From: Zobellia uliginosa
Lineage (GTDB): Bacteria; Bacteroidota; Bacteroidia; Flavobacteriales; Flavobacteriaceae
Assembly (NCBI RefSeq): GCF_018860745.1
Contig: NZ_JAHKPY010000002.1
Location: 124,001 to 188,000 of the forward strand
Direction: 5' to 3'
DNA length: 64,000 nucleotides
Shown piece by piece: positions 1-64,000 of this stretch. The position numbers and the translations under genes were made by a program. The notes under the pieces are model-generated. The model worked only from the letters and a program-made list of their open reading frames with translations, was not told where the DNA came from and searched no databases. Every line of letters starts with the position of its first letter. The first letter of the stretch is position 1.

Positions 1-786
1 TTTTGGAAATACCAAGCATGATAGATCATTAAAACCGTCAATACGGTGTAAAAATCGGTGCATATATAATTTGCACTCTAGTAGACTGTGCCAGTTTTCA
101 AAAGCGAACATGGTACGAAATAGTGTCCAAAAATTACTTTTAAAAAATGAATCACTGAAATAACTTTCGACGGTAACATCATCTAGCTCTTCTTTCTTTT
201 TTAGTAAAAGTTTTACAACAGCTAATTGATCTAGTTTGTTTAAATTAAATTTACTAAAATCTAGTACTTCCCCGTTATTATGAATTAATCTAGCTTTTGA
301 ATAATTGGGGTCGTTATCATTTAATAAACGAAATTCGTCTAAAACACTATAAGGTGCTGGCATTTCTAAAGCAGGAATATCTTGAAAAATATCCCATAGA
401 TTCTCATAGTTCATTTCCAGTTCTCTACCTCCTCTTATTAGGTAGCCATCCTTAGCATTTCCTGATCCATCTAAAGAACCACCTTCAATGGCAATTTTGT
501 CAAGAAAAATTATATTTTTCCCGGGTATGTGTCCATCTCTTATAAAGTAATATGCAGCAGACAGACCGGCAATACCAGTCCCAACAATATAAACCTTACT
601 GTTTTTGAAAGATTTAGGAGGTATACCTTTATTACGTTGGTAATTTCCTGTAAGATCAGCAAAAGGCATGGGTTGATCTTTAGAATTGCGTACTACTTCT
701 TTACTAGCATCTGGAGCATGATCTACCTGTCCAGGGAATGGTGAAGCGTTTAATACTTTGTCGAATTTTTCTGTTATTTTTCCCAT
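1..786 (-). CDS. ohyA: Oleate hydratase (N-terminal part, cut by window edge)
   Basis: FAD-dependent enzyme that adds water to the cis-9 double bond of oleate to give 10-hydroxystearate. 262 codons are visible from an ATG at 786; the C-terminus lies outside the window. Visible features are the FAD-binding GTGIAG near residue 75, the GGSLDGSGN stretch and the RGGRE motif that carries the catalytic Glu in characterised oleate hydratases. From memory it follows the Elizabethkingia enzyme almost residue by residue ([30 protein letters not shown]). It lies 131 bp downstream of an HdeD-like gene and 0.8 kb downstream of a second, divergent oleate hydratase on the same strand. Likely cytosolic or peripheral on the membrane, acting on free unsaturated fatty acids. 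Assignment is firm; the physiological role here (fatty-acid detoxification or membrane stress) is inferred. Confidence 0.95.
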
Positions 787-917
787 GTTTTCTAATTTTA
801 TTTTTAAGTGATACTGCTTTTAAATTTAATAGCAGTGAACGCATTGTATTATGATAAACCTGTCTTTTATATTGAAGCCCCCTAATTAATTGACTATAGT
901 GTTTTCTTAAAGTTGTC

Positions 918-1481
918 TTATAGATTTTTACCCATTTTTTTAAGGTCAAAGCCCAAGAAAATTCTAAATACCCCAGCCGTAATAAACCCGAAGGCAGTCA
1001 TATACACTAAGCTCAGTCCCGCGTAAAAAGGGTAGGTCAAAATTAAAAGGGAAAGAAGGAGTGTTACTATGCCCCAAAATATAAGCAGGCCCCATCGGGT
1101 AACCCCAAATACCTTTAGTTGAAAAGAAAGGCCGAGACTCAGAATACTTTGAAACAGTAGCCAAAAACCCACGAATATGGGTAAAAGCATCATGGTCATA
1201 AGTGGATGAATCAAAAGTAATGTGCCAACAATCAGGTCTAAAAGACCTGCTAGCAAATACCAGTTCAAACCTTCCATTACATTTCTATTTGAAATAGCAA
1301 AAACGATGTGGAATACACCGGATGCTAAAATGAAAAAGCTAAAAAGCATACTTAAGGATAAATAACTTTCTAATGGGGTACGGATTACCCACACCCCAAT
1401 AAATAAGTATAGAATACCCACTAAAATAGATATCCACCAGTTCTTTATAGCTTTTTGAGTCGAATCCAATAATGTGTTCAT
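918..1481 (-). CDS. HdeD-like membrane protein (DUF308)
   Basis: 187-residue integral membrane protein with about six hydrophobic segments arranged as three hairpin pairs, as in the HdeD/DUF308 family linked to acid resistance in enterobacteria. Examples of segments are WWISILVGILYLFIGVWVI near residue 15 and LLAGLLDLIVGTLLLI near residue 75. The ATG at 1481 gives a short polar N-terminus and then the first segment, as expected. It lies between two oleate hydratase genes on the same strand, 62 bp after the upstream one, so the three may be co-transcribed from the promoter near 3340-3380. No catalytic motif is visible. The molecular function is unknown even in well-studied members, so only the family and membrane location are supported. 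Confidence 0.8.
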   Translation of the reverse strand: MNTLLDSTQKAIKNWWISILVGILYLFIGVWVIRTPLESYLSLSMLFSFFILASGVFHIVFAISNRNVMEGLNWYLLAGLLDLIVGTLLLIHPLMTMMLLPIFVGFWLLFQSILSLGLSFQLKVFGVTRWGLLIFWGIVTLLLSLLILTYPFYAGLSLVYMTAFGFITAGVFRIFLGFDLKKMGKNL

Positions 1482-1543
1482 AATTATTTTTTTTATCTTT
1501 AGTTATACTATATTTTAAACTGCTAAAGACAATCTATTTTTAT

Positions 1544-3145
1544 TTAATGAAATGCCTTCGCAACGGTTTCCAATTCCACTTTTAATGTTTTATCGAATTT
1601 GTTTATTGGCGGAATTTCCAGGTCGATGTCAAGTAATTCATATACTGCCATCTGAGCAGCCCTAACGGAGTATTCAACAGTAAAAACAACATCATCCGGT
1701 ATTTCTACAAACTGGCTTATAAATGCTAGATTTTTTGAATTTTTGGGTAATGGTAAAGGTCTGTCCGTTTTTAAACGTGGCATGAACATACTGGTGATAT
1801 AGGGCATTCTACATGGTATACAAATGGCATTGCCAAAAACAACATCATAATCGAATTTTAAATGACCAGCGAGTTCTCTAAGAATTTCTTCCCCTGTACA
1901 TTCCGTCATTGGTTTACCAACAAAATTACCAACTCGGTCTGGGTGCAGACCATAGGTAAAGAATACCTGTACATCTGATGGTTGATCTTTATAATGTGGT
2001 TGTTGGTTTAATGAAAAACTCATGAACCAATTAGAGTCTTTTAGTGTCACCTGGCTACCTGTTCCTGCTTTGTTTCCAGAGAATTTTTCCATCTGGTCAA
2101 AGAAAGCGGTGTCTTTTAAGGTTACTGTAAAAGATTCCCAAAACGATTGTGCTATATTGGAATTGAATACTTCAGGTTTGCCAAATCCCGGGTATTTTTT
2201 AGCTAATTTTTCCCATAAGGTCCACCCTTGGCTATCTGCTTTTGTATAGAATTTAGGAGCACTTGTCATGGAACCATAACTAGAAGCGTCTGTCATTGAG
2301 CCGTTTTGATAGAATACCAAATCGTCATCGTTAATTTTAATTGTTTTGTTATTTCCTGCATTTTCGTAAACAAGGTTTTTTACAATTACTTTTTTGCTTC
2401 CTGTTTTTGGGTCAAGACCAAATTCTGTATCCAAATCAGTAACGGTACTGCCTCTCATAAAATTGACACCATGAGATTTAAGCCAAACTTCTAAAGGTAA
2501 AATCATGGAATCATACTGGTTATAAACCGTACGTCTAACACCTGTCATGGTTTCAACATTTGGGAACTCTTGCATAAACCTGTGCAAGTAGCGTTTAAAT
2601 TCTACAGCACTATGCCATGGCGAAAAAGCAAAGCTTGTTCGCCACATATACCAGAAATTGCTTTCAAAAAAAGAAGGTGTAAACCAATCATAAATAGAAC
2701 TATTTCCTAATTTATCTTCACTAGACTCACTTAATTTAAGAAGCTCCGTACGGTTGGCCATGGTAAGACCAAGTTTAGAAGAATCAACAATTGCCCGATT
2801 CTTATCTATAAGACGTGCTTTTGCATTAGATTTCACACGTTCGTTAAACGCAACGGTTTCTTCATATACAGAGGTATTGGGGTCTGTAAGTGACGGAATT
2901 GTATTAAATAATGCCCAAGTACATTCATAAATGTTTAAGGTTAACATACGAGAACCACGCAGCGTATATCCTTGCTCAGAATTTCCTCCAGCATCTAAAC
3001 TACCGCCTAAGACTGGTAAACTTTCATAGATTGTAATATTGCTGCCTGATACTCCACCATCACGAATTAGAAATGCCGCTCCGGCCAGTGATCCTATTCC
3101 ACCACCAATGAAGTACGCTTTTCTATCACTATTTTGAATATCCAT
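1544..3145 (-). CDS. Oleate hydratase paralogue, divergent
   Basis: 533-residue FAD-dependent fatty-acid hydratase family protein (MCRA family), shorter than the roughly 640-residue type represented by the gene at the left edge. The FAD site reads GGGIGSLAG near residue 14, followed by GGSLDAGG. Other family landmarks are YNQYDSMILPLEVWL, GSMTDASSYGSM, DSNWFMSFSLNQQPHY and MPYITSMFMPR. Where the family normally has RGGREM, this protein has RGSRML, so the Glu reported as catalytic in the Elizabethkingia enzyme is Met here. It may therefore act on a different substrate, use another residue or be impaired. A perfect TGAC-N4-GTCA palindrome (3369-3380) and a TAACTTTG box lie 190-240 bp upstream and make it the first gene of an operon with the HdeD-like protein and the other hydratase. 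Family certain, activity uncertain. Confidence 0.88.
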   Translation of the reverse strand: MDIQNSDRKAYFIGGGIGSLAGAAFLIRDGGVSGSNITIYESLPVLGGSLDAGGNSEQGYTLRGSRMLTLNIYECTWALFNTIPSLTDPNTSVYEETVAFNERVKSNAKARLIDKNRAIVDSSKLGLTMANRTELLKLSESSEDKLGNSSIYDWFTPSFFESNFWYMWRTSFAFSPWHSAVEFKRYLHRFMQEFPNVETMTGVRRTVYNQYDSMILPLEVWLKSHGVNFMRGSTVTDLDTEFGLDPKTGSKKVIVKNLVYENAGNNKTIKINDDDLVFYQNGSMTDASSYGSMTSAPKFYTKADSQGWTLWEKLAKKYPGFGKPEVFNSNIAQSFWESFTVTLKDTAFFDQMEKFSGNKAGTGSQVTLKDSNWFMSFSLNQQPHYKDQPSDVQVFFTYGLHPDRVGNFVGKPMTECTGEEILRELAGHLKFDYDVVFGNAICIPCRMPYITSMFMPRLKTDRPLPLPKNSKNLAFISQFVEIPDDVVFTVEYSVRAAQMAVYELLDIDLEIPPINKFDKTLKVELETVAKAFH

Positions 3146-3507
3146 AATAAATTATTTTAGATTATTATTTATTGTAATTCATAGTGGGCCAGTAAGTTTC
3201 TTCAGCATCATTATCGCCTCATTAAAGTCTTCTAGTCTATCTAAGAGCTACTCTATTTTGTATGATTTCTTAGCTTTAATAGGGGTTTCAAGTTTACAAT
3301 TGCACTCACTTAAAAGCCTACTTAAAAAAACCGTATTCAAAGTTATAGGAAGGCGAGATATGATAACCTGACCTAGGTCAGGTACACGAAAAAAAACATG
3401 TAGTTTCAATTGAATTTTAGGTAACAATTTGAAGAAAATAATAGCTAGCCATTTAGGTGAAGACGAAATAGAAATTCTATTTAGACGGATGTTTTTTGGA
3501 CCTACGG
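3146..3507. other. Gene-free intergenic region upstream of oleate hydratase
   Basis: About 360 bp without an open frame that looks coding. It separates the end of the DUF4010 gene from the start of the oleate hydratase paralogue, both on the minus strand. The only clear signal is the Crp/FNR-type palindrome with its -7 box (listed separately). The predicted start of transcription near 3335 would leave an untranslated leader of about 190 bases. I saw no convincing terminator hairpin. Confidence 0.6.
3338..3380 (-). promoter_or_regulatory. Crp/FNR-type site and promoter of the oleate hydratase operon
   Basis: Palindrome TGACCTAGGTCA at 3369-3380, extended to 16 perfect bases (3367-3382). A -7 box TAACTTTG, a full match to TAnnTTTG on the minus strand, lies at 3338-3345. 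Centre-to-centre distance is 33 bp, as at the other sites of this window. Confidence 0.8.
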
Positions 3508-4779
3508 CTAAACGTTGTTGGAAAGGATATAGATAACACCTACGAGAATGATGGAGCCAAACGTATAGCCTACGAGCTTTCCTGTAGTTTTTGAGCCCTT
3601 AAATATACTGATGCCTAACTTAACGAGCATATTACTTGAAATGGCAGCAATGATAACCAGTGAAGCTAATTCTAGTTTTTCTGAATCCAATGAAAATTTT
3701 GCCATGCTTATGGTAATAGCATCCGTATCTGCTAACCCCGAAATTAAGGCGGAATAATACAGACCACTTTCGCCAAAAAATTTGTTACTATAGAAAACAG
3801 CAAACAGTATTACGACGTAAATAGCTCCAAAACCAATAGCATTTAATATGTTAAGCGGGTTTCCTAATTTAATATTGGTATCTGGTTTTTTTGTATCTCT
3901 TTGGATGAGGACTAACGAGACTACTATACAGATTATGGTCAAAAGGGAAAAGGGGAGTGCCAAATACATGAGAAGGCCTCCATTAAAAATATACGTCAAA
4001 AGTGCAAGTCTAGGAAACATAATTGCGGAAGCAATAATGATACCTGCTGCGTATTTTTTTGAGAGCTCGGGAGATTCTTCACTACGGGAGGCATAGCTCC
4101 AAGTTACGGCTGTGCTAGATATAAGACCACCTAGAATAGCTGTTAATAATATGCCCCTTTTTGAACCTACATATTTTACTAAAAAATAGCCTATAAAATT
4201 TAAAAAAGACACGATTACTACTATAGATCCAATTTCAAACGGGTTCAATAAACCACTGGGGCCGTAGACTTTGTTGGGAAGAAAAGGCAGAATCAAAAGT
4301 GATATAATGGAGAACTTAATAAAAGCAAAAAGTTCTTCTGAAGTAATGTTACTTATTACCGTTCGGAACCTGGTTTTTAATGAAAGTAGGGTTACTATTA
4401 TAACTGCTGTGGCAACGGCATCTCTATAATACTCTGCAGATACCATAATACCCAAAACAAACGTAGCGATCAAGGCTAAGTTGGTGGTTAGCCCTTTACC
4501 ATATTCTTCCTGTTTCTGATACATACGATTAACTGCCAAAAACAATATAAAAGCACCTAAACTAACGATCAATATCCAAACGGTAAATTTATCGGTCAGG
4601 TTTTCTAAAGCGAAACCTAATATGGCAACAATGGGAAAAGTACGGATACCCGCAAACCCTTGGTCTTTTAACTTATCATATTCTCTTTCCAAGCCAATGA
4701 TCAAACCAATTCCCATACTTATGAGCACACCTAGAAGATAGCTGTCCATAAATTCATTCATACCTTCAAACTTTATCAT
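3508..4779 (-). CDS. MgtC/SapB family membrane protein with DUF4010
   Basis: 423-residue polytopic membrane protein. The N-terminal 140 residues match the MgtC/SapB family: LISMGIGLIIGLEREY followed by GIRTFPIVAILGF, the family's usual G-L-E-R-E and R-T-x-x-x signature. The rest is the DUF4010 part with about eight more hydrophobic segments, including SGLADTDAITISMAKF near residue 350. MgtC relatives are tied to survival in low magnesium and to inhibition of F-type ATP synthase in some pathogens; the DUF4010 branch has no settled function. It is the last gene of an operon with a UbiB-like kinase (28 bp gap) and a coiled-coil protein. The presence of an alternative ATPase in the same island makes an energy-related role worth considering, but that is inference. 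Confidence 0.85.
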   Translation of the reverse strand: MIKFEGMNEFMDSYLLGVLISMGIGLIIGLEREYDKLKDQGFAGIRTFPIVAILGFALENLTDKFTVWILIVSLGAFILFLAVNRMYQKQEEYGKGLTTNLALIATFVLGIMVSAEYYRDAVATAVIIVTLLSLKTRFRTVISNITSEELFAFIKFSIISLLILPFLPNKVYGPSGLLNPFEIGSIVVIVSFLNFIGYFLVKYVGSKRGILLTAILGGLISSTAVTWSYASRSEESPELSKKYAAGIIIASAIMFPRLALLTYIFNGGLLMYLALPFSLLTIICIVVSLVLIQRDTKKPDTNIKLGNPLNILNAIGFGAIYVVILFAVFYSNKFFGESGLYYSALISGLADTDAITISMAKFSLDSEKLELASLVIIAAISSNMLVKLGISIFKGSKTTGKLVGYTFGSIILVGVIYILSNNV

Positions 4780-4807
4780 CCAGTTTTTAGATTAGTGGTT
4801 CTAATAC

Positions 4808-6490
4808 TTAAAATTGATCGTTCCTAAATATGGATATTACAATGTAAAAACCCAATACAGCAGATAACACAAAACCAATAGCTCCCAATAACGGAATACC
4901 ATTTATAAGGGGAGGCATTTTTGCCATAACCAAGATTGAAGACCCAATGGAAAGGGCGGCTATGATTACAGCAAAGACCAATCGGTTGACAGACTTGCTT
5001 ATTGCCGTTTGAAACTCTGTTAACCCTTTGTGTTCGTGAATTACCACCAGTTTACCATCTTTTATTTTTTTAAGGATGGCGTTGATATCATCGGGTAGGG
5101 TGTCTATGAGGTCATTAATATCTTGAAAACGACTTAGGTTCTTTTTAAATAGCCGTTTTAAGCTAAATCTTCTTCGGATAATTTTAGAGGTATAAGGCTC
5201 TAAATTATCCGTAATGTTAAAAGATGGGTCTAATTTTCTACCTACGCCCTCTATAATAATAAGTCCTCTTATCAGCATATATAGATAGTGTGGTAGGATG
5301 ATTCTATTCTCATATAGTACGGTTTTGAACTGGGTGAGAATAGTTCCTATTTTTACATTTTGTAGCGAGATGTCGCTTACTCCAGAAACCAGTTCGTATA
5401 AATCTTGTTCTAGTTTTTTGTAATCGGGTATATCTGTTTTAACTGCAATCTTCTCAAGTAAAATAATAATTTTCTTGACGTCTTTTCTTAAGAAATAGAG
5501 TAGCAGGTCGCCAAGGGCTTCTTTATCGCTAGGCATTACGGTACCCATCATACCAAAATCTAAGAAGCAAATTTGGCCCGTAGTTGGAAGTACAAATATG
5601 TTTCCCGGATGTGGATCTGCATGAAAGAAACCATGCTCAAGAATTTGTTCTATATATAAGTCAACTCCAACTTTGGCTACTGCTATCGGATCTATGTTTG
5701 CAGCTTTAAGTGTATTAATTTCAGATACTTTTATCCCGTCAATAAACTCCATGCAAATAATACGATTTGTAGACAGCGGACGATAGATTACCGGAACATG
5801 AATCATTTCATTACCCTCAAAATTCCGAGCGAATTTTTCGGTATTATCCATTTCTCGTAAAAACTGAAGTTCTTCCCGAATGCTTTGTTCAAAAGATGCT
5901 ATAATGCGCACGGGTTGTAAAGCTTGTGCTTGGGTACTATATTTCTCCAATGCTCTGGCAACTTGTTTCATGATCAACAAATCACTCTCAATGACTTCTT
6001 CTATATTTGGGCGCTGAATTTTAAGAACCACATCTTCTCCGCTCAATAATTTTGCACGGTGTACTTGGGCCAAAGATGCTGCCGCTAAAGGTTCTGGATT
6101 GACGGACAAGTAATAATCGGACAAGGTGATTTCCAGCTCGTCTTCAATAGTTTTTTGTACATCAAAGTTTTTTAAATTAGGAGCGTGGTCTTGTAATTTT
6201 TCTAATTCCTTTATGAGCTCAGGTGGAAGCATGTCTTCCCGATTGCTGAAAATCTGGCCTAGCTTTACATAGCTTGGTCCCAGTTCTTCGAGCACCATAC
6301 GAATACGTTCGTATGTTGAAAAAGAAAGGTTTTTTATGGTATCGGGATGTCCATTCAAATAACTTTTTGGAATCGCCTTTGTGATACCGCTATTTACCAA
6401 AACGTCCTCAAAACCATATTTGGCGAGGACGTTGAATAGAGTGGCGTACCTTTTTATTTCTTTTTGTTTCGGAATTTTAAATGCAGCCAT
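4808..6490 (-). CDS. UbiB/ABC1/ADCK atypical protein kinase
   Basis: 560-residue atypical kinase of the AarF/UbiB/COQ8 family, usually needed for isoprenoid quinone synthesis. Visible motifs in order: the KxGQ motif in YVKLGQIFSNR near residue 75, the Ala-rich loop AAASLAQVHRA in place of a P-loop, the VVLKIQRP lysine, FHADPHPGN for the catalytic region and FLDFG for the metal-binding DFG. Two C-terminal hydrophobic segments (near residues 500 and 530) anchor it in the membrane, as in UbiB. It sits 14 bp after a coiled-coil gene and 28 bp before the DUF4010 gene. Flavobacteria use menaquinone, so a role in quinone or lipid homeostasis under the island's stress condition is likely but unproven. 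It may be a second copy beside a housekeeping UbiB, which the window cannot show. Confidence 0.9.
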   Translation of the reverse strand: MAAFKIPKQKEIKRYATLFNVLAKYGFEDVLVNSGITKAIPKSYLNGHPDTIKNLSFSTYERIRMVLEELGPSYVKLGQIFSNREDMLPPELIKELEKLQDHAPNLKNFDVQKTIEDELEITLSDYYLSVNPEPLAAASLAQVHRAKLLSGEDVVLKIQRPNIEEVIESDLLIMKQVARALEKYSTQAQALQPVRIIASFEQSIREELQFLREMDNTEKFARNFEGNEMIHVPVIYRPLSTNRIICMEFIDGIKVSEINTLKAANIDPIAVAKVGVDLYIEQILEHGFFHADPHPGNIFVLPTTGQICFLDFGMMGTVMPSDKEALGDLLLYFLRKDVKKIIILLEKIAVKTDIPDYKKLEQDLYELVSGVSDISLQNVKIGTILTQFKTVLYENRIILPHYLYMLIRGLIIIEGVGRKLDPSFNITDNLEPYTSKIIRRRFSLKRLFKKNLSRFQDINDLIDTLPDDINAILKKIKDGKLVVIHEHKGLTEFQTAISKSVNRLVFAVIIAALSIGSSILVMAKMPPLINGIPLLGAIGFVLSAVLGFYIVISIFRNDQF

Positions 6491-6504
6491 ATTTAATGGG
6501 TTTG

Positions 6505-6891
6505 TTACATGTATTTTGACAGAAACCGGAAAAAATTCTTTTTAAGATCAGCGTAAATTTGTCTTTGAATTTCCATTTTTTCACGAATCTCTGTATGTGT
6601 ATTAAACATAGGAACATCCATAGAGTCAGCTTTATCATTACTGTGCTCGGAAATATTCAATTCATGCTTTTCAATCGTTTCTTGTAAATCTTCTATAACA
6701 TTGCCATGAAGAATAAATTCATTTTGATAATGTTCTAGCTGTGCAAGTACATCCTTATCTGTCCAACGAGTTTGGAGTTCACCTAATCTGTCATTGAAGG
6801 TTTTTAATTCGTCTTTCCAGAAAGCGAGTTCAGATTCCCATTGTTTATGTTCAAAGTGTAAATCAGAATTGTAAATTGTTGCTGTTTTCAT
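6505..6891 (-). CDS. Small coiled-coil protein, first gene of ubiB-like operon
   Basis: 128-residue soluble protein with no signal peptide and a strongly charged helical composition that suggests a coiled coil over most of its length. I recognise no named family. It shares the pattern W-x-S-x-L-x-F-x-K-D-D/E-L-K near its N-terminus with the 143-residue protein at 11318-11749 (WESELAFWKDELK here, WKSDLLFYKDDLK there), so the two are probably paralogues. It leads an operon with the UbiB-like kinase and the DUF4010 protein. Upstream lies a TGAC-N4-GTCA site with a -7 box at the standard 33-bp spacing, so it belongs to the island's regulon. The gene is supported by the operon, the upstream promoter and the related protein; the function is unknown. 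Confidence 0.8.
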   Translation of the reverse strand: MKTATIYNSDLHFEHKQWESELAFWKDELKTFNDRLGELQTRWTDKDVLAQLEHYQNEFILHGNVIEDLQETIEKHELNISEHSNDKADSMDVPMFNTHTEIREKMEIQRQIYADLKKNFFRFLSKYM

Positions 6892-6945
6892 AACATGTAT
6901 TTAAAATTATTAATAAAGAATTTCACTTACAATAAAATCTATATT

Positions 6946-6988
6946 CAAAGGTGTAAATTTCCTAGCATAATAGATATGACCCAAGTCA
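6946..6988 (-). promoter_or_regulatory. Crp/FNR-type site and promoter of the coiled-coil/ubiB/DUF4010 operon
   Basis: Palindrome TGACCCAAGTCA at 6977-6988, flanked to TATGAC...GTCATA. On the minus strand CACCTTTG at 6946-6953 matches the -7 box TAnnTTTG in five of six positions. Centre-to-centre distance is 33 bp. The start codon lies about 55 bp further on. Confidence 0.75.
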
Positions 6989-7067
6989 TACTTTGCCAGT
7001 ATTGTTAACTTTAAATGTAGTATGTAGAAATATGAACATCTAGTTTAGAAAATTATTTTAAAAAATA

Positions 7068-7099
7068 AGAGGGTACATTATACTTATAATGTACCCTCT
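7068..7099 (-). terminator. Intrinsic terminator after ftsH
   Basis: Perfect inverted repeat with 15-bp arms and almost no loop (AGAGGGTACATTATA and its complement). On the minus strand it is followed by TATTTTTT. It lies 65 bp beyond the ftsH stop codon and upstream of the next minus-strand promoter, so it separates the two operons. Confidence 0.8.
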
Positions 7100-7163
7100 G
7101 AAAAATGACCTAACGTTTCAATACATTTTTTCAAATGGATTGATTAAACAATGCTTCTTTATT

Positions 7164-9137
7164 TTAGATGACAGATAATTGGTTATCGTCATTTACATCT
7201 ACATTATTAGGAATAAATTCTATTCTTTTTCCTAGAATGACTTCTAAATCTTCTTTCTCCGCTACTTCATGCTCAAGCAAATGTTGGGCTAGTTTCTCTA
7301 GCTCTTCTCTGTGCTCAACCAATACAGCTTTAGTCTTTTTATAGGCGTTAAGAATTAGAGATTGAGCTTCCTGATCTATAAGCTTGGCCATAGATTCACT
7401 ATAAGGTTTTCCTACCAGACGATCATTTTGCCCAGATGAATCATAAAAACTGATTGGCCCTATTTTTTCGTCAAGTCCGTAGTAAGATACCATGGCATAG
7501 GCTTGTTTTGTTGCTTTTTCAAGATCATCTAAAGCTCCTGAAGAAATCTCGTTAAAAACAATGTCTTCAGCAGCCCGTCCGCCCAAAGAAGCGCACATCT
7601 GATCTATAAATTGGGCTTTGGTAACAATTTGTCTTTCTTCTGGTAAATACCATGCGGCACCCAAAGATTTTCCTCTTGGAATAATAGAGACTTTAACCAG
7701 AGCATCTACATTCTTCAGGTACCAACTTACAACGGCATGACCTGCCTCATGGTGTGCTACGGTTTCTTTTTCCTTAGGGGCTATGATTTTACTTTTTCGT
7801 TCCATTCCTCCAACAACACGGTCCCTAGCATCCATGAAATCATGAGAATGTACTTTTTTCTCCTTTTTACGAGCGGCAATAAGTGCAGCTTCGTTACAGA
7901 TATTGGCAATGTCCGCTCCTGAAAATCCAGGACTTAATTTAGCCAAATCATGTGGTTTTACATCTCCCGCAAGTTTAAGTGGTCTAAGGTGAACTTTGAA
8001 TATTTCTTCGCGCTCATCCTTGGTAGGTAGTTCTAGATATATATGCCGGTCAAACCTACCTGGGCGCAGTAGTGCTTTATCCAATACATCCGGACGGTTG
8101 GTTGCAGCAATTACAATTACGCCGGTATTGGGTCCAAAACCATCTAACTCGGTAAGTAATTGGTTCAGGGTGTTTTCACGTTCGTCATTAGCTTGAAAAG
8201 CACCTCCTTTTCCTCTTGAACGGCCTACAGCATCAATTTCATCGATAAAAATAATACTCGGTGTTTTTTCTTTTGCCCTTTTGAACAAATCTCGAACTCG
8301 TGATGCCCCTACACCAACGAACATTTCAACAAACTCAGAACCGGACATAGAAAAGAATGGTACTTGGGCTTCTCCTGCAACGGCCTTGGCCATTAAAGTT
8401 TTTCCTGTTCCAGGAGGTCCTACAAGCATAACACCTTTAGGAATTTTGGCTCCTAGTTTGGTATATGTTTCTGGATTTTTTAGAAAATCAACAACCTCCA
8501 TTACTTCGGTTTTAGCTTCTTTTAATCCCGCTACATCTTTAAAGGTCACGCTACTTTTGGTGTCTTTTTCGGCGAGTTTTGCGGTTGATTTTCCTATGTT
8601 GAACATTTTGCCTCCCATGCCACCGGAATTTCCCATCCGCTTTAGCATAAAAAACCAAAATGCCATGATTACCACTAAAGGTAAAATCCATGAAATGGTT
8701 GCGCCCCAGCTTGTACGGTTTTGATATTGAATATCTACTTTATCTGCTGGCAGAAAAGAATTTTGGGCTTGCTCTAGTTTTCTTTCAAAGTTTTCTACGG
8801 AGCCTATCGTCATTTTATAGCTTGGACTTTGTGTAGCAGCTAATAGACTGTTCTGGGGAGATGTGGCGGCAACAGAATCTTTTTTGACATAAATCTCTGC
8901 AAACTCCTTATTAACGACCGTAATTTTAGAAACTTCATGTTTTGTTAAAAGGGAATCTTGAAGAAAAGTCCAAGTAATTTCTCTTGTACCGGAAACGGGA
9001 CTTGAAAGAAATGTAAACAGCGCAAAAGAACCAAAAACTATGATGAGAATCCAGTTGTAACCAACTTCTCCCCACGAGGGTTTTCTGCCTTTGCTTTCTG
9101 GTGAACCAGCATCTTTTCTTTTAGTTTCCTTTTTCAT
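7164..9137 (-). CDS. ftsH: ATP-dependent zinc metalloprotease FtsH
   Basis: 657-residue membrane-anchored AAA+ protease that extracts and degrades damaged or unassembled membrane proteins. Two transmembrane segments (about residues 27-45 and 148-165) flank a periplasmic domain. Walker A GPPGTGKT is at 240-247, Walker B IIFIDEID at 295-302, the second region of homology [18 protein letters not shown] at 347-364, and the zinc site HEAGH at 463-467, with the third metal ligand in [10 protein letters not shown]. All catalytic residues are present. It lies 1 bp after an AhpD-like gene and shares its promoter. A chromosome of this type normally has a housekeeping ftsH elsewhere, so this stress-linked copy may be a specialised second form; that is inference from the context. 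Confidence 0.95.
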
Positions 9138-9138
9138 A

Positions 9139-9489
9139 TTATTCTTCTAGTACCACAAATTGATTTAAAGCTTCTAGAGCTTCACAACCGTACATTAGAG
9201 CAGGTCCTCCGCCCATCATAACTGCCACGCCAATAGTTTCTAAAATCTCTTCTGAGCCGGCTCCCGCTTTTATAGCATCGTGCACATGAAAAGCGATACA
9301 CCCATCACAACGAACCGTAATGGCAATGCCTAGCGCTATAAGCTCCTTTGTTTTTGAAGAAAGCACGCCTTCTGCAGTACTGGCTTTATGTAGACTGTTA
9401 AAGGAACCAATGGTTTCTGGAATGTTAGCTCCCAATTCTTTTATAAGGTGGGTGAGGTCGTTATAGTGTTTTGAATAATCTTTTATCAT
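9139..9489 (-). CDS. Carboxymuconolactone decarboxylase/AhpD-like protein
   Basis: 116-residue soluble protein of the CMD/AhpD family. The redox motif CDGC (Cys61, Cys64) is followed by FHVHDA with His68, the arrangement of AhpD-type peroxidase-reducing proteins rather than true decarboxylases. The segment EEILETIGVAVMMGGGPALMYG is typical of the family's second half. It is the first gene of an operon with ftsH (1 bp gap), which links thiol redox chemistry and membrane proteolysis under the same signal. A TGAT-N4-ATCA site and a perfect -7 box precede it. The partner peroxidase, if there is one, is not encoded next to it. Family assignment firm; substrate unknown. Confidence 0.88.
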   Translation of the reverse strand: MIKDYSKHYNDLTHLIKELGANIPETIGSFNSLHKASTAEGVLSSKTKELIALGIAITVRCDGCIAFHVHDAIKAGAGSEEILETIGVAVMMGGGPALMYGCEALEALNQFVVLEE

Positions 9490-9515
9490 GATACATAATT
9501 TTAAAAATGATAATC

Positions 9516-9558
9516 CAAAGCTATCTCAAACCATTATGTTAACAAATGATTTAAATCA
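9516..9558 (-). promoter_or_regulatory. Crp/FNR-type site and promoter of the ahpD-like/ftsH operon
   Basis: Palindrome TGATTTAAATCA at 9547-9558. The minus strand carries TAGCTTTG at 9516-9523, a full match to TAnnTTTG. Centre-to-centre distance is 33 bp. The start codon of the AhpD-like gene is about 27 bp further on. Confidence 0.8.
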
Positions 9559-9620
9559 GGAGGGCATAGTATTTTTTAAAAGAGGTAGGGGTAATGAATT
9601 TCTGGAAAAAATAATACAAC

Positions 9621-9663
9621 TGACGTAGGTCATTTTAAACCGAACATAGCCCATATACCTTTG
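9621..9663 (+). promoter_or_regulatory. Crp/FNR-type site and promoter of the WG-repeat gene
   Basis: Palindrome TGACGTAGGTCA at 9621-9632 and -7 box TACCTTTG at 9656-9663, a full match, centred 33 bp apart on the plus strand. It is back to back with the minus-strand site at 9547-9558; the two site centres are 74 bp apart. Confidence 0.8.
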
Positions 9664-9687
9664 GAGAACATAAAAAAATATAAAGAA

Positions 9688-10368
9688 ATGAAACGGTTAT
9701 TTATTATTACGCTAATACTGTCAATACCTATACTGGGCGTTGCACAGTCTGTTGAAGACATTAATAAACCTACGGTTGCGGAATTGGACCAAATTGAGCC
9801 TTTTAGTGAAGGTTTGGCCGCCGTTAAAAAAGGAAACGAATGGGGCTTTATTAATGAAGATGGTCAATTGGTTATTGGGTTTAGAGGAGATTTGGTATGG
9901 AATAGAATAGCTGATGCCGCTAATTACGGTGTAGAAAGTATTGAAGCTCCTAAGTTTAAGGATGGACTTTGTGCCATTAAAACGATAAAAGAAGATGGAA
10001 TTGCCCGCTATGGATTCATTGATAAAAAGGGCAAAATAGTAGTACCTACAGAATTTTTAAATGTAAGTCAATTTAATGACGGTCATGCTGTTGGCATCTA
10101 TGAAAGGAAAGAACTACGGGGCAAAAACCCTTTTCAACTTAAAATTTACGATTATGAATTTACAGAAGTTGTCGTGAACCAAGCTGGAGAAATGCTTTGG
10201 CCTATACAGGAAAGAGAAAATATTGTAATGTCTCGAAAGCTATTCAAATTACCGGAGCTTGGGGCTAAAATGATTTCAAAAGATTTATTAGCGGTAAAGG
10301 ATAAATCTAACAAATGGAAAATTGTAAAGCCAAATCTACAAGTTGAAAATAAAGGAATGGCCAATTAG
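9688..10368 (+). CDS. Secreted WG-repeat protein
   Basis: Start chosen at the ATG at 9688. The open frame extends upstream to a TTG, but that TTG overlaps the predicted -7 box, and only the ATG gives a proper signal peptide (MKRLFIITLILSIPILGVAQS, cleavage after AQ). The mature protein is about 205 residues. It carries WG-type beta repeats: AVKKGNEWGFINEDGQLVI near residue 42 and YGFIDKKGKIVVPTEF near residue 110, a family of exported or surface proteins of unknown role. Directly upstream are a Crp/FNR-type site and a -7 box. The next gene has its own promoter, so this is probably a single-gene unit. Function unknown. Confidence 0.85.
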   Translation: MKRLFIITLILSIPILGVAQSVEDINKPTVAELDQIEPFSEGLAAVKKGNEWGFINEDGQLVIGFRGDLVWNRIADAANYGVESIEAPKFKDGLCAIKTIKEDGIARYGFIDKKGKIVVPTEFLNVSQFNDGHAVGIYERKELRGKNPFQLKIYDYEFTEVVVNQAGEMLWPIQERENIVMSRKLFKLPELGAKMISKDLLAVKDKSNKWKIVKPNLQVENKGMAN

Positions 10369-10401
10369 TGATTTGAACCATATATGATGGATATGGTTAT
10401 A

Positions 10402-10444
10402 TGACCTTGGTCATATAATTTTTAATAATCTTAGACTAAATTTG
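10402..10444 (+). promoter_or_regulatory. Crp/FNR-type site and promoter of the first universal stress protein
   Basis: Palindrome TGACCTTGGTCA at 10402-10413, with arms extending to ATATGACC and GGTCATAT (10399-10416). The -7 box TAAATTTG at 10437-10444 is a full match, 33 bp centre to centre. The start codon lies 40 bp further on. Confidence 0.82.
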
Positions 10445-10484
10445 AGAGTATGACTTACAAAAGGCATATATAAATACAAACAAC

Positions 10485-11267
10485 ATGGGCAAAATTTCAA
10501 CAATACTGATACCTTTTGATTTTACAAAGGCATCAAAAAAAGCATTAGAATATGCAGTAGGTTTCGTTGGTAGACTAGACGATATAAAAATTGTATTGGC
10601 ATACGTTTCGGGCAATTGCAATCTTGAATTGTTACCGGAGAATTTCGAAAGGTTAGAGAAAGAATATGCAGGTGTTCTTAAAAATAAGTTGGAATGGGAA
10701 ATTCAGGACGGTAAGCTCAATAATACTTTAGAGGAAATAGCCAAAAAGGATAAAATTGATCTTGTGATAATGGGTACCTCTGGTGAATGTAAACAGAATA
10801 ATAAGCAGACAAATACCGCTAATTTTGTTCTAATGGGCAAATTTCCAGTATTGGTAGTTCCTCAAAATTGTCAAGATTTTAGATTAAAGAGTATAGCATT
10901 GGTAATTGGAAGGGAAGAGATCGATGATACTAGAAAATTGGAGACTCTTTTAAAAATTGCTCGTAAATGCAATGCCCAGGTTCATGTGCTAACTGTTGAA
11001 AACCAACCTATTCTTTATGGTTACAGCGAGGAAGAAGAGAAGAATGAGAGTGCTATAGAATATTATCTTGAGACGTTCTATAAGGAAAGGGTGTTCATTA
11101 AAAACGATGATGTGGTAGATGGGATAAATACCTACGCTATAAAGAATGACATAGATGTTGTGGCTATACTCCCACGGATTCACAATAAGAATAGCAATCC
11201 TTCAGAAGGGGAGTTAACACAAATGCTAATCTTGGATTCTAAAGTACCTACACTTGTTTTGGAGTAG
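10485..11267 (+). CDS. Universal stress protein, two-domain, degenerate nucleotide motif
   Basis: 260-residue cytosolic tandem UspA protein. Domain 1 starts with ISTILIPFDFTKASKKALEYA and ends VMGKFPVLVVPQ near residue 125; domain 2 runs to VPTLVLE at the C-terminus. The nucleotide-binding G-2x-G-9x-G(S/T) motif of ATP-type Usp proteins is not intact: domain 1 has MGTSGE but no later G-S, and domain 2 has neither. It may therefore not bind ATP, unlike the second Usp of this island at 43882. It is followed after 50 bp by the coiled-coil protein gene and is probably co-transcribed with it from the promoter at 10402-10444. Usp proteins of this layout are common in anoxia or starvation regulons. 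Confidence 0.88.
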   Translation: MGKISTILIPFDFTKASKKALEYAVGFVGRLDDIKIVLAYVSGNCNLELLPENFERLEKEYAGVLKNKLEWEIQDGKLNNTLEEIAKKDKIDLVIMGTSGECKQNNKQTNTANFVLMGKFPVLVVPQNCQDFRLKSIALVIGREEIDDTRKLETLLKIARKCNAQVHVLTVENQPILYGYSEEEEKNESAIEYYLETFYKERVFIKNDDVVDGINTYAIKNDIDVVAILPRIHNKNSNPSEGELTQMLILDSKVPTLVLE

Positions 11268-11317
11268 GTCTTAATTTAAATCACAGTAGAAAGTCATGAT
11301 TTTTATAATATATACTT

Positions 11318-11749
11318 ATGGAAAATTTTAGAATGAGGCCTAAAGGCGATTTTATAAAAAATAGCAGTTGGCAAGAACTATACGTTTTAGTGGAGCATTG
11401 GAAATCCGATCTTTTATTCTACAAGGATGACTTAAAGTTTTTACGGCATCTGGAGGATAAATATTTTCTATGGATAAAAGGAGAAGCAGATTTAGAAAGG
11501 ATTAGGAGAGCAGGAGAAAGTATCTTGAAGGATACCAGAGATTGTGATGATTTATTAAAAAGAGTGGACAGACATTTATCACGTATATCTGCAATTATTG
11601 ATGAGCCAGAGAATCAAAATCATAGAGCATTTAGAGAAGAGCACATGGAATTGGAAGATGATATAGCACAATTTATTATAAAGACAAGAAAGAATAGAAG
11701 TGAACTATTCAAAATTGTGGAATTAGACGTAGAAGTAGAGAAATTATAG
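11318..11749 (+). CDS. Small coiled-coil protein, probable paralogue of the 6505 gene product
   Basis: 143-residue charged, helical, soluble protein without a signal peptide. I know no family name for it. The pattern WKSDLLFYKDDLK near residue 27 matches WESELAFWKDELK near residue 18 of the protein at 6505-6891, and both continue as heptad-rich helices of similar length. A fairly basic middle (DLLKRVDRHLSRIS) precedes an acidic stretch (EEHMELEDD). It lies 50 bp after a universal stress protein gene and before a strong bidirectional terminator. The repeated pairing of this family with stress regulon promoters suggests a structural or ribosome/membrane-associated stress role; that is a guess. 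Confidence 0.78.
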   Translation: MENFRMRPKGDFIKNSSWQELYVLVEHWKSDLLFYKDDLKFLRHLEDKYFLWIKGEADLERIRRAGESILKDTRDCDDLLKRVDRHLSRISAIIDEPENQNHRAFREEHMELEDDIAQFIIKTRKNRSELFKIVELDVEVEKL

Positions 11750-11796
11750 TAGTGGGTAAATAAATGTAATAGGGGTATTTCATTTATTTCTTTAAT

Positions 11797-11837
11797 AGCA
11801 ATAGGTCTATGATCATAATGGTTAAAGATCTATTGCT
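11797..11837. terminator. Bidirectional terminator between convergent units
   Basis: Arms AGCAATAGGTCT (11797-11808) and AGATCTATTGCT (11826-11837) pair over 12 bp with one G-T wobble and are followed by seven T on the plus strand. It lies between the end of the plus-strand coiled-coil gene and the end of the minus-strand glucokinase gene. Confidence 0.75.
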
Positions 11838-11862
11838 TTTTTTATAATAATCAGAAAAGAAC

Positions 11863-12936
11863 CTATTCTAAGAGCATTGCCGCATAATATGCAGCTCCTA
11901 GCAAAGCTGTATTGTCATTTAGAATAACATCTACGGGAACCATTTGTAAAAGAGAGTTCATACGTCCAGACTGCATGAAGTTATCTGTAAATACTTCTCT
12001 ATTCATTCCTTTTATAATCTTGGGCATAATTCCTCCGCCAATATAAATTCCTCCGGTAGCCTTGAATTTTAAGGCAAGTTGAGAAGTTTCTATTGCTAAA
12101 AACCGAACAAAAAGATCTAAGGTTTCTCTGCAGACTACATCAGAACCTCCCAAAGCAGTTGAAGTAATTACAGCAGCAGGATCTTCTTTGGCCATTTTTG
12201 CTTTAAAAGCATCTGTTTCTTTTTCGCCACTAACATTACGTATCAGTTGATAGGTATCGCGTATACCTTGTCCTGATAGTAAACGTTCCCAACTGACATG
12301 ACCATATTTCTGCTGAAAATATTTCCATACTTCCAGGTCAAAGTCGTTCCTTGGGCTAAAATCACAATGGCCTCCTTCCGTGGCAAAAGGATGGTATGCA
12401 GAGCCGTCCCAAAATAGACCAGCTTCTCCTAAACCGGTTCCTGGAGAAATAATAACGGCATTACCTTCAATTTTTGAACCATATTTTAAATGATCTAAAT
12501 CCTTTTCCTCTAGTGCGGCCAGCCCATAGGCATTGGCCTGCATGTCATTTATTAAAAAAATGGATTTAAGATGAAGTGCTTTGATGAGCTTTTTGGTATC
12601 AATACTCCAAGGGAAATTGGTACCGTGTACTTTTCCTTTGGTTATGGGACCGGCTACACCAAAACATATACTATCTATCTTAGCCATTTCTTCTATTTCA
12701 AAATCTTCTATAATTTCTAATAAAGAGGAATGGTTTTTTGTTCTATATGATTTTTGTTTGACCAGAAAAAGGTGTCCATCTTTAAATTCGTAAAGTGCGA
12801 GATTCGTTTTAGTTCCTCCTATATCACCGGCTAGCACATTTCCGTTTGTATTGCCTAAGCTCGTTTTAGAGCCTACTGCCAAAGGAATCAAAGATTTATG
12901 AGTTAAGGGCAAGGAAGGTTTTTCCGTCATTTTCAT
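11863..12936 (-). CDS. glk: Glucokinase
   Basis: 357-residue cytosolic ATP-dependent glucose kinase of the proteobacterial Glk type (PF02685), forming glucose 6-phosphate. Motifs: the phosphate-binding LAGDIGGTKTNLALYE near residue 36, GVAGPITKGKV near residue 95, INDMQANAYGL with the catalytic Asp near residue 128, GPGTGLGEA near residue 164 and TEGGHCDFSPR near residue 186. It is slightly longer than the usual 320 residues because of an N-terminal extension of about 25 residues. It is the last gene of the operon ppsA-ldhA-gpmA-pfkB-fba-glk (12 bp after fba). Glucose released by the GH15 enzyme of the same island would be its natural substrate. Confidence 0.93.
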   Translation of the reverse strand: MKMTEKPSLPLTHKSLIPLAVGSKTSLGNTNGNVLAGDIGGTKTNLALYEFKDGHLFLVKQKSYRTKNHSSLLEIIEDFEIEEMAKIDSICFGVAGPITKGKVHGTNFPWSIDTKKLIKALHLKSIFLINDMQANAYGLAALEEKDLDHLKYGSKIEGNAVIISPGTGLGEAGLFWDGSAYHPFATEGGHCDFSPRNDFDLEVWKYFQQKYGHVSWERLLSGQGIRDTYQLIRNVSGEKETDAFKAKMAKEDPAAVITSTALGGSDVVCRETLDLFVRFLAIETSQLALKFKATGGIYIGGGIMPKIIKGMNREVFTDNFMQSGRMNSLLQMVPVDVILNDNTALLGAAYYAAMLLE

Positions 12937-12948
12937 AATAGTTTGTTT

Positions 12949-13995
12949 TTAAGCTATTGTAATTGCGGGGTCTAAGTAGATATCTTGTATAAGATTTAAA
13001 AGTTTAATGCCTTCTTTCATAGGTCTTTGGAAAGCTTTACGACCAGAAATCAATCCCATACCACCAGCTCTTTTGTTAATTACCGCAGTACGTGCAGCGG
13101 CTGCAAAATCATCATCACCTGAAGCACCACCGGAATTTATTAGTCCAGCTCTCCCCATGTAGCAGTTCGCAACTTGGTATCTGGTCAGGTCAATAGGGTG
13201 GTTTGTTGTTAGTTTACTATAGACAAGGTCACTAGTTTTCCCAAAATTTTTCAAAGCATTAAAACCACCATTATTACTTGGCTGTTTTTGTTTGATGATA
13301 TCGGCCTCAATGGTTACGCCAAGGTGATTTGCCTGTCCGGTTAAATCTGCACTAACAGCATAATCTCTATCTTTTTTAAAAGCATCATTACGTAAGTAAC
13401 ACCAGAGAACGGTGGCCATCCCCAATTCATGGGCACGTTTAAATGCCTTACTTGTTTCTTGAATTTGTCTGTCTGATTCTGGCGAGCCAAAATAAATTGT
13501 GGCCCCTACAGCTACGGCTCCCATATCCCAAGCCTGTTCTACTTGAGCAAAATAGATTTGATCAAAAGTATTGGGGTACGTAAGTAATTCGTTATGGTTT
13601 AATTTAACCAAAAAAGGAATTTTATGAGCGTATTTTCTAGATACTGCGCCTAGTACACCTAATGTGGAAGCTACTGCATTACAACCTCCTTCAATGGCAA
13701 GTTTCACAATATTCTCAGGGTCAAAATACTCAGGGTTTGGTGCAAAACTGGCACCTGCAGAGTGTTCTACCCCTTGATCTACCGGCAATAAGGAAAGATA
13801 TCCCGTGCCACCTAGTCTTCCATGATCAAACAGTTGTTGTAAACTTCCTAAAACCCGGTTAGATCTATCTGATGATGCCATAATCCTATCATTAAAATCG
13901 GGGCCTGGAAGGTGGATTTTATCCTTAGGAATAGTAATACATTCGTGATCTAGTAGATAGAAGGTTTCTTCTTTTAAATATTTTTCAATTTCCAT
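12949..13995 (-). CDS. fbaB: Class I fructose-bisphosphate aldolase (FbaB/DhnA type)
   Basis: 348-residue Schiff-base aldolase that splits fructose 1,6-bisphosphate into the two triose phosphates. It has the length and pattern of the archaeal/E. coli FbaB type: [15 protein letters not shown] near residue 65, [26 protein letters not shown] and [13 protein letters not shown] near residue 285. As a class I enzyme it needs no divalent metal and would work when metal supply or redox state changes. It sits between pfkB (10 bp) and glk (12 bp) in the carbon operon. Bacteroidota normally carry a class II aldolase elsewhere, so this is probably a condition-specific second enzyme; the window cannot confirm that. 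Confidence 0.93.
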
Positions 13996-14005
13996 CAGTA
14001 GTGTT

Positions 14006-14959
14006 TTAATTTGTTTCTAAAACGGGTGTTTGCTGTTTTATCCATTCATACAGCTTGTCCGCATCTTCTTTTATACATAGTTGTGTGCCATGGTGCATTG
14101 TGGCGGCAGTTCCGCACGCCACGCCATACTGAACCATGTCAACTAAAGATTTACCCCATATAAGGCTCATGACCATTCCGGCCACCATACTATCTCCTGC
14201 ACCAATAGTACTTTTCTGGTGAACCACAGGAGCTGGTATTTGTACCATTTCATTTTTGGTAGCTAGTAATGCCCCTTTTGGCCCTAGGGATACCACAAGA
14301 ATTTGGCAATCATTAGTTTTTAAAAATTCTTTCGCCAATGATTTCAGGTCTAAGTCTGTTATGGAGGAAACCCCGCATAACACACCTAATTCTGCCAAGT
14401 TGGGTTTGAGCATGTAAACATGGGATTTTGCAGCTTTCATAAGTGCATCACCAGAAGTGTCAAGAATAAAAAGTGCTTCTTTATTTTCTGCTATACGGCT
14501 TACTTTTACATAAAAATCGTCTGGTACGTTGGGAGGTAGTTTTCCACTTGCAACTAAATAATCTCCCTTATTTAACTGCAATTCCAATTGCTTTAAGGCA
14601 TTTTGCCATTCTGCTTCCTTTATTGGTGGGCCGGGCATTCCAAATCTGTATTGTTGATTGGTACTTGTATCCGTTACCGCCAGGTTTTCCCGCGTAAACC
14701 CCTCAATGGGAGTTATGGATTGTTCAATGTTTTTTTCATCTAAAAGTTGTTTCAAATATGCTCCCGAAGGACCACCGGAAAAGTAGCTGCAAAGTGATGT
14801 GCCACCTAACTTTTTTATAGCTCGTGATACATTTATCCCACCACCACCGGCGTCAAAAGTGGGTTGGGTACAACGTAATTTTGTATTAGGGCCAATTCCT
14901 GCCACAGTAGTGCTTTTATCAATTGCGGGGTTTACGGTAAGCGTTATTATGCGGGCCAT
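14006..14959 (-). CDS. pfkB: 6-phosphofructokinase II (PfkB family)
   Basis: 317-residue ribokinase-family sugar kinase. It starts [14 protein letters not shown], typical of PfkB/FruK/LacC, has the glycine-rich [19 protein letters not shown] near residue 36 and the catalytic [10 protein letters not shown] with the Asp base near residue 258. Neighbourhood decides for 6-phosphofructokinase rather than 1-phosphofructokinase or tagatose kinase: it lies between aldolase and phosphoglycerate mutase genes, with no fructose or galactose transport genes nearby. It forms fructose 1,6-bisphosphate for the class I aldolase encoded 10 bp downstream. E. coli Pfk-2 is also a condition-specific isozyme. Sugar-phosphate specificity is inferred. 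Confidence 0.88.
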
Positions 14960-14990
14960 TTGAATAAATTTTAATACTAGTTTGTTTGTT

Positions 14991-15680
14991 CTATTTTAAT
15001 TGGTAATGTTCTATAACATTTAGCTTACCATCAAACTCATACAAGTGCGGAACACCCGTAGCTACTTCTACCTTTGCAATATCTTCGGAAGATATATGCT
15101 CTAGATACTCTATAAGAGCGCGCAATGAATTTCCGTGAGCGGATATCAATACGGTTTTACCCTTTGCCAATTCTGGGGCAATAGCTTCAAAAAAGTAATT
15201 GACCACTCTTTTTGACGTATCCTTAAGCGATTCAGCCATTGGTAAAACAGAGGTATCCAAAGCCTTGTAATTAGAATCGAATTTTGGATTTCGTTTATCG
15301 TTTATAGAAAGACTAGGAGGGGGAGTTGCATAACCTCTGCGCACACTTAAAAAGAATTCTTCTCCAACTTCTTCTAGAACTTCATCTTTGTTCTTTCCTT
15401 GCCAATCTCCATAATGCCTTTCATTCAGCTTCCAGCTATATTTGGTGTCTACATGCATCATTTCTGCTGTTTCTAATAGAATCCATGCGGTACGGATGGC
15501 TCTTTTTAAATAAGAGGAGAAACAGATATCAATATCAATAAGATTTGATTTAATGAGTTCCCCGGCTTTTTTTGCCTCTTCCATTCCCTCCGGTGCCAAG
15601 TCAATATCCGTCCATCCCGTAAAAACATTTTTTACGTTCCATAGACTTTTACCGTGCCTGACCAATATTAATTTTCCCAT
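14991..15680 (-). CDS. gpmA: 2,3-bisphosphoglycerate-dependent phosphoglycerate mutase
   Basis: 229-residue histidine phosphatase superfamily enzyme that interconverts 3- and 2-phosphoglycerate. The phosphorylated histidine is in LVRHGKSLWN (residues 6-15, His9), followed by FTGWTDIDLAPEG, the substrate-binding LNERHYGDWQGKN near residue 86 and the second histidine in ISAHGNSLRALI near residue 179. The length equals that of E. coli GpmA. It lies 31 bp before pfkB and 7 bp after ldhA in the same operon. With the enolase at 33474 it supplies the lower glycolytic steps of the island. Confidence 0.94.
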   Translation of the reverse strand: MGKLILVRHGKSLWNVKNVFTGWTDIDLAPEGMEEAKKAGELIKSNLIDIDICFSSYLKRAIRTAWILLETAEMMHVDTKYSWKLNERHYGDWQGKNKDEVLEEVGEEFFLSVRRGYATPPPSLSINDKRNPKFDSNYKALDTSVLPMAESLKDTSKRVVNYFFEAIAPELAKGKTVLISAHGNSLRALIEYLEHISSEDIAKVEVATGVPHLYEFDGKLNVIEHYQLK

Positions 15681-15687
15681 GCTAGGC

Positions 15688-16677
15688 TTATTTTATCTCG
15701 TTAACACAAGAATCTCCTTTTTCCAAACATTCCAAATTGTCAAAGGTTATTCGTGAAATATTGTTAAGGGCTGTATCTGTCAAAAATGCTTGGTGACTAC
15801 TTATCAATACATTTCTAAGGGTCATTAAACGCGCCATGGAATCATCTTGAAGAATATCTTCAGAATGATCTTCAAAATAGAGACCTTTTTCCTCCTCATA
15901 AACATCCATCCCGAAATAGCCTATTTGACCGGATTTAAGTCCGTTTATAACATCTTGGGTTTTTACCAATCCGCCACGGCCAGCATTTATCAGCATTACG
16001 CCTTTTTTCATATCCGCAATTCTAGCCTCATCAATAAGGTGATGTGTTTCTGCATTTAGAGGAGCATGGAGCGTAATGATATTAGATTGCTTGCACAAAG
16101 AATCTAAATCTGTGTAAGTAGCATCATATTTTTCTACCAAAGATTTATCTTCAAAAATGTCATAAAGCAATAGTTTACAGCCAAACCCATGTAAAATTTT
16201 TGCCACTACACGACCAATTTTGCCTGTGCCTATAATGCCCACTGTTTTGCCATTCATATCAAAACCAACCAGCCCGTTTAATGAAAAATTCATTTCCATA
16301 ATCCGGTAGTGGGTTCTTACTAATTTTCGGTTTAGGGCAAGCATAACACCTACCGTAAACTCAGCAATAGCATAGGGGGAATATTCGGGTACCCGCGCCA
16401 TGCGGATACCCAACTTTTTTGCATGCGGCACATCTATATTATTAAAACCGGCCGAGCGTAATGCTACATACTTAACCCCAAGATCATGCAACCTATCTAA
16501 GATGGGTGCAGATGCATTGTCTTCTGTAAAAATGCATATGGCATCACATCCTTTTGCTAAATCTACCGTATCTAAAGTTAGATAGGTATCAAACATTTTT
16601 AAGGTGTGCTTGTCATTATTGGCATTTTGCAAATAGTCCCTTTCCCAATTATGGACGTTGAATATTGCTATTTTCAT
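15688..16677 (-). CDS. ldhA: D-lactate dehydrogenase (fermentative)
   Basis: 329-residue NAD-dependent D-2-hydroxyacid dehydrogenase, the length and layout of fermentative D-LDH, which reduces pyruvate to D-lactate and regenerates NAD+. Motifs: substrate-domain ALRSAGFNNID with the Arg/Asn pair near residue 73, the nucleotide site VGIIGTGKIGR near residue 146, INAGRGGLV with the catalytic Arg near residue 230 and SSHQAFLTDTAL with the catalytic His near residue 293. It lies in the carbon operon, 20 bp after ppsA. Other D-2-hydroxyacid dehydrogenases are possible, but the glycolytic setting and the SSHQAFLT motif favour lactate. It is the clearest fermentation marker in the window. Confidence 0.9.
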   Translation of the reverse strand: MKIAIFNVHNWERDYLQNANNDKHTLKMFDTYLTLDTVDLAKGCDAICIFTEDNASAPILDRLHDLGVKYVALRSAGFNNIDVPHAKKLGIRMARVPEYSPYAIAEFTVGVMLALNRKLVRTHYRIMEMNFSLNGLVGFDMNGKTVGIIGTGKIGRVVAKILHGFGCKLLLYDIFEDKSLVEKYDATYTDLDSLCKQSNIITLHAPLNAETHHLIDEARIADMKKGVMLINAGRGGLVKTQDVINGLKSGQIGYFGMDVYEEEKGLYFEDHSEDILQDDSMARLMTLRNVLISSHQAFLTDTALNNISRITFDNLECLEKGDSCVNEIK

Positions 16678-16697
16678 TTTTAAGTTCTAAAGTGATA

Positions 16698-19106
16698 TCA
16701 ATTACTGCTTTCGGCCATACCGTATTCGGTTTTGCTTTTCTCAGCTTTATTAATGTTTTTAATACCTGAAATCAACGCATCAGGATTAAAGGATACGGAG
16801 TTAATACCTTGTTCTACAAGAAACTGGGCAAACTCAGGAAAATCACTTGGTGCCTGACCGCAAAGACCAATTTTGGTGTTCGTCTTACGAGCAGATTGAA
16901 TAACCATGGCAATCATTTTTTTAACTCCTGTATCGTTGATGTCAAAGATGTCACTCAACAATTCAGAATCTCTATCCACACCCAAAGTCAGTTGTGTCAA
17001 ATCGTTTGAGCCAATAGAAAATCCGTCAAAGAATTCAGCAAATTGTTCTGCTAAGATGATGTTGTTAGGTATCTCGGTCATCATGTAAAGTTGAAGTCCA
17101 TTTTCACCTCGCTTCAATCCGTTTTTTTCTAAAACCTCTAGCACTTTTGCAGCTTCTTTTAGCGTACGACAGAAAGGAATCATAATTTTTACATTGGTCA
17201 ACCCCATGGTTTCCCGTACTCTTTTTAATGCTTTACATTCTAGAGCAAAAGCATCTTGGTATTTAGGATTGTAGTATCTAGAAGCACCTCTAAAACCTAA
17301 CATTGGATTTGACTCTACGGGCTCAAATTCAGTACCGCCTATTAAGCTGGCATATTCGTTGGTTTTAAAATCACTGGTACGAACAATAACATCTTTTGGA
17401 TAAAAGGCAGCGGCTATAGTTCCAATACCTTCGGCAAGTTTGTGTACAAAATAATCTGACTTGTCTGGATAGTGGTGTGTTAGTTTCTGGATTTTATCCT
17501 TAACCGCTTGGTCTTTCAACGTATCAAAATGCTTCAAGGCCATAGGGTGAATTTGAATAGAATTGTTGATAACGAACTCCATACGCATCAATCCCACTCC
17601 TGCAGAAGGATAAAACGAGAATTTGAACGCCTGATCTGGATCAGCCAAAATTAGCATAGGTTGCGTTTTTGGTTTTCCTAAGGTAGTTAGGTCCACTTCG
17701 GTTTCATTCCATTCTAAAAGGCCATCATAGACAACACCGGTATCGCCCTCTGCGCAAGAAATGGTAATTTCTTGTCCGTCTTTAATGACTTCTGTAGCAT
17801 TGTTACTTCCCACTATGGCAGCAGCACCTACTTCTCGGGCAACGATAGCCGCATGGCTGGTTCGCCCACCTTGATTTGTAACAATACCTGCTGCTTTTTT
17901 GAGAATCGGATCCCAATCGGGATTGGTACGTTCGGTAACCAATATTTCTCCTTTTTGAAGTTTATCAGATTCTGCTGGGCTATGTAGTATACGGGCTTTT
18001 CCCGAAGCTATTTTGTTACCCAAGCCCATCCCATGAGTAATTTCTTTACCTTTTTTTAGTAAGGTATAGGTGTTGATTTTTAATTTATTCGTTTTAGCAC
18101 TCTGAACAGTTTCGGGTCTAGCTTGAACAATGAAGAGTTCATTTGTTTGTCCGTCTTTAGCCCATTCAATATCCATAGGGCGTTTGTAATGGTCTTCAAT
18201 AATTAATGACCATTGGGCCAGTTTTACCACCTCTGCATCCGTAAGTACATATTGTTCTTGTTTCTTCAGAGGAGTATCAAGATTTATTGTTCCACTACCA
18301 GATTTATCATAAACCATGGTTTTTTCTTTGCTACCCAAATGTCTAGAAACAATAGGTTGTTCAATACCGTTTTTTAAGCTAGGTTTAAAAACAAAATAAT
18401 CATCGGGATTAATGCTGCCCTGAACGATATTTTCGCCCAAGCCATATATGCTGGAAACCATTACCACTTGATCAAAACCAGTATCTGGATCTAAGGTGAA
18501 GTTTACTCCGGAAGCTGCCAAATCTGAACGCACCATCATTTGTATACCAATGGATAACGCTACTTTAGTATGGTCAAAGTTGTTATCTTCTCTGTATTTA
18601 ATTGCACGGTCATTGAATAGTGATGCGTAACATCTCTTACAGGCGTCAATAAGTTCATCTATTCCTTTTACGTTCAAATAACTATCTTGTTGGCCTGCAA
18701 AACTTGCCGTGGGTAAATCTTCTGCAGTAGCGCTACTTCGTACCGCTAACGAAATATCACCTTTATATTTTTTAGATAGGGCATCGTATCCTTCTCCAAT
18801 AGCGTCTTTAAGATCTTTAGGAAGTTCTGTGTCTAAAATAGCTTTCCTTACGCTAGCACCAATCTCCTTTAAGTTCGAAAAATCTGTAGTATTCAATTTT
18901 GCTAAAAGACCAAAAATCTCTTCCTGAATGTGTACTTCTTGCAGAAAGTGCCAATACGCTTCTGCTGTAGTAGCAAAGCCATCAGGAATCTGGACTCCTT
19001 TACTGGTTAGCTTTTGAAACATTTCTCCGAGAGAGGCATTTTTACCTCCTACAGTTGGTACATCGTTAATGTCAATCTCACTAAAGTGACGTATGTAATT
19101 TTTCAT
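16698..19106 (-). CDS. ppsA: Phosphoenolpyruvate synthase
   Basis: Start placed at the ATG at 19106 (802 residues, the usual family length). The open frame runs on to 19175, but that extension overlaps the predicted promoter. The enzyme converts pyruvate, ATP and water to PEP, AMP and phosphate. Order of parts: PPDK-type N-terminal ATP-grasp domain (VPTVGGKNASLGEMF near residue 17, LAVRSSATAEDLP near residue 120), swivelling domain with phosphohistidine in GGRTSHAAIVARE near residue 425, and the TIM-barrel PEP domain ending FSIGSNDLTQLTLGVDRDS and GLCGQAPSD. It is first in the carbon operon. No pyruvate kinase gene is in the window, so the enzyme might also serve PEP-to-pyruvate flux; that is speculation. 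Confidence 0.93.
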   Translation of the reverse strand: MKNYIRHFSEIDINDVPTVGGKNASLGEMFQKLTSKGVQIPDGFATTAEAYWHFLQEVHIQEEIFGLLAKLNTTDFSNLKEIGASVRKAILDTELPKDLKDAIGEGYDALSKKYKGDISLAVRSSATAEDLPTASFAGQQDSYLNVKGIDELIDACKRCYASLFNDRAIKYREDNNFDHTKVALSIGIQMMVRSDLAASGVNFTLDPDTGFDQVVMVSSIYGLGENIVQGSINPDDYFVFKPSLKNGIEQPIVSRHLGSKEKTMVYDKSGSGTINLDTPLKKQEQYVLTDAEVVKLAQWSLIIEDHYKRPMDIEWAKDGQTNELFIVQARPETVQSAKTNKLKINTYTLLKKGKEITHGMGLGNKIASGKARILHSPAESDKLQKGEILVTERTNPDWDPILKKAAGIVTNQGGRTSHAAIVAREVGAAAIVGSNNATEVIKDGQEITISCAEGDTGVVYDGLLEWNETEVDLTTLGKPKTQPMLILADPDQAFKFSFYPSAGVGLMRMEFVINNSIQIHPMALKHFDTLKDQAVKDKIQKLTHHYPDKSDYFVHKLAEGIGTIAAAFYPKDVIVRTSDFKTNEYASLIGGTEFEPVESNPMLGFRGASRYYNPKYQDAFALECKALKRVRETMGLTNVKIMIPFCRTLKEAAKVLEVLEKNGLKRGENGLQLYMMTEIPNNIILAEQFAEFFDGFSIGSNDLTQLTLGVDRDSELLSDIFDINDTGVKKMIAMVIQSARKTNTKIGLCGQAPSDFPEFAQFLVEQGINSVSFNPDALISGIKNINKAEKSKTEYGMAESSN

Positions 19107-19150
19107 CGCTATGTTTTTAAAAGGTCGTTTCCGGCCAAGATTATAGACTA

Positions 19151-19193
19151 CGAATCTCCGATGTTTCCTTGCCAATGTAAATGACCTAGGTCA
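19151..19193 (-). promoter_or_regulatory. Crp/FNR-type site, probable promoter of the ppsA-ldhA-gpmA-pfkB-fba-glk operon
   Basis: Perfect palindrome TGACCTAGGTCA at 19182-19193 (14 bases perfect). On the minus strand GAGATTCG at 19151-19158 matches the -7 box in only four of six positions, but at the standard 33-bp spacing. Its centre is also exactly 33 bp from the centre of the next site, which serves the ATPase operon. Confidence 0.65.
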
Positions 19194-19214
19194 TGGAGGA
19201 AAAAAAAGATGGCA

Positions 19215-19257
19215 TGACCCAAATCATTTCAGTTGGAAATTTGGGGCAATACTTTTA
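19215..19257 (+). promoter_or_regulatory. Crp/FNR-type site and promoter of the N-ATPase operon
   Basis: Site TGACCCAAATCA at 19215-19226 and -7 box TACTTTTA at 19250-19257 (five of six), 33 bp centre to centre on the plus strand. The atpD start codon lies 26 bp further on. Confidence 0.75.
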
Positions 19258-19270
19258 CTACTTCATTTAG

Positions 19271-20752
<1,482 letters not shown>

Positions 20753-20769
20753 ATCTAGAACTAAAAATA

Positions 20770-21159
20770 ATGGAGCTACATATTTTACTTCCGTTTAAGA
20801 TATTTCTTAAAATTTCTGGAGTGCTGCGTATTGTGGTAGATACCAATGCGGGTTCATACGGGTTTTTACCCCACAGGTTAGATTGTGTTGCCGCTTTGGT
20901 ACCTGGCATATTAACCTACGAGACAAAGGAAGGGCAAGATCACTACGTAGCAATGGATGAAGGTATACTAACGAAGAGGGACGGTTTTGTAGAGATATCC
21001 GTACGAAATGCAATAGCAGGAGCTGATTTAGGAAAACTTAGAAGTGCCGTAGAAAGTCAGTTTAGAAATTTAGATGAAGAGGAAAGAGATGTACGAAAGG
21101 CCGTTGCCAAATTAGAAAGTGAATTTATTCACGGGATTAAAAAACTTCGTCAATCATGA
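20770..21159 (+). CDS. atpC: N-type ATPase epsilon subunit
   Basis: 129-residue epsilon subunit of the F1 part. The N-terminal beta-sandwich is visible (MELHILLPFKIFLKISGVLRI, FLPHRLDCVAALVPGILTYE, HYVAMDEGILTKRDGFVEISV), followed by a C-terminal helical hairpin of about 45 residues. It lies 17 bp after atpD and overlaps atpQ by 4 bp, so translation is probably coupled. Epsilon normally connects gamma to the c-ring and modulates ATP hydrolysis. Confidence 0.9.
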   Translation: MELHILLPFKIFLKISGVLRIVVDTNAGSYGFLPHRLDCVAALVPGILTYETKEGQDHYVAMDEGILTKRDGFVEISVRNAIAGADLGKLRSAVESQFRNLDEEERDVRKAVAKLESEFIHGIKKLRQS

Positions 21160-21488
21160 GCAAAAATATAGAGGATAAAAAAAGAAAGAAAGGCTTCTTA
21201 GATGAAGTTGATAGTAAAGAAAAACAAATGCTATATGCCCGAAATGAAGAGAAAAGGAGTGAATGGAGAGGTTTTGGCACTTTTGGAATGGTGGGTTGGT
21301 CCGTTGCCGTGCCAACCGTATTAGGGGCCGTGTTTGGGGTATGGTTAGATCGGAGATATCCGCAGACTTTTTCTTGGACACTAACCTTATTGCTAGCGGG
21401 TTTGTTTGTTGGTTGTGCTCTTGCATGGCAATGGATAGACAAAGAAAATAAATCAATGCACGAACATAAAAATAAGAAAGATGAATGA
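21156..21488 (+). CDS. atpQ: N-type ATPase accessory subunit AtpQ
   Basis: 110-residue membrane protein with a charged N-terminus of about 45 residues, then two hydrophobic segments (GTFGMVGWSVAVPTVLGAVFGVWLD and TLTLLLAGLFVGCALAWQWI) separated by DRRYPQ. This is the pattern of the ATPase_gene1/AtpZ-like family, called AtpQ in N-ATPase operons. The position between atpC and atpR, with short overlaps on both sides, fixes the assignment. A role in assembly or magnesium/calcium handling has been proposed for the family. Confidence 0.85.
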   Translation: MSKNIEDKKRKKGFLDEVDSKEKQMLYARNEEKRSEWRGFGTFGMVGWSVAVPTVLGAVFGVWLDRRYPQTFSWTLTLLLAGLFVGCALAWQWIDKENKSMHEHKNKKDE

Positions 21489-21783
21489 TTTAGTAATAAC
21501 CTTATTGGTTTTGTTTGGCGGCTCTTGCTTGGGTTTTCTATTTTTTGGAGGACTCTGGTTTACTTCAAAAAAGATGTTATCCTCCAAAAAGCCGGTATTA
21601 TGGTATTTGGGAAGTTTGTTCATAAGAGTGGGGCTTACTCTTTTGGGTTTTTACTACATGGGCCAAAACAATTTTAAGTATATGTTGATTTGTCTCTTAG
21701 GTTTTATAGGCACTCGTTTTATTGTTATTCGTATGACCAAAATCAAAGAGATAAAACCAATAAAACTAGATAAAGAGTATTAA
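21481..21783 (+). CDS. atpR: N-type ATPase subunit AtpR
   Basis: 100-residue protein with three hydrophobic segments (LVITLLVLFGGSCLGFLFFGGLWFTS, VLWYLGSLFIRVGLTLLGFYYMG and YMLICLLGFIGTRFIVIR), matching the N-ATPase AtpR family (PF12966). Conserved Arg residues inside the membrane segments (SLFIRVGL, GTRFIVIR) have been suggested to face the c-ring carboxylates. It overlaps atpQ by 8 bp and ends 1 bp before atpB. Its presence is diagnostic for an N-ATPase. Confidence 0.85.
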   Translation: MNDLVITLLVLFGGSCLGFLFFGGLWFTSKKMLSSKKPVLWYLGSLFIRVGLTLLGFYYMGQNNFKYMLICLLGFIGTRFIVIRMTKIKEIKPIKLDKEY

Positions 21784-21784
21784 G

Positions 21785-22510
21785 ATGGAACTAAGTCCTG
21801 ACGAAACGATTTTTTGGCAAAATGGCTTTATAACCATCAACCTTACATTGGTTACCACTTGGGTATTAATGTTTGTATTGGTGCTTGTGTCCGTTTTGGT
21901 AACCAGAAAACTACGTACCGATTTAAAAATATCGCGGTGGCAATGTATTTTAGAAATGCTAGTGACCGGTATGAACGAGCAGATAAAAGAGGTTGGACTA
22001 AAGAAATCCGAAAAATTTCTGGGTTTTATAGGAACGCTCTTCATTTTTATAGCCTTTGCTAATTTGTGCATTATTTTTCCAGGTTATGAACCTCCTACGA
22101 GTTCATTATCTACAACAGCAGCTTTGGCCCTATGTGTTTTTCTAGCAACTCCCATTTTCGGTATTGCAGAAAATGGTGTTTTTCAATATTTAAAAACATT
22201 TATAGAGCCTACATTCATTATGCTGCCTTTTAATATTATAAGCGAAATATCGCGTACGTTGGCTTTGGCGGTTCGTCTCTTTGGTAATATTATGAGCGGT
22301 GGTCTAATTGTTACCATTCTCTTGAGTATAGCGCCATTGTTTTTTCCGGTGTTAATGACCGTGTTAGGACTTATAACAGGTGTTATACAGGCTTATATAT
22401 TTAGCATTTTAGCAACGGTATACATAGCTGCGGCAACTGAAGAATCGGATAAAAAGAAAGTAAGAAAGGAACAAGTAAATCATACATCTAAAACAGTAAT
22501 AGAAGCTTAA
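21785..22510 (+). CDS. atpB: N-type ATPase subunit a
   Basis: 241-residue Fo a subunit. The essential Arg is Arg164 in LALAVRLFGNIMSGG, preceded by NIISEISR. Hydrophobic segments occur near residues 15-40, 82-100, 112-130, 165-188 and 192-215, and the C-terminus ends in a short charged tail. It provides the ion half-channels against the c-ring. It follows atpR by 1 bp and is separated from atpE by 73 bp, the largest gap of the operon. Confidence 0.93.
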   Translation: MELSPDETIFWQNGFITINLTLVTTWVLMFVLVLVSVLVTRKLRTDLKISRWQCILEMLVTGMNEQIKEVGLKKSEKFLGFIGTLFIFIAFANLCIIFPGYEPPTSSLSTTAALALCVFLATPIFGIAENGVFQYLKTFIEPTFIMLPFNIISEISRTLALAVRLFGNIMSGGLIVTILLSIAPLFFPVLMTVLGLITGVIQAYIFSILATVYIAAATEESDKKKVRKEQVNHTSKTVIEA

Positions 22511-22583
22511 TAAGGAGGGAAGAAACCCCTTTTCAAAATTTAATTCAAAACTAAAAATTGGTATAACAACAAAATTTAATATT

Positions 22584-22850
22584 ATGGACAATGCTACAAT
22601 AATCGCAATGGTTTCAATCATTACAGCCGGAATAACAACAGGAATTGGCTGTATGATACCTGCTTTGGGTCAGGGTAAATCTATTTCAACAGCTTTAAGT
22701 TCAATGGCCCAGCAGCCAGATGCAAGTCAGACCGTTACGCGTACCCTTTTTGTGGGTCTGGCCATGCTAGAATCATTGGCAATCTATTGTTTTGTGATTT
22801 CAATGATCTTGATTTTTGCAAATCCTTTCTGGAACCATTTCATCGCTTAA
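22584..22850 (+). CDS. atpE: N-type ATPase subunit c
   Basis: 88-residue two-helix c subunit of the rotor ring. The ion-binding carboxylate is Glu63 in LAMLESLAIYCF. Compared with the Na+ ring of Ilyobacter, Gln (here Gln30 in ALGQG), the Glu, the following Ser (Ser64) and the Tyr (Tyr68) are all kept at the same spacing, while the Thr after the Ser is Leu65. This points to Na+ coupling but with one water-coordinating ligand changed, so Na+ specificity should be seen as likely rather than shown. It lies between atpB and atpF. Confidence 0.93.
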   Translation: MDNATIIAMVSIITAGITTGIGCMIPALGQGKSISTALSSMAQQPDASQTVTRTLFVGLAMLESLAIYCFVISMILIFANPFWNHFIA

Positions 22851-22860
22851 TACCTAAAAT

Positions 22861-23631
22861 ATGAAAATCGACTGGTTTACTGTTATAGCCCAAATCATCA
22901 ATTTTTTGGTGTTAATGTGGTTATTGAAACGTTTTCTTTATCAACCTATTTTATCTTCAATAGATGAACGGGAAACTAATATAAAGAACAAACTCTTGGA
23001 TGCTGAATCTCAGAAAAAAGAAGCAGCACAAGCCAAAGAAGAATTCAACCATAAAAACGAAACTTTCAATAAAGAGAAGGATGAATTAATGAAGAAGACT
23101 GCCGCGGAAGCCAAAACCGAAGGAGATAAGCTAAAGGTAAATGCTAGAAACGAAGCTAATGAGCTTAAAGATAGATTAGAAAAAGCTTTTGCCGAGGATC
23201 AAGCTATCAAAAATAATAATATGGCCAAGAGGTTGAAAGGGGAGGTTCTTGACATTGCAAGAAAAACATTGACAGACCTCTCTTCTGTTAGTTTAGAAGG
23301 GCAAACAGTAGATGTCTTTTTGAAAAAAATAAATGACCTACAAGCCCAGGAGAAAGCAAAATTTTCTGAGGCTCTAAAAGGAGGTAAGCCCGTATTGGTA
23401 CAAAGTGCTTTTGCCCTTTCTGCCAATCAACAAGGTTCCATACAAAAAACGATAAGTGGGTTATTGAAGACCGAGAATACCTACGAGTTTAAAACTAGGC
23501 CGGAATTGATTACAGGTATCGAAGTTTTAACCAATGGTTATAAATTATCTTGGAGTGTTACGGACTATTTGAAATCTTTTGAAGAAGATATTGAAGCAGA
23601 TAAAAAGGTTGAAATAGAAGCGAAAGAATAA
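22861..23631 (+). CDS. atpF: N-type ATPase subunit b, long form
   Basis: 256-residue b subunit, about 90 residues longer than ordinary b subunits. One N-terminal membrane segment ([20 protein letters not shown]) is followed by a long charged coiled coil (about residues 35-130) and a C-terminal globular part (SALAL-like [25 protein letters not shown], near residues 178-205) that resembles the delta subunit. The operon has no separate delta gene, as in other N-ATPases, so this C-terminal part probably does its job as stator link to alpha. Gaps to neighbours are 10 and 16 bp. Confidence 0.92.
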
Positions 23632-23647
23632 TCGAAATATAAATGAA

Positions 23648-25177
23648 ATGGGCGCAACGGATTATAAAAGTTTAGTGAACGATACGTTTGATGAACTTGC
23701 AAAACATACGAAAGATCACGAGTTTAATCTGGCGCCAAAAGAAGTGGGCCGTGTTACCAGTGTTTCTGCCGGTGTGGTAAAGGTGTCAGGTTTACCAAAC
23801 GTAGGTTATGAGGAGCTATTGAAATTCCCTGGCAATTTGTATGGTATAGCCTTTAGTATTGAAGAAAACGAAATAGGCGCTATTCTCTTGGGAGAAGATT
23901 CCGATTTAAATGCAGGAGACCTTGTAGAACGTACAAATCGCGTGATGGATGTACCTGTGGGCAAAGCACTTCTTGGAAGGGTAATTGGGCCTTTGGGAGA
24001 ACCTATGGATGATAAAGGTGCTATTTCTTATGAGAAAAGATTGCCTATAGAGCGGAGCGCTACACCTATTATGGATCGTTCTGGAGTAAGTATGCCGTTG
24101 CAAACAGGTATTAAAGTTATTGATGCATTGATTCCAATAGGACGCGGACAACGGGAATTGATTTTAGGTGACCGCCAAACGGGTAAGACCGCTATTGCAT
24201 TGGATACCATAGTTAATCAAAAAGATAAAGATGTTATCTGTGTTTACTGTGCTATTGGGCAAAGGGCTTCTGCGGTAGCTAAAGTTATTGCGGATTTAAA
24301 GGAAAATGGGGCAATGGAGTATACCATCGTAATGGTTACAGAAGGAAACGATTCTCCGGGGTTACAATATATTGCTCCCTATGCAGCCACTAGTATTGCA
24401 GAATATTTTATGCAAATAGGTAAAGATGTACTCATTGTATATGATGATTTAACGAACCATGCTAGGGCGTATCGTGAACTCTCTCTTTTGTTGAAAAGAC
24501 CGCCAGGTCGAGAGGCTTTTCCTGGGGATATATTTTACATCCATTCCCGATTATTGGAGCGTTCTACGCATTTAAGCGAAGAACTTGGAGGCGGGTCATT
24601 GACCGCTCTTCCCATAATTGAGACCGAAGCGCAGAACATGTCAGCTTATATCCCTACCAATTTAATTTCAATTACGGATGGGCAGATTTATCTGTCGCCT
24701 AAACAATTTGAGTTAGGTGTTTTACCTGCGGTTGAGGTTGGTAAATCGGTTTCTCGTGTTGGTGGTAAGGCACAATTACCTGCCTACCGAGCCATTGCGG
24801 GTGATTTAAAACTAGGATTTTCACAGTTTGAAGAATTGGAAACTTTTGCTCGTTTTGGCTCTCATTTAGATGAAGAAACAAAAAATGTTATTGAACACGG
24901 TAAACGTATTAGGGAGATTCTTAAACAGAATGAACTACAACCGTTGTCCGTAGTAGAACAAATAGGGGTACTTCTAACGCTAACCCAAGGTCTTTTTGAT
25001 ACGATTACAATTGAAAATATGCGCGAAGCAGAAAAGGCGGTGATAAAAAGTATAGGCACTTTACCAGAAGCTATTCAAAAAAGTTTGTATTCCGATAAAG
25101 GATTGGATGATGCAGGCCGAGAAAGTATGATGGCGGCTACAAAAACTGCACTCAAGGAATTTCAAAAGGCAGAGTAA
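23648..25177 (+). CDS. atpA: N-type ATPase alpha subunit
   Basis: 509-residue alpha subunit of F1 with the non-catalytic nucleotide sites. Walker A GDRQTGKT is at residues 174-181; [30 protein letters not shown] and the [10 protein letters not shown] stretch are all typical. The C-terminal helical domain is complete. It follows atpF by 16 bp and precedes atpG by 18 bp. No frameshift or missing part. Confidence 0.95.
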
Positions 25178-25195
25178 CTCCTAAAAATAATCGCT

Positions 25196-26086
25196 ATGGA
25201 TTCGTTGGAAAGCTTAACAAGACAGATTACCGGAGCCAAAGAGCTAAACTCCATAGTGCGTACTATGAAGGCTATGGCTGCCGCTAATATTGGTCAATAT
25301 GAAAGGGCCATGGAATCTTTGGATGATTATTGGACCAATGTGTCTTTAGGACTTGTAGCTTATTTAAAAGCTATTGGTTTGGACAAACAGGATTCTAGAC
25401 AGAACGAGAACACTATTAAAAGAGAAAAGTCTATTTGCGCTATTGTTTTTGGATCAGACCAAGGTTTTGTTGGGCAGTTTAATGACTCCCTTTCGCAATA
25501 CGTCCAAGAATCTTTATCTACTCACGGAGGTAAATTGGAAATCTGGACCGTTGGTGTACGGGTACCGTTATTACTAGCGGATATGGGAATGACCGTGACC
25601 AAACAGTTTAACCTTCCAAATTCTATAAATGCTATTACCGCTCTTATTGGTTCAATTTTGGTACAGGTAGAGGAAAACCAAGAAAATGGAAATGTGGATG
25701 AGTATTACCTTTTCCATAATCACTTGGTAAACGAAGGGTCTTACGAACAAGAAAAATTACGCCTATTACCGCTAGATGCAGAATGGCGCCAGGAAAAAGC
25801 ACAGCTAAAATGGCCTACTCAAAAACAACCTGAAGTTATTGGTGATAGTAGTAAGCTTATACGCCGTTTAATTAGAGAATATCTCTTTGTAACGCTTTAT
25901 AAGACCTGTACGGAATCATTAGCTAGTGAAAACTTAAGTAGGTTGAATGCCATGCAACGTGCAGAAAAAAACATTGAAGAACTGTTAGATGATATTGGTA
26001 ATACCTACCACCGTTTAAGACAAAGTTCCATAGACGAAGAGCTTTTTGATGTAGTCTCTGGTTTTACTGCCTTAAAGAAAGATTAA
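25196..26086 (+). CDS. atpG: N-type ATPase gamma subunit
   Basis: 296-residue central-stalk gamma subunit. The N-terminal helix TRQITGAKELNSIVRTMKAMAAANIGQYERA is typical, FGSDQGFVGQFN marks the Rossmann-like middle, and the C-terminal helix ASENLSRLNAMQRAEKNIEELLDDIGNTYHRLRQ pairs with the first. It is the last gene of the atpDCQRBEFAG operon and is followed by a terminator before the convergent ABC operon. Confidence 0.93.
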   Translation: MDSLESLTRQITGAKELNSIVRTMKAMAAANIGQYERAMESLDDYWTNVSLGLVAYLKAIGLDKQDSRQNENTIKREKSICAIVFGSDQGFVGQFNDSLSQYVQESLSTHGGKLEIWTVGVRVPLLLADMGMTVTKQFNLPNSINAITALIGSILVQVEENQENGNVDEYYLFHNHLVNEGSYEQEKLRLLPLDAEWRQEKAQLKWPTQKQPEVIGDSSKLIRRLIREYLFVTLYKTCTESLASENLSRLNAMQRAEKNIEELLDDIGNTYHRLRQSSIDEELFDVVSGFTALKKD

Positions 26087-26109
26087 GAATTAATTCCTTC
26101 TAATAAGAA

Positions 26110-26152
26110 AAAAAAAATAGGGTAATCGTTAATTACGATTGCTTTATTTTTT
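26110..26152. terminator. Bidirectional terminator between atpG and the ABC efflux operon
   Basis: Small hairpin AATCGT-loop-ACGATT (26124-26129 with 26135-26140), flanked by an A-run on the left and TTTATTTTTT on the right, so it can act in both directions. It lies between convergent genes. Confidence 0.6.
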
Positions 26153-26229
26153 GCGTTTATATTTTCAATTTTATCTAAAGATTTTCTTGATGTAATTATG
26201 GTAGAGGCATAAATTTAAGCCTATCATCT

Positions 26230-27345
26230 TTAGTCTTTTTTATTAAAAATCCATAGTGAAACAGCTAGGGTAGCAAAGGTTAAACCAGATACTTTTAACA
26301 GGTCAGGTAAAATATCCTTTATACCACTACCTTTTGTAATTACCAAGTGAATCATTCTGGAATAATAAGCTTGTGGATTTAATTCAGCCATTGCTTTACC
26401 CCATGAGGGCATATTGTCAATAGGCGTTATAAAATCACCAAAAATCACAAATATCATGATGATGAAAAAGGTGAAGAACATGGCTTGTTGTTGGGTATTT
26501 GAAATTACCGAAATTAATACGCCTACTGCTAAAAGCAGAAACATTACAACACCTGATAAAAAGAAAACAAGCCACAGACTTCCTACTACAGGTACGTGAA
26601 ATACAAGGCTGCTTAAAATTAAACCAATAGCAAGAAGTACAATGTTAATAATCCAAACAGGAATAATTTTGCCCATAATAAAATGAGTCTTTCTCATGGG
26701 AGTCACATTTAACTGTTCCATCGTGCCTATTTCTTTTTCCTTTACGATATTCATTCCTGACAATAGTATTGTAATCATAACAACCATTGCTACGCACATA
26801 GCCGGCACCATGATATACTGACTGATCAGCGCTCTATTATACCAGTATGAATACGGAATACTAACTGTTGCTGCTTTATTGGACAGGCTTTTTTTACTCC
26901 ATTTTATGGCAACATCTTTGTTTACCGCGCCTATGATTTCGCTGGAGTAAGCATAGGTAAGACTGGCAGTAATAGCATCAATAGCATTAGTAACTAGTTG
27001 AACTTTACTACTATGTTCTTTAATAAGTTTTTTTTCAAAATTTGGTGGAAAATGTACAATCAGATTTATGTTTTTGTACTCCATTACCTTATAGGCTTCA
27101 TCCATGGTTAGAGCAGCCCCTCGGATATCAAAGAAATCTGAACCCTTCATTTTAGAAATAATTTCTCTAGAGGTAGATGATAGATCCTCGTCTACTACAT
27201 AAACACTAGCATAATTAATGTCACCTCCAGCTGTACCCAATAAGAGAACTTGGATAAAAGGTTGAGACAAAATAATGAGTACCAACAGCGGATTCCTGAA
27301 AATTTGGATAAATTCTTTAACGATGATGAATCTTATGATACGCAT
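26230..27345 (-). CDS. ABC-2 type efflux permease (second of pair)
   Basis: 371-residue ABC-2 permease of the YbhS/YbhR (DrrB-like) kind. One N-terminal membrane segment (PLLVLIILSQPFIQVLLLG) is followed by a periplasmic domain of about 140 residues and five C-terminal segments. The NIVKEKEIGTMEQLNVTPM stretch near residue 203 is the family's coupling-helix region. It is the last gene of an operon encoding TolC-like, HlyD-like, two ATPases and two permeases. Together they would form a tripartite exporter of drugs, cations or other small molecules. Confidence 0.9.
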   Translation of the reverse strand: MRIIRFIIVKEFIQIFRNPLLVLIILSQPFIQVLLLGTAGGDINYASVYVVDEDLSSTSREIISKMKGSDFFDIRGAALTMDEAYKVMEYKNINLIVHFPPNFEKKLIKEHSSKVQLVTNAIDAITASLTYAYSSEIIGAVNKDVAIKWSKKSLSNKAATVSIPYSYWYNRALISQYIMVPAMCVAMVVMITILLSGMNIVKEKEIGTMEQLNVTPMRKTHFIMGKIIPVWIINIVLLAIGLILSSLVFHVPVVGSLWLVFFLSGVVMFLLLAVGVLISVISNTQQQAMFFTFFIIMIFVIFGDFITPIDNMPSWGKAMAELNPQAYYSRMIHLVITKGSGIKDILPDLLKVSGLTFATLAVSLWIFNKKD

Positions 27346-27370
27346 CTTTCTGTATTTTAAATGTTAATTC

Positions 27371-28486
27371 TTATTGGAGTCTTGGTTTAAACCGTATGAC
27401 ACTCCAGAAATAAAACACCATTACCATGATTACAAGCATGGCAGTTTCAAAGAAAAGACTACCCCCCTTAGCACCTTGAAGCAGGATGCCCTTACTTATG
27501 ATATTGAACCACGTTGAAGGCAATAATTTCCCTAACCATTGTAATACCACCGGAAGACTATCTGTAGGGAAAGTCATTCCCGATAAAACTTCTGTGGGCA
27601 ACATCAACAAAGTCATAGTAATCATCATAGCTGTTAGCTGGGAATTTGCGAAAGTAGATATCAATAATCCCAAAGCAAGAGCTGTAAGAATGTAGAGAAC
27701 AGTATTTAATAATAAGAGTCCCATACTCCCTGAAACAGGTACTTCAAATACATATTTTGCTGCCCAAATAATGGATAATGCGCTAATGAAAGAGGTTATT
27801 AAATACGGAACTATTTTGGCAAACATGATCAGAAATCTATTTATGGGGGTACTTAAAAGTAACTCCAGAGTACCTAACTCTTTTTCTTTAGTAATTGATA
27901 ACGAGGTCATTAATGCTCCTACGAGTAAAATGACCGTAGACATAATACCAGGTACCGTCATATACCTACCATTAAGATTCTTGTTATACATCATACGTAC
28001 TGTGGGTATAATGTAGTATCCGGCTCTGCTAGGCGGATTTTTACTTGCAATATGTTTGTTGATTATAATTTTACCATAGGAGATAAGGCTAGGGGAGGTC
28101 AATATCTTGGATCCATCAGCAATTAATTGTATCTGTGCATGACCTTCGTGGTGTAATTTATAGCCAAAGTCTTTATCAAAAACGAAGGCCATACGAATGG
28201 TACCTTTTTTAAATTCTTCATCAATCTCATCAGAAGTATCCAGGTATTTTACCAATTTAAAAAATTCAGAAGTGCTAATTAAATTGATCAATTCTTTTGA
28301 ATCGTGGTCCTTGGCATGATCTACAACTGCAATATTAGCATCCTTGATTTCCATGGTCATTACAGAACCAAAAAGTAGTACCAAGACTATGGGTATGCCC
28401 AATAGCATCGTTAAGGAACGCCAATCTCTTAGGATATGGAGAAACTCCTTACGAACAAGTCCTTTGAATATCTTGAAATTTTTCAT
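27371..28486 (-). CDS. ABC-2 type efflux permease (first of pair)
   Basis: 371-residue permease of the same family and the same length as its downstream neighbour. The N-terminal segment is MLLGIPIVLVLLFGSVM, a periplasmic part of similar size follows, and SITKEKELGTLELLLSTPINR near residue 205 is the conserved cytoplasmic loop. The two permeases probably form a heterodimer. Gaps are 35 bp to the upstream ATPase gene and 25 bp to the next permease. Confidence 0.9.
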   Translation of the reverse strand: MKNFKIFKGLVRKEFLHILRDWRSLTMLLGIPIVLVLLFGSVMTMEIKDANIAVVDHAKDHDSKELINLISTSEFFKLVKYLDTSDEIDEEFKKGTIRMAFVFDKDFGYKLHHEGHAQIQLIADGSKILTSPSLISYGKIIINKHIASKNPPSRAGYYIIPTVRMMYNKNLNGRYMTVPGIMSTVILLVGALMTSLSITKEKELGTLELLLSTPINRFLIMFAKIVPYLITSFISALSIIWAAKYVFEVPVSGSMGLLLLNTVLYILTALALGLLISTFANSQLTAMMITMTLLMLPTEVLSGMTFPTDSLPVVLQWLGKLLPSTWFNIISKGILLQGAKGGSLFFETAMLVIMVMVFYFWSVIRFKPRLQ

Positions 28487-28521
28487 TTTACTTTTTTATA
28501 ACTTCAATGACTTAAGCCAGA

Positions 28522-29289
28522 TCAGCTTGCAGTAATTGCATGTTCTTTTTCATAACCTCTTGCCAAATGAAGAAATACTTCTCCCATTGTTTCAAGCTTA
28601 TATTTATCTTTTAAGTTTTGGGGCGTATCTACTGTTATCATTTTTCCGGCTACCATCATTGATATTCGATGACAATATTCAGCTTCATCCATATTATGGG
28701 TAGTTACTAAAACGGTTACACCGCCTTCTGCGGTTTCATATATCATTTCCCAAAATTGTCTTCTTATTGAGGGATCAACACCACTAGTTGGTTCGTCTAA
28801 AAACACAACATCCGGCTTGTGCATCAAAGCTGTACAGAACGCAAGTTTTTGTTTCCAACCCAAGGGTAAGGAGCTTACGCGCTCTTTTTCAATATGTTCC
28901 ATTCCAAAATGGGTTAGTAATTCTTTGGTTCGGCTACTAATTTCTTTATTTGTAAGACCGTAGATTCCACCAAAAAAACGCATGTTCTCTTTTGCTGTTA
29001 AATCATCATATAAAGAGAATTTTTGGCTCATATAGCCAATGTGCTTTTTGAGCTTCCTAGAATTTTTAAAGATATCATAACCTGCTACCTGGCCTTTACC
29101 ACTAGTAGGTTCTAACACCCCAATGAGCATACGCATAGCAGTTGTTTTACCGGCGCCATTAGCTCCTAAAAATCCAAATATTTCGCCTTTTTGTACATTG
29201 AATGTAATTTTATCGACTGCCACGAAATCATCGAATTTTTTGGTCAGATTTTCAACACTAATGCTATATGTTTTTTCAGGCTGGCTCAT
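28522..29289 (-). CDS. ABC transporter ATPase with degenerate signature
   Basis: Start placed at the ATG at 29289 (255 residues); the open frame extends 14 codons further but into the upstream ATPase gene. From this start the gene overlaps the upstream one by 14 bp. Walker A is GANGAGKT near residue 43, the Q-loop is MSQKFSLYDD, Walker B is DVVFLDEPTSGVDP and the switch His is in TTHNMDEAEYC. The ABC signature reads SLPLGWKQKLA instead of LSGGQ, a variant seen in one member of YbhF-like tandem ATPases. It pairs with the ATPase at 29276, which has a regular LSGGM signature. ATP hydrolysis may be asymmetric. Confidence 0.9.
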   Translation of the reverse strand: MSQPEKTYSISVENLTKKFDDFVAVDKITFNVQKGEIFGFLGANGAGKTTAMRMLIGVLEPTSGKGQVAGYDIFKNSRKLKKHIGYMSQKFSLYDDLTAKENMRFFGGIYGLTNKEISSRTKELLTHFGMEHIEKERVSSLPLGWKQKLAFCTALMHKPDVVFLDEPTSGVDPSIRRQFWEMIYETAEGGVTVLVTTHNMDEAEYCHRISMMVAGKMITVDTPQNLKDKYKLETMGEVFLHLARGYEKEHAITAS

Positions 29290-30205
29290 AATTTTGGTTT
29301 TTAGAGGTAAGTGACATATAACAATCTTCAACGCTTGCTTTTATTTGTTTTATTTCTACATTGGGGGTATCGTTATTCTCCAGATAAGTTTTTATTTCCA
29401 ATGGATCAATCGTATCACGCTTGTCCGTATAATGTACCCAATCTCCAAAAGGATAAACTGAGTTGGCATGCTTATAAGCCTTTAGCTTTTTAATTATATT
29501 AAAGGAATTTCCAGAACGTATGGCATACAAAGGCTTATCAAAATTCGCGATGAGTCCGTCAGGGCTGTTCGTAGCCAATATTTTACCATGATCCATAAGG
29601 GATATTCGATCACAGAGAAGGGCCTCTTCCATATAGGCGGTAGAAACCAAGATTGTAATGTTATCTTTCTTTAAGCTTTGAAGCATATCCCAAAGATCTT
29701 GTCTGGAAACAGGGTCTACACCTCTGGTTGGCTCATCTAAAAACAGCACTTTAGGCTTATGAATCAAGGCACATGAAAGTGCTAGTTTTTGTTTCATTCC
29801 GCCAGAAAGTTTACCCGCTCTTCGCTTTTTAAAAGGTTCGATTTGTTTATAAATATCCTTAATAAGGTCGTAGTTCTCTTCTAAAGTCGTTCCAAAAATA
29901 GAGGCATAAAAGTTAAGATTTTCTTCAACCGTTAAATCTTGATACAGCGAAAATTTGCCGGGCATATACCCAATTTGTCGGCGTATATTTTGGTATTGTT
30001 TTACAACATCCATCCCTTCTATTTCAGCAGTACCACTATTTGCCAATAGTAGCGTGCCTAGAATCTTGATAAGACTGGTTTTTCCAGCACCGTCAGGACC
30101 AATAAGTCCAAACAATTCGCCTTTTTCCACTTTTAGGGAAACTGCGTCCAATGCTTTGACCTTACCATAATTCATTACAATATTTTCTGCTGAAATTGGA
30201 GTCAT
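29276..30205 (-). CDS. ABC transporter ATPase
   Basis: 309-residue ABC ATPase of the YbhF/DrrA kind. Walker A GPDGAGKTS near residue 36, Q-loop MPGKFSLYQD, signature KLSGGMKQKLAL near residue 136, Walker B KVLFLDEPTRGVDP and D-loop are intact; the switch region reads STAYMEEALLC, with Ala-Tyr where the switch His normally stands. A C-terminal extension of about 70 residues may contact the partner. It is the third gene of the operon, 40 bp after the HlyD-like gene. In E. coli YbhF the two ATPases are one fused chain; here they are separate. Confidence 0.9.
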   Translation of the reverse strand: MTPISAENIVMNYGKVKALDAVSLKVEKGELFGLIGPDGAGKTSLIKILGTLLLANSGTAEIEGMDVVKQYQNIRRQIGYMPGKFSLYQDLTVEENLNFYASIFGTTLEENYDLIKDIYKQIEPFKKRRAGKLSGGMKQKLALSCALIHKPKVLFLDEPTRGVDPVSRQDLWDMLQSLKKDNITILVSTAYMEEALLCDRISLMDHGKILATNSPDGLIANFDKPLYAIRSGNSFNIIKKLKAYKHANSVYPFGDWVHYTDKRDTIDPLEIKTYLENNDTPNVEIKQIKASVEDCYMSLTSKNQNYEPA

Positions 30206-30245
30206 CGTTTTGTCTTAACCGTTAAATTTATTTTTTCTCAACTGA

Positions 30246-31154
30246 TCAGTCCTTTTCAGAACTACTCATGAAATTTATTTCTCCAGGCATACCAATTTTT
30301 AAGTACCCGTCATTCGCTACAAGCACTTTAACAGCATAAACCATATCTACCCTTTCGTCTTTAGTTTGAACAATTTTTGGGGTAAACTCAGCTTCGGAAG
30401 CAATCCATTTAATGGTACCCTTTAAAGAGCGGTTTTCTTTTTTAGTGTCATCAATCAACACTTCTACTTCTTGCCCTAGTTTTATATGAGGTAGTTGATC
30501 ACCGCTCACATAAACCTTGAGTGTGATTTCATCTAACCCTGCAATTTTGTATAGGGGCGTGCCATAACCGGCCAACTCCATTTCTTCGGAATATTTAGTA
30601 AGAACCGTTCCAGAAATAGGGTTAATAATCAGGCTTTTGTTTATTTGATCATTAATCTGATCTATTTGTTTTTCTATGGGCTCTATTTGGCTTAGAATGC
30701 CTCTGTTACCAGTTTCTAATTTTTTACGGGCCGCTTCAATCTCACGGTCTACCACCTCTATATTTCCGGTTATATTGTCTAGTTCTTTTTGGGTAGCTGC
30801 TTCATCCTTCAACATATGTTCTACTCTACGCTTTTCACGTAGAATGTTGTTTTTCTGTTCCCTGTAAATGTTTAACTGACTTTGAACATCCATGGTTTGC
30901 GCTGTGACCGAATTGATACTGGCAACCAACTGTTGTTTTTTAAGGGATAGCTGCATAGTATCAATATAACCCACTATTGTACCCGCTTTTATTTGCTCTC
31001 CTTCCTTTACATTAAAGGAAAGTATTTTGCCTTGGCCTTCAGAGCCAACAATCACTTCATCTGCTTCAAAATTGCCGTATGCATCCGATAATTTCTCGCC
31101 GGAGCAGCTTATAAGTCCAAAGCATAAAATGATAACACCTATAAAATATTTCAT
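30246..31154 (-). CDS. HlyD/YbhG-family periplasmic adaptor lipoprotein
   Basis: 302-residue membrane fusion protein. The signal sequence ends in the lipobox LISC (Cys18), so it is a lipoprotein. A biotinyl-lipoyl half-motif (VIVGSEGQGKILSFNVKEGEQIKAG near residue 40) is followed by a long coiled-coil hairpin (about residues 75-170) and the second lipoyl and beta-barrel parts (INPISGTVLTKYSEEMELAGYGTPLYKIA). It connects the inner-membrane ABC permeases to the TolC-like protein encoded 19 bp upstream. Confidence 0.92.
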   Translation of the reverse strand: MKYFIGVIILCFGLISCSGEKLSDAYGNFEADEVIVGSEGQGKILSFNVKEGEQIKAGTIVGYIDTMQLSLKKQQLVASINSVTAQTMDVQSQLNIYREQKNNILREKRRVEHMLKDEAATQKELDNITGNIEVVDREIEAARKKLETGNRGILSQIEPIEKQIDQINDQINKSLIINPISGTVLTKYSEEMELAGYGTPLYKIAGLDEITLKVYVSGDQLPHIKLGQEVEVLIDDTKKENRSLKGTIKWIASEAEFTPKIVQTKDERVDMVYAVKVLVANDGYLKIGMPGEINFMSSSEKD

Positions 31155-31173
31155 TTTTTTGTTTATTTAATGG

Positions 31174-32445
31174 TTACAAATTTCCTTTAGTAGTCAGGTA
31201 ATTAATTTCTGATTGTATTTTTTGTATTCCGTGTATCTGAAGATTCAATTGGGCCTCAGTTCTTTTGTTAACTTCTATGATGTATTCTGTTGATGTGATT
31301 ACACCATTTTGAAATTGGGAATAGCTTTTTCTAACGATATCTTCCTGTAGCTCTAATATTTTTTTATCCTTTTCTATAAGTTGGCTATAGGTTTCAATAC
31401 TAGATTTATCACGGATCGATGCTATGTTGATTTTCTTTTCAAAGTCCTCTTTTTTACTGGAGAGAATTTCTTTGTTAATCTCTAGTACTTTCTTTTTTCG
31501 GGATGTTTGTTTCCAATCCCAAAAATTCCATTTCAATCTTGCTCCAACTACATAATATTCTGTGGCATCCGTTTCAAAATAATTTAAAGGGTTAGGGCTC
31601 CCGACTCCTAACTGAGCTATACCAGACAGACTAGGCAAAACTTGGGCATTCAATACTTTTTTTTGAGATTCTAAATTTTCCTCCATCAAATCAAAATATT
31701 GCTGTTCTGGCCTACTTATATCTTGGCTTAATTCCTGGTCTGCTATAAGTGGTAGTGTAAATTCGGCATCAGGAGAAATAGGTTCTCCTATCCAATCGCT
31801 TAACATATCTATCATTGCCTTACGGCCTAATTGCACTTCTAATATTTGTTGTTGAATTTTTAATATTTGCTGATTAAGAATGTTGGCGTTACTCTTAAGC
31901 ATAGCACCATTTTCTACTTGAGAATTTATTTTCTTAAGTTGCTTATTCAATTCGTCTACTACAGTACCTAGTAATTTTTCATTTTCTTGATAAACCAGTG
32001 CATTAAAATAAAGCGTGTTTATCATTCCCTTTATCTCAAACAAATCAACCTCCATTCCCTTTACATTGGCAGCTAATTGTGCTTCTTGCATTTTTTTGGC
32101 ATTTTTTACATAACCCCCATCATAGATTTTTTGAGAGATATCTAATGTTAAGGTGTATTGGTTTTGAGGAATTTCTGCGATATCCAAACCAGGAATGTCA
32201 ATACCAATATCCAACACGTCAGATACATAATTATAAGCCCCATTTAAACGCGATTGCGGCAGGTTTAGGGTATTTAAATTTTTGATATTCAGATTTGCTT
32301 GGGTTTCATATAATAGCTCTTGTTTTTTAATAGGACTAAGAGATCTGGCTCTCTCTTGACAGTAGTCTAACTCTAAAGTTTGAGAATAGGCCCAGCTTAT
32401 TGGTAAGAGCATTATAGCTAGTAAAATTATTGAGCGACGTTTCAT
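31174..32445 (-). CDS. TolC-family outer membrane efflux protein
   Basis: 423-residue outer membrane channel subunit. The signal peptide ends at AYSQ near residue 22. Two alpha-helical coiled-coil repeats typical of TolC follow, with beta segments (SRLNGAYNYVSDVLDI, YTLTLDISQKIYDGG, YYVVGARLKWNFWDWKQ). It is the first gene of the six-gene efflux operon and lies behind a Crp/FNR-type promoter. The substrate is unknown. Confidence 0.9.
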   Translation of the reverse strand: MKRRSIILLAIMLLPISWAYSQTLELDYCQERARSLSPIKKQELLYETQANLNIKNLNTLNLPQSRLNGAYNYVSDVLDIGIDIPGLDIAEIPQNQYTLTLDISQKIYDGGYVKNAKKMQEAQLAANVKGMEVDLFEIKGMINTLYFNALVYQENEKLLGTVVDELNKQLKKINSQVENGAMLKSNANILNQQILKIQQQILEVQLGRKAMIDMLSDWIGEPISPDAEFTLPLIADQELSQDISRPEQQYFDLMEENLESQKKVLNAQVLPSLSGIAQLGVGSPNPLNYFETDATEYYVVGARLKWNFWDWKQTSRKKKVLEINKEILSSKKEDFEKKINIASIRDKSSIETYSQLIEKDKKILELQEDIVRKSYSQFQNGVITSTEYIIEVNKRTEAQLNLQIHGIQKIQSEINYLTTKGNL

Positions 32446-32498
32446 TATATTGACTTTTAGTACGAACCATCTTTACTGATGATGGCCTTAATTTTATA

Positions 32499-32541
32499 CA
32501 AAAGTAGGAGGTAGTATGATTTGTATTTATGATTCAAATCA
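32499..32541 (-). promoter_or_regulatory. Crp/FNR-type site and promoter of the TolC/HlyD/ABC efflux operon
   Basis: Palindrome TGATTCAAATCA at 32530-32541 and minus-strand -7 box TACTTTTG at 32499-32506, a full match, 33 bp centre to centre. The tolC-like start codon lies about 53 bp further on. Confidence 0.8.
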
Positions 32542-32822
32542 TGCAGAAGGATATTATTTATAAAATTTTTAGTATTGAAGATTTACGATGATTTTTGGCA
32601 AGTGATTTCTTATCAAAAGCTTACTTTTTTGCTACTTTATACCTTTTAAAATGCCTAGTTGTGACGCTCAATCATACCTCTGCAAAATGATTAACTAGCG
32701 AGAACTTAAATGAGAGAAAAGGCACATAATGTGCAGAGAAGAATAGTGAAGATATATTATATAATATAGTCTGCTTTGACCTGCTATAAAGAAGGTAGAA
32801 AATAGAATATGAATAAAAAAAA

Positions 32823-32873
32823 CTGTTTTAAAATGAGTCACGATTTTTAATTCCGTAGCACATTTTAAAACAG
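32823..32873 (-). terminator. Terminator after the PPOX-like gene
   Basis: Perfect 13-bp inverted repeat (CTGTTTTAAAATG at 32823-32835 and its complement at 32861-32873) with a 25-base loop, followed on the minus strand by a run of T. It ends the enolase/PPOX unit. Confidence 0.7.
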
Positions 32874-32928
32874 CTTTAGGTAATGATCAATATCGAGAAT
32901 TGATTCTCAATTTGATTTATAATTTTTT

Positions 32929-33381
32929 TTAGGCCTCCCGACGTTTACCGGTAATCTCAAGGATATTAATCCTGTATACAATAGGATTACCTCTAGTATA
33001 GGACTTACTTGAAAATTCATTGATGAACTCTGGGTTTTTATGTTCTTTGCTACGTATAATTGCTTTTACGCCTTCTGTAAATAAATGCAATTTTTGTTTT
33101 GCAGTAATACCTTCTAGTTCTTCAAAAGTACCATGAATAAGAGCAGACTCCCAATTAACCATAGATTGTATTTGTTCCACTACCACAGACACAGAATCGT
33201 TTTCCCGCATGGAATCTATCTTATGCCCTTCTGCCGTATAGCTTATAATACTGTTGTCTTCAGCATCAAAAAAGTAGGTGATAGGTATAACATAAGGTTT
33301 CCCGTCTGCAATATAGGCAAGATGACCACTATAATTATCCCTAAGAACGCGGGTACTTTCGCTAACTGATATGTCCATCAT
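32929..33381 (-). CDS. Pyridoxamine 5'-phosphate oxidase-like flavin-binding protein
   Basis: 150-residue protein of the split-barrel FMN-binding family (PPOX-like, flavin-nucleotide-binding). Visible features: HLAYIADGKPYVIPITYFFDAED near residue 20 and YTAEGHKIDSMRENDSVSVVVEQ near residue 48, the usual FMN-phosphate region, then WESALIHGTFEEL. Relatives often appear in anaerobic and dormancy regulons beside Usp proteins, but the reaction is unknown. It lies 92 bp downstream of enolase on the same strand, and no separate Crp/FNR-type site is seen before it, so it is probably read through from the enolase promoter. Confidence 0.85.
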   Translation of the reverse strand: MMDISVSESTRVLRDNYSGHLAYIADGKPYVIPITYFFDAEDNSIISYTAEGHKIDSMRENDSVSVVVEQIQSMVNWESALIHGTFEELEGITAKQKLHLFTEGVKAIIRSKEHKNPEFINEFSSKSYTRGNPIVYRINILEITGKRREA

Positions 33382-33473
33382 AATTCTAATTTATTATAAA
33401 ATTGCATGTTCTAAACTATATAAATATAGCATTTACTTCCAAGAAATGTTCTTGTATATGATAAGATACTTAT

Positions 33474-34745
33474 TTATTTCCAACGATATTCTGAGCGCCC
33501 TTTAAGCTCATGTTCTATTTCTAATAAACGGTTGTATTTAGCAACACGTTCACCTCTACATGCAGAACCAGATTTTAAATGTCCACCATCCATAGCCACG
33601 GCAAAATCTGCTAAAAAAGTATCTTCAGTTTCTCCTGAGCGGTGAGATAGAAAATAACGCCATCCTGCTTCACGGCACATACGCACCGCTTCTATGGTTT
33701 CTGTAACCGACCCAATCTGATTTAATTTAATAAGTGCCGAATTAGCGGTTTTCTCGCTAATTCCTCTACTAATATATTTTCTGTTGGTAACAAAAATATC
33801 ATCACCAACTACTTCGATTTTATCGCCAAATTTTTTGGTGAATTTTGCAAACCCATCCCAATCACCTTCAGAAAGGGGGTCTTCCCATGAGATGATAGGA
33901 TATTTTTTTAACCACTCACCAGACAGGTCAATAAGCTCATTAGTTGTCATTTTACCGGCACCTGACTTTGTAAGGTCATACTTGTTATCCAAATTAGGAG
34001 AAAAGGAATTGGCAGCACTATCAATAGCAACAGACAAATCTATACCAGGTTGGTACCCTGCTTGTTCAATTGCTGCAATAATAAATTCTATAGCTATTTC
34101 ATTGCTTGCGCAATTAGGTGCAAATCCGCCTTCATCACCAACACTGGTAGCGAGGCCTTTATCTTTCAATATTTTTTTTAGTACATGAAAAGTTTCTGCA
34201 ACGTAACGTAACCCTTCCTTAAAATCTGGAGCTCCGTGTGGTACGAGCATGAACTCTTGAAAATCTACACTATTATCTGCATGTTCGCCACCGTTTAGGA
34301 TATTCATGCACGGCACGGGAACACGCAAGGTATTGGATCCGCCTAAATATCTATATAACGGCAGGTTAGATGATACGGCCGCTGCTTTAGCAACTGCCAT
34401 GGAAACGCCCAAAATAGCATTGGCACCAAGCTGAGATTTATTCTCGGTACCATCTAATTCTATCATGGTATAATCAATATCTTTTTGGTCAACTGCATGC
34501 ATTCCTATTAGGGCTGCAGCTATTTTTTTATTAACGTTTTCCACGGCTTTTTGAACACCTTTTCCACTGTAGCGTTTTTCGTCATCACGTAGTTCTAACG
34601 CTTCGTTCATACCGGTTGATGCTCCTGATGGTACTGAGGCAGAAGCTTTTGTTCCATCATCTAAAGTTACATACGCCTTTAGTGTAGGGTTTCCTCGAGA
34701 GTCCAATATCTCGAGAGCCGAAATAGATGTGATTTTTGAATTCAT
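33474..34745 (-). CDS. eno: Enolase
   Basis: Start set at the ATG at 34745 (423 residues), which gives the standard N-terminus KITSISALEILDSRGNPT; the open frame continues 25 codons upstream without matching the family. It converts 2-phosphoglycerate to PEP. Landmarks: SVPSGASTG near residue 40, SVGDEGGFAPN near residue 200, EDPLSEGDWDGF, VGDDIFVTN, the catalytic Lys in ALIKLNQIGS and SHRSGETEDTFLADFAVA. The C-terminal LKSGSACRGERVAKYNRLLEIE replaces the commoner KTGSLSRSER, a small divergence. It completes the lower glycolytic steps with the gpmA of the carbon operon. Possibly a second enolase of the genome. Confidence 0.94.
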   Translation of the reverse strand: MNSKITSISALEILDSRGNPTLKAYVTLDDGTKASASVPSGASTGMNEALELRDDEKRYSGKGVQKAVENVNKKIAAALIGMHAVDQKDIDYTMIELDGTENKSQLGANAILGVSMAVAKAAAVSSNLPLYRYLGGSNTLRVPVPCMNILNGGEHADNSVDFQEFMLVPHGAPDFKEGLRYVAETFHVLKKILKDKGLATSVGDEGGFAPNCASNEIAIEFIIAAIEQAGYQPGIDLSVAIDSAANSFSPNLDNKYDLTKSGAGKMTTNELIDLSGEWLKKYPIISWEDPLSEGDWDGFAKFTKKFGDKIEVVGDDIFVTNRKYISRGISEKTANSALIKLNQIGSVTETIEAVRMCREAGWRYFLSHRSGETEDTFLADFAVAMDGGHLKSGSACRGERVAKYNRLLEIEHELKGRSEYRWK

Positions 34746-34851
34746 TTTATTGAATATATAGTGATACTTTATCCTTTTTATGTAAAAAAAATATACATCG
34801 CAATCAATTGGGAGAAGCACTAATTTCTACCCTGTAATTGTTTTGAGGGTA

Positions 34852-34894
34852 TGAAGGTATTACAGTATTCAAAAATGATGTATGATACAAGTCA
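34852..34894 (-). promoter_or_regulatory. Crp/FNR-type site, probable promoter of enolase
   Basis: Site TGATACAAGTCA at 34883-34894. On the minus strand TACCTTCA at 34852-34859 matches the -7 box in four of six positions at the standard 33-bp spacing. It lies between the end of the mlaD-like gene and enolase, which suits a separate enolase unit. Confidence 0.6.
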
Positions 34895-34933
34895 TGAATG
34901 CATTAATTTAAAGCAAACTGATTATGTTTTAGG

Positions 34934-35914
34934 CTATTCTTTCTGTACTTTTTCTTTCTGCTTTTCTTGTTTTTTGAAATAACCACGGGTCAAGAAATTA
35001 TGTTTTAATGCTTCCATATTTTCATTGAATTTTAGCACCCCTTCATCTACATTTTTCATTGAATTTTGAAGCTGATGTACCAATGTGGTATCTGTAGCTA
35101 GATAGTTGATAGCCCCATCACCACCCTTAATGCGATTAACTACAGTGTTGAGATTTTTAGCAGTTTTTTCAATTTCTATGGAAGAATTTTCAAGATGGGT
35201 AAGAACGCTACGTATTTTTTCTCCGGAGAGCGGATCACTCAATAAAGTTCCAACCACACTTTCTTTGGTATCAAAACTTTCTACAAGTGCGTTTAGTTTT
35301 TGCATGGTCTCTTGGGCATCATTAGTGGTGTATTTTAGATTGATCAATGTTTGGTTTAAATTATGACCCATAATGGTATCATTAATTAAACGGCCCAGTG
35401 TACCTTTTCCGTCATTTATGGAGCGTGTAATAGTTAGCAATTGCTCTGTTAATACCGCGGCATTTTCATTGGTTACGTTTAAGGTATTCATCATGTCTGA
35501 TGTGGCAGCGTTGCTGTAGGACTTAATTTCATCGCCAGATTTAACATAAGGTGCTTCACCGGTACCAGGAACGATGTTAATAATCATACTACCTACCAAA
35601 CCATCTGAACCAATATTGGCAATTGAATTGTTTTTGATATGCTTTTGCATTTTATTGTCAATAAGCATACCTACCTGTATGGTGGTATCATTGATCATTT
35701 CAATATCTTTTACCGTACCAATGCTAATACCCGCATAACGAACATTATTACCGTTCTGTAGCCCACGTATGTTGTCAAAAGTAACGTTAAGGGTAAAGGT
35801 GTTCCCAAACATATTTTGTTTGTTCCCAATCATATAGATGACTATTATTAACAATACCGATCCAATGAGAACAAAAATTCCTAGTCTAAATTTTTCCGAT
35901 GCTGATTTTTCCAT
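34934..35914 (-). CDS. mlaD: MlaD-like MCE-domain protein
   Basis: 326-residue membrane-anchored MCE protein. A single N-terminal segment (GIFVLIGSVLLIIVIYMIG, residues 12-30) is followed by the MCE domain (FTLNVTFDNIRGLQNGNNVRYAGISIGTVKDIEM, about residues 37-115) and a long helical C-terminal region of some 180 residues that may form a tube or reach across the periplasm. It is the substrate-binding part of a phospholipid transporter. It lies 3 bp after mlaF. No MlaC or MlaB gene is adjacent. Confidence 0.9.
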   Translation of the reverse strand: MEKSASEKFRLGIFVLIGSVLLIIVIYMIGNKQNMFGNTFTLNVTFDNIRGLQNGNNVRYAGISIGTVKDIEMINDTTIQVGMLIDNKMQKHIKNNSIANIGSDGLVGSMIINIVPGTGEAPYVKSGDEIKSYSNAATSDMMNTLNVTNENAAVLTEQLLTITRSINDGKGTLGRLINDTIMGHNLNQTLINLKYTTNDAQETMQKLNALVESFDTKESVVGTLLSDPLSGEKIRSVLTHLENSSIEIEKTAKNLNTVVNRIKGGDGAINYLATDTTLVHQLQNSMKNVDEGVLKFNENMEALKHNFLTRGYFKKQEKQKEKVQKE

Positions 35915-35917
35915 GAT

Positions 35918-36700
35918 CTATTTTTTAAAAAAGGCCTCTATTTTAGGGTCGTTTGATTGTATCAAATCCCTGTATTTGCCCTCTGCATAATTTATACCAT
36001 CCACCAATAAGATCATCCGATCAGAAATGACTCTAGCACAATCCACATCGTGTGTTATAATTAATGAAGATGTGCCATATTTTATCTGAATGTTGCGCAT
36101 TAGCTCAATAATTTCTTTGGATGTAATTGGGTCTAATCCGGTTGTAGGCTCATCATAGAGAATGATTTTAGGTTTTAAAATCAAGGTGCGGGCCAAGGCA
36201 ATTCTACGTTGCATTCCACCAGACAATTCTTCTGGCATAAGGTCAATTGTATGTGCAAGACCAACACTTTCCAGGGCATCCATTACTAATGGCGTAGTAT
36301 CCTTTATGTTGCCAAATTTTTCTTTGTGACGCCGCATTGGGAATTCTAAGTTTTCCCGTACGGTCATGGAATCATAAAGCGCACTTCCTTGAAATAAAAA
36401 TCCAATATCGGACCTTAGCACATCTAAGGTTTCACGATCTAAATTCTTTATTTCCTTCCCCAGAACAGAAATGTAACCACTATCTGGTTGCATTAGACCC
36501 ACTAGACATTTTATCATGACAGATTTTCCAGAGCCGGATTTACCCATAACTACAAGATTTTCACCCTTGTACAGTTTCATATGAAATCCGTCAAGCACCT
36601 TATGGTCACCAAAACTTTTATAGAGATCTTTAATTTCTATAATGACTTCTTTTTGGTCCGAAGTCTTTTCCATTACGTCTATGTTCTTTTGATCTTTCAT
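35918..36700 (-). CDS. mlaF: MlaF-like ABC ATPase
   Basis: 260-residue ATPase of the Mla/Mkl kind. Walker A GKSGSGKS near residue 54, signature ELSGGMQRRIALART near residue 158, Walker B KIILYDEPTTGLDP and the switch His in IITHDVDCARV are all intact. It drives lipid movement by MlaE. It overlaps mlaE by 1 bp, so the two are translationally coupled. Confidence 0.92.
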   Translation of the reverse strand: MKDQKNIDVMEKTSDQKEVIIEIKDLYKSFGDHKVLDGFHMKLYKGENLVVMGKSGSGKSVMIKCLVGLMQPDSGYISVLGKEIKNLDRETLDVLRSDIGFLFQGSALYDSMTVRENLEFPMRRHKEKFGNIKDTTPLVMDALESVGLAHTIDLMPEELSGGMQRRIALARTLILKPKIILYDEPTTGLDPITSKEIIELMRNIQIKYGTSSLIITHDVDCARVISDRMILLVDGINYAEGKYRDLIQSNDPKIEAFFKK

Positions 36701-37476
36701 TACACATCAAAAAATATGTTGGATATAAAAACTGCCACAAAATCTATAACGAATAAAAGTAAAGAGGTCATTACTACCGCCGTATTTGCTGCTACACCAA
36801 CACCTGCCGTTCCTTTTTTACTGTAATACCCCTTAAAACAACCCACCAGTCCAATAGCAAAACCAAAGAAGAATGTTTTAATGAGCGCGGGTATTAAATC
36901 GGTATAGGACAGGGCGTCAAAAATAGTATTGAAATACAATTGAAAAGAAACGTTTCCCTTTATGTTTTCTATTAAAGCCGAACCAAAAAGGGATACGGCA
37001 TCACTTACAACTACGAGTAACGGAAGCATTAATATAGCCGCCATAACCCTTGTAACCACTAAATATTTGAAAGGGTTGGTACCGGATACTTCCATGGCAT
37101 CAATCTGTTCTGTAACGCGCATGGAACCCAATTCAGCACCTATTCCCGAAGAAATACGTCCCGCACAGACCAAAGCCGTTATAACAGGGCCCAACTCCCG
37201 TACAATTGAAATTCCCACCATATTGGGCATCCAAGAAACCGCACCAAATTGAATCATTGTAGGACGTGATTGTAAATCCAAAACCAACCCTATTATGAAA
37301 CCCGTTACCAAGACCAAGGTTAGTGATCTATACCCAATTTGATAACATTGCCTTAAAAATTCGTTGAATTCAAAAGGTGGCCGTAACGCTTCCTTAAAGA
37401 AACGACCTGCAAAATAGGAGAGTTCCCCTATTTCATTTATGGATTGCCTTATCTTATTTGGAGTCTTGATTTTCAA
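36700..37476 (-). CDS. mlaE: MlaE-like ABC permease
   Basis: 258-residue permease of the MlaE/YrbE family with five to six hydrophobic segments. The family's conserved loop is clear: ELGPVITALVCAGRISSGIGAELGSM near residue 90, followed by EQIDAMEVSG. It is first in the mlaEFD operon behind a Crp/FNR-type promoter, and lies divergent from the ClC gene. Under envelope stress it would keep the outer membrane lipid asymmetry; that link is inferred. Confidence 0.92.
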   Translation of the reverse strand: MKIKTPNKIRQSINEIGELSYFAGRFFKEALRPPFEFNEFLRQCYQIGYRSLTLVLVTGFIIGLVLDLQSRPTMIQFGAVSWMPNMVGISIVRELGPVITALVCAGRISSGIGAELGSMRVTEQIDAMEVSGTNPFKYLVVTRVMAAILMLPLLVVVSDAVSLFGSALIENIKGNVSFQLYFNTIFDALSYTDLIPALIKTFFFGFAIGLVGCFKGYYSKKGTAGVGVAANTAVVMTSLLLFVIDFVAVFISNIFFDV

Positions 37477-37511
37477 ATCTATTTGTTGAATTTGTAGTTG
37501 TATGCGACCCC

Positions 37512-37554
37512 CAAAATTAAACGACCTTCAACCAAATAGGAATGACTTGGGTCA
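37512..37554 (-). promoter_or_regulatory. Crp/FNR-type site and promoter of the mlaEFD operon
   Basis: Palindrome TGACTTGGGTCA at 37543-37554 and minus-strand -7 box TAATTTTG at 37512-37519, a full match, 33 bp centre to centre. It is back to back with the ClC site; the two centres are 46 bp apart. Confidence 0.82.
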
Positions 37555-37588
37555 TATCTAAACAAATAAAAAATACTGCTTTAACAAC

Positions 37589-37631
37589 TGATCTGTGTCA
37601 TGCTAGATGCAGTGTGCACCATCTAATTTTG
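37589..37631 (+). promoter_or_regulatory. Crp/FNR-type site and promoter of the ClC gene
   Basis: Site TGATCTGTGTCA at 37589-37600 and plus-strand -7 box TAATTTTG at 37624-37631, a full match, 33 bp centre to centre. The start codon lies 40 bp further on. Confidence 0.8.
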
Positions 37632-37671
37632 TAGCACCATATTTAATTTGGAAACAGTTTTAGCATAACCA

Positions 37672-39003
37672 ATGAACAATAGAAAAATAAGCCGTGTAGG
37701 CTATAGGTTCGTGGATCTAGATGTCAGTAACTATAGACTTTTGTTTAATGCGCTTTTGGTAGGTTTGGTTACCGGATTGTTGAGCTCTGTTTTTAGGCTG
37801 ATTCTTGCTCGTTTAGCTGCGCTTAGGACAACTTTTCAAATAGGAGAGATTAATCAGGCCTGGCAAAATTGGCTCTGGCCTACGCTTTTCACTTTTTTTG
37901 GTATTTGGTTTTCAATATTCTTGGTCAAGAAATACGCTCCTGAAACCGCTGGTAGTGGAATTCAAGAAATTGAAGGCGCACTAGATGGTTTAAGACCAGT
38001 GAGATGGCGCAGGGTTTTGCCCATTAAATTTATCGCTTCTATATTTTCCTTAAGTAGTGGTTTGTTATTGGGTCGTGAAGGGCCAACCGTGCAGATAGGT
38101 GCTAACGTGGGCAAGATGGCAGAAGACGTTTTTAAGCAATCTGCAGAAGAGGACAACCCTTTAATTAGTGCGGGTGCGGCATCAGGTTTGGCAAGTGCTT
38201 TTAACGCTCCTTTTGCAGGTATTATTTTTGTTATTGAAGAGATGAACGGCCATTTTAAGTTTAATTTTTATTCATTAGCAGCACTTATGATCGGCGCCGG
38301 TTCTGCAGATATGGTAGTACGGTTGTTGGTTGGGAGCGGACCTATTCTTAAAACAACCATTTTTACTTTTGAAGAATTATCCGGGATATGGTTGTTTGTA
38401 TTGTTGGGACTTGTGCTAAGTGTTGTTGGAATTATGTTTAATAAGTTATTGATTAGGTCTTTGGATTTATTCAAAAAAATGAAAGTAAGCTATATTACCA
38501 TTGCGTTGTGTATGGCTTTAATCATTACTGCGGTAGGTTTGTATTCAGAAGATATGATCGGGGCAGGTTACACCACCATTTCACATGTTCACAATAGTTC
38601 TTTTACGTTAAAATTTCTTTTAGCGCTGTTTGTTGTCCGTTTTATTCTTTCTGTTCTTAGTTATGGCTCAGGAGTGCCAGGAGGTATTTTTACTCCTTTA
38701 ATAACTTTAGGGGTCATTTTAGGGATGCTCTTTGGCGGTGTAGCACAACATTTTTTCCCAGATCTGGTGCCTGATCCAGCTATTTTTGGTGTTGCCGGTA
38801 TGGCGGGCATCTTTGCCTCAACCATTAGGGCTCCACTTACAGGTTTGGCGCTTTCGGTAGAAATGACGGCAAATTATGAGTTGATATTACCATTGATTTT
38901 CACTGCGGTTACAGCTTCCGTCTGTACCACAATGTTGGGTAATGCACCGATCTATTCCATTTTACTTAAACGTATTTTGAATAAGGAAGAGACCTCCCTT
39001 TAG
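37672..39003 (+). CDS. ClC-family chloride/proton antiporter
   Basis: 443-residue ClC protein without the cytoplasmic CBS domains of larger members. Selectivity motifs: GSGIQEIEG near residue 94 (usually GSGIP), GREGPT with gating Glu136, GGIFTP near residue 335. The proton Glu typical of antiporters is present (Glu190 in VIEEM), so it is probably a 2Cl-/H+ exchanger rather than a channel. In E. coli such antiporters support extreme acid resistance by carrying compensating charge. It stands alone, with its own Crp/FNR-type promoter, divergent from mlaEFD. Confidence 0.92.
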   Translation: MNNRKISRVGYRFVDLDVSNYRLLFNALLVGLVTGLLSSVFRLILARLAALRTTFQIGEINQAWQNWLWPTLFTFFGIWFSIFLVKKYAPETAGSGIQEIEGALDGLRPVRWRRVLPIKFIASIFSLSSGLLLGREGPTVQIGANVGKMAEDVFKQSAEEDNPLISAGAASGLASAFNAPFAGIIFVIEEMNGHFKFNFYSLAALMIGAGSADMVVRLLVGSGPILKTTIFTFEELSGIWLFVLLGLVLSVVGIMFNKLLIRSLDLFKKMKVSYITIALCMALIITAVGLYSEDMIGAGYTTISHVHNSSFTLKFLLALFVVRFILSVLSYGSGVPGGIFTPLITLGVILGMLFGGVAQHFFPDLVPDPAIFGVAGMAGIFASTIRAPLTGLALSVEMTANYELILPLIFTAVTASVCTTMLGNAPIYSILLKRILNKEETSL

Positions 39004-39108
39004 AAATTGCAACTCTTTATTTCTATATGAAACCTGGTTTGTCTGGCTCGTATCAATCTCAAAAATAAATTACTGTTTTGTTAAAAAAAGACTAAAACCT
39101 AGGGTAAC

Positions 39109-39151
39109 TGATCTAGGTCATTCGTATCGCTTATCTATCAAGATAATTTTG
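39109..39151 (+). promoter_or_regulatory. Crp/FNR-type site and promoter of the general stress protein gene
   Basis: Site TGATCTAGGTCA at 39109-39120 and -7 box TAATTTTG at 39144-39151, a full match, 33 bp centre to centre. The start codon lies 57 bp further on. Confidence 0.82.
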
Positions 39152-39208
39152 ACCTATTAAAAGATGATAAGTATTTAAAATTTAATTCATAACTAAATAA
39201 AGAAGCAT

Positions 39209-39736
39209 ATGAAAAATGGAGTAACAGTCGCTATATGCGATTCGCATCAGAAAGCCGAAAAAGTGGTCAAAGAACTACAACAGTCAGGCTTTGATATGAA
39301 AAAACTTTCTATCGTTGGTAAAGATTATCACGAGGAAGACAAAGTTATCGGGTTTTACAATACCGGTGATAGAATGAAAAACTGGGGATCTGCAGGTGCT
39401 TTCTGGGGCGGTATTTGGGGCCTTGTTTTTGGCGCCGGTTTTTTCTTAATACCAGGCATAGGACCAGTTATGTTGGCAGGTCCAATCGTATCATCATTAA
39501 TAGGTGGTCTTGAAGGCGCAGTTGTTGTTGGTGGACTATCTGCTCTTGGCGGAGCTCTTTTTGGTATTGGAGTACCCAAGGATAGTGTGCTACGGTACGA
39601 GACCGCTTTAAAGGCAGATAAGTTTTTAGTTATTGCTCACGGATCTTCTGAGGATTTGGAAAAAGCAAAAAAAATAATGTCCGATTCATCTGCAGATGAG
39701 GTAGATATTCACTCAAAAGAAGCTGTATCTGTTTAA
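39209..39736 (+). CDS. General stress protein 17M/YflT-like membrane protein
   Basis: 175-residue protein. The N-terminal 55 residues (VTVAICDSHQKAEKVVKELQQSGFDMKKLSIVGKDYH) match the general stress protein 17M (YflT) domain. A Gly-rich hydrophobic centre follows (about residues 62-118: GAFWGGIWGLVFGAGFFLIPG and similar), and a soluble C-terminal part FLVIAHGSSEDLEKAKKIM. Often annotated as stress-induced protein or permease, with no known activity. It is 46 bp before a PepSY-like gene and shares its promoter. Confidence 0.85.
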   Translation: MKNGVTVAICDSHQKAEKVVKELQQSGFDMKKLSIVGKDYHEEDKVIGFYNTGDRMKNWGSAGAFWGGIWGLVFGAGFFLIPGIGPVMLAGPIVSSLIGGLEGAVVVGGLSALGGALFGIGVPKDSVLRYETALKADKFLVIAHGSSEDLEKAKKIMSDSSADEVDIHSKEAVSV

Positions 39737-39782
39737 GTATTAAAAATAATTTTAACTGAAATCTATATTAAATTTTTAAAAG

Positions 39783-40316
39783 ATGAAAACAGTAATATTA
39801 AGTGCTATTTTAATGGGATTGGCTTTTCAATCTAATGCACAAGACCTGCTCTTTAGAGCCAGATTAGAAGTAGAAGAAGTACCCGAGTTAGTAGTAACCG
39901 CAGTGGAAGAAGATTTTCCGGGTTTCTCAATTGTGGAGTACAATGCGTTGCCTGTAGAATATGTAGAGGGAGATGTTTACATTAACCCAAATATAGATTC
40001 TAATGCAGATTACGATACCTTTCAAATAATAATGAAAGAGAAAGGAAAAGAACTGACAGCTACTTATGACAGAGATGGTAACCTTCTTAAAACTACAGAG
40101 CATTTTAAAAATGTAGCACTACCATATGCCGTAAGCAGATCTATTGCAAAAGAATATCCAAATTGGAAATTTGAAAAAGATTCTTACGACATGGTTCAAT
40201 TGGGCAATGGAAAAGCAAAAAAACGTTATAGAGTTATCCTAGAAAACCATGGTAAAAAAATACATGTGCATACGAATGCAAAAGGCAAAATTTTAAATCA
40301 TCATAAAAAAGCTTAG
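39783..40316 (+). CDS. Secreted PepSY-like protein
   Basis: 177-residue exported protein. The signal peptide (MKTVILSAILMGLAFQSNAQ) ends at residue 20. Two repeats follow the putative-beta-lactamase-inhibitor-like, PepSY-like pattern (PF11396): VVTAVEEDFPGFSIVEYN with FQIIMKEKGKELTATYDRDGNLLKTTE, and AVSRSIAKEYPNWKFEKDSYDM with YRVILENHGKKIHVHTNAKGKIL. The family is common in Bacteroidota and of unknown function. It is the second gene of a two-gene unit and is followed by a strong terminator. Confidence 0.82.
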   Translation: MKTVILSAILMGLAFQSNAQDLLFRARLEVEEVPELVVTAVEEDFPGFSIVEYNALPVEYVEGDVYINPNIDSNADYDTFQIIMKEKGKELTATYDRDGNLLKTTEHFKNVALPYAVSRSIAKEYPNWKFEKDSYDMVQLGNGKAKKRYRVILENHGKKIHVHTNAKGKILNHHKKA

Positions 40317-40381
40317 TATAAGAAAAACACCAGTGGCTTTTTAAGACAGTGGTATTTTTTAGAGTTGGTTGGTAATTGGAA

Positions 40382-40436
40382 GACAGGCAGCAGAGGTGAA
40401 TATCACTTTCTACTGCCTGTTTTTTGTTGAATATGT
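40382..40436 (+). terminator. Terminator after the PepSY-like gene
   Basis: Hairpin with arms ACAGGCAG and CTGCCTGT, continued inward by AGAGGTGA pairing with TCACTTTCT imperfectly, followed by six T. It lies about 70 bp after the stop codon. Confidence 0.75.
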
Positions 40437-40450
40437 ATGATATAGAATAA

Positions 40451-40484
40451 AAAAAAAGGAGACATCTGCATGTCTACTTTTTTT
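40451..40484. terminator. Bidirectional terminator after the GH15 gene
   Basis: Arms AGACAT and ATGTCT with flanking A-run and T-run (positions 40451-40457 and 40477-40484) that also pair. It can end the minus-strand GH15 transcript and back up the plus-strand terminator to its left. Confidence 0.65.
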
Positions 40485-40541
40485 AAAGAGTAATCTTATT
40501 ATTCTACGGTTTAATGAGTTTTCTTAATCATCAACCTTTCA

Positions 40542-42914
40542 TTATTCATTTGCTACGATTACAGAATAATTTCTCTGTTCCCACTTGTCTTCTTCTTTCC
40601 AATAAAATGTAAATTGTAATGAGGTAGACTGGGTGGTCGTAGGTATAATATTGGTAACGAAAATGCCAAATTTCATATTTTGGGACTCTGTGATAAAGGT
40701 GGTTTTCCAGTCGTCATCTGTCCAATGCACCGTACATTCCGTTAAGGTCTCAATTCGTAATGTTTTTCCTTTTGGAAGTGTTCTGGCTCCATTGTCAAAA
40801 CGCCATATTTTATGATCTGATTTCTTTTTTCGCCTCTGGTAACGTTCAAAAGTTTGGCTGGGCATATCAAAAATATTATTGTGCTGTATAGAAATGCAGA
40901 GTTTAATATATTCTGCATGCGCCCAAGTTAAAGGCATGGCAGAACCTGTATGTTCGCCTAAGAATAATCCTTTTTCGGGAATATCAGCTTTGTCCCATAT
41001 CTGTTCGGGTAATAAACCGTTGTTTGCAAAAGCCTCCATAGCTTTTAAATGCTTAGTAGCCTCTTCTATATTACCTGCCGCTATTTCATAATGACCTCTT
41101 TCTCCGGTTAACAACGGCCACGCACGACCTATTCCTGTACCATCATAAGGGTCTCCGTTTTCTTGCTCGCCATAACCATCATTATTATAACGGTACCAGC
41201 AATCTCCATTAGGAGTTTCAACCTTTAATTCCGCATCTATAACTTTTAATGTGTTCAGTATTTTTGGGTCATCGGCTGCCCGAAGACCGAACCTAACTAA
41301 TGCCAAGGCGTCTACACTGATCAGTTCGCTTAGTTTTGTTTTTCCATAATCAGCATGATGGTTTTTAAGTTTAATAGTTCGATCACCCAGTTCCGTTGCA
41401 GGAATATCTGAAAAAGGATTTATACGAATATAATACCCTTCTACACCATGTTTTTGGGCCAGGGGAGTACCCGTAACATAGGTACGGTATTCTATAGTAT
41501 CGTTCCAACTATCTGCAGTTTCCCGGCAATAGATGGCAAAATCTTTTTCGTCACTTATTTCTGCAAGTTCGGCTCCGGCCAATAAGGCGGCAATTTCTGT
41601 GGCCATCGTAAAGGGAGAAAAACCACCCTCTTCTTCCCAACGGTCTTGACTGGTATACGGTCCGTTCTTTAAAAGAAATGTAATCGCTTTTTTTGCCAAA
41701 GGCCAATATCTTTTCATTCGGTTTATTCCCATTGTATTACGTAAGTAACCTTTGAGGATTTCCAGAATTGGTAGGGCAATTTGATCCATCTGCAGACCAT
41801 CCCAATTAGGTTCTCCTTGTAACCACATATTCTGTGGCCAACTACCATCTTCATTTTGGGTTGACATCAAATAGTTTACGATACGGGATACATCTGCTTT
41901 TGTTTCCAGCGCGTTAAATCCGCCCGCTGTTTCTATCAAATCTCTTGGCCAAACTACATGGTATCCGCTTTTGTCCGAATCTCCTTTTGTACCTCCCCAG
42001 GGAATGGAAAGACTAGCGATAATACCTCCAGGAAAATTTTTGGCTTCGTGCATACGTAACATCGCAGCACTCATTTTAAAATTTGAGGCAGGTATATTTG
42101 GTAGGGTGTCTTGCCAGGTTTGCCATTCTTGTATATATTTTCTTTTTGCAGTTTCAAAACCATTTAGAATACTTGCCCTTGCGTGATTAGCAGCCTCTAA
42201 ATAGGTTCTTCCAAAACTTATAGCCAAAACAAAATCTTTTTCTGTAAGATCTATTTCTCCTGTAAGTGCGATATTTCCTTTTTGGGCACTTCCATATTGC
42301 CATTTTAATTTTCCGTTTTGACGAATATCTCTCCAACCGTCCGATTTCCCCACATAGCCTACAGATCGTTTTAACCATCTTAAAGAGCAGGCCATGGCCA
42401 ATGCAATATCTCCGTTCTGGGCAAAGAGCATCTCAATACCCTTGTACTCTCCTAACCATCCTGTATTATTACCGCCTTCGTTATTTAAATGAGGTGCAAG
42501 TAATGCAAATAATTTTAAGGGAAGAGTAGGGTCTCTTTGTTCAAATATGATGTGTTGTAGTATCGTATTTCTATAAGGGTCTATAATAATTTCTTTAGTA
42601 ATCCGGTACTTTTTAAACTTATCCGTATTAACGATACGGTACGCGGGAATACCGTCTTTGAGTGTTTCGATTAGATGTTCTGCATCTCTTTTTTCTTCGG
42701 AAAAAAACTCATGTCCATCTGTAACTATAAATCCCATATCGCGTATGCAGGCAATATCTTCACGGGGATAGTAGGCTTCATTAAGTATACCGTGGCTAAG
42801 TGTAAAGGTAACATCCGATGCAGAATTGAGAGCCTTACCTATTCCTGCTTTTGTACTAGAAGTCCATCTAGCCTCCATGCCTGGTGCTCCAGGCGCCTCT
42901 AATAGTTGAGACAT
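40542..42914 (-). CDS. GH15 glucoamylase/glucodextranase-like glycoside hydrolase
   Basis: 790-residue protein without a signal peptide, so probably cytosolic. The N-terminal 270 residues form the beta-sandwich of bacterial GH15 enzymes (PGAPGMEARWTSSTKAGIGKAL, FTLSHGILNEAYYPRED). The catalytic (alpha/alpha)6 barrel follows with VVWPRDLIE near residue 325, DRWEEEGGFSPFT with the probable acid Glu near residue 425, and GLLPEQIWD with the probable base Glu near residue 652. It releases beta-glucose from the non-reducing ends of glucans. In this island it could feed glucokinase from stored glycogen or maltodextrin. It is the last gene of an operon with two small proteins. Confidence 0.92.
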   Translation of the reverse strand: MSQLLEAPGAPGMEARWTSSTKAGIGKALNSASDVTFTLSHGILNEAYYPREDIACIRDMGFIVTDGHEFFSEEKRDAEHLIETLKDGIPAYRIVNTDKFKKYRITKEIIIDPYRNTILQHIIFEQRDPTLPLKLFALLAPHLNNEGGNNTGWLGEYKGIEMLFAQNGDIALAMACSLRWLKRSVGYVGKSDGWRDIRQNGKLKWQYGSAQKGNIALTGEIDLTEKDFVLAISFGRTYLEAANHARASILNGFETAKRKYIQEWQTWQDTLPNIPASNFKMSAAMLRMHEAKNFPGGIIASLSIPWGGTKGDSDKSGYHVVWPRDLIETAGGFNALETKADVSRIVNYLMSTQNEDGSWPQNMWLQGEPNWDGLQMDQIALPILEILKGYLRNTMGINRMKRYWPLAKKAITFLLKNGPYTSQDRWEEEGGFSPFTMATEIAALLAGAELAEISDEKDFAIYCRETADSWNDTIEYRTYVTGTPLAQKHGVEGYYIRINPFSDIPATELGDRTIKLKNHHADYGKTKLSELISVDALALVRFGLRAADDPKILNTLKVIDAELKVETPNGDCWYRYNNDGYGEQENGDPYDGTGIGRAWPLLTGERGHYEIAAGNIEEATKHLKAMEAFANNGLLPEQIWDKADIPEKGLFLGEHTGSAMPLTWAHAEYIKLCISIQHNNIFDMPSQTFERYQRRKKKSDHKIWRFDNGARTLPKGKTLRIETLTECTVHWTDDDWKTTFITESQNMKFGIFVTNIIPTTTQSTSLQFTFYWKEEDKWEQRNYSVIVANE

Positions 42915-43000
42915 AGTTTTGTTATCAAAAGGTTGATAATTGGTCCTAACTACTTTATTCGTGCATTTCTTCTAGTTGAGAATACTGTTTAAAGTAGAAA

Positions 43001-43366
43001 TCATATTTTAATTATATCGGTAGGGGTTTCGACTAAAATGGTTACATCTCCTCTAAGGGCAATGGGTTGCTTCATGATTTCCGGGTTGTGCCGTATCATT
43101 TTAATCCAATCATCCGTAGATAAACTACAATTATGAAAATGTTTTTTGTAGGCTGGATGGTCCTGGTTTACCAAATCTGCGACTTCTATGTTCAAGCGGT
43201 CCGCAAATTCCACTATTTGCGTTCCGGTTAGCTTATTTTTTAGAATATCAATTTCTTCAATCGGTAATCCTTCAGATTTGGCATAGGCCAGTGTTTGTTT
43301 GGCCCGCACTGAGTTTGAACTGTAGTAAAACGTAATTTGTCTATTTGATGTGGCTATTTCTCCCAT
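43001..43366 (-). CDS. Spx/ArsC-like protein lacking the redox cysteines
   Basis: 121-residue thioredoxin-fold protein of the ArsC/Spx family. The fold pattern is clear (ITFYYSSNSVRAKQTLAYAKSEGLPIEEIDILKNKLTGTQIVEFADRL, later IRHNPEIMKQPIALRGD with the conserved R-P-I/P-I-A-L-R region). The positions of the CxxC or catalytic Cys are Ser19 and Ala22, so it cannot do arsenate reductase or Spx-type disulfide chemistry. It may bind RNA polymerase or another partner without redox sensing; that is speculation. It lies 20 bp after the 71-residue gene and 86 bp before GH15. Confidence 0.82.
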   Translation of the reverse strand: MGEIATSNRQITFYYSSNSVRAKQTLAYAKSEGLPIEEIDILKNKLTGTQIVEFADRLNIEVADLVNQDHPAYKKHFHNCSLSTDDWIKMIRHNPEIMKQPIALRGDVTILVETPTDIIKI

Positions 43367-43386
43367 AATCTAAATTTTAAACCAAA

Positions 43387-43602
43387 TTAGCTTTGTACTT
43401 TATGTTCATCTAAATAATGCTGTAAAAGTTGTTTTAAACTTTCTAGGTATTCCTGCATGACCACTTTGTCCATATGTGGATGTTCATTAACAGGAAGTGT
43501 CATTGGGTTTTCATCCAAAGACCTGTAGAGTTCAGGATATTTGGTTTCAATAAGCGTAGTGAGCTGTACGATTTCGCTTAATATTTTATGTAAATTTTTC
43601 AT
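43387..43602 (-). CDS. Small hypothetical protein, first gene of GH15 operon
   Basis: 71-residue soluble, mostly helical protein (MKNLHKILSEIVQLTTLIE..., ending LLQHYLDEHKVQS). No family recognised. Support for it being real comes from its position 20 bp before the Spx-like gene, the same strand, and the Crp/FNR-type promoter upstream, with no other candidate gene between promoter and operon. Confidence 0.65.
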   Translation of the reverse strand: MKNLHKILSEIVQLTTLIETKYPELYRSLDENPMTLPVNEHPHMDKVVMQEYLESLKQLLQHYLDEHKVQS

Positions 43603-43740
43603 GAGATATTTTTAAGTTATTCAAGATATATCCTAGGGCTCGTTTAAGCAATAGATTTCTAACTGATGTTTTGCCTAAAAGCACTGTTCATGCTATAAAA
43701 TTGCCTCAATCTTACTAATTAATAAAGTGAAAATATATAG

Positions 43741-43783
43741 TAAAAGTATAATGAAGTAGCGTGAATGGATATGATTTAAATCA
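43741..43783 (-). promoter_or_regulatory. Crp/FNR-type site and promoter of the small protein/Spx-like/GH15 operon
   Basis: Palindrome TGATTTAAATCA at 43772-43783 and minus-strand -7 box TACTTTTA at 43741-43748 (five of six), 33 bp centre to centre. The predicted leader is about 130 bases. Confidence 0.72.
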
Positions 43784-43810
43784 GTATAAAAACCATTCTT
43801 TACAATTTAA

Positions 43811-43855
43811 AAATCGCGATGAATACTACACTTGCTTTCATACTCATCGCGATTT
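43811..43855 (-). terminator. Hairpin after the second universal stress protein gene
   Basis: Perfect 12-bp inverted repeat AAATCGCGATGA (43811-43822) with TCATCGCGATTT (43844-43855). It lies directly downstream of the minus-strand Usp gene. The T-run after it is poor, so it may be a mRNA-stabilising hairpin rather than a strict terminator. Confidence 0.55.
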
Positions 43856-43881
43856 AAACCCTCAGATTATGAATACCCCAT

Positions 43882-44691
43882 TCATTTTATCTGTTGCAAA
43901 ACCATTAATGGTATCTCCGTTTTGTAAGCTATATTTTTTACTACATTTTCGCGGGTCAATGTCTTGAAAAAGCCATGATTGGTTTTCAATATGGCCAACA
44001 TGCCCATTTGTTTATTTACTTTTTTTATCTGAATTAGTGTATTGGCCACGGAATCTTGCTGTTGAATTTCATAGAAATAGTGTTTTACCCCGCTCAGCGC
44101 TTTTCTTAGTTTTTCCTTGTTGGATTTTTGATTATCGCACAAAGTATCTTCCGTCTTAATATGGGCTACATTAAGAGTGGCATTAGAGCGTACCGCCATT
44201 TCAATAAGAGGTGAAAGCTCATCCGGTTTGAAGGAATATTTAAAGTCGGTTGCAAAAATTATACCTTCAAGTTCACTACAAACATATGCAGGTGGAACCG
44301 ATATTACAGGGCATTTTTTTATATCCTTTATCAGTCTAAGTGTATTACTGCCAATAAAAACATCCCGAAAGGCAGATAAGCCTTTGGTACCTACAAAAAT
44401 ATAATCCGCATTCTCCTTAATTTGAATTTGTTTGGTTAAGTTATAAACCGAATCAGTTTCTAAAATTGCCTCAAACTGGTGTTCTACTTTTCTAGGTTGA
44501 GATTTTAATTTTTTTACGAGCTGATACAGATCTTCTCTAAAACTCATTTTTGAACCTTCTCCTGAAGGCACATCGTGATAGGCATGTAGGATGTAAAATT
44601 TGCAAGCTTCATCCTTAAAAAGAAGAAGTGCATAATCTATGGCTTTTTGCGCATTCTCTGAGAAATCGGTGGGGATTATTATTTTTTTCAT
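43882..44691 (-). CDS. Universal stress protein, two-domain, intact ATP motif
   Basis: Start set at the ATG at 44691 (269 residues, MKKIIIPTDFSENAQKAIDYAL); a TTG three codons upstream is less likely. Tandem UspA protein. Domain 1 has the complete nucleotide motif G-2x-G-9x-G-S in VGTKGLSAFRDVFIGSN near residue 105, so it probably binds ATP, unlike the Usp at 10485. Domain 2 (about residues 150-269) lacks the motif. It has its own Crp/FNR-type promoter about 150 bp upstream and stands alone. Confidence 0.9.
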   Translation of the reverse strand: MKKIIIPTDFSENAQKAIDYALLLFKDEACKFYILHAYHDVPSGEGSKMSFREDLYQLVKKLKSQPRKVEHQFEAILETDSVYNLTKQIQIKENADYIFVGTKGLSAFRDVFIGSNTLRLIKDIKKCPVISVPPAYVCSELEGIIFATDFKYSFKPDELSPLIEMAVRSNATLNVAHIKTEDTLCDNQKSNKEKLRKALSGVKHYFYEIQQQDSVANTLIQIKKVNKQMGMLAILKTNHGFFKTLTRENVVKNIAYKTEIPLMVLQQIK

Positions 44692-44839
44692 CTTATACAA
44701 GTATTAAGGTCTAAAGTATCTTTTGGAGTATTTAAACCATTTGTTAATTTGGGGTTATCCGCTATTTCTTTACCATTACCTAAATGCTTCGCTCTTAAAA
44801 GCTTTTTTCACAAACGTTACTAATTTATTTTCTGGATAC

Positions 44840-44882
44840 TAAAGATATAGTAGTAAGATAATCCTTACTATGACATATGTCA
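44840..44882 (-). promoter_or_regulatory. Crp/FNR-type site and promoter of the second universal stress protein
   Basis: Perfect palindrome TGACATATGTCA at 44871-44882 (extended by flanking A/T bases) and minus-strand -7 box TATCTTTA at 44840-44847 (five of six), 33 bp centre to centre. Confidence 0.75.
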
Positions 44883-44968
44883 TGAAAGAAAAGAAGATGG
44901 TAAAGGGAATCTAGCCGCTAAGAACGGATTGGGGTAGAAAGGAAATCTACTATATTTATTAAACAAAA

Positions 44969-45003
44969 AAACAGCTACGCAACCTTATATGGCATAGCTG
45001 TTT
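44969..45003 (-). terminator. Terminator of the EF-hand/YHYH/DUF6702 cassettes
   Basis: Arms AAACAGCTACGC and GCATAGCTGTTT pair with one mismatch around a 11-base loop; on the minus strand a run of six T follows. It lies about 40 bp after the last gene of the cassette. Confidence 0.72.
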
Positions 45004-45040
45004 CTGATATGGACCTAAAAATGAATTGTATAGCTACGTA

Positions 45041-45646
45041 TTAGCTATCCTTCTGAGACGAGAACAATTTTTTACCCACCATAATAACGGGGATTGCAGT
45101 AAAAAACCACAAATAATTTGTGTTGAAGCCTTCTTTTTTGTCCATAATTTTATGGTCCTTAAATTCAATAGAAGTACCGTAATTATTTTTTTCGGATAGA
45201 ATAACCTTGTCGGAAACGCCATGTAGAGACAAGGAGAAAACCGTTTGATGGTGTTCGTTTTCCTTGAAAGCATCAATTGTAATAGCTAAGGTGCTGAACT
45301 CGTCCGGTAAATCAGAGGTTATAAATTTAAGATCGGTCTGATGGTCTCCCAGTTTTAGTCCGCCATTTAAAAGCTGCACCTGATTACCGTTAACCGTTAA
45401 ATTAAAATTACCTTTTATATAATCTACCGCTAATTTCTTGTATTCAATAGCTGATAGATTAATGAACTCAACTTCTGGGTAATGTTTGTTCAGCGCTTCT
45501 TGAAAACCAGCTTGGCTTATACTAACGTTCAATATTCCCAATTCTTGGTTGACCTCTAAATAGTAGGTAGCCGACAATGGATTGTGGGCGTACGCCATTT
45601 TTATGGTCAGCATAGTAAGTAAGCAAAAAATAAAAGTCTTTTTCAT
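45041..45646 (-). CDS. DUF6702-like exported protein with C-terminal anchor, copy 1
   Basis: 201-residue protein with a signal peptide (cleavage near AYAHNP, residue 20) and a C-terminal hydrophobic segment (LWFFTAIPVIMVG) with a basic tail, so the bulk lies outside the cytoplasmic membrane. It begins its mature part with H-N-P and reads like the DUF6702 family. The protein at 47344 has the same build: signal peptide, mature start at AHSP, a segment GLKLGDHQ/IKLGHET in the middle, and a C-terminal anchor. It is 8 bp after the YHYH lipoprotein gene. Function unknown. Confidence 0.75.
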   Translation of the reverse strand: MKKTFIFCLLTMLTIKMAYAHNPLSATYYLEVNQELGILNVSISQAGFQEALNKHYPEVEFINLSAIEYKKLAVDYIKGNFNLTVNGNQVQLLNGGLKLGDHQTDLKFITSDLPDEFSTLAITIDAFKENEHHQTVFSLSLHGVSDKVILSEKNNYGTSIEFKDHKIMDKKEGFNTNYLWFFTAIPVIMVGKKLFSSQKDS

Positions 45647-45654
45647 AACGCTTC

Positions 45655-46653
45655 TTATCGGTAACTAAAGCTGTTGCTTGCCGCTACGCCTTTAAGGCAT
45701 TTTGGAACGTTTGGAGCATCTGTATTACTAGCAACATAATGATAGGTGCCATCTGGGTAATCTGTTGTAGCTGCGGTTCTTCCGCCACAATCATCTAAAT
45801 CGTCCGGTTCCACCCCATAGGCATATATTGGGAAACCGTCTTTTGCAAAACCTATTAATTTGGTATCAACCACTTGTTCGACCAACGTACATGAAACGTC
45901 TGTTATGTTATTAGCCTCCAAGACCTGGTTCATTGTTTCTGCTACAAAATGCCAATGGTAATATCCCGCAGGATCATGATGTCCGCCACAAGGGTCAAGA
46001 GAAGGAATGTTACCTGCTTTTTCTCTCCCTGGGTTAGCAACAGAAGGAGGGGCACCGTTAATAGGAGCACCATCTATTGAAACACCAACCAACTCAATCG
46101 TATCAATATCATTATTTGAAGAGGCCAATTTTGGTGTTGTAGGAATCAAAAATGTTAATTGCAGGTTGTTATCCGGTGCGGCTTCCAAACAATAGGATAA
46201 ATCTCCATCAACAGGCCCTGAAGCAAAATCATCAATATTAATGTTGCCCTCGTCATCCACAATGTCATAACCATCTGCTTCCATAGCATTGAACAATTCT
46301 GCTTTCATTACTTGAAAACCGGGATTTGTATCTCCGTCATAAACTCCTAGGCCACCAATATCATTGATAGTTTCCGGGCAAAAAGGGCCACTCTCTACAG
46401 GGTTGCTTGAAAAAGTCATTTGAAAGCACTCTGCACTTGTGCCATCTTCCAGGGTAGCGGTAACTGTCTCAAAAGATACTAGAGAGGTGCTGTTGAATGC
46501 CGCTTCTGTAATTAAATAATCACCACTTTCCGTAGCTGTTTCTGTGTCGGTTTCCGTGTCTGTATCACTATCTGTAGTGTCATCGGAACTACATGAACCA
46601 AAATGGAGTGAAATGACGGTCAAGAATCCAAAGATGTAATTGAATTTAATCAT
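45655..46653 (-). CDS. YHYH-domain lipoprotein, copy 1
   Basis: 332-residue lipoprotein; the signal ends in FGSCSSDD (Cys20) and a low-complexity Asp/Thr/Glu linker of about 20 residues follows. The YHYH domain (PF14240) is seen in CGGHHDPAGYYHWHF near residue 230 and in DYPDGTYHY near residue 307, both slightly degenerate compared with copy 2. The SNPVESGPFCPETI stretch and the late cysteines are shared with copy 2. The Asp/Glu- and His-rich composition suggests metal binding at the cell surface. It lies 8 bp before the DUF6702-like gene. Confidence 0.85.
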   Translation of the reverse strand: MIKFNYIFGFLTVISLHFGSCSSDDTTDSDTDTETDTETATESGDYLITEAAFNSTSLVSFETVTATLEDGTSAECFQMTFSSNPVESGPFCPETINDIGGLGVYDGDTNPGFQVMKAELFNAMEADGYDIVDDEGNINIDDFASGPVDGDLSYCLEAAPDNNLQLTFLIPTTPKLASSNNDIDTIELVGVSIDGAPINGAPPSVANPGREKAGNIPSLDPCGGHHDPAGYYHWHFVAETMNQVLEANNITDVSCTLVEQVVDTKLIGFAKDGFPIYAYGVEPDDLDDCGGRTAATTDYPDGTYHYVASNTDAPNVPKCLKGVAASNSFSYR

Positions 46654-46880
46654 GATTATTTATTTTAATTGGATTAATTAGTACGGATTTAATACCGCAA
46701 AGACATTTTTAAATTATATGATTATTACAATCAGCATAGGGTTAAATAACACTGCAGAATAGTACTAGATAAAGTGCTATTTTTCCGTATTACTCGATAA
46801 TCGAGATTAAATACCACTAGGCTTGCCAAGAAAATAAATTGTGTTCCTTTTAGTGCCATGTGGGCTTGCTCCATGGTAGT

Positions 46881-47249
46881 TTACCTAGCATCTCTTGGTG
46901 ATCTACCGTGTGATGGACCACGTTCTGGTTTTGGAGCATTTTCTAATTCCTCTTCTTCTAGATAACCATCGTTATTGGTGTCTATTTTTGAAAAATCGTT
47001 TTTCAACGGACCGTTTACTTCGCTTTCGGACAATCTCCCATCCTTGTCGCTATCCATTTCTGCCAGCATTTCTTTTAAAGAAGGTCTTTGATGTTTTTCG
47101 TTTCTTCCTTCGCCCGGTCGTTTTTCATTTTGTTTTAGATCTATTTGGTTATGCTCCATTTGATCTTTCTTCTGCTTTGAACCACAAGCTGTACATACTG
47201 CCAACCCAAGGGTTATAATTCCGATTTTCAGGATGCTTCTATATTTCAT
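46881..47249 (-). CDS. EF-hand lipoprotein, copy 1
   Basis: 122-residue lipoprotein. The signal ends CTACGSKQ (lipobox TAC, Cys22). Two EF-hand calcium loops are intact: DSDKDGRLSESE near residue 66 and DTNNDGYLEEEE near residue 90. The C-terminal tail is rich in Pro, Arg and Gly. It probably binds calcium in the periplasm or at the surface. It leads copy 1 of the cassette: EF-hand lipoprotein, YHYH lipoprotein, DUF6702 protein. Confidence 0.85.
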   Translation of the reverse strand: MKYRSILKIGIITLGLAVCTACGSKQKKDQMEHNQIDLKQNEKRPGEGRNEKHQRPSLKEMLAEMDSDKDGRLSESEVNGPLKNDFSKIDTNNDGYLEEEELENAPKPERGPSHGRSPRDAR

Positions 47250-47343
47250 AAACTTATTTTACATCAACTTAAACTGATAGATTTTGAAAATTATAAGCTA
47301 GATTTTAGCTTGATAATCAAAACCAAAGTGAGCCGTTTATTAT

Positions 47344-47997
47344 TTAATTGCTGGCAAAAGGGTATTTTTTCTTCGATTTAAATTTCTTCGCCATACCAAA
47401 AGCTCCGAGTATAAATACAAAACCAAGTACATACCAATTAACAGAGATACCAGCTAAACCAATGGATTTTTCCTGAAGTACAAATTCATTGTTTTTAAAA
47501 TGTACCTGAGCTGCGTATTGGTTTTTTTTATCCAACGAAAACAAGTTTCTTTTGGAGCCATTTTTCAATACCATAAAGCTACTGGCACTTCTGTTTATAT
47601 CTTGGAACAGCGTATTTTGCAACTTCACGGTTTCAAAGTTTGCCGGGGGAACAAACTTATAGACCACAATGGTTTCATGCCCTAATTTAATTATAGGTTC
47701 AGCAAGGTTTATCTGTTTAGCATCAATATTCAGATGTAGGTTTCTTGATAAAAGCGTACCCATTAATTCTTGAAATTCTTCTGGTGTTTCATAACCTTCA
47801 GCTGTGTATTCCGCATGAACCACTTGTTCAAAAGCCGTAAGGGAAGCTCTTATTTGAAGCGTCCAAACGCCATTCTTACCCTCTACTAAAATGGTACTTG
47901 ATTGTGAAGGGGAGTGGGCAAAGGCCACCATGGGGAGCAGTAGCCATAAGAAGGCTACAAGCAACCCATTTTTTTTGCTGGATTTATTCAATGACAT
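47344..47997 (-). CDS. DUF6702-like exported protein with C-terminal anchor, copy 2
   Basis: Start taken at the ATG at 47997, which overlaps the YHYH gene by 14 bp; a GTG two codons upstream is the alternative. About 217 residues: a signal peptide (LLVAFLWLLLPMVAFAHSP) with mature start near AHSP, an extended extracytoplasmic domain, then a C-terminal hydrophobic segment (WYVLGFVFILGAFGM) and a basic tail KKFKSKKK. It has the same architecture as copy 1 at 45041. The overlap with the upstream gene suggests translational coupling. Function unknown. Confidence 0.78.
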   Translation of the reverse strand: MSLNKSSKKNGLLVAFLWLLLPMVAFAHSPSQSSTILVEGKNGVWTLQIRASLTAFEQVVHAEYTAEGYETPEEFQELMGTLLSRNLHLNIDAKQINLAEPIIKLGHETIVVYKFVPPANFETVKLQNTLFQDINRSASSFMVLKNGSKRNLFSLDKKNQYAAQVHFKNNEFVLQEKSIGLAGISVNWYVLGFVFILGAFGMAKKFKSKKKYPFASN

Positions 47998-48985
47998 AAG
48001 CACCTTTTAAACAGTTAATAAAGTTATTGTTCCCAGCAGCATCAATATGATAATGGTAACCTCTAGTGTCATCTGAGTGACCTCTACAATCATCTAAATC
48101 TGTAGACTCGTTACCGTCTGCATCTAACATTTCATAAATTCCATTACCATCCATTGCATAGCCTATTAAAGGCGCATGATCATCATCCTGGTCTATTGTA
48201 GTACTATAACCTGTAGCCGCATGATAATGGTATCCTTGGTGTACGTTAATATGACCACCTGCATCATCAAAAGGAGCAAGGGTATAGGCACTTAAAATAT
48301 TATTTACTGGAGCTGGCGCTGAATATTCTATTCCGTTAAGTGCAACACCACGCGTAGATGGAATTGTACTTGCAGTCATTGGACCGCCACCACCTGTAGA
48401 GAAATAGGCATTTTCGGATTGTAAAACAGGGGTAATAGGTATTAACCAAGTTTGCGTAAGATCAGTGATGTAAGAAGGAATACATTCTACACAAAAGTTT
48501 TCATATTCCGTACCAACATTTGGGTTAGCGGCATTAATACAATCATCCTCTGTCTCTGTAACATAAATGTCACCATTATCATCATACATCTGCCATTTCT
48601 CATCATTATAAAAATTGGCCATGTTCTGAATAAAGGCGCCATCTACATCGTAAACTTCTCCGCTATCCAACCATATACCTCCAGCCTCTGCATTGTCCGT
48701 AATATTATCAGGACACCAAGGACCCATTTCATGATCAGTAGGTGTGCTACTGGTTACTATCTGGTAACAATCTGTTTCTGTACCGTCAGATAGGGTGCAG
48801 GGTACGGTTGTTATGGTTAAATTATCTGTTGTGAAGTAGTCGGGATCTACATTTACTACAAGTTCCGTAGATACTTCTTCATCAGTACTATCGTCAATAG
48901 ATTCGTCATCTGAATCACTGCTACAACTATTTAAAGAGAATAGAAAAGCAAAGCAGCCTAAAGTAATGTAAAGCGTATTTTTCAT
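47984..48985 (-). CDS. YHYH-domain lipoprotein, copy 2
   Basis: 333-residue lipoprotein with lipobox LNSC (Cys21) and an acidic linker (SSDSDDESIDDSTDEE). It has two intact YHYH motifs, NVHQGYHYHAATG near residue 250 and TRGYHYHIDAAGNN near residue 312, plus the repeated DDC pattern. It resembles copy 1 in length, in the STPTDHEMGPWCPDNI stretch and in the C-terminal INCLKGAY versus PKCLKGVA. The order EF-hand, YHYH, DUF6702 is the same as in copy 1. Confidence 0.87.
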   Translation of the reverse strand: MKNTLYITLGCFAFLFSLNSCSSDSDDESIDDSTDEEVSTELVVNVDPDYFTTDNLTITTVPCTLSDGTETDCYQIVTSSTPTDHEMGPWCPDNITDNAEAGGIWLDSGEVYDVDGAFIQNMANFYNDEKWQMYDDNGDIYVTETEDDCINAANPNVGTEYENFCVECIPSYITDLTQTWLIPITPVLQSENAYFSTGGGGPMTASTIPSTRGVALNGIEYSAPAPVNNILSAYTLAPFDDAGGHINVHQGYHYHAATGYSTTIDQDDDHAPLIGYAMDGNGIYEMLDADGNESTDLDDCRGHSDDTRGYHYHIDAAGNNNFINCLKGAYVIE

Positions 48986-49027
48986 GATAAGGAGATTTTA
49001 AATTATAAGTGAGATTATTTTAAATGC

Positions 49028-49315
49028 TTATTGTCTTTGAGGTCTCTTTCCTGATGGTTTTGGAGCCTTTTCTACTTCTTCTTTTGATAAAAAACCATCT
49101 TTGTTGGTATCAATCTCCGTAAACTTTTCTTTTAAAGGACCGTTCACTTCAGTTTTTGAAAGAAGACCATTTTTATTGGAATCCATTTTAGTGAAAATTG
49201 CATCAACAGAAGGGGGACCTTGTTTTGCAGGTTTACTGTTAGCTTGTTGGCTCTTGCATGACATTACGAATATTGCGATAGTGGTTACCCCTATTAACAT
49301 TGCTTTTGTACTCAT
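49028..49315 (-). CDS. EF-hand lipoprotein, copy 2
   Basis: Start chosen at the ATG at 49315 (95 residues), because it gives a good lipoprotein signal (MSTKAMLIGVTTIAIFVMSCKSQQ, Cys20); the open frame continues 27 codons upstream. Two EF-hand loops, DSNKNGLLSKTE near residue 45 and DTNKDGFLSKEE near residue 69, followed by a short basic tail. It is first in copy 2 of the cassette, 42 bp before the YHYH gene. Confidence 0.83.
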   Translation of the reverse strand: MSTKAMLIGVTTIAIFVMSCKSQQANSKPAKQGPPSVDAIFTKMDSNKNGLLSKTEVNGPLKEKFTEIDTNKDGFLSKEEVEKAPKPSGKRPQRQ

Positions 49316-49506
49316 ATTTGTAGTTTTAAGATTCAAGTTTGCAGTTACAAATATTGGAAATGGTTTCACACCAAATGGCTTCTTTAAGTGAATCAACGAT
49401 AGTTCTCAGTGAATGGACTTAATAGCTCTGTAAAAAGTTTAATGCATGCTATGTATATATTCAATTAAGAGATTATAAATACATTGTAGTAAGATAATAG
49501 GCGCCA

Positions 49507-49549
49507 TGATTTAGGTCAAAAAAATAAAGTGCAATCTGAATTTATTTTG
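49507..49549 (+). promoter_or_regulatory. Crp/FNR-type site in the divergent region
   Basis: Site TGATTTAGGTCA at 49507-49518 with a plus-strand box TTATTTTG at 49542-49549 (five of six), 33 bp centre to centre, towards the persulfide dioxygenase gene. On the minus strand a weaker box (four of six) exists at 49476-49483, so the EF-hand cassette could be the target instead or as well. Confidence 0.65.
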
Positions 49550-49553
49550 AAGA

Positions 49554-49574
49554 ACGGATAATGGTATTATCCGT
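49554..49574 (+). terminator. Terminator-like hairpin at the expected 5' end of a transcript
   Basis: Arms ACGGATAAT and ATTATCCGT around a three-base loop, followed by ATTCTTTTT. It begins within about 5 bases of the start of transcription predicted from the box at 49542-49549. It could attenuate or stabilise that transcript. Confidence 0.6.
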
Positions 49575-49660
49575 ATTCTTTTTATGACCCTAAATCGTTG
49601 TTATTTATTTTTTGAACCTGACGAATATCATTCTTAAACGTCTCAAAGTTTATGAGCTTT

Positions 49661-49704
49661 GTAACTAAAGTTACTTCGCAGATTGTCAAGTCGTTGTAAT
49701 TTTA
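49661..49704 (+). promoter_or_regulatory. GTA-N8-TAC palindrome and promoter of the persulfide dioxygenase gene
   Basis: Palindrome GTAACTAAAGTTAC at 49661-49674 and box TAATTTTA at 49697-49704 (five of six), 33 bp centre to centre. The start codon lies 28 bp further on. The half-site differs from the TGAC type by A for G and resembles that of NtcA-like regulators; the Crp/Fnr protein encoded at 52290 is the natural candidate. Confidence 0.65.
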
Positions 49705-49731
49705 TCCCATCAAAAGTAAAAGCAAAATAAA

Positions 49732-51147
49732 ATGAAGATAGAACAGATTTATACAGGATGTTTGGCCCATGCGGCCTATTACGTAGAGAGTAATGGTGAA
49801 GCGGCTATTTTTGATCCACTACGTGAGGTACAACCTTATATAGATAGGGCAATGAATGATCATGCAAAAATCAAGTATGTATTCGAGACTCATTTTCATG
49901 CGGATTTTGTAAGTGGTCATTTAGACCTAAAAAAGAAAACAGGGGCAGAGATTGTTTTTGGCCCAACGGCAAAACCTGGTTATGACGCTATAATAGCAGA
50001 AGACGGTCAAGTTTTTAATGTGGGTGATTATAAGGTAAAGGTAATACATACCCCCGGACATACTATGGAGAGCACTACCTACCTACTAATAGATGAAAAT
50101 GGAAAAGAGTATGGAATCATTACTGGAGATACCTTGTTTATCGGTGATGTAGGCAGACCGGATTTAGCACAACATGTGCTAGCGGATTTAACGGAAGAGA
50201 AGTTGGCAGGTTATCTATATGACTCCTTGCGCAACAAAATTATGCCTCTTAGCGATGATTTAATCGTATTTCCTAACCACGGTGCAGGATCTGCCTGTGG
50301 GAAAAAGATGAGTAAACAAACTACGGATACTTTAGGTCACCAAAAAGCTACCAACTATGCGCTACGAGCAGATATGACCAAAGAAGAGTTCATTAAGGAA
50401 CTACTAACAGGTTTAACAACCCCTCCAGGTTACTTTCCACAGAACGTAATGATGAACATTAAAGGATATGATAGTCTGGACACGGTTATGAACCGAGCGG
50501 AAAAACCTTTAACTGCCGAAGCTTTTGAGTTGCTTGCCAATGAAACGGGAGCACTTTTATTAGATACTAGAGATGCCAAAGATTTCGCAACAGGATTCGT
50601 ACCTAATAGCGTTAATATAGGCCTTGACGGAAGCTTTGCCCAATGGGTAGGCGAGATGATTCCAGATGTGAAACAAGAAATTCTTTTAATTACCTATCCC
50701 GGTAAACAGGAAGAGGCTATTACCAGATTGTCACGTGTAGGTTATGACAATACCATTGGATATTTAAAAGAGGGCTTTAAAACCTGGAAAGAAGCCAAGA
50801 AAGAGGTAGAGACCGTTAAACGTATCTCACCTAAAGAATTAGAGATAGCCTACGCATCAGAAAAACCATTGGTTATAGATGTGCGTAAAAAAAGCGAATT
50901 TGACTCTGAACATGTAATAGGAGCTATTAACGTACCGCTTAATGAAATCAACCAACATTTAGCACAATTTCCAAAGGAAAAACCTTTTGTGGTGCATTGT
51001 GCAGGGGGGTATCGTAGTATGATAGCATCGTCTATATTAAAACAAAGAGGTTGGGATAATTTTGTGGATGTAGAAGGTGGCTTTGCAGAAATTAAAAATA
51101 CGGGCATAAAAGTATCGGAATACGTTTGTCCTACCACGTTACTTTAA
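49732..51147 (+). CDS. Persulfide dioxygenase fused to two rhodanese domains
   Basis: 471-residue protein that oxidises glutathione persulfide or similar persulfides to sulfite. Residues 1-250 are an ETHE1-like metallo-beta-lactamase domain: ETHFHADFVSGH near residue 62 (the iron-binding His is kept, the last His of HxHxDH is Phe), HTPGHT near residue 109, TGDTLFIGDVGRPDL near residue 138 and FPNHGAG near residue 182. Two rhodanese domains follow. The first (near residues 262-350) has no Cys in its active loop (ITYPGKQE) and is probably inactive; the second has Cys423 in HCAGGYRS. It opens a sulfur cluster with rhodanese, HMA, DUF2892 and Crp/Fnr genes. Confidence 0.92.
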   Translation: MKIEQIYTGCLAHAAYYVESNGEAAIFDPLREVQPYIDRAMNDHAKIKYVFETHFHADFVSGHLDLKKKTGAEIVFGPTAKPGYDAIIAEDGQVFNVGDYKVKVIHTPGHTMESTTYLLIDENGKEYGIITGDTLFIGDVGRPDLAQHVLADLTEEKLAGYLYDSLRNKIMPLSDDLIVFPNHGAGSACGKKMSKQTTDTLGHQKATNYALRADMTKEEFIKELLTGLTTPPGYFPQNVMMNIKGYDSLDTVMNRAEKPLTAEAFELLANETGALLLDTRDAKDFATGFVPNSVNIGLDGSFAQWVGEMIPDVKQEILLITYPGKQEEAITRLSRVGYDNTIGYLKEGFKTWKEAKKEVETVKRISPKELEIAYASEKPLVIDVRKKSEFDSEHVIGAINVPLNEINQHLAQFPKEKPFVVHCAGGYRSMIASSILKQRGWDNFVDVEGGFAEIKNTGIKVSEYVCPTTLL

Positions 51148-51244
51148 AATAAAAGCTAAAACACCAGTAGTTCTATTGTAATAATAGATGGGATTTCTGG
51201 CGATAAAACAAAAATAACATTAAAATTTGGTTGGTTATATATGG

Positions 51245-51282
51245 GGAGACGGTCAGGGCTTATTAGACCGTTTCCTTTTTTT
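51245..51282 (+). terminator. Terminator after the persulfide dioxygenase gene
   Basis: Arms GGAGACGGTC and GACCGTTTCC (one G-T wobble) around an 11-base loop, followed by seven T. It separates the dioxygenase gene from the rhodanese gene, so the latter needs partial read-through or a promoter of its own. Confidence 0.8.
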
Positions 51283-51308
51283 AATCCTTCCTTTAATACA
51301 TAAAAACT

Positions 51309-51653
51309 ATGTCATTCTTAAGTTCAATATTTGGTAATAAAAGTGAAGCCTCTGATAAAATAGTAATCTTGGATAAAAAAGAGTACGCAACAGCTATTTC
51401 AGGTAGCAAAGTGCAATTGGTAGATGTTCGTACGGCTAATGAATTTAGCGGAGGTCATATTAAAGGCGCCAAGAATATTGATTTTTTTAACTCGGCTAAC
51501 TTTGAGAAATCTTTTCAGAAACTAGATAAGAACAAACCCATTTATGTCTATTGCCGTTCTGGTGCAAGAAGTCAGAAAGCAGCTAGAAAGCTTTTAAATA
51601 TGGGCTTTACGCAAATTTTTGATTTAAAAGGCGGCTATTCAAGATGGTCGTAA
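51309..51653 (+). CDS. Single-domain rhodanese
   Basis: 114-residue sulfurtransferase. LVDVRTANEFSGGHIKGAKNIDFF near residue 37 and the active loop YCRSGARSQKAA with the catalytic Cys near residue 78 are intact, ending DLKGGYSRW. No signal peptide; cytosolic. It would pass sulfane sulfur between thiols next to persulfide dioxygenase. It lies 27 bp after a terminator. Confidence 0.9.
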   Translation: MSFLSSIFGNKSEASDKIVILDKKEYATAISGSKVQLVDVRTANEFSGGHIKGAKNIDFFNSANFEKSFQKLDKNKPIYVYCRSGARSQKAARKLLNMGFTQIFDLKGGYSRWS

Positions 51654-51706
51654 GTTATTATAAAAGAAATGGGTTAAACGTTTGTATAACCAACTAAACC
51701 AGCATT

Positions 51707-51976
51707 ATGAAAACAAGTATTATAGTACAAAATTTAAAGTGTGGCGGTTGTGCCAAAACTATTACCTCTAGAGTATCGGAAATAGAGAATATATCCAACC
51801 TTTCGGTAGATGTAGAAACCTCTATGGTATCGTTTATGCACGAAGATTTGAACGATGCACTTATGGTTAAGGAGAAATTAAAAGTATTGGGTTACCCATC
51901 TATTGATAGCGAAAACTCTATGGTTTCAAAAGCAATTTCTTTTGCTAGCTGTGTAAGCGGAAAAATGTCTAAATAG
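51707..51976 (+). CDS. Heavy-metal-associated (HMA) domain protein
   Basis: 89-residue HMA protein. The metal site reads LKCGGCAKTI (Cys12 and Cys15) and the ferredoxin-like fold continues to VKEKLKVLGYPS near residue 62, followed by a tail of about 25 residues. It probably binds copper or another soft metal. Its position between rhodanese and DUF2892 genes is common in Bacteroidota sulfur clusters. Confidence 0.88.
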   Translation: MKTSIIVQNLKCGGCAKTITSRVSEIENISNLSVDVETSMVSFMHEDLNDALMVKEKLKVLGYPSIDSENSMVSKAISFASCVSGKMSK

Positions 51977-52069
51977 GGTAGACCCGCCATGGCTTTTCGT
52001 ACAAATTAAAAAGTAGGTTGGCGTAAGCGTATTTTAAAAAAAACCATCAACAACTAAATTCTGAATATT

Positions 52070-52276
52070 ATGAAAAAAAATATGGGTAGTACAGACCGCA
52101 TTATCAGATTTATATTTGCTGCTATTGTAGGATTTTTATATTGGCAAGGTAGTATTGGTGGCATTTTAGCTTACGTACTGTTAGCCGTAGCAGCAATTTT
52201 TATAATAACAAGTTTTATAAGTTTCTGTCCGTTATACACGATTTTTGGGTTCAAAACCTGTAAAACTAAAAAGTGA
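52070..52276 (+). CDS. DUF2892 small membrane protein
   Basis: 68-residue protein of the YgaP-like inner membrane family. Two hydrophobic segments (IIRFIFAAIVGFLYWQG and ILAYVLLAVAAIFIITSFI) are followed by the conserved CPLYTIFGFKTC. Relatives accompany rhodaneses and may be involved in thiosulfate or persulfide handling in the membrane. It ends 13 bp before the Crp/Fnr gene. Confidence 0.88.
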   Translation: MKKNMGSTDRIIRFIFAAIVGFLYWQGSIGGILAYVLLAVAAIFIITSFISFCPLYTIFGFKTCKTKK

Positions 52277-52289
52277 TAAAGTTTTTAAG

Positions 52290-52922
52290 ATGAACCAGGC
52301 ACTACAGGATAATTACGGACATATTTTTGAAGATGAACTTCTTCAACAAATCGATAACGTTGCCACGTTTAAGGAAATACCCGAAGGATTTAAACTTATT
52401 GAAATAGGGGAGTTCATTAAATCTATGCCGTTGTTGGTATCAGGAGTTGTAAAGGTGTTGAGGGAAGATGATAAAGGAGATGAGCTATTGCTCTATTTTC
52501 TTGAACATGGCGATACCTGTGCTATGACATTGAACTGCTGTGTAGGTCACAGAAAGAGTGAAATACGGGCGGTGGCGGAAACAGAGGCAAAACTAATTAT
52601 GGTGCCCATTAGTAAAATGGAAGAATGGATGGCCAACTACCCAAGCTGGCGTAATTTCATTCTAGAAAGTTACCATAATAGGCTTAATGAATTATTGGAA
52701 ACACTAGACAGCATCGCATTTTTAAATATGGATGAACGTCTACTAAAATACCTGAAAAATAAATCGCGGGTTACAGGCAGTACTACCATTAACAGTACCC
52801 ACCAGGAAATTGCTTATGAACTACACACTTCACGCGTAGTAATATCCAGGTTGCTTAAAAAACTTGAAAATATAGGTAAGGTAAAACTAAACCGGTACCA
52901 TATAAAACTTGTGGAGTTGTAA
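52290..52922 (+). CDS. Crp/Fnr-family transcription regulator with NtcA-like recognition helix
   Basis: Start set at the ATG at 52290 (210 residues); the open frame reaches back to a TTG inside the DUF2892 gene. Residues 15-125 are the cyclic-nucleotide-binding-like fold and 145-210 the helix-turn-helix. There is no N-terminal Cys cluster, so it is not an iron-sulfur FNR. Cys77, Cys83 and Cys84 (CAMTLNCC) could sense persulfides or oxidation; that is inference. The recognition helix reads SRVVISR (181-187): Val stands where CRP and FNR have the Glu that reads TGA, as in NtcA (RVTVTR). That suits GTA-N8-TAC sites better than TGAC-N4-GTCA sites. Probably the local regulator of the sulfur genes. 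Confidence 0.88.
   Translation: MNQALQDNYGHIFEDELLQQIDNVATFKEIPEGFKLIEIGEFIKSMPLLVSGVVKVLREDDKGDELLLYFLEHGDTCAMTLNCCVGHRKSEIRAVAETEAKLIMVPISKMEEWMANYPSWRNFILESYHNRLNELLETLDSIAFLNMDERLLKYLKNKSRVTGSTTINSTHQEIAYELHTSRVVISRLLKKLENIGKVKLNRYHIKLVEL
52603..52922 (+). repeat. 320-bp direct repeat, intact copy (3' part of the Crp/Fnr gene)
   Basis: This stretch is repeated without gaps at 56240-56559 with about 17 substitutions by hand count (about 95% identity). The two copies are 3.3 kb apart in the same orientation. Confidence 0.9.
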
Positions 52923-52957
52923 TTTAAGTTCTGTGTCTGTGCAAAGCTTGCCATAGC

Positions 52958-53869
52958 TTAATTCAATTTATATTTTTCTCTGTACTCGGTAGGACTGATA
53001 CCTTCTTTCTTTTTGAACAGTCTTGAAAAATAGGGTGGATATTCAAAACCCAATTCATAAGCTACTTCTGCTATGCTTTTACTGGGTTGTAACAACAGGT
53101 TCTTAGCTTCATCAATTAACAGCAATTGCAAATGCTCTGTAGTAGTTTTACCGGTTTCTTTTTTTAAAGTGTCGCTGAGGTACCGCTGTGAAACGGATAT
53201 TTTAGCTGCAATTTGCTCTATGCTAGGAATACCTTTTTTCTGTAATTGACCAGTTTCGAAAAATTGAGATACTTGCAGGTTAAACCGCTCTAGCAAGCTA
53301 GTAGAGAGTTCTTTTCTATTCAAAAATTGTCTTTCATAAAAACGATTGGCATATTTAAAAAGCGTAATTAATTGAGAGATAATGATGTCTTTACTAAACT
53401 CATCTTGGTTATTTTGGTATTCTATGTTAATATTCTCTACTATAGATTCGATTTGCTTTTCTTCTTTAGGTGAAAGATGTAACGCTTCATTTACCGCATA
53501 TGAAAAGAAGCCATATTTTTTTATTTGTTGAGCCAGTTCTGTTCCTTTCAGAAAATCTTCATGAAAGTTGATGGAAAAGCCTTTTTGCTCATATACTACG
53601 CTACTATCCCATTGCAGTACTTGTCGTGGAGCGATAAAAATTAAAGCGCCGTTGGTGAAATCATAAGTGGTTCTACCGTAGTTTAAATCGCCTTTCACTA
53701 TTTTCTTTAAACTAATAGAATAGCAATCATTTGTAATTGGAGGTGAACTTTCTTTGGGGCAGGGTAAAAAGTCTTCTCCCCTTGCAGAAAATACACTGAA
53801 CATAGGATGCTCTGGTCCTGGTAATTCTAAATACGCTATGTACTCCGATAAGGTTTTAAAATGCTGCAT
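52958..53869 (-). CDS. AraC-family transcription regulator
   Basis: 303-residue regulator. The N-terminal 170 residues form a cupin-like sensing part (YSISLKKIVKGDLNYGRTTYDFTNGALIFIAPRQVL). The C-terminal AraC domain has both helix-turn-helices: IEQIAAKISVSQRYLSDTLKKETG and IAEVAYELGFEYPPYFSRLFKKKEG, ending ISPTEYREKY. It lies 1 bp after a membrane protein gene and ends a four-gene run on the minus strand. It may control the SDR/START genes upstream. Confidence 0.92.
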   Translation of the reverse strand: MQHFKTLSEYIAYLELPGPEHPMFSVFSARGEDFLPCPKESSPPITNDCYSISLKKIVKGDLNYGRTTYDFTNGALIFIAPRQVLQWDSSVVYEQKGFSINFHEDFLKGTELAQQIKKYGFFSYAVNEALHLSPKEEKQIESIVENINIEYQNNQDEFSKDIIISQLITLFKYANRFYERQFLNRKELSTSLLERFNLQVSQFFETGQLQKKGIPSIEQIAAKISVSQRYLSDTLKKETGKTTTEHLQLLLIDEAKNLLLQPSKSIAEVAYELGFEYPPYFSRLFKKKEGISPTEYREKYKLN

Positions 53870-53870
53870 A

Positions 53871-54383
53871 TTATGTGTTTATTTCTTTAGCTGCCAATTG
53901 TAACTGCTTATTGTACCCATCTATTCTTGCATGCGCCGTACCATCTACCAATAATATAACGACTAACATAGCTATGGCCGTTATCATGCTTGCTCTCCAT
54001 ATAGGGGTGCTAACGAACAATAGGACTAGGGCACAGGCAATAATGATTATAGGTATTGCGGTAAAAACTATCGTGTCGTATTCTTTTAAGGTAGCTTCGG
54101 CTCGCTTCAATTCGGCATCTACAAAAGCAGCTGCATCTTTATGGTACGCCTTTTCAAATTGTGTTATTCTTGATTTATTGGTAAAAAATAAGCCCAAACC
54201 AATTATCAGAAGTAAGCTGCCTGCTACCAATGTTGGTATAATGTAGGCTCTTGCCATATCTGTCTTTCCCAGTTGCCAGAACCCAACACTCGCCACTAAA
54301 AATACCATTCCGAAGAGCATGAAAAACGGAGTAGAAAAAACTTCGGCCTTAGCCCAATCAGTAGCTGCTTTTAAAATATCCAT
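53871..54383 (-). CDS. Four-helix membrane protein of unknown function
   Basis: 170-residue membrane protein with four hydrophobic segments, near residues 18-36, 48-68, 103-125 and 130-150 (MLFGMVFLVASVGFWQLG, IPTLVAGSLLLIIGLGLFF, IVFTAIPIIIIACALVLLFV, ASMITAIAMLVVILLVDG). A charged loop with FEKAYHKDAAAFVDAELKRAE lies between the second and third. I do not recognise a named family. It lies directly before the AraC-type gene, which suggests that the pair works together. Confidence 0.75.
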   Translation of the reverse strand: MDILKAATDWAKAEVFSTPFFMLFGMVFLVASVGFWQLGKTDMARAYIIPTLVAGSLLLIIGLGLFFTNKSRITQFEKAYHKDAAAFVDAELKRAEATLKEYDTIVFTAIPIIIIACALVLLFVSTPIWRASMITAIAMLVVILLVDGTAHARIDGYNKQLQLAAKEINT

Positions 54384-54441
54384 AGCTGATGTTTTAGATA
54401 ATCTATTCTACTAAATTAAAATTTATACTGGGTTTTTTTAC

Positions 54442-55047
54442 TTATTTCGTTGCCCCAATATTGTTTACAATATTTGCTGGACCTTCTGGAAACCACATTT
54501 TAGCCAAAAGATTAGGTACATATCCCACTGGTACATAATCTGCAGTATAGGTAATTTTGGTTATGTCCGGATCTACTTTCGTAAATTCATAAACAACCTT
54601 GTAGTTAGCCATTCTCTTAACATCTTCTTGTTTATAATCGTTTGAAACTGCCGTTGCTGTAAAAATAAGTATGTCATCTTTTTTGACCCGATCAATTTTT
54701 ATGACAATATCGCTATCTGCCATTGGCCATGGTGCATCAAAATAATAATATGCCAACCATTCCTTCCCCGATATTTTTTCTATTTCTTGGGTAACAGGTG
54801 TTCTTTTCAAGAATTTTTTATGATTGTTCGTATTGGAAAAATAGGCATCTAGTTCGTCTAAGGTAATGTTGGCCGTTGTCTGGGCAACGTAATAAAAATG
54901 GGTTCCTTCCTCTTCTTTGACCAGTTCATATTTTACCGTAGTCCTGCCATCTTTTGCGGTTTTCGTTTTATAGTTTCGGCTTTGTGCAAAAGCATTGATG
55001 GACGTTAATAATATAACTACTGTTCTTATATATTTTATGCGCTTCAT
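54442..55047 (-). CDS. Exported START-like domain protein
   Basis: 201-residue protein with a signal peptide (VVILLTSINAFAQS, cleavage near residue 22). The mature part has the pattern of a START/polyketide-cyclase-type lipid-binding fold: VAQTTANITLDELDAYFSNTNNHKKFLKRT, WLAYYYFDAPWPMADSDIVI and a C-terminal helix PNLLAKMWFPEGPANIVNNI. It probably binds a hydrophobic ligand. It lies between the SDR gene (33 bp) and the membrane protein gene (58 bp). Confidence 0.8.
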   Translation of the reverse strand: MKRIKYIRTVVILLTSINAFAQSRNYKTKTAKDGRTTVKYELVKEEEGTHFYYVAQTTANITLDELDAYFSNTNNHKKFLKRTPVTQEIEKISGKEWLAYYYFDAPWPMADSDIVIKIDRVKKDDILIFTATAVSNDYKQEDVKRMANYKVVYEFTKVDPDITKITYTADYVPVGYVPNLLAKMWFPEGPANIVNNIGATK

Positions 55048-55080
55048 TTCTCTTAGATTTCAATTATTGGAATCCAACTG

Positions 55081-56031
55081 TTAAACCTTCCATTCATAAC
55101 CAACAGCATCTTCTGATACTGACCAAAGCTTTTCCATTACGGGTTTATCTTTTGCGTGTGGCTCTAGCTTGCATTCACCTACCGGGCCGGTCCAATAATT
55201 TTTTCCTGTTGGGCCGTAAAAACCTTCTTGGTCCAAATCTGGTTCTGTAGCACACATTAATTCTGGATACGCACCTTTTTCTGCTGATTGTACCATTGGT
55301 GTCAATTTCATGATTTGCCACATGAATCTTGTCATTAAGCTTCCACTGGTTTTTATGAGTGATGTTGAAGATGCCCCTGGGTGGCAGGCATATGCTTTTA
55401 CAGTTGTTTTACCCGCCTCTTTTAATTTATCCTGTAATTCATAAACTGTCATAATCTGCGCCAGTTTACTTTGGCTATATACATCGTTAGGACCATAGTT
55501 CTTGTCCCAGTTCATATCATCGAACTTTATGGTCTTAATTCCCATAGTGTACCCCATACTGCCAACAGTTACAATACGACCTTTAGATTCTTCTATACGA
55601 GGGTAAAGTAATGCTTGCAGTAAAAAATTACCGTAATGGTTTACCCCTAACTGACTTTCAAAACCATCTTCGGTAAAGGTTTGTTTGGGTACTTGAGCTA
55701 TTGCGGCATTACAAAGCAAGGCATCTATTTGTGGTACGGTTTTAAGCACCTCTTCTGCAGCTTTTTTTACAGAAGTCAAGGATGCTAAGTCCATTTCTAT
55801 GTTGGTTACAGGTATTGCATTACCCAATTCTTGCTTTAAGGTTGCTATGGTAATGGTAGCCTTTTTTAGGTTACGGTTCAACATAACCACGGTTGCTCCT
55901 TTTTTCAATAATATTTTTGCAGCTTCATAACCTGTACCGCTTGTAGTACCTGTTATTACGAATGTTTTGCCTTTAAGACTTATAATTCTATCGGGTGTCC
56001 ACCCTTGTTCGCCAAATTGTGTTGTATTCAT
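55081..56031 (-). CDS. Short-chain dehydrogenase/reductase, protochlorophyllide-reductase-like
   Basis: 316-residue SDR. The nucleotide site is TGTTSGTGYEAA near residue 28, CNAAIAQVP replaces the NNAG motif near residue 110, the catalytic Ser is in TVGSMGY and the Tyr-Lys pair in YSQSKLAQ near residue 185. The HPGASSTSLIK and YPELMCATEPDLDQEGFYGPTG stretches are typical of the WW-oxidoreductase/protochlorophyllide-reductase-like branch. The organism is not photosynthetic on this evidence, so the substrate is another carbonyl or alcohol. First gene of a four-gene unit. Confidence 0.9.
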   Translation of the reverse strand: MNTTQFGEQGWTPDRIISLKGKTFVITGTTSGTGYEAAKILLKKGATVVMLNRNLKKATITIATLKQELGNAIPVTNIEMDLASLTSVKKAAEEVLKTVPQIDALLCNAAIAQVPKQTFTEDGFESQLGVNHYGNFLLQALLYPRIEESKGRIVTVGSMGYTMGIKTIKFDDMNWDKNYGPNDVYSQSKLAQIMTVYELQDKLKEAGKTTVKAYACHPGASSTSLIKTSGSLMTRFMWQIMKLTPMVQSAEKGAYPELMCATEPDLDQEGFYGPTGKNYWTGPVGECKLEPHAKDKPVMEKLWSVSEDAVGYEWKV

Positions 56032-56239
56032 TATATCCTATTTTTTAACTATCCAATAGAGTAGGACAAAGGTAAAATGGAGGGCCACCAACTTACTTAC
56101 ACACATTTTCGAATCTTGTATACTTTTTGGGGAGATAGTGTCATATGTTCAACCTTGGAAGGTTGTTCATTACCATATCGTATTTTAAACTTTTGGTTTT
56201 CTTTTCCCTATTTTTCTAATTCGGACTTATTGATCCTGT

Positions 56240-56559
56240 TGCCCATTAGTAAAATGGAAGAATGGGTGGCCAACTATCCAAGCTGGCGTAATTTCATTCT
56301 AGAAAGTTACCATAATAGGCTTAGTGAATTATGGGAAACGCTGGACAGCATCGCATTTTTAAATATGGATGAACGTCTATTAAAATACCTGAAAAATAAA
56401 TCCCCGGTTACGGGCAGTACTATCATTATCAGTACCCACCAGGAAATTGCTTATGAACTACACACTTCACGCGTAGTATTACCTAGGTTGCTTAAAAAAC
56501 TTGAAAATATGGGTAAGGTAAAACTAAACCGGTACCACATAAAACTTGTGGAGTTGTAA
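56240..56559 (+). pseudogene. Truncated second copy of the Crp/Fnr gene (3' part)
   Basis: 320 bp repeat of 52603-52922 in the same orientation, without gaps and with about 17 substitutions. It encodes only the C-terminal half of the regulator including the helix-turn-helix. There is no matching N-terminal half upstream: the open frame runs on to 56077 but its first 54 codons are unrelated. In the recognition helix ISR has become LPR, which should break the helix. It is best read as a decayed remnant of a duplication or recombination event. Confidence 0.85.
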
Positions 56560-56665
56560 AGTGGGGAGTGTAACGGTCTTGTGCTATATAGCGGTTGCAA
56601 AGATAGCAAATCTGACCGCATATCACTTGTTCTCAGGAGTGCTCATTATGGAATCATACGTTTTA

Positions 56666-57457
56666 CTATTGGTTACGTAATTCAAATTCTTTTTTTGCAG
56701 CTTGTATTTCTTCATCAGTCTTTGTTCTTTGCAGAATCCATTTCACATCTTTGGATTTGAGAGAGGCTGTCGTAAATAGAAATTTTTTGGCCATGATATG
56801 CTCATTATTTTCACCATAATTTTGAATGGAAACAAGGTTGGCCTTTATGAAATTCCATCCTTTTTGAAATTGAATATCTGCACTCCTCTCAACTTCGAGA
56901 CCGGTGCCATTAGGTGATTCTCGGATACATGTATCTTTATATTCAAGATCTCTGTCTATATACATCAAATAATACTTACTACCTACAATCTTGTCCCAGT
57001 TCTTTTTGTCAAGCATTCTTTCTTCGGAAACAGGAGATATATAAGCTACAGTAATGCCATATTTCTTTACGTAAATTGGCGGATATAGCTGAGAATATAC
57101 ATCATCGTATGGTGTTTTAAATAGCGGATTTCCCATCATGTCATATTCACCTTTTCCTTTACAGTTCATCATATTAAATTGACTCTCCAAATTAGAGCCC
57201 ATATGATTATTACCAAGCTCCTTAATGTCATAATCTAGTAAGCTGAAATGAATTGCTCCTGTCTTATCAATGCTGCCAAGTGTAATTTCATCTCCATTTT
57301 TGGGCCATTGAACAAGTTCAAATCCTCCGTTGGCATAATCTAATTCTCCTTCAAATTGGTTTTCAATTTTAGGAAATGAAATTTTAGTTTGCAATTGTTT
57401 TGTCTTGCATGAATGAAATAAAATAATCGAGATAATTATTATTAGATTCATTTTCAT
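56666..57457 (-). CDS. Hypothetical lipoprotein
   Basis: Start placed at the ATG at 57457 (263 residues) because it gives a compact lipoprotein signal (MKMNLIIIISIILFHSCKTK, Cys17); an ATG eight codons upstream is the alternative. The mature part is mostly beta in composition, with no family that I recognise. Features seen are FEGELDYANGGFELVQWPKNG near the start and a charged C-terminus SKDVKWILQRTKTDEEIQAAKKEFE. It stands alone. Function unknown. Confidence 0.7.
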   Translation of the reverse strand: MKMNLIIIISIILFHSCKTKQLQTKISFPKIENQFEGELDYANGGFELVQWPKNGDEITLGSIDKTGAIHFSLLDYDIKELGNNHMGSNLESQFNMMNCKGKGEYDMMGNPLFKTPYDDVYSQLYPPIYVKKYGITVAYISPVSEERMLDKKNWDKIVGSKYYLMYIDRDLEYKDTCIRESPNGTGLEVERSADIQFQKGWNFIKANLVSIQNYGENNEHIMAKKFLFTTASLKSKDVKWILQRTKTDEEIQAAKKEFELRNQ

Positions 57458-57699
57458 ATTCACAACTAAATATTTTATCATCTTATCTGTTTTTCATTCC
57501 TGAACGGTTAGTATATGAAACGTAGCGTGCAAATAGACGCTAACTTTTCGGATTATACACAAGCCGAATTTTTATGTTTTGTTCTTACTTTTTTATTTTA
57601 AAAGCCAAATTTAAAAATTTGGTGACTTTACAGATACACACAAACCTCTCGTAAAGCCTATAATAGCTATGTTTTATATACATTGTTAGCTATAGTGTT

Positions 57700-59436
57700 T
57701 TATTCAGTCAGCTTTAATTCATATCGAACATAATGTATACTTTTTATTGGCTTTCCACCTTTTAAAGCAGGTTCAAATTTTAGTTCAGACATACTTGATT
57801 TTACTTGCTCATCTAACCACATATTGCTTGCAACAGCAAATTTTATGTCCTCGACACTCCCTTTTTCATTAACAAATAAATAGTAACCATAAGATAATGT
57901 ATGGTCATCACCATATCCATCAAAAATTGATTTTTCCGCCTTAAATTTTTTAGCTATTATTTGGTCATTTATTGGTGTTGGTTGATTGTCAGGAAGTACA
58001 TAATCCTCATAGTCTTTATAACACCCATCGCATATTTTTGAAATAACATTTGTTTTGACTTTTGGATTTGTAAACTTTGGAAATTTTTTAGATGAAATAG
58101 CTTTGCCATTTTCATAAACAGTTTCTTGTTCTAAATTTCCGTTATCATAATAACTTCTTGTAATACCGTTTTCTTTCCCTTCTTTAAATTCTTGTTCTAA
58201 ACTTACTAAACCTTTTCTGATAGTTCTTGATTTACCATCTCTGAGGTAATTTTTGTATTTAGTCTCGTATATGGTTGTGCTATTAAATGAATTCCATTCG
58301 TTTATATAAAGTCCTGTTCCGTTTATCAAAGTTTGCTCTCCTTTTTCATTCCAATAGTTTTCAAAATAGACTTGACCTTCTTTAAAATCTGCTTCCAGTT
58401 TTTTACTTCCATCTTTCCAAAATTTCAGCCATTTTCCAGTCCTTGTAGTATTATCAATGAAATTCGATTGCTCTGCAAGTTGCCCATTATCATACCACTC
58501 TTTTGATTCGCCAAAGTTTTGGTTGCCATCAGCTTTTTTTGTTTCTAATTTTTTCTGAGCTCCATTTTCATAGAACCATTTATGTATTAGAACTTCATTA
58601 GGTTTATCCTTTACAACCTTATATTTTAGTGTTCCATTTTCGAAAAATTCTTCTCGCTCTCCAGTTTGTTCTCCTTCTTTGTATTCTATTCGTTCTTTTA
58701 GCTTTCCGTTTTCATAAAAGGATTTGAATTCTCCATTTATTACACCTTGTTCAAGGAAAAACTCTTCTTTAACTTTTTTGTCAGGATAAAAGGTCTTGCA
58801 TAATCCAGTAAAAGTCAGGTCAAATTCTTTTCCATCTTCGTCAAGACATATTTCGTTTGGGTTTTTACGAATGTAAGATTCAATTAAGGACATTGTCTCT
58901 TCATTCATTTCATAATACTTGTCATCAAGCAAAGACATTTCGTCAAGTCTATCATAAAGGTCGCTCCCGAACAAATCACTTTCTTGAGCTTTGTCCATTA
59001 GTTTTTTGTTTTTCTGATAGATTTTATCCGCTTTCTTGACAAGGTTGGCCATTTCAGTATCTCCAATATGTTCCAAGCCTTTAATTATTGTAGGAATATA
59101 AGGTCCGTAACCATTGTAATAGAATTGTACAAATCCACCATTTGTAACTTGAGCATCTAAATACCACCAATAATAAAGTGCTTTCTGTCCGTACGATAAA
59201 GATTTTCCACGTTCAATTTCGTGTTCCTTGTCCTTTATAAATTTCGATATTGGTTCAAGGACGAACCAACCAAAATCAAAACCGTTTAATTTGAAGAATT
59301 CACCTTTATTCAGTTCAGGACGAAAATGTTCGGTTTTATTAAATTCCCAATAAGGGTCATTTTCGTTTTGGGCTTTGCAACCGAACAGATTTAATAAGTT
59401 CATAATTATTATTGAAATAGTAAGTATTCTTTTCAT
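57700..59436 (-). CDS. Lipoprotein with DMP19-like domain, MORN-type repeats and TonB-like C-terminus
   Basis: Start set at the ATG at 59436 (578 residues), which gives a lipoprotein signal (MKRILTISIIIMNLLNLFGC, Cys20). Order of parts: a DMP19-like domain (about residues 40-140, QKALYYWWYLDAQVTNGGFVQFYYNGYG), then about eight YwqK/MORN-like repeats of the form GxxxxFYENGKLKExxxY (about residues 230-440), and a C-terminal TonB-like end (SSMSELKFEPALKGGKPIKSIHYVRYEL). Repeats of this kind occur in Bacteroidota surface proteins and in some toxin-immunity systems. The combination is unusual. Function unknown. Confidence 0.8.
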   Translation of the reverse strand: MKRILTISIIIMNLLNLFGCKAQNENDPYWEFNKTEHFRPELNKGEFFKLNGFDFGWFVLEPISKFIKDKEHEIERGKSLSYGQKALYYWWYLDAQVTNGGFVQFYYNGYGPYIPTIIKGLEHIGDTEMANLVKKADKIYQKNKKLMDKAQESDLFGSDLYDRLDEMSLLDDKYYEMNEETMSLIESYIRKNPNEICLDEDGKEFDLTFTGLCKTFYPDKKVKEEFFLEQGVINGEFKSFYENGKLKERIEYKEGEQTGEREEFFENGTLKYKVVKDKPNEVLIHKWFYENGAQKKLETKKADGNQNFGESKEWYDNGQLAEQSNFIDNTTRTGKWLKFWKDGSKKLEADFKEGQVYFENYWNEKGEQTLINGTGLYINEWNSFNSTTIYETKYKNYLRDGKSRTIRKGLVSLEQEFKEGKENGITRSYYDNGNLEQETVYENGKAISSKKFPKFTNPKVKTNVISKICDGCYKDYEDYVLPDNQPTPINDQIIAKKFKAEKSIFDGYGDDHTLSYGYYLFVNEKGSVEDIKFAVASNMWLDEQVKSSMSELKFEPALKGGKPIKSIHYVRYELKLTE

Positions 59437-59545
59437 TCGCGATGTTTCTTCAACATTATAGCTAACGTACGGATATGCGGACAATTACGCATATTTCTCA
59501 ATATTGGGGTATAAACGTACTTTTTCAGGTATGTTTATTTTGGTA

Positions 59546-59589
59546 ATACCTGCAATATAAATATTTACGTCTTTAAATTCTTACAGAAT
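59546..59589. repeat. 44-bp imperfect repeat, copy A
   Basis: Matches 63246-63289 in the same orientation at 39 of 44 positions, without gaps. It lies about 110 bp upstream of the lipoprotein gene ending at 57700 and downstream of the sensor kinase gene. Confidence 0.7.
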
Positions 59590-59733
59590 GGCGGAATAGA
59601 TATTAAAATGTTTACTTGATACGTAAATGAATTCTTTAAATTCGCGTTCTTTTTTGTAGTAGTACCAACTCAAATATTGGAATTTCTTAGAGGTGTGGGC
59701 GAGCCAAAAAGCCTTAAAAATGGTTATAGAAGT

Positions 59734-62700
59734 TTAGTTTACATTTTTACCTTTAGGTAAACGGATAATAAACGCAGTACCTTGCCCCAGTTCACTTTCA
59801 ATTTTAATTGAGCCCTCTAGCTTTTCAACCAATGTTTTAATAATAGCTAAGCCCAATCCATGGGAACTTTCCCCATCGGTTGGTCGTGCGGAGAGTTTTT
59901 GAAACATTTTAAATGCTTTATTTTTATCAGCTTCAGACATGCCGGGGCCATAATCTTTAAATGAAATCATTATGGAGTCGTTACTGGATTTTACGGATAG
60001 GTCAATTTTATTTCCTTTGTTTGAAAACTTAATTGCGTTGGTCATTAAATTATCAAAAATGCGGGTAACCAATTTTTGGTCCGAATGAATTAGGAGTGGT
60101 TTTTTATCAATAAACTTCCTCAGTTCTTGATTTTTTTCATCTAACCTGCTTATATAGCTTTTTTCCCATTCTTCTATAAATTCAGAAAGCTCTATATCCT
60201 TTAATTCAATTGTTTTTTCAGGGTGATTAACATTGCTCATAAAGAGCAAATTTGTGATTAAGCTATTGCCATTTCTAACAGATTTATGAATGTACCCAAT
60301 GTATGTTTTTTGTTCATCATCTAAGTTCTCATTACTTTCTATAAGCTGACTAAGACCTTGAATGTTATTAAGAGGACCTCTAAGGTCATGAGCCATAATC
60401 CCAATGATTCCGTCCTTTTCTCTATCTAGTTCCTCTAGTTTTTTGTTGTTCTCTACTAGTTCCTTAGTTTGTTTAGAGACCTCTTTTTTAAGCAAAGCTT
60501 CTGCTTTTTTCAATCTGTCAACCCGCAAATAATAGACTGTAAAAAGGAATCCGATCAATAATAAAACAACAAGTAGTCTAAACCACAGTGTTTTCCAAAA
60601 AGGTGGTTTTATGTTAATAGTCAATAATGTTTCTTGTTCATTCCAAACCCCTTCATTATTGGAGCCTTTAATTTTTAAAACATATGTTTTTGGATCTAAA
60701 TTGGTAAAAGTAAGATCATGTTTATTGCCATGCGCAATCCAGTTATCATTAAATCCTTCTAATTTGTATTTGTATGCATTATTCTGGGAATTTGTAAATT
60801 CTAAAGCAGAAAATTTAAATTTTAAATTGTTTTGATTATGGGATAGGTCTATTGAATCCAATTCGGAAATGGTTTTGCCAAATCTTATAGATTCATTGTT
60901 AACTTTAATGTTCGTAAAAACTACGTTAGGGATGTGAGGATTACTTTTAATATCCTTTGGGTTGAAAATTGTAAATCCAGATGTGCCTCCTACTAATAAA
61001 TTACCATCCAAGCCTTGAGCATGCCCTCCCATATCCAGTATATTGTTTCCGGGTATGGCAATATTTTTGAATTGCATGGTGAGCGGCTTTATTTTAGACA
61101 ATCCATTTGGGGTTGTCACCCAAATATTACCATCAACGCCGTGTAGAATCCCAAATATGATGTTACTAGGAAGGCCATCGGCTACGGTATATTGCTCAAA
61201 TTTTTCAGAGTCGGGGTCAAATATTGCTAAGCCACTTCTGGTTCCGATCCATATGCTATTGTTGCTATCACGATACAAGGAACGAACTTTATTTCCAACA
61301 ATGCAGTTTTCACAATCTTCCTTATTTTCCCATAATTTAAATTCAAAAGTATGGGTGTTGAGCAGAATTAACCCTCCGTCTGTACCTATCCATATTTCTG
61401 AGTTGGAAGATTTTAGTACACAATAGGCCGTTAAGCTCGTTAAGATTTTATTGGGCTTATCTTTTGAGTAGATACTCTTAATTTCATTTGTAATTGTATT
61501 GTAGGTAACCATACCAGCTCCTACAGTTCCAATTAATAGTATATTATCTTCCGTTTCATGTATGCTTTGTACGTGTCCTATTCTATTTGCTAATCTGTTT
61601 TTTACAAAACCCGATTCTAGGATAAATCTATCTTGCTTTGGATTGTATTTATAGAGGCCACCACTTTGCGTGCCTACCCATATGTCATTATTTTTTGAAC
61701 GTTCAATAACACGTATTCTCGGAATATTAACATCACCTCTGTAATTAAAATCCTTTATATAATTTCTATATAGCTTGGTTTTTGGGTTGAACCGGCTTAG
61801 ACCATTGTTGGTTCCTACCCATATAGTACCGTCTAAATCTTGCAACATTGCCCGTACGCCATTATGGACCAATGAATTACTATTATGGTTGTCTTTTTCC
61901 CAATGACTGAAGTTTAGGTTTTTTAAGTCAAATTTGTTTAAGCCGTTTCCTGTGGTAGCCATCCAGATATTTTTGGATTTATCCACAATGACATCCTCTA
62001 CGGAGTTACTTCCTATTTTGTATGCAGAATTTCCATCGGACTTATATATTTTTATCTCGTGGGTCTCTATGTTGTAATTCAATAAGCCGCTACCATTTGT
62101 AGATAACCAAATACTACCATTATGGTCATTATAAATCTTCCATATACACATTTTGTTAATGGAATATGTATCGGTTACATCCAGTGGTATTTTTTTGAAT
62201 GGTTTAGTGTGTGTGTCCAATACAGTTAAACCATTGTCCGTACCTACCCAAAGCACGCCGTTTAAATAATATATATCATTTATAAATTCTGAAGGAAGTG
62301 CATTTTCATTGGAAGCGCTCAAAGGAGTTTTAGTGAATTTACCAGTTGATGGGATGAAGTAGTAAAGTCCTTGAAACTCGTCCCCCACCCAAAGATTGCC
62401 TTTGTCATCTTCAGCCAAGGATTTTACGGAATAGTCACAATTTTGACATGCTTTAGGCTGTTTCCAATGCTGAAAGGTCTGATTGGAACGATTTAGTAAA
62501 TTCAATCCATTTTTTGTGGCAATCCAAAGTCTTGATTTACTATCCTCGTATATTCTGTGTACTACGTCGCTACTGATAGAAGTGGAATCATTTTTTTTAT
62601 GGGTAAATCTAGTTATAGCGCCCGTAGTTGTATTGTACAGGTTTAGGCCGCCACCTTCTGTGCCAATCCATATATTGCCATTAGAATCTTCTAATAGACT

Positions 62701-62973
62701 GGTAATCCAATTTTCTGATATAGTGTTGCTATTCTTCGGGTTGTACTTGAATATTTTAGGTTTGTAACCATCGTATCGGTTTAATCCATTGTTCGTGCCA
62801 ATCCAAATAAAACCTTTAGAGTCTTCAATAAGACAAGTAGGGTAATTTGAGGAAAGCCCTTTTTCAATATCAATTTTCTCTAAAAACTGATTATCAGACT
62901 GAGCGTTAACTCCTAAAATAAAAAGGAGAAATAACGCTGAAGTTAATAATACATTCGTGAGAGAACATTGCAT
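59734..62973 (-). CDS. Two-component propeller sensor histidine kinase
   Basis: 1079-residue membrane sensor. The signal peptide ends at NAQS near residue 25. About 14 Reg_prop-type repeats (DSKGFIWIGTNNGLNRYD and similar) form two seven-bladed propellers up to about residue 690, followed by a Y_Y_Y domain (FKFSALEFTNSQNNAYKYKLEGFNDNW) and one membrane segment (LWFRLLVVLLLIGFLFTVYYLRV near residue 795). The kinase has His862 in MAHDLRGPLNN, the N-box NLMTNAIKFSN and GLGLAIIKTLVEKL. Unlike hybrid HTCS regulators it stops after the ATPase domain, without receiver or AraC parts, so it needs a separate response regulator, not seen here. Two CxxC motifs in the propeller (CQNC, CENC) are unusual. 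Confidence 0.92.
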   Translation of the reverse strand: MQCSLTNVLLTSALFLLFILGVNAQSDNQFLEKIDIEKGLSSNYPTCLIEDSKGFIWIGTNNGLNRYDGYKPKIFKYNPKNSNTISENWITSLLEDSNGNIWIGTEGGGLNLYNTTTGAITRFTHKKNDSTSISSDVVHRIYEDSKSRLWIATKNGLNLLNRSNQTFQHWKQPKACQNCDYSVKSLAEDDKGNLWVGDEFQGLYYFIPSTGKFTKTPLSASNENALPSEFINDIYYLNGVLWVGTDNGLTVLDTHTKPFKKIPLDVTDTYSINKMCIWKIYNDHNGSIWLSTNGSGLLNYNIETHEIKIYKSDGNSAYKIGSNSVEDVIVDKSKNIWMATTGNGLNKFDLKNLNFSHWEKDNHNSNSLVHNGVRAMLQDLDGTIWVGTNNGLSRFNPKTKLYRNYIKDFNYRGDVNIPRIRVIERSKNNDIWVGTQSGGLYKYNPKQDRFILESGFVKNRLANRIGHVQSIHETEDNILLIGTVGAGMVTYNTITNEIKSIYSKDKPNKILTSLTAYCVLKSSNSEIWIGTDGGLILLNTHTFEFKLWENKEDCENCIVGNKVRSLYRDSNNSIWIGTRSGLAIFDPDSEKFEQYTVADGLPSNIIFGILHGVDGNIWVTTPNGLSKIKPLTMQFKNIAIPGNNILDMGGHAQGLDGNLLVGGTSGFTIFNPKDIKSNPHIPNVVFTNIKVNNESIRFGKTISELDSIDLSHNQNNLKFKFSALEFTNSQNNAYKYKLEGFNDNWIAHGNKHDLTFTNLDPKTYVLKIKGSNNEGVWNEQETLLTINIKPPFWKTLWFRLLVVLLLIGFLFTVYYLRVDRLKKAEALLKKEVSKQTKELVENNKKLEELDREKDGIIGIMAHDLRGPLNNIQGLSQLIESNENLDDEQKTYIGYIHKSVRNGNSLITNLLFMSNVNHPEKTIELKDIELSEFIEEWEKSYISRLDEKNQELRKFIDKKPLLIHSDQKLVTRIFDNLMTNAIKFSNKGNKIDLSVKSSNDSIMISFKDYGPGMSEADKNKAFKMFQKLSARPTDGESSHGLGLAIIKTLVEKLEGSIKIESELGQGTAFIIRLPKGKNVN

Positions 62974-63245
62974 TTGTTAGTTGTTTTTCTATGTAATCAT
63001 CGTCAATAAAATCTATTACAAAAATTAAAACTGCTTTTTTATCAGGTCAGTACTAGTATTTTTTGCCACGAGCTATTTTTCTATTTTTAGAAAGTAAGGT
63101 TGCTATTTTAAAGTATTTATTTTTGAATAAACTAGATTTTGCTTTATGAGTTAATCTATATCTCATGTACTAGCCTTTAAATCTTACTTCAACTTCTTTA
63201 TCATGTAAAAGCAAGTGTACCGGTATACTGGTATATGTTTAGCCT

Positions 63246-63289
63246 ATACTTGCAATATAAATATTTAAGTATCTAAATTCTTACAAAAT
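63246..63289. repeat. 44-bp imperfect repeat, copy B
   Basis: Second copy of the element at 59546-59589, five mismatches, same orientation. It lies about 270 bp upstream of the sensor kinase start. Both copies therefore lie upstream of minus-strand genes. Confidence 0.7.
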
Positions 63290-63376
63290 AGTGTAATATT
63301 TTATAAAAGACTTTGTTCTAGGACGTATGTACAACAGTTATCATACCATGCAACGCTGCAAAACCAAATCTTTTTT

Positions 63377-63420
63377 GTAACAAAAGTTGCTGTGAGCGCT
63401 TTACGAAATATTGAAATTTA
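63377..63420 (+). promoter_or_regulatory. GTA-N8-TAC-like site upstream of the oxidoreductase gene
   Basis: GTAACAAAAGTTGC at 63377-63390 differs from the site at 49661-49674 at two of 14 positions. The sequence GAAATTTA at 63413-63420 matches the -7 box in four of six positions at 33 bp centre to centre. It suggests shared control of this gene and persulfide dioxygenase. Confidence 0.5.
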
Positions 63421-63509
63421 CAGTATTAAAGTTGAAGATTCCTGTGCAGTTCCAATTCTTTGGACTCACGCTATACTACATAAGCTTTTACTTAAAAAAT
63501 AGAATCAAA

Positions 63510-64000
63510 ATGTCTAAAATTGTAATACTGGGAGCAGGAATAGCGGGTCATGTGGCCGCTACTCACCTAAGGAGAAAGTTGTCAAAAGAACATGAAGTGG
63601 TCGTTGTTTCTCCTAACGGAAATTACCAATGGATACCTTCTAATATATGGGTAGGTGTGGGTAGGATGAAATCGGAAGATATTCTTTTTCCCCTAACACC
63701 ATTATATAAGAAAAAAGGCATTGACTTCAAAAGGGCCAAGGTGACCACTTTTCATCCAGAAGGAGATACCGAAACTTTAAAACCTTATGTAAACATACAG
63801 TACGTTCTTAAGGAAGATCAGGGCAGGACGGAAAAAGTAACCTACGACTATTTAATTAATGCAACAGGTCCAAAATTGGCTTTTGATCAAACAGAAGGGC
63901 TTTTGCCCGCAACCAATAAGACCTATTCAGTTTGTACCTATACCCATGCAGAGCATGCATGGCAAGGATTGGACGAACTCATTCAAAGAATGAAGAAGGG
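63510..64000 (+). CDS. Sulfide:quinone oxidoreductase-like flavoprotein (N-terminal part, cut by window edge)
   Basis: 163 codons from the ATG at 63510 to the edge. The FAD site is IVILGAGIAGHVAATHLRRKL at the N-terminus, followed by VVVSPNGNYQWIPSNIWVGVGRMK near residue 30 and DYLINATGPKLAF near residue 113, the pattern of sulfide:quinone oxidoreductase and flavocytochrome c sulfide dehydrogenase relatives. It would oxidise sulfide to sulfane sulfur on the membrane, which the persulfide dioxygenase cluster could process. NADH dehydrogenase-like flavoproteins are the alternative, since the active cysteines are only partly in view. Confidence 0.85.
   Translation, partial: MSKIVILGAGIAGHVAATHLRRKLSKEHEVVVVSPNGNYQWIPSNIWVGVGRMKSEDILFPLTPLYKKKGIDFKRAKVTTFHPEGDTETLKPYVNIQYVLKEDQGRTEKVTYDYLINATGPKLAFDQTEGLLPATNKTYSVCTYTHAEHAWQGLDELIQRMKK

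Follow-up and report, generated by a model that had tools for sequence, protein, structure and literature searches.

The locus examined here in Zobellia uliginosa raises the question of which regulator could serve so many neighbouring operons through one and the same promoter arrangement. In the window, i.e. the whole 64-kb stretch of DNA analysed, an earlier note had described 15 sites of the form TGAY-N4-RTCA, each with a box resembling TAnnTTTG centred 33 bp downstream, and had taken this spacing to be non-random. All 15 centres were recovered among the 18 TGAYN4RTCA sites of the window, and the grading of their boxes was reproduced exactly at a gap of 23 between site and box, which equals 33 bp from centre to centre: eight full TAnnTTTG boxes, five with one mismatch and two (ppsA and enolase) with two mismatches. 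The window scan added a 16th pair that had been overlooked (centre 49624.5, box GAGCTTTG, one mismatch), while the two boxless sites (centres 17637.5 and 21739.5) lie inside the open reading frames 16698–19175 and 21481–21783. At gap 23 the window contained eight exact boxes and 14 with at most one mismatch, where 0.024 and 0.41, respectively, were expected by chance (Poisson P 2.6e-18 and 3.0e-17), and any other gap from 0 to 99 gave 0–2 exact boxes and 0–3 with at most one mismatch. The whole genome held 21 exact pairs at gap 23 as against 12 summed over 30 other gaps from 8 to 38, and one pair in the reversed-pattern control. The gap counts in the window and in the whole genome thus rule out chance as the cause of the spacing.

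Starting from the left, a site TGACCTAGGTCA (3369–3380) and a box TAACTTTG (3338–3345) on the minus strand form the promoter 3338–3380 in front of genes for an oleate hydratase (1544–3145) and a DUF308 protein (918–1481). The minus-strand promoter 6946–6988 (site TGACTTGGGTCA, box CACCTTTG, one mismatch), whose orthologues in two genomes (G001 and G129) retain site and box with one mismatch each, precedes gene 6505–6891, a UbiB-like gene (4808–6490) and an MgtC/DUF4010 gene (3508–4779). Site TGATTTAAATCA and the exact box TAGCTTTG (9516–9558, minus strand) stand before an AhpD/CMD-like gene (9139–9489) and FtsH (7164–9137); on the plus strand, TGACGTAGGTCA with the exact box TACCTTTG (9621–9663) precedes a WG-repeat protein gene ending at 10368, and TGACCTTGGTCA with the exact box TAAATTTG (10402–10444) precedes universal stress protein 10485–11267 and 11318–11749. 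A weak promoter on the minus strand (19151–19193), again with site TGACCTAGGTCA and a box with two mismatches, GAGATTCG, serves the six-gene glycolysis/fermentation operon 11863–19175 (minus strand), which encodes PEP synthase, a D-2-hydroxyacid dehydrogenase, a phosphoglycerate-mutase-like enzyme, a PfkB kinase, a DeoC-family aldolase and glucokinase. The plus-strand promoter 19215–19257 (site TGACCCAAATCA, box TACTTTTA, one mismatch) precedes the N-ATPase (alternate F1Fo) operon 19283–26086 on the same strand, whose beta, epsilon, alpha and gamma subunits score above the curated NCBIfam cut-offs (TIGR03305, 819 against 752; TIGR03324, 847 against 750.5; TIGR03323, 366 against 282; TIGR03166, 155 against 100). 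Site and one-mismatch box of this promoter are retained in Z. uliginosa, Z. barbeyronii and Cyclobacterium qasimii.

Further to the right, the minus-strand promoter 32499–32541 (TGATTTGAATCA, exact box TACTTTTG) precedes an ABC-2 exporter/TolC operon (26230–32445), and the weak minus-strand promoter 34852–34894 (TGACTTGTATCA, box TACCTTCA, two mismatches) precedes a second enolase gene (33474–34745) and a PNPOx-like gene (32929–33381). The exact box TAATTTTG occurs three times, following TGACCCAAGTCA on the minus strand (37512–37554) before a Mla-type lipid transporter (34934–37476), and on the plus strand TGATCTGTGTCA (37589–37631) before ClcA (37672–39003) and TGATCTAGGTCA (39109–39151) before YflT-domain stress protein 39209–39736 and 39783–40316. 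The minus-strand promoter 43741–43783 (TGATTTAAATCA, box TACTTTTA, one mismatch) lies ∼0.4 kb upstream of an Spx/ArsC-like gene (43001–43366) and a glucoamylase gene (40542–42914), and the promoter 44840–44882 on the same strand (TGACATATGTCA, box TATCTTTA, one mismatch) precedes a universal stress protein gene (43882–44700). A metallo-hydrolase/rhodanese gene (49732–51147) is preceded by two plus-strand pairs, 49507–49549 (TGATTTAGGTCA, box TTATTTTG, one mismatch) and, as the pair added by our scan, 49619–49661 (TGACGAATATCA, box GAGCTTTG).

The locus is a large survival/fermentation gene block, nearly all of whose operons have one common promoter layout; its contents comprise a near-complete glycolysis set, the second enolase, the N-ATPase, Hsp20, stress proteins, a ferritin-like Dps candidate and universal stress proteins. 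That nearly every operon has the promoter, as first stated, holds if up to two box mismatches are admitted (15 of 16 crude operons) and fails at one mismatch or fewer (12 of 16); in the window scan, crude operon 45041–46653 was without a site. The limits first proposed (3338–49549, 46 kb) had to be abandoned, since the real island is larger and extends ∼26 kb upstream of the window.

The density suspected for the island was borne out: the 64-kb window contains 8 of the 21 exact genomic pairs, a 46-fold density (P 1.6e-10), and C10:98341-174000 contains 12 of them (84-fold, the island limits having been picked after seeing the data). Many similar pairs in one region might also be produced by a dispersed repeat or a mobile promoter element inserted repeatedly. 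Spacers and site cores vary between pairs while TGAY, RTCA and the box stay constant, and orthologous promoters keep their position but not their spacer sequence; such variation speaks against this explanation, which we rejected as highly improbable. In related genomes, site and box were retained at the Hsp20 promoter in 10 of 10 and at the YtxH promoter in 7 of 7 genomes in which the respective gene was found.

Class II promoters that depend on CRP or FNR in Escherichia coli have a TGA..TCA inverted repeat centred at −41.5, where it overlaps the upstream promoter element, and the pairs described here closely resemble them. In PMC9723704, the flavobacterial sigma-A box TAnnTTTG is assigned to positions −12 to −5; as the centres of site and box are 33 bp apart, the site centre must fall at −41.5, and the class II geometry at about −41 suggested earlier thus agrees with the published box position. 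We infer from this geometry that the pairs are predicted class II activator promoters, at which a Crp/FNR-type protein would bind directly and activate. In contrast to E. coli, the Bacteroidota sigma-A box at −12 to −5 replaces the −10 hexamer, and the presumed activator is a response regulator rather than a ligand-binding CRP or an Fe-S FNR, although a Glu/Arg recognition helix is present in both. A class II rule of this kind (site centre at −41.5 relative to the TAnnTTTG box), widespread in Bacteroidota, whose promoters are distinct from those found in other bacteria, would make Crp/FNR regulons predictable from sequence. Among the literature matches listed, no paper joined TAnnTTTG with Crp/FNR sites or described the candidate activator or the island, and in a term search Crp and FNR were absent from the text of PMC9723704.

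Most likely, the island operons are switched on together by a sensor–activator pair encoded in the block. The activator candidate is a receiver–Crp fusion of 355 aa (REC-Crp; C10:105767-106834). Its gene, located ∼17 kb upstream of the window, shares an operon with that of a histidine kinase of 1092 aa (C10:102511-105789). REC-Crp consists of REC, cNMP and HTH_Crp_2 domains (Pfam PF00027, 6.2e-23; PF13545, 6.2e-14) and matches Crp-family chains of the PDB from 1.3e-18, and its cNMP-binding-like domain followed by a Crp-type HTH assigns it to the CRP/FNR superfamily. An FNR-type N-terminal cysteine cluster is absent from REC-Crp, which has the receiver domain at its N-terminus instead, and the cAMP-contact residues are not kept, as the CRP stretch GDFIGELGLF..ERSAWVRA, within which the cAMP-contacting Glu and Arg/Ser lie, aligns to GDFIGQLCVL..YTETAVAL. 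The Crp/Fnr gene located in the window itself (52245–52922, plus strand) was rejected as the activator, its helix SRVVISR being without Glu and no site pair being found before it.

Occurrence across genomes also pointed to REC-Crp. Island-type promoters were found in 10 of 11 genomes with a REC-Crp of group A (at least 54% identity) as compared with 5 of 138 others (P 2.9e-11, kinship ignored); no exact match of the island type was found in group-A genome G108, whose two TGACCTAGGTCA sites have one-mismatch boxes. In 885 kb around REC-Crp from the 11 genomes, the exact box occurred 71 times at gap 23 and 0–4 times at other gaps from 0 to 59 (174 versus 0–17 with at most one mismatch). These 71 of the 192 exact pairs of the group-A genomes lie within 1.9% of their DNA, where 3.6 were expected, the windows including 145 kb of the own genome that were selected once its pairs were known.

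That the 33-bp layout itself is a peculiarity of the island is ruled out by its presence in 134 of 149 Flavobacteriaceae genomes and 121 of 149 genomes of the class. The island stands out by its density, by the core TGAY-CYRR-GTCA and by its likely regulator. In the genome under study, the Y..R core discriminates only mildly, being present at 8 of 12 exact sites of the island versus 1 of 7 off contig C10. Cores elsewhere are A/T-rich, with C or G at N1 or N4 in 23 of the 133 non-A cores listed, which come from 15 of the 138 non-A genomes and exclude G119 (group A, in the same listing), as opposed to 14 of 20 own island sites; the island set admits one box mismatch and the non-A set exact boxes only, and an exact-only group-A set gave 40 of 57.

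These comparisons also bear on whether the island is instead driven by an FNR-like protein (C1:499388-500074, L002), which has an N-terminal CxxC and presumably senses oxygen, with REC-Crp as just one of its targets or a minor partner. The recognition helix of this protein, ATESCIR, is nearly identical to ATETAIR of REC-Crp and could bind some or all of the sites, and the layout is also seen at other sites of the genome as well as in genomes that lack REC-Crp A. Nevertheless, the island-type promoter tracks REC-Crp A, the pairs cluster around its gene, and the A/T-rich cores elsewhere are unlike those of the island. In the family-wide survey, which covered REC-Crp and the C1 FNR, the island-type promoter showed no association with an FNR orthologue (E 1e-40 or better), being present in 10 of 91 genomes with and 5 of 58 without it (P 0.78). 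Moreover, four of the 11 group-A genomes (G054, G056, G063 and G108) are without FNR at E 1e-40, yet have 3–9 exact pairs around REC-Crp. We therefore regard control by FNR as unlikely. A joint network, in which REC-Crp sets the level and FNR, perhaps with a second Cys-bearing Crp/Fnr protein on C8, adds oxygen control, would fit the E..xR recognition helices common to both proteins and the mixed site cores within the island (e.g. TGACATATGTCA and TGATTTTTGTCA), but the promoter association with REC-Crp A alone needs no second protein, and this arrangement appears quite unlikely. Of the earlier proposal that one Crp/FNR-family protein acts at all sites, the single regulator thus stays plausible, with REC-Crp as the candidate, whereas its exclusivity is called into question by the almost identical recognition helix of the FNR-like protein. 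Probably, the island sites are class II sites for REC-Crp with its kinase partner, much of the block having moved between orders together with its promoters.

With REC-Crp as the activator, the kinase would phosphorylate its receiver upon low oxygen and/or light, whereupon the Crp part would bind TGAY-N4-RTCA as a dimer and contact RNA polymerase, standing in for the upstream promoter contact, while sigma-A would read TAnnTTTG at −12 to −5. The predicted output is a stress/fermentation programme comprising glucoamylase, glucokinase, PfkB, the aldolase, the phosphoglycerate-mutase-like enzyme, the second enolase, PEP synthase, D-2-hydroxyacid dehydrogenase, N-ATPase, Hsp20, the ferritin-like Dps candidate and universal stress proteins. 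The kinase, whose putative signal would be oxygen and/or blue light, combines an N-terminal PAS domain (PAS1) related to the heme sensors DosP and FixL (13 of 14 PDB relatives) with a LOV domain bearing the photoactive cysteine. G000 retains the PAS1 His, as do 42 of 43 Dyadobacter-type kinases and 8 of 15 group-A ones, but the distal pocket residues differ: in the alignment, PAS1 is without the distal Met and the O2-binding Arg of DosP at the corresponding positions. The LOV domain of G000 has the Cys and a complete set of FMN-contact residues (C, Q, N, N, Q), and is thus predicted to be a photoreceptor. By BLAST comparison, the LOV Cys is present in the kinases of 10 of 11 group-A genomes, or in 12 of 15 kinases when four named relatives are included (L100 and L104, which correspond to genomes G001 and G129, do not enter this count); the kinase of G063 gave no LOV match. 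The signalling Gln is replaced by His or Ser in 3 of 10 Cys-bearing LOV domains (G001, G108 and G119), and the Cys by Phe in both Maribacter kinases. A candidate sensor–activator pair can be named for a dense gene island, and its putative light/oxygen control is testable in marine Zobellia.

Several known systems share parts of this design. The best PDB relatives listed for the island LOV are mostly LOV proteins, such as blue-light-activated LOV histidine kinases and YtvA-type LOV, from which the island kinase, with its predicted photochemistry, differs in having as its output the REC-Crp activator of a gene island. In rhizobia, FixL, FixJ and FixK likewise place a PAS kinase, a receiver and a Crp-family activator in series on operator sites, with a FixJ/LuxR-type step between the FixL kinase and FixK. 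In the island, receiver and Crp part form a single protein, and the Crp part matches the NCBIfam FixK model at 2.4e-21, below the model cut-off; there is no separate FixJ with a LuxR-type HTH, and the kinase has LOV, other PAS and GAF domains in addition. DosR/DevR of mycobacteria, the two-component dormancy regulator, similarly controls survival genes, but regulator family, sites and phylum all differ, and the island targets cluster with their regulator and apparently move together with their promoters.

A large part of the block occurs in C. qasimii at 66–94% identity, with matching pairs and with equal gene order apart from missing operons; the two hosts belong to different orders. This identity points to horizontal transfer, promoters included, and implies that much of the block has moved between bacterial orders; the island enolase is 90–91% identical between genera as against 68% for the one housekeeping gene compared, also an enolase. 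Target operons with matching promoters in two orders, with the candidate regulator in both genomes, bear on how regulons spread horizontally. No tRNA was found at the island edges in six loci and the window. Plasmid-borne N-ATPase clusters of Legionella anisa, Croceicoccus marinus and Hymenobacter psoromatis are likewise near fermentation, sugar or metal-efflux genes, but their gene sets differ and REC-Crp was not among the gene-table rows listed. Only tentatively do we suggest a light- and oxygen-gated regulon that travels between orders as a whole self-wired unit of sensor, activator, promoters and energy genes, in which a kinase with a heme-type PAS and a working LOV would phosphorylate REC-Crp and thereby fire some 15–25 class II promoters simultaneously.

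In the favoured reading, REC-Crp would also activate its own operon, resulting in positive feedback; a pair was found upstream of the kinase/REC-Crp operon in 9 of 11 group-A genomes, seven of them exact. Dyadobacter-type loci had an exact upstream pair in 36 of 43, these loci often coming from near relatives and thus not being independent. In 33 of the 36, the pair precedes a gene of 453–471 aa followed by kinase and REC-Crp, and of the others two lie ∼325 bp and one (L125) 1.6 kb before the kinase. The 453–471-aa gene was identified as hemN, the oxygen-independent heme gene and a usual FNR target, in both of the two scanned. Because it precedes hemN, the Dyadobacter pair argues but weakly for autoregulation. 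Smaller peaks were also seen at the Dyadobacter-type loci, with 10 exact boxes at gap 0, nine at gap 22 and seven at gap 45.

All 15 sites of the form TGAY-N4-RTCA listed in the earlier note were present in the window together with their boxes. A search for TGAYN4RTCA in the window returned 18 sites, accompanied at a gap of 23 nt (centre distance 33 bp) by eight exact TAnnTTTG boxes, six with one mismatch and two with two mismatches; the one-mismatch boxes comprise the five already listed and that of an extra pair at 49624.5. The two sites devoid of a box both lie within coding ORFs. At the other gaps between 0 and 99 in the window there were at most two exact boxes, and at most three with no more than one mismatch, and 0.024 exact boxes are expected at a given gap against the eight at gap 23 (P = 2.6e-18). 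Genome-wide (4.86 Mb in 15 contigs), 21 exact pairs occurred at this gap, as compared with 12 for the 30 other gaps between 8 and 38 combined and a single one for the reversed-pattern control, confirming that the fixed 33-bp spacing is not due to chance.

CRP and FNR occupy position −41.5 at class II promoters. The centre of the site likewise computes to −41.5, because it lies 33 bp upstream of the box centre and the Flavobacterium psychrophilum sigma-A consensus TAnnTTTG is placed at −12 to −5 in an excerpt of PMC9723704, and this published position supports the class II reading. As 134 of 149 family genomes (controls 0–2 per genome and orientation) and 121 of 149 class genomes show the 33-bp layout, and Dyadobacter-type loci encoding a kinase and a receiver-Crp fusion protein, REC-Crp, share it (39 exact boxes at gap 23 among 43 loci, a large part of them closely related), it is a general feature and not an oddity of the island.

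The proposed 46-kb island held as regards the density of pairs in the window (C10:124001-188000; eight of the 21 exact ones) but not as regards its limits, as pairs on the same contig, C10, run on both upstream of the window (98.3-121.5 kb) and downstream of it (198.7-229.8 kb), and 14 of the 21 exact pairs fall within C10:98538-229815. The island proper was set as C10:98341-174000, with limits drawn after the pairs were seen, and covers 1.6% of the genome with 12 of the 21 exact pairs inside it. A pair had been claimed before nearly every operon; of 16 crude operons at window 918-51147, this applied to 15 when two box mismatches were allowed, the exception being 45041-46653, but to only 12 with at most one mismatch. 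At C10:110150 (L014:10150-10161), one TGACCTAGGTCA palindrome is flanked on either side by a box at 33 bp (the one exact, the other with a mismatch), so that two divergent promoters can share a single site; this arrangement is kept in Z. uliginosa and Kriegella with 0-1 mismatch per box. A second cluster of site-box pairs was observed at C10:216-230 kb (L017, L018) next to genes for two universal stress proteins, a beta-Casp metallo-hydrolase and a cation-transporting ATPase, orthologues of which lie near REC-Crp in genome G011.

The window encodes oleate hydratase, MgtC/DUF4010, UbiB-like, FtsH, AhpD-like and universal stress proteins, a six-gene operon (glucokinase, DeoC-family aldolase, PfkB, phosphoglycerate-mutase-like enzyme, D-2-hydroxyacid dehydrogenase and PEP synthase), and an N-ATPase, ABC exporter, second enolase, Mla transporter, ClcA, YflT and glucoamylase. 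Upstream of it lie genes for Hsp20, a YtxH protein, patatin, a ferritin-like protein taken for Dps and, as judged solely by inspecting the sequence, a cardiolipin-synthase-like protein. From this content we infer a survival programme in which stored or external glucans are fermented under limited respiration. At window 45655-49396, YHYH-domain genes (45655-46653, 47984-48985) alternate with genes matching EF-hand-type calcium-binding models only weakly (46881-47249, 49028-49396), apparently a duplicated module.

The genome contains eight HTH_Crp_2 matches, and the island regulator is probably REC-Crp (C10:105767-106834), which carries receiver, cNMP-like and Crp HTH domains and is encoded together with a histidine kinase of 1092 aa in one operon. 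Of 149 family genomes, 11 have an orthologue with 54% identity or more (group A), and the island-type promoter TGAYCYRRGTCA-N23-TANNTTTR was detected in ten of these 11 as against five of the 138 others (G025, G074, G111, G117 and G135; P = 2.9e-11, kinship ignored); the group-A exception, G108, has two TGACCTAGGTCA sites with one-mismatch boxes. Around REC-Crp in the 11 genomes, 71 exact boxes were found at gap 23 versus 0–4 at other gaps; these regions make up 1.9% of the genomes' DNA and contain 71 of their 192 exact pairs. Hsp20 and YtxH keep both site and box (no more than one mismatch) in all genomes where the gene was found (10/10 and 7/7), and a pair lies within 600 bp upstream of the kinase operon in nine of 11. 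The residues contacting cAMP in CRP are not kept in REC-Crp. Island sites of the own genome have C or G at N1 or N4 in 14 of 20 cases and those of other group-A islands in 98 of 148, compared with 23 of 133 among the rows listed for 15 non-A genomes; in the own genome a weaker contrast was seen, with a Y..R core in 8/12 exact island sites versus 1/7 off contig C10. Among the rows listed for G033, a family genome without group-A REC-Crp, several island-like cores (e.g. TGATTTAGGTCA, TGATATAGGTCA) were noted, several of them followed by A where T is usual, perhaps reflecting a further regulator.

Cross-binding by an FNR-like protein (C1:499388-500074) could possibly activate the island instead, since its recognition helix, ATESCIR, keeps the Glu and Arg spacing of ATETAIR in REC-Crp. 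However, with orthologues of this protein defined by E 1e-40 or better (91 of 149 genomes), the island-type promoter occurred in 10 of 91 genomes with and five of 58 without one (P = 0.78). In group A, G054, G056, G063 and G108 have no such orthologue at this threshold. A sub-threshold second HTH_Crp_2 match (26.2 bits) at window 56374-56550 (C10:180374-180550) lies in a 160-aa ORF whose first part is unrelated; it may be a disrupted duplicate of the Crp/Fnr gene at 52245.

In the kinase encoded with REC-Crp, our preferred activator, the first PAS domain (PAS1) gave 14 PDB matches, of which the heme PAS domains of DosP or FixL account for 13; the heme His is present in the alignment and the distal residues differ. 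Residues 384-502 form a LOV domain, with mostly LOV proteins among the nearest PDB sequences listed, an NCBIfam YtvA family match of 1.8e-44, below the model's whole-protein cut-off, and the LOV residues C, Q, N, N and Q all in place. Light or oxygen would be candidate signals. The LOV Cys occurs in 12/15 group-A, 0/43 Dyadobacter-type and 1/6 group-B kinases, and the PAS1 His in 8/15, 42/43 and 6/6, respectively; the last LOV Gln is replaced by His in G001 and G108 and by Ser in G119. One group-A kinase without the Cys has no LOV domain; in the other two, from Maribacter (L101 and L102, residues 400-526), Phe replaces this photoactive residue, making them candidates for natural light-blind versions. 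A simple reading is an ancestral kinase with a single heme-type PAS and gain of LOV in the Zobellia-type lineage.

The Dyadobacter-type arrangement, in which single-PAS kinases of ∼420 aa accompany REC-Crp, mostly in a three-gene run (L106-L153), is a minimal form of this system. An exact upstream pair was present in 36 of 43 such loci and in 33 of these preceded a three-gene run ending in the kinase and then REC-Crp. In both of two runs scanned the first gene was hemN (oxygen-independent coproporphyrinogen oxidase), which ties the pair to anaerobic metabolism; because FNR commonly targets hemN, the pair is no proof of autoregulation there. Overall, known kinds of element (class II Crp promoters, two-component control and N-ATPase) occur here in a combination of which no description was among the literature matches listed.

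The genome is that of a Zobellia, the genus that also includes G001 (Z. uliginosa contig NZ_FTOB01000002.1), and its order is Flavobacteriales. Cyclobacterium qasimii, from the order Cytophagales, carries the genes from glucokinase to PEP synthase and those for N-ATPase, enolase, ClcA and glucoamylase in the same order with 66-94% protein identity, and a Dps candidate 92% identical; its REC-Crp (77%) and kinase (66%) are on another contig than this block. Pairs precede several block genes, and five of its nine exact pairs are on the block and REC-Crp/kinase contigs. In the stretches compared there was no match to the ABC exporter, Mla, FtsH/UbiB and universal stress operons, and PEP synthase and enolase lacked a pair within the limit of one mismatch. 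The island enolases of Zobellia and C. qasimii share 90-91% identity as against 68% for the housekeeping enolase, and the island type is absent from Z. uliginosa and Kriegella. Shared gene order and protein identity, with this enolase contrast, point to a putative horizontal transfer of the block with its promoters. The C. qasimii island enolase (L170-L171, G149:C147:30509-31778) is represented by two overlapping fragments, in two frames of the assembly.
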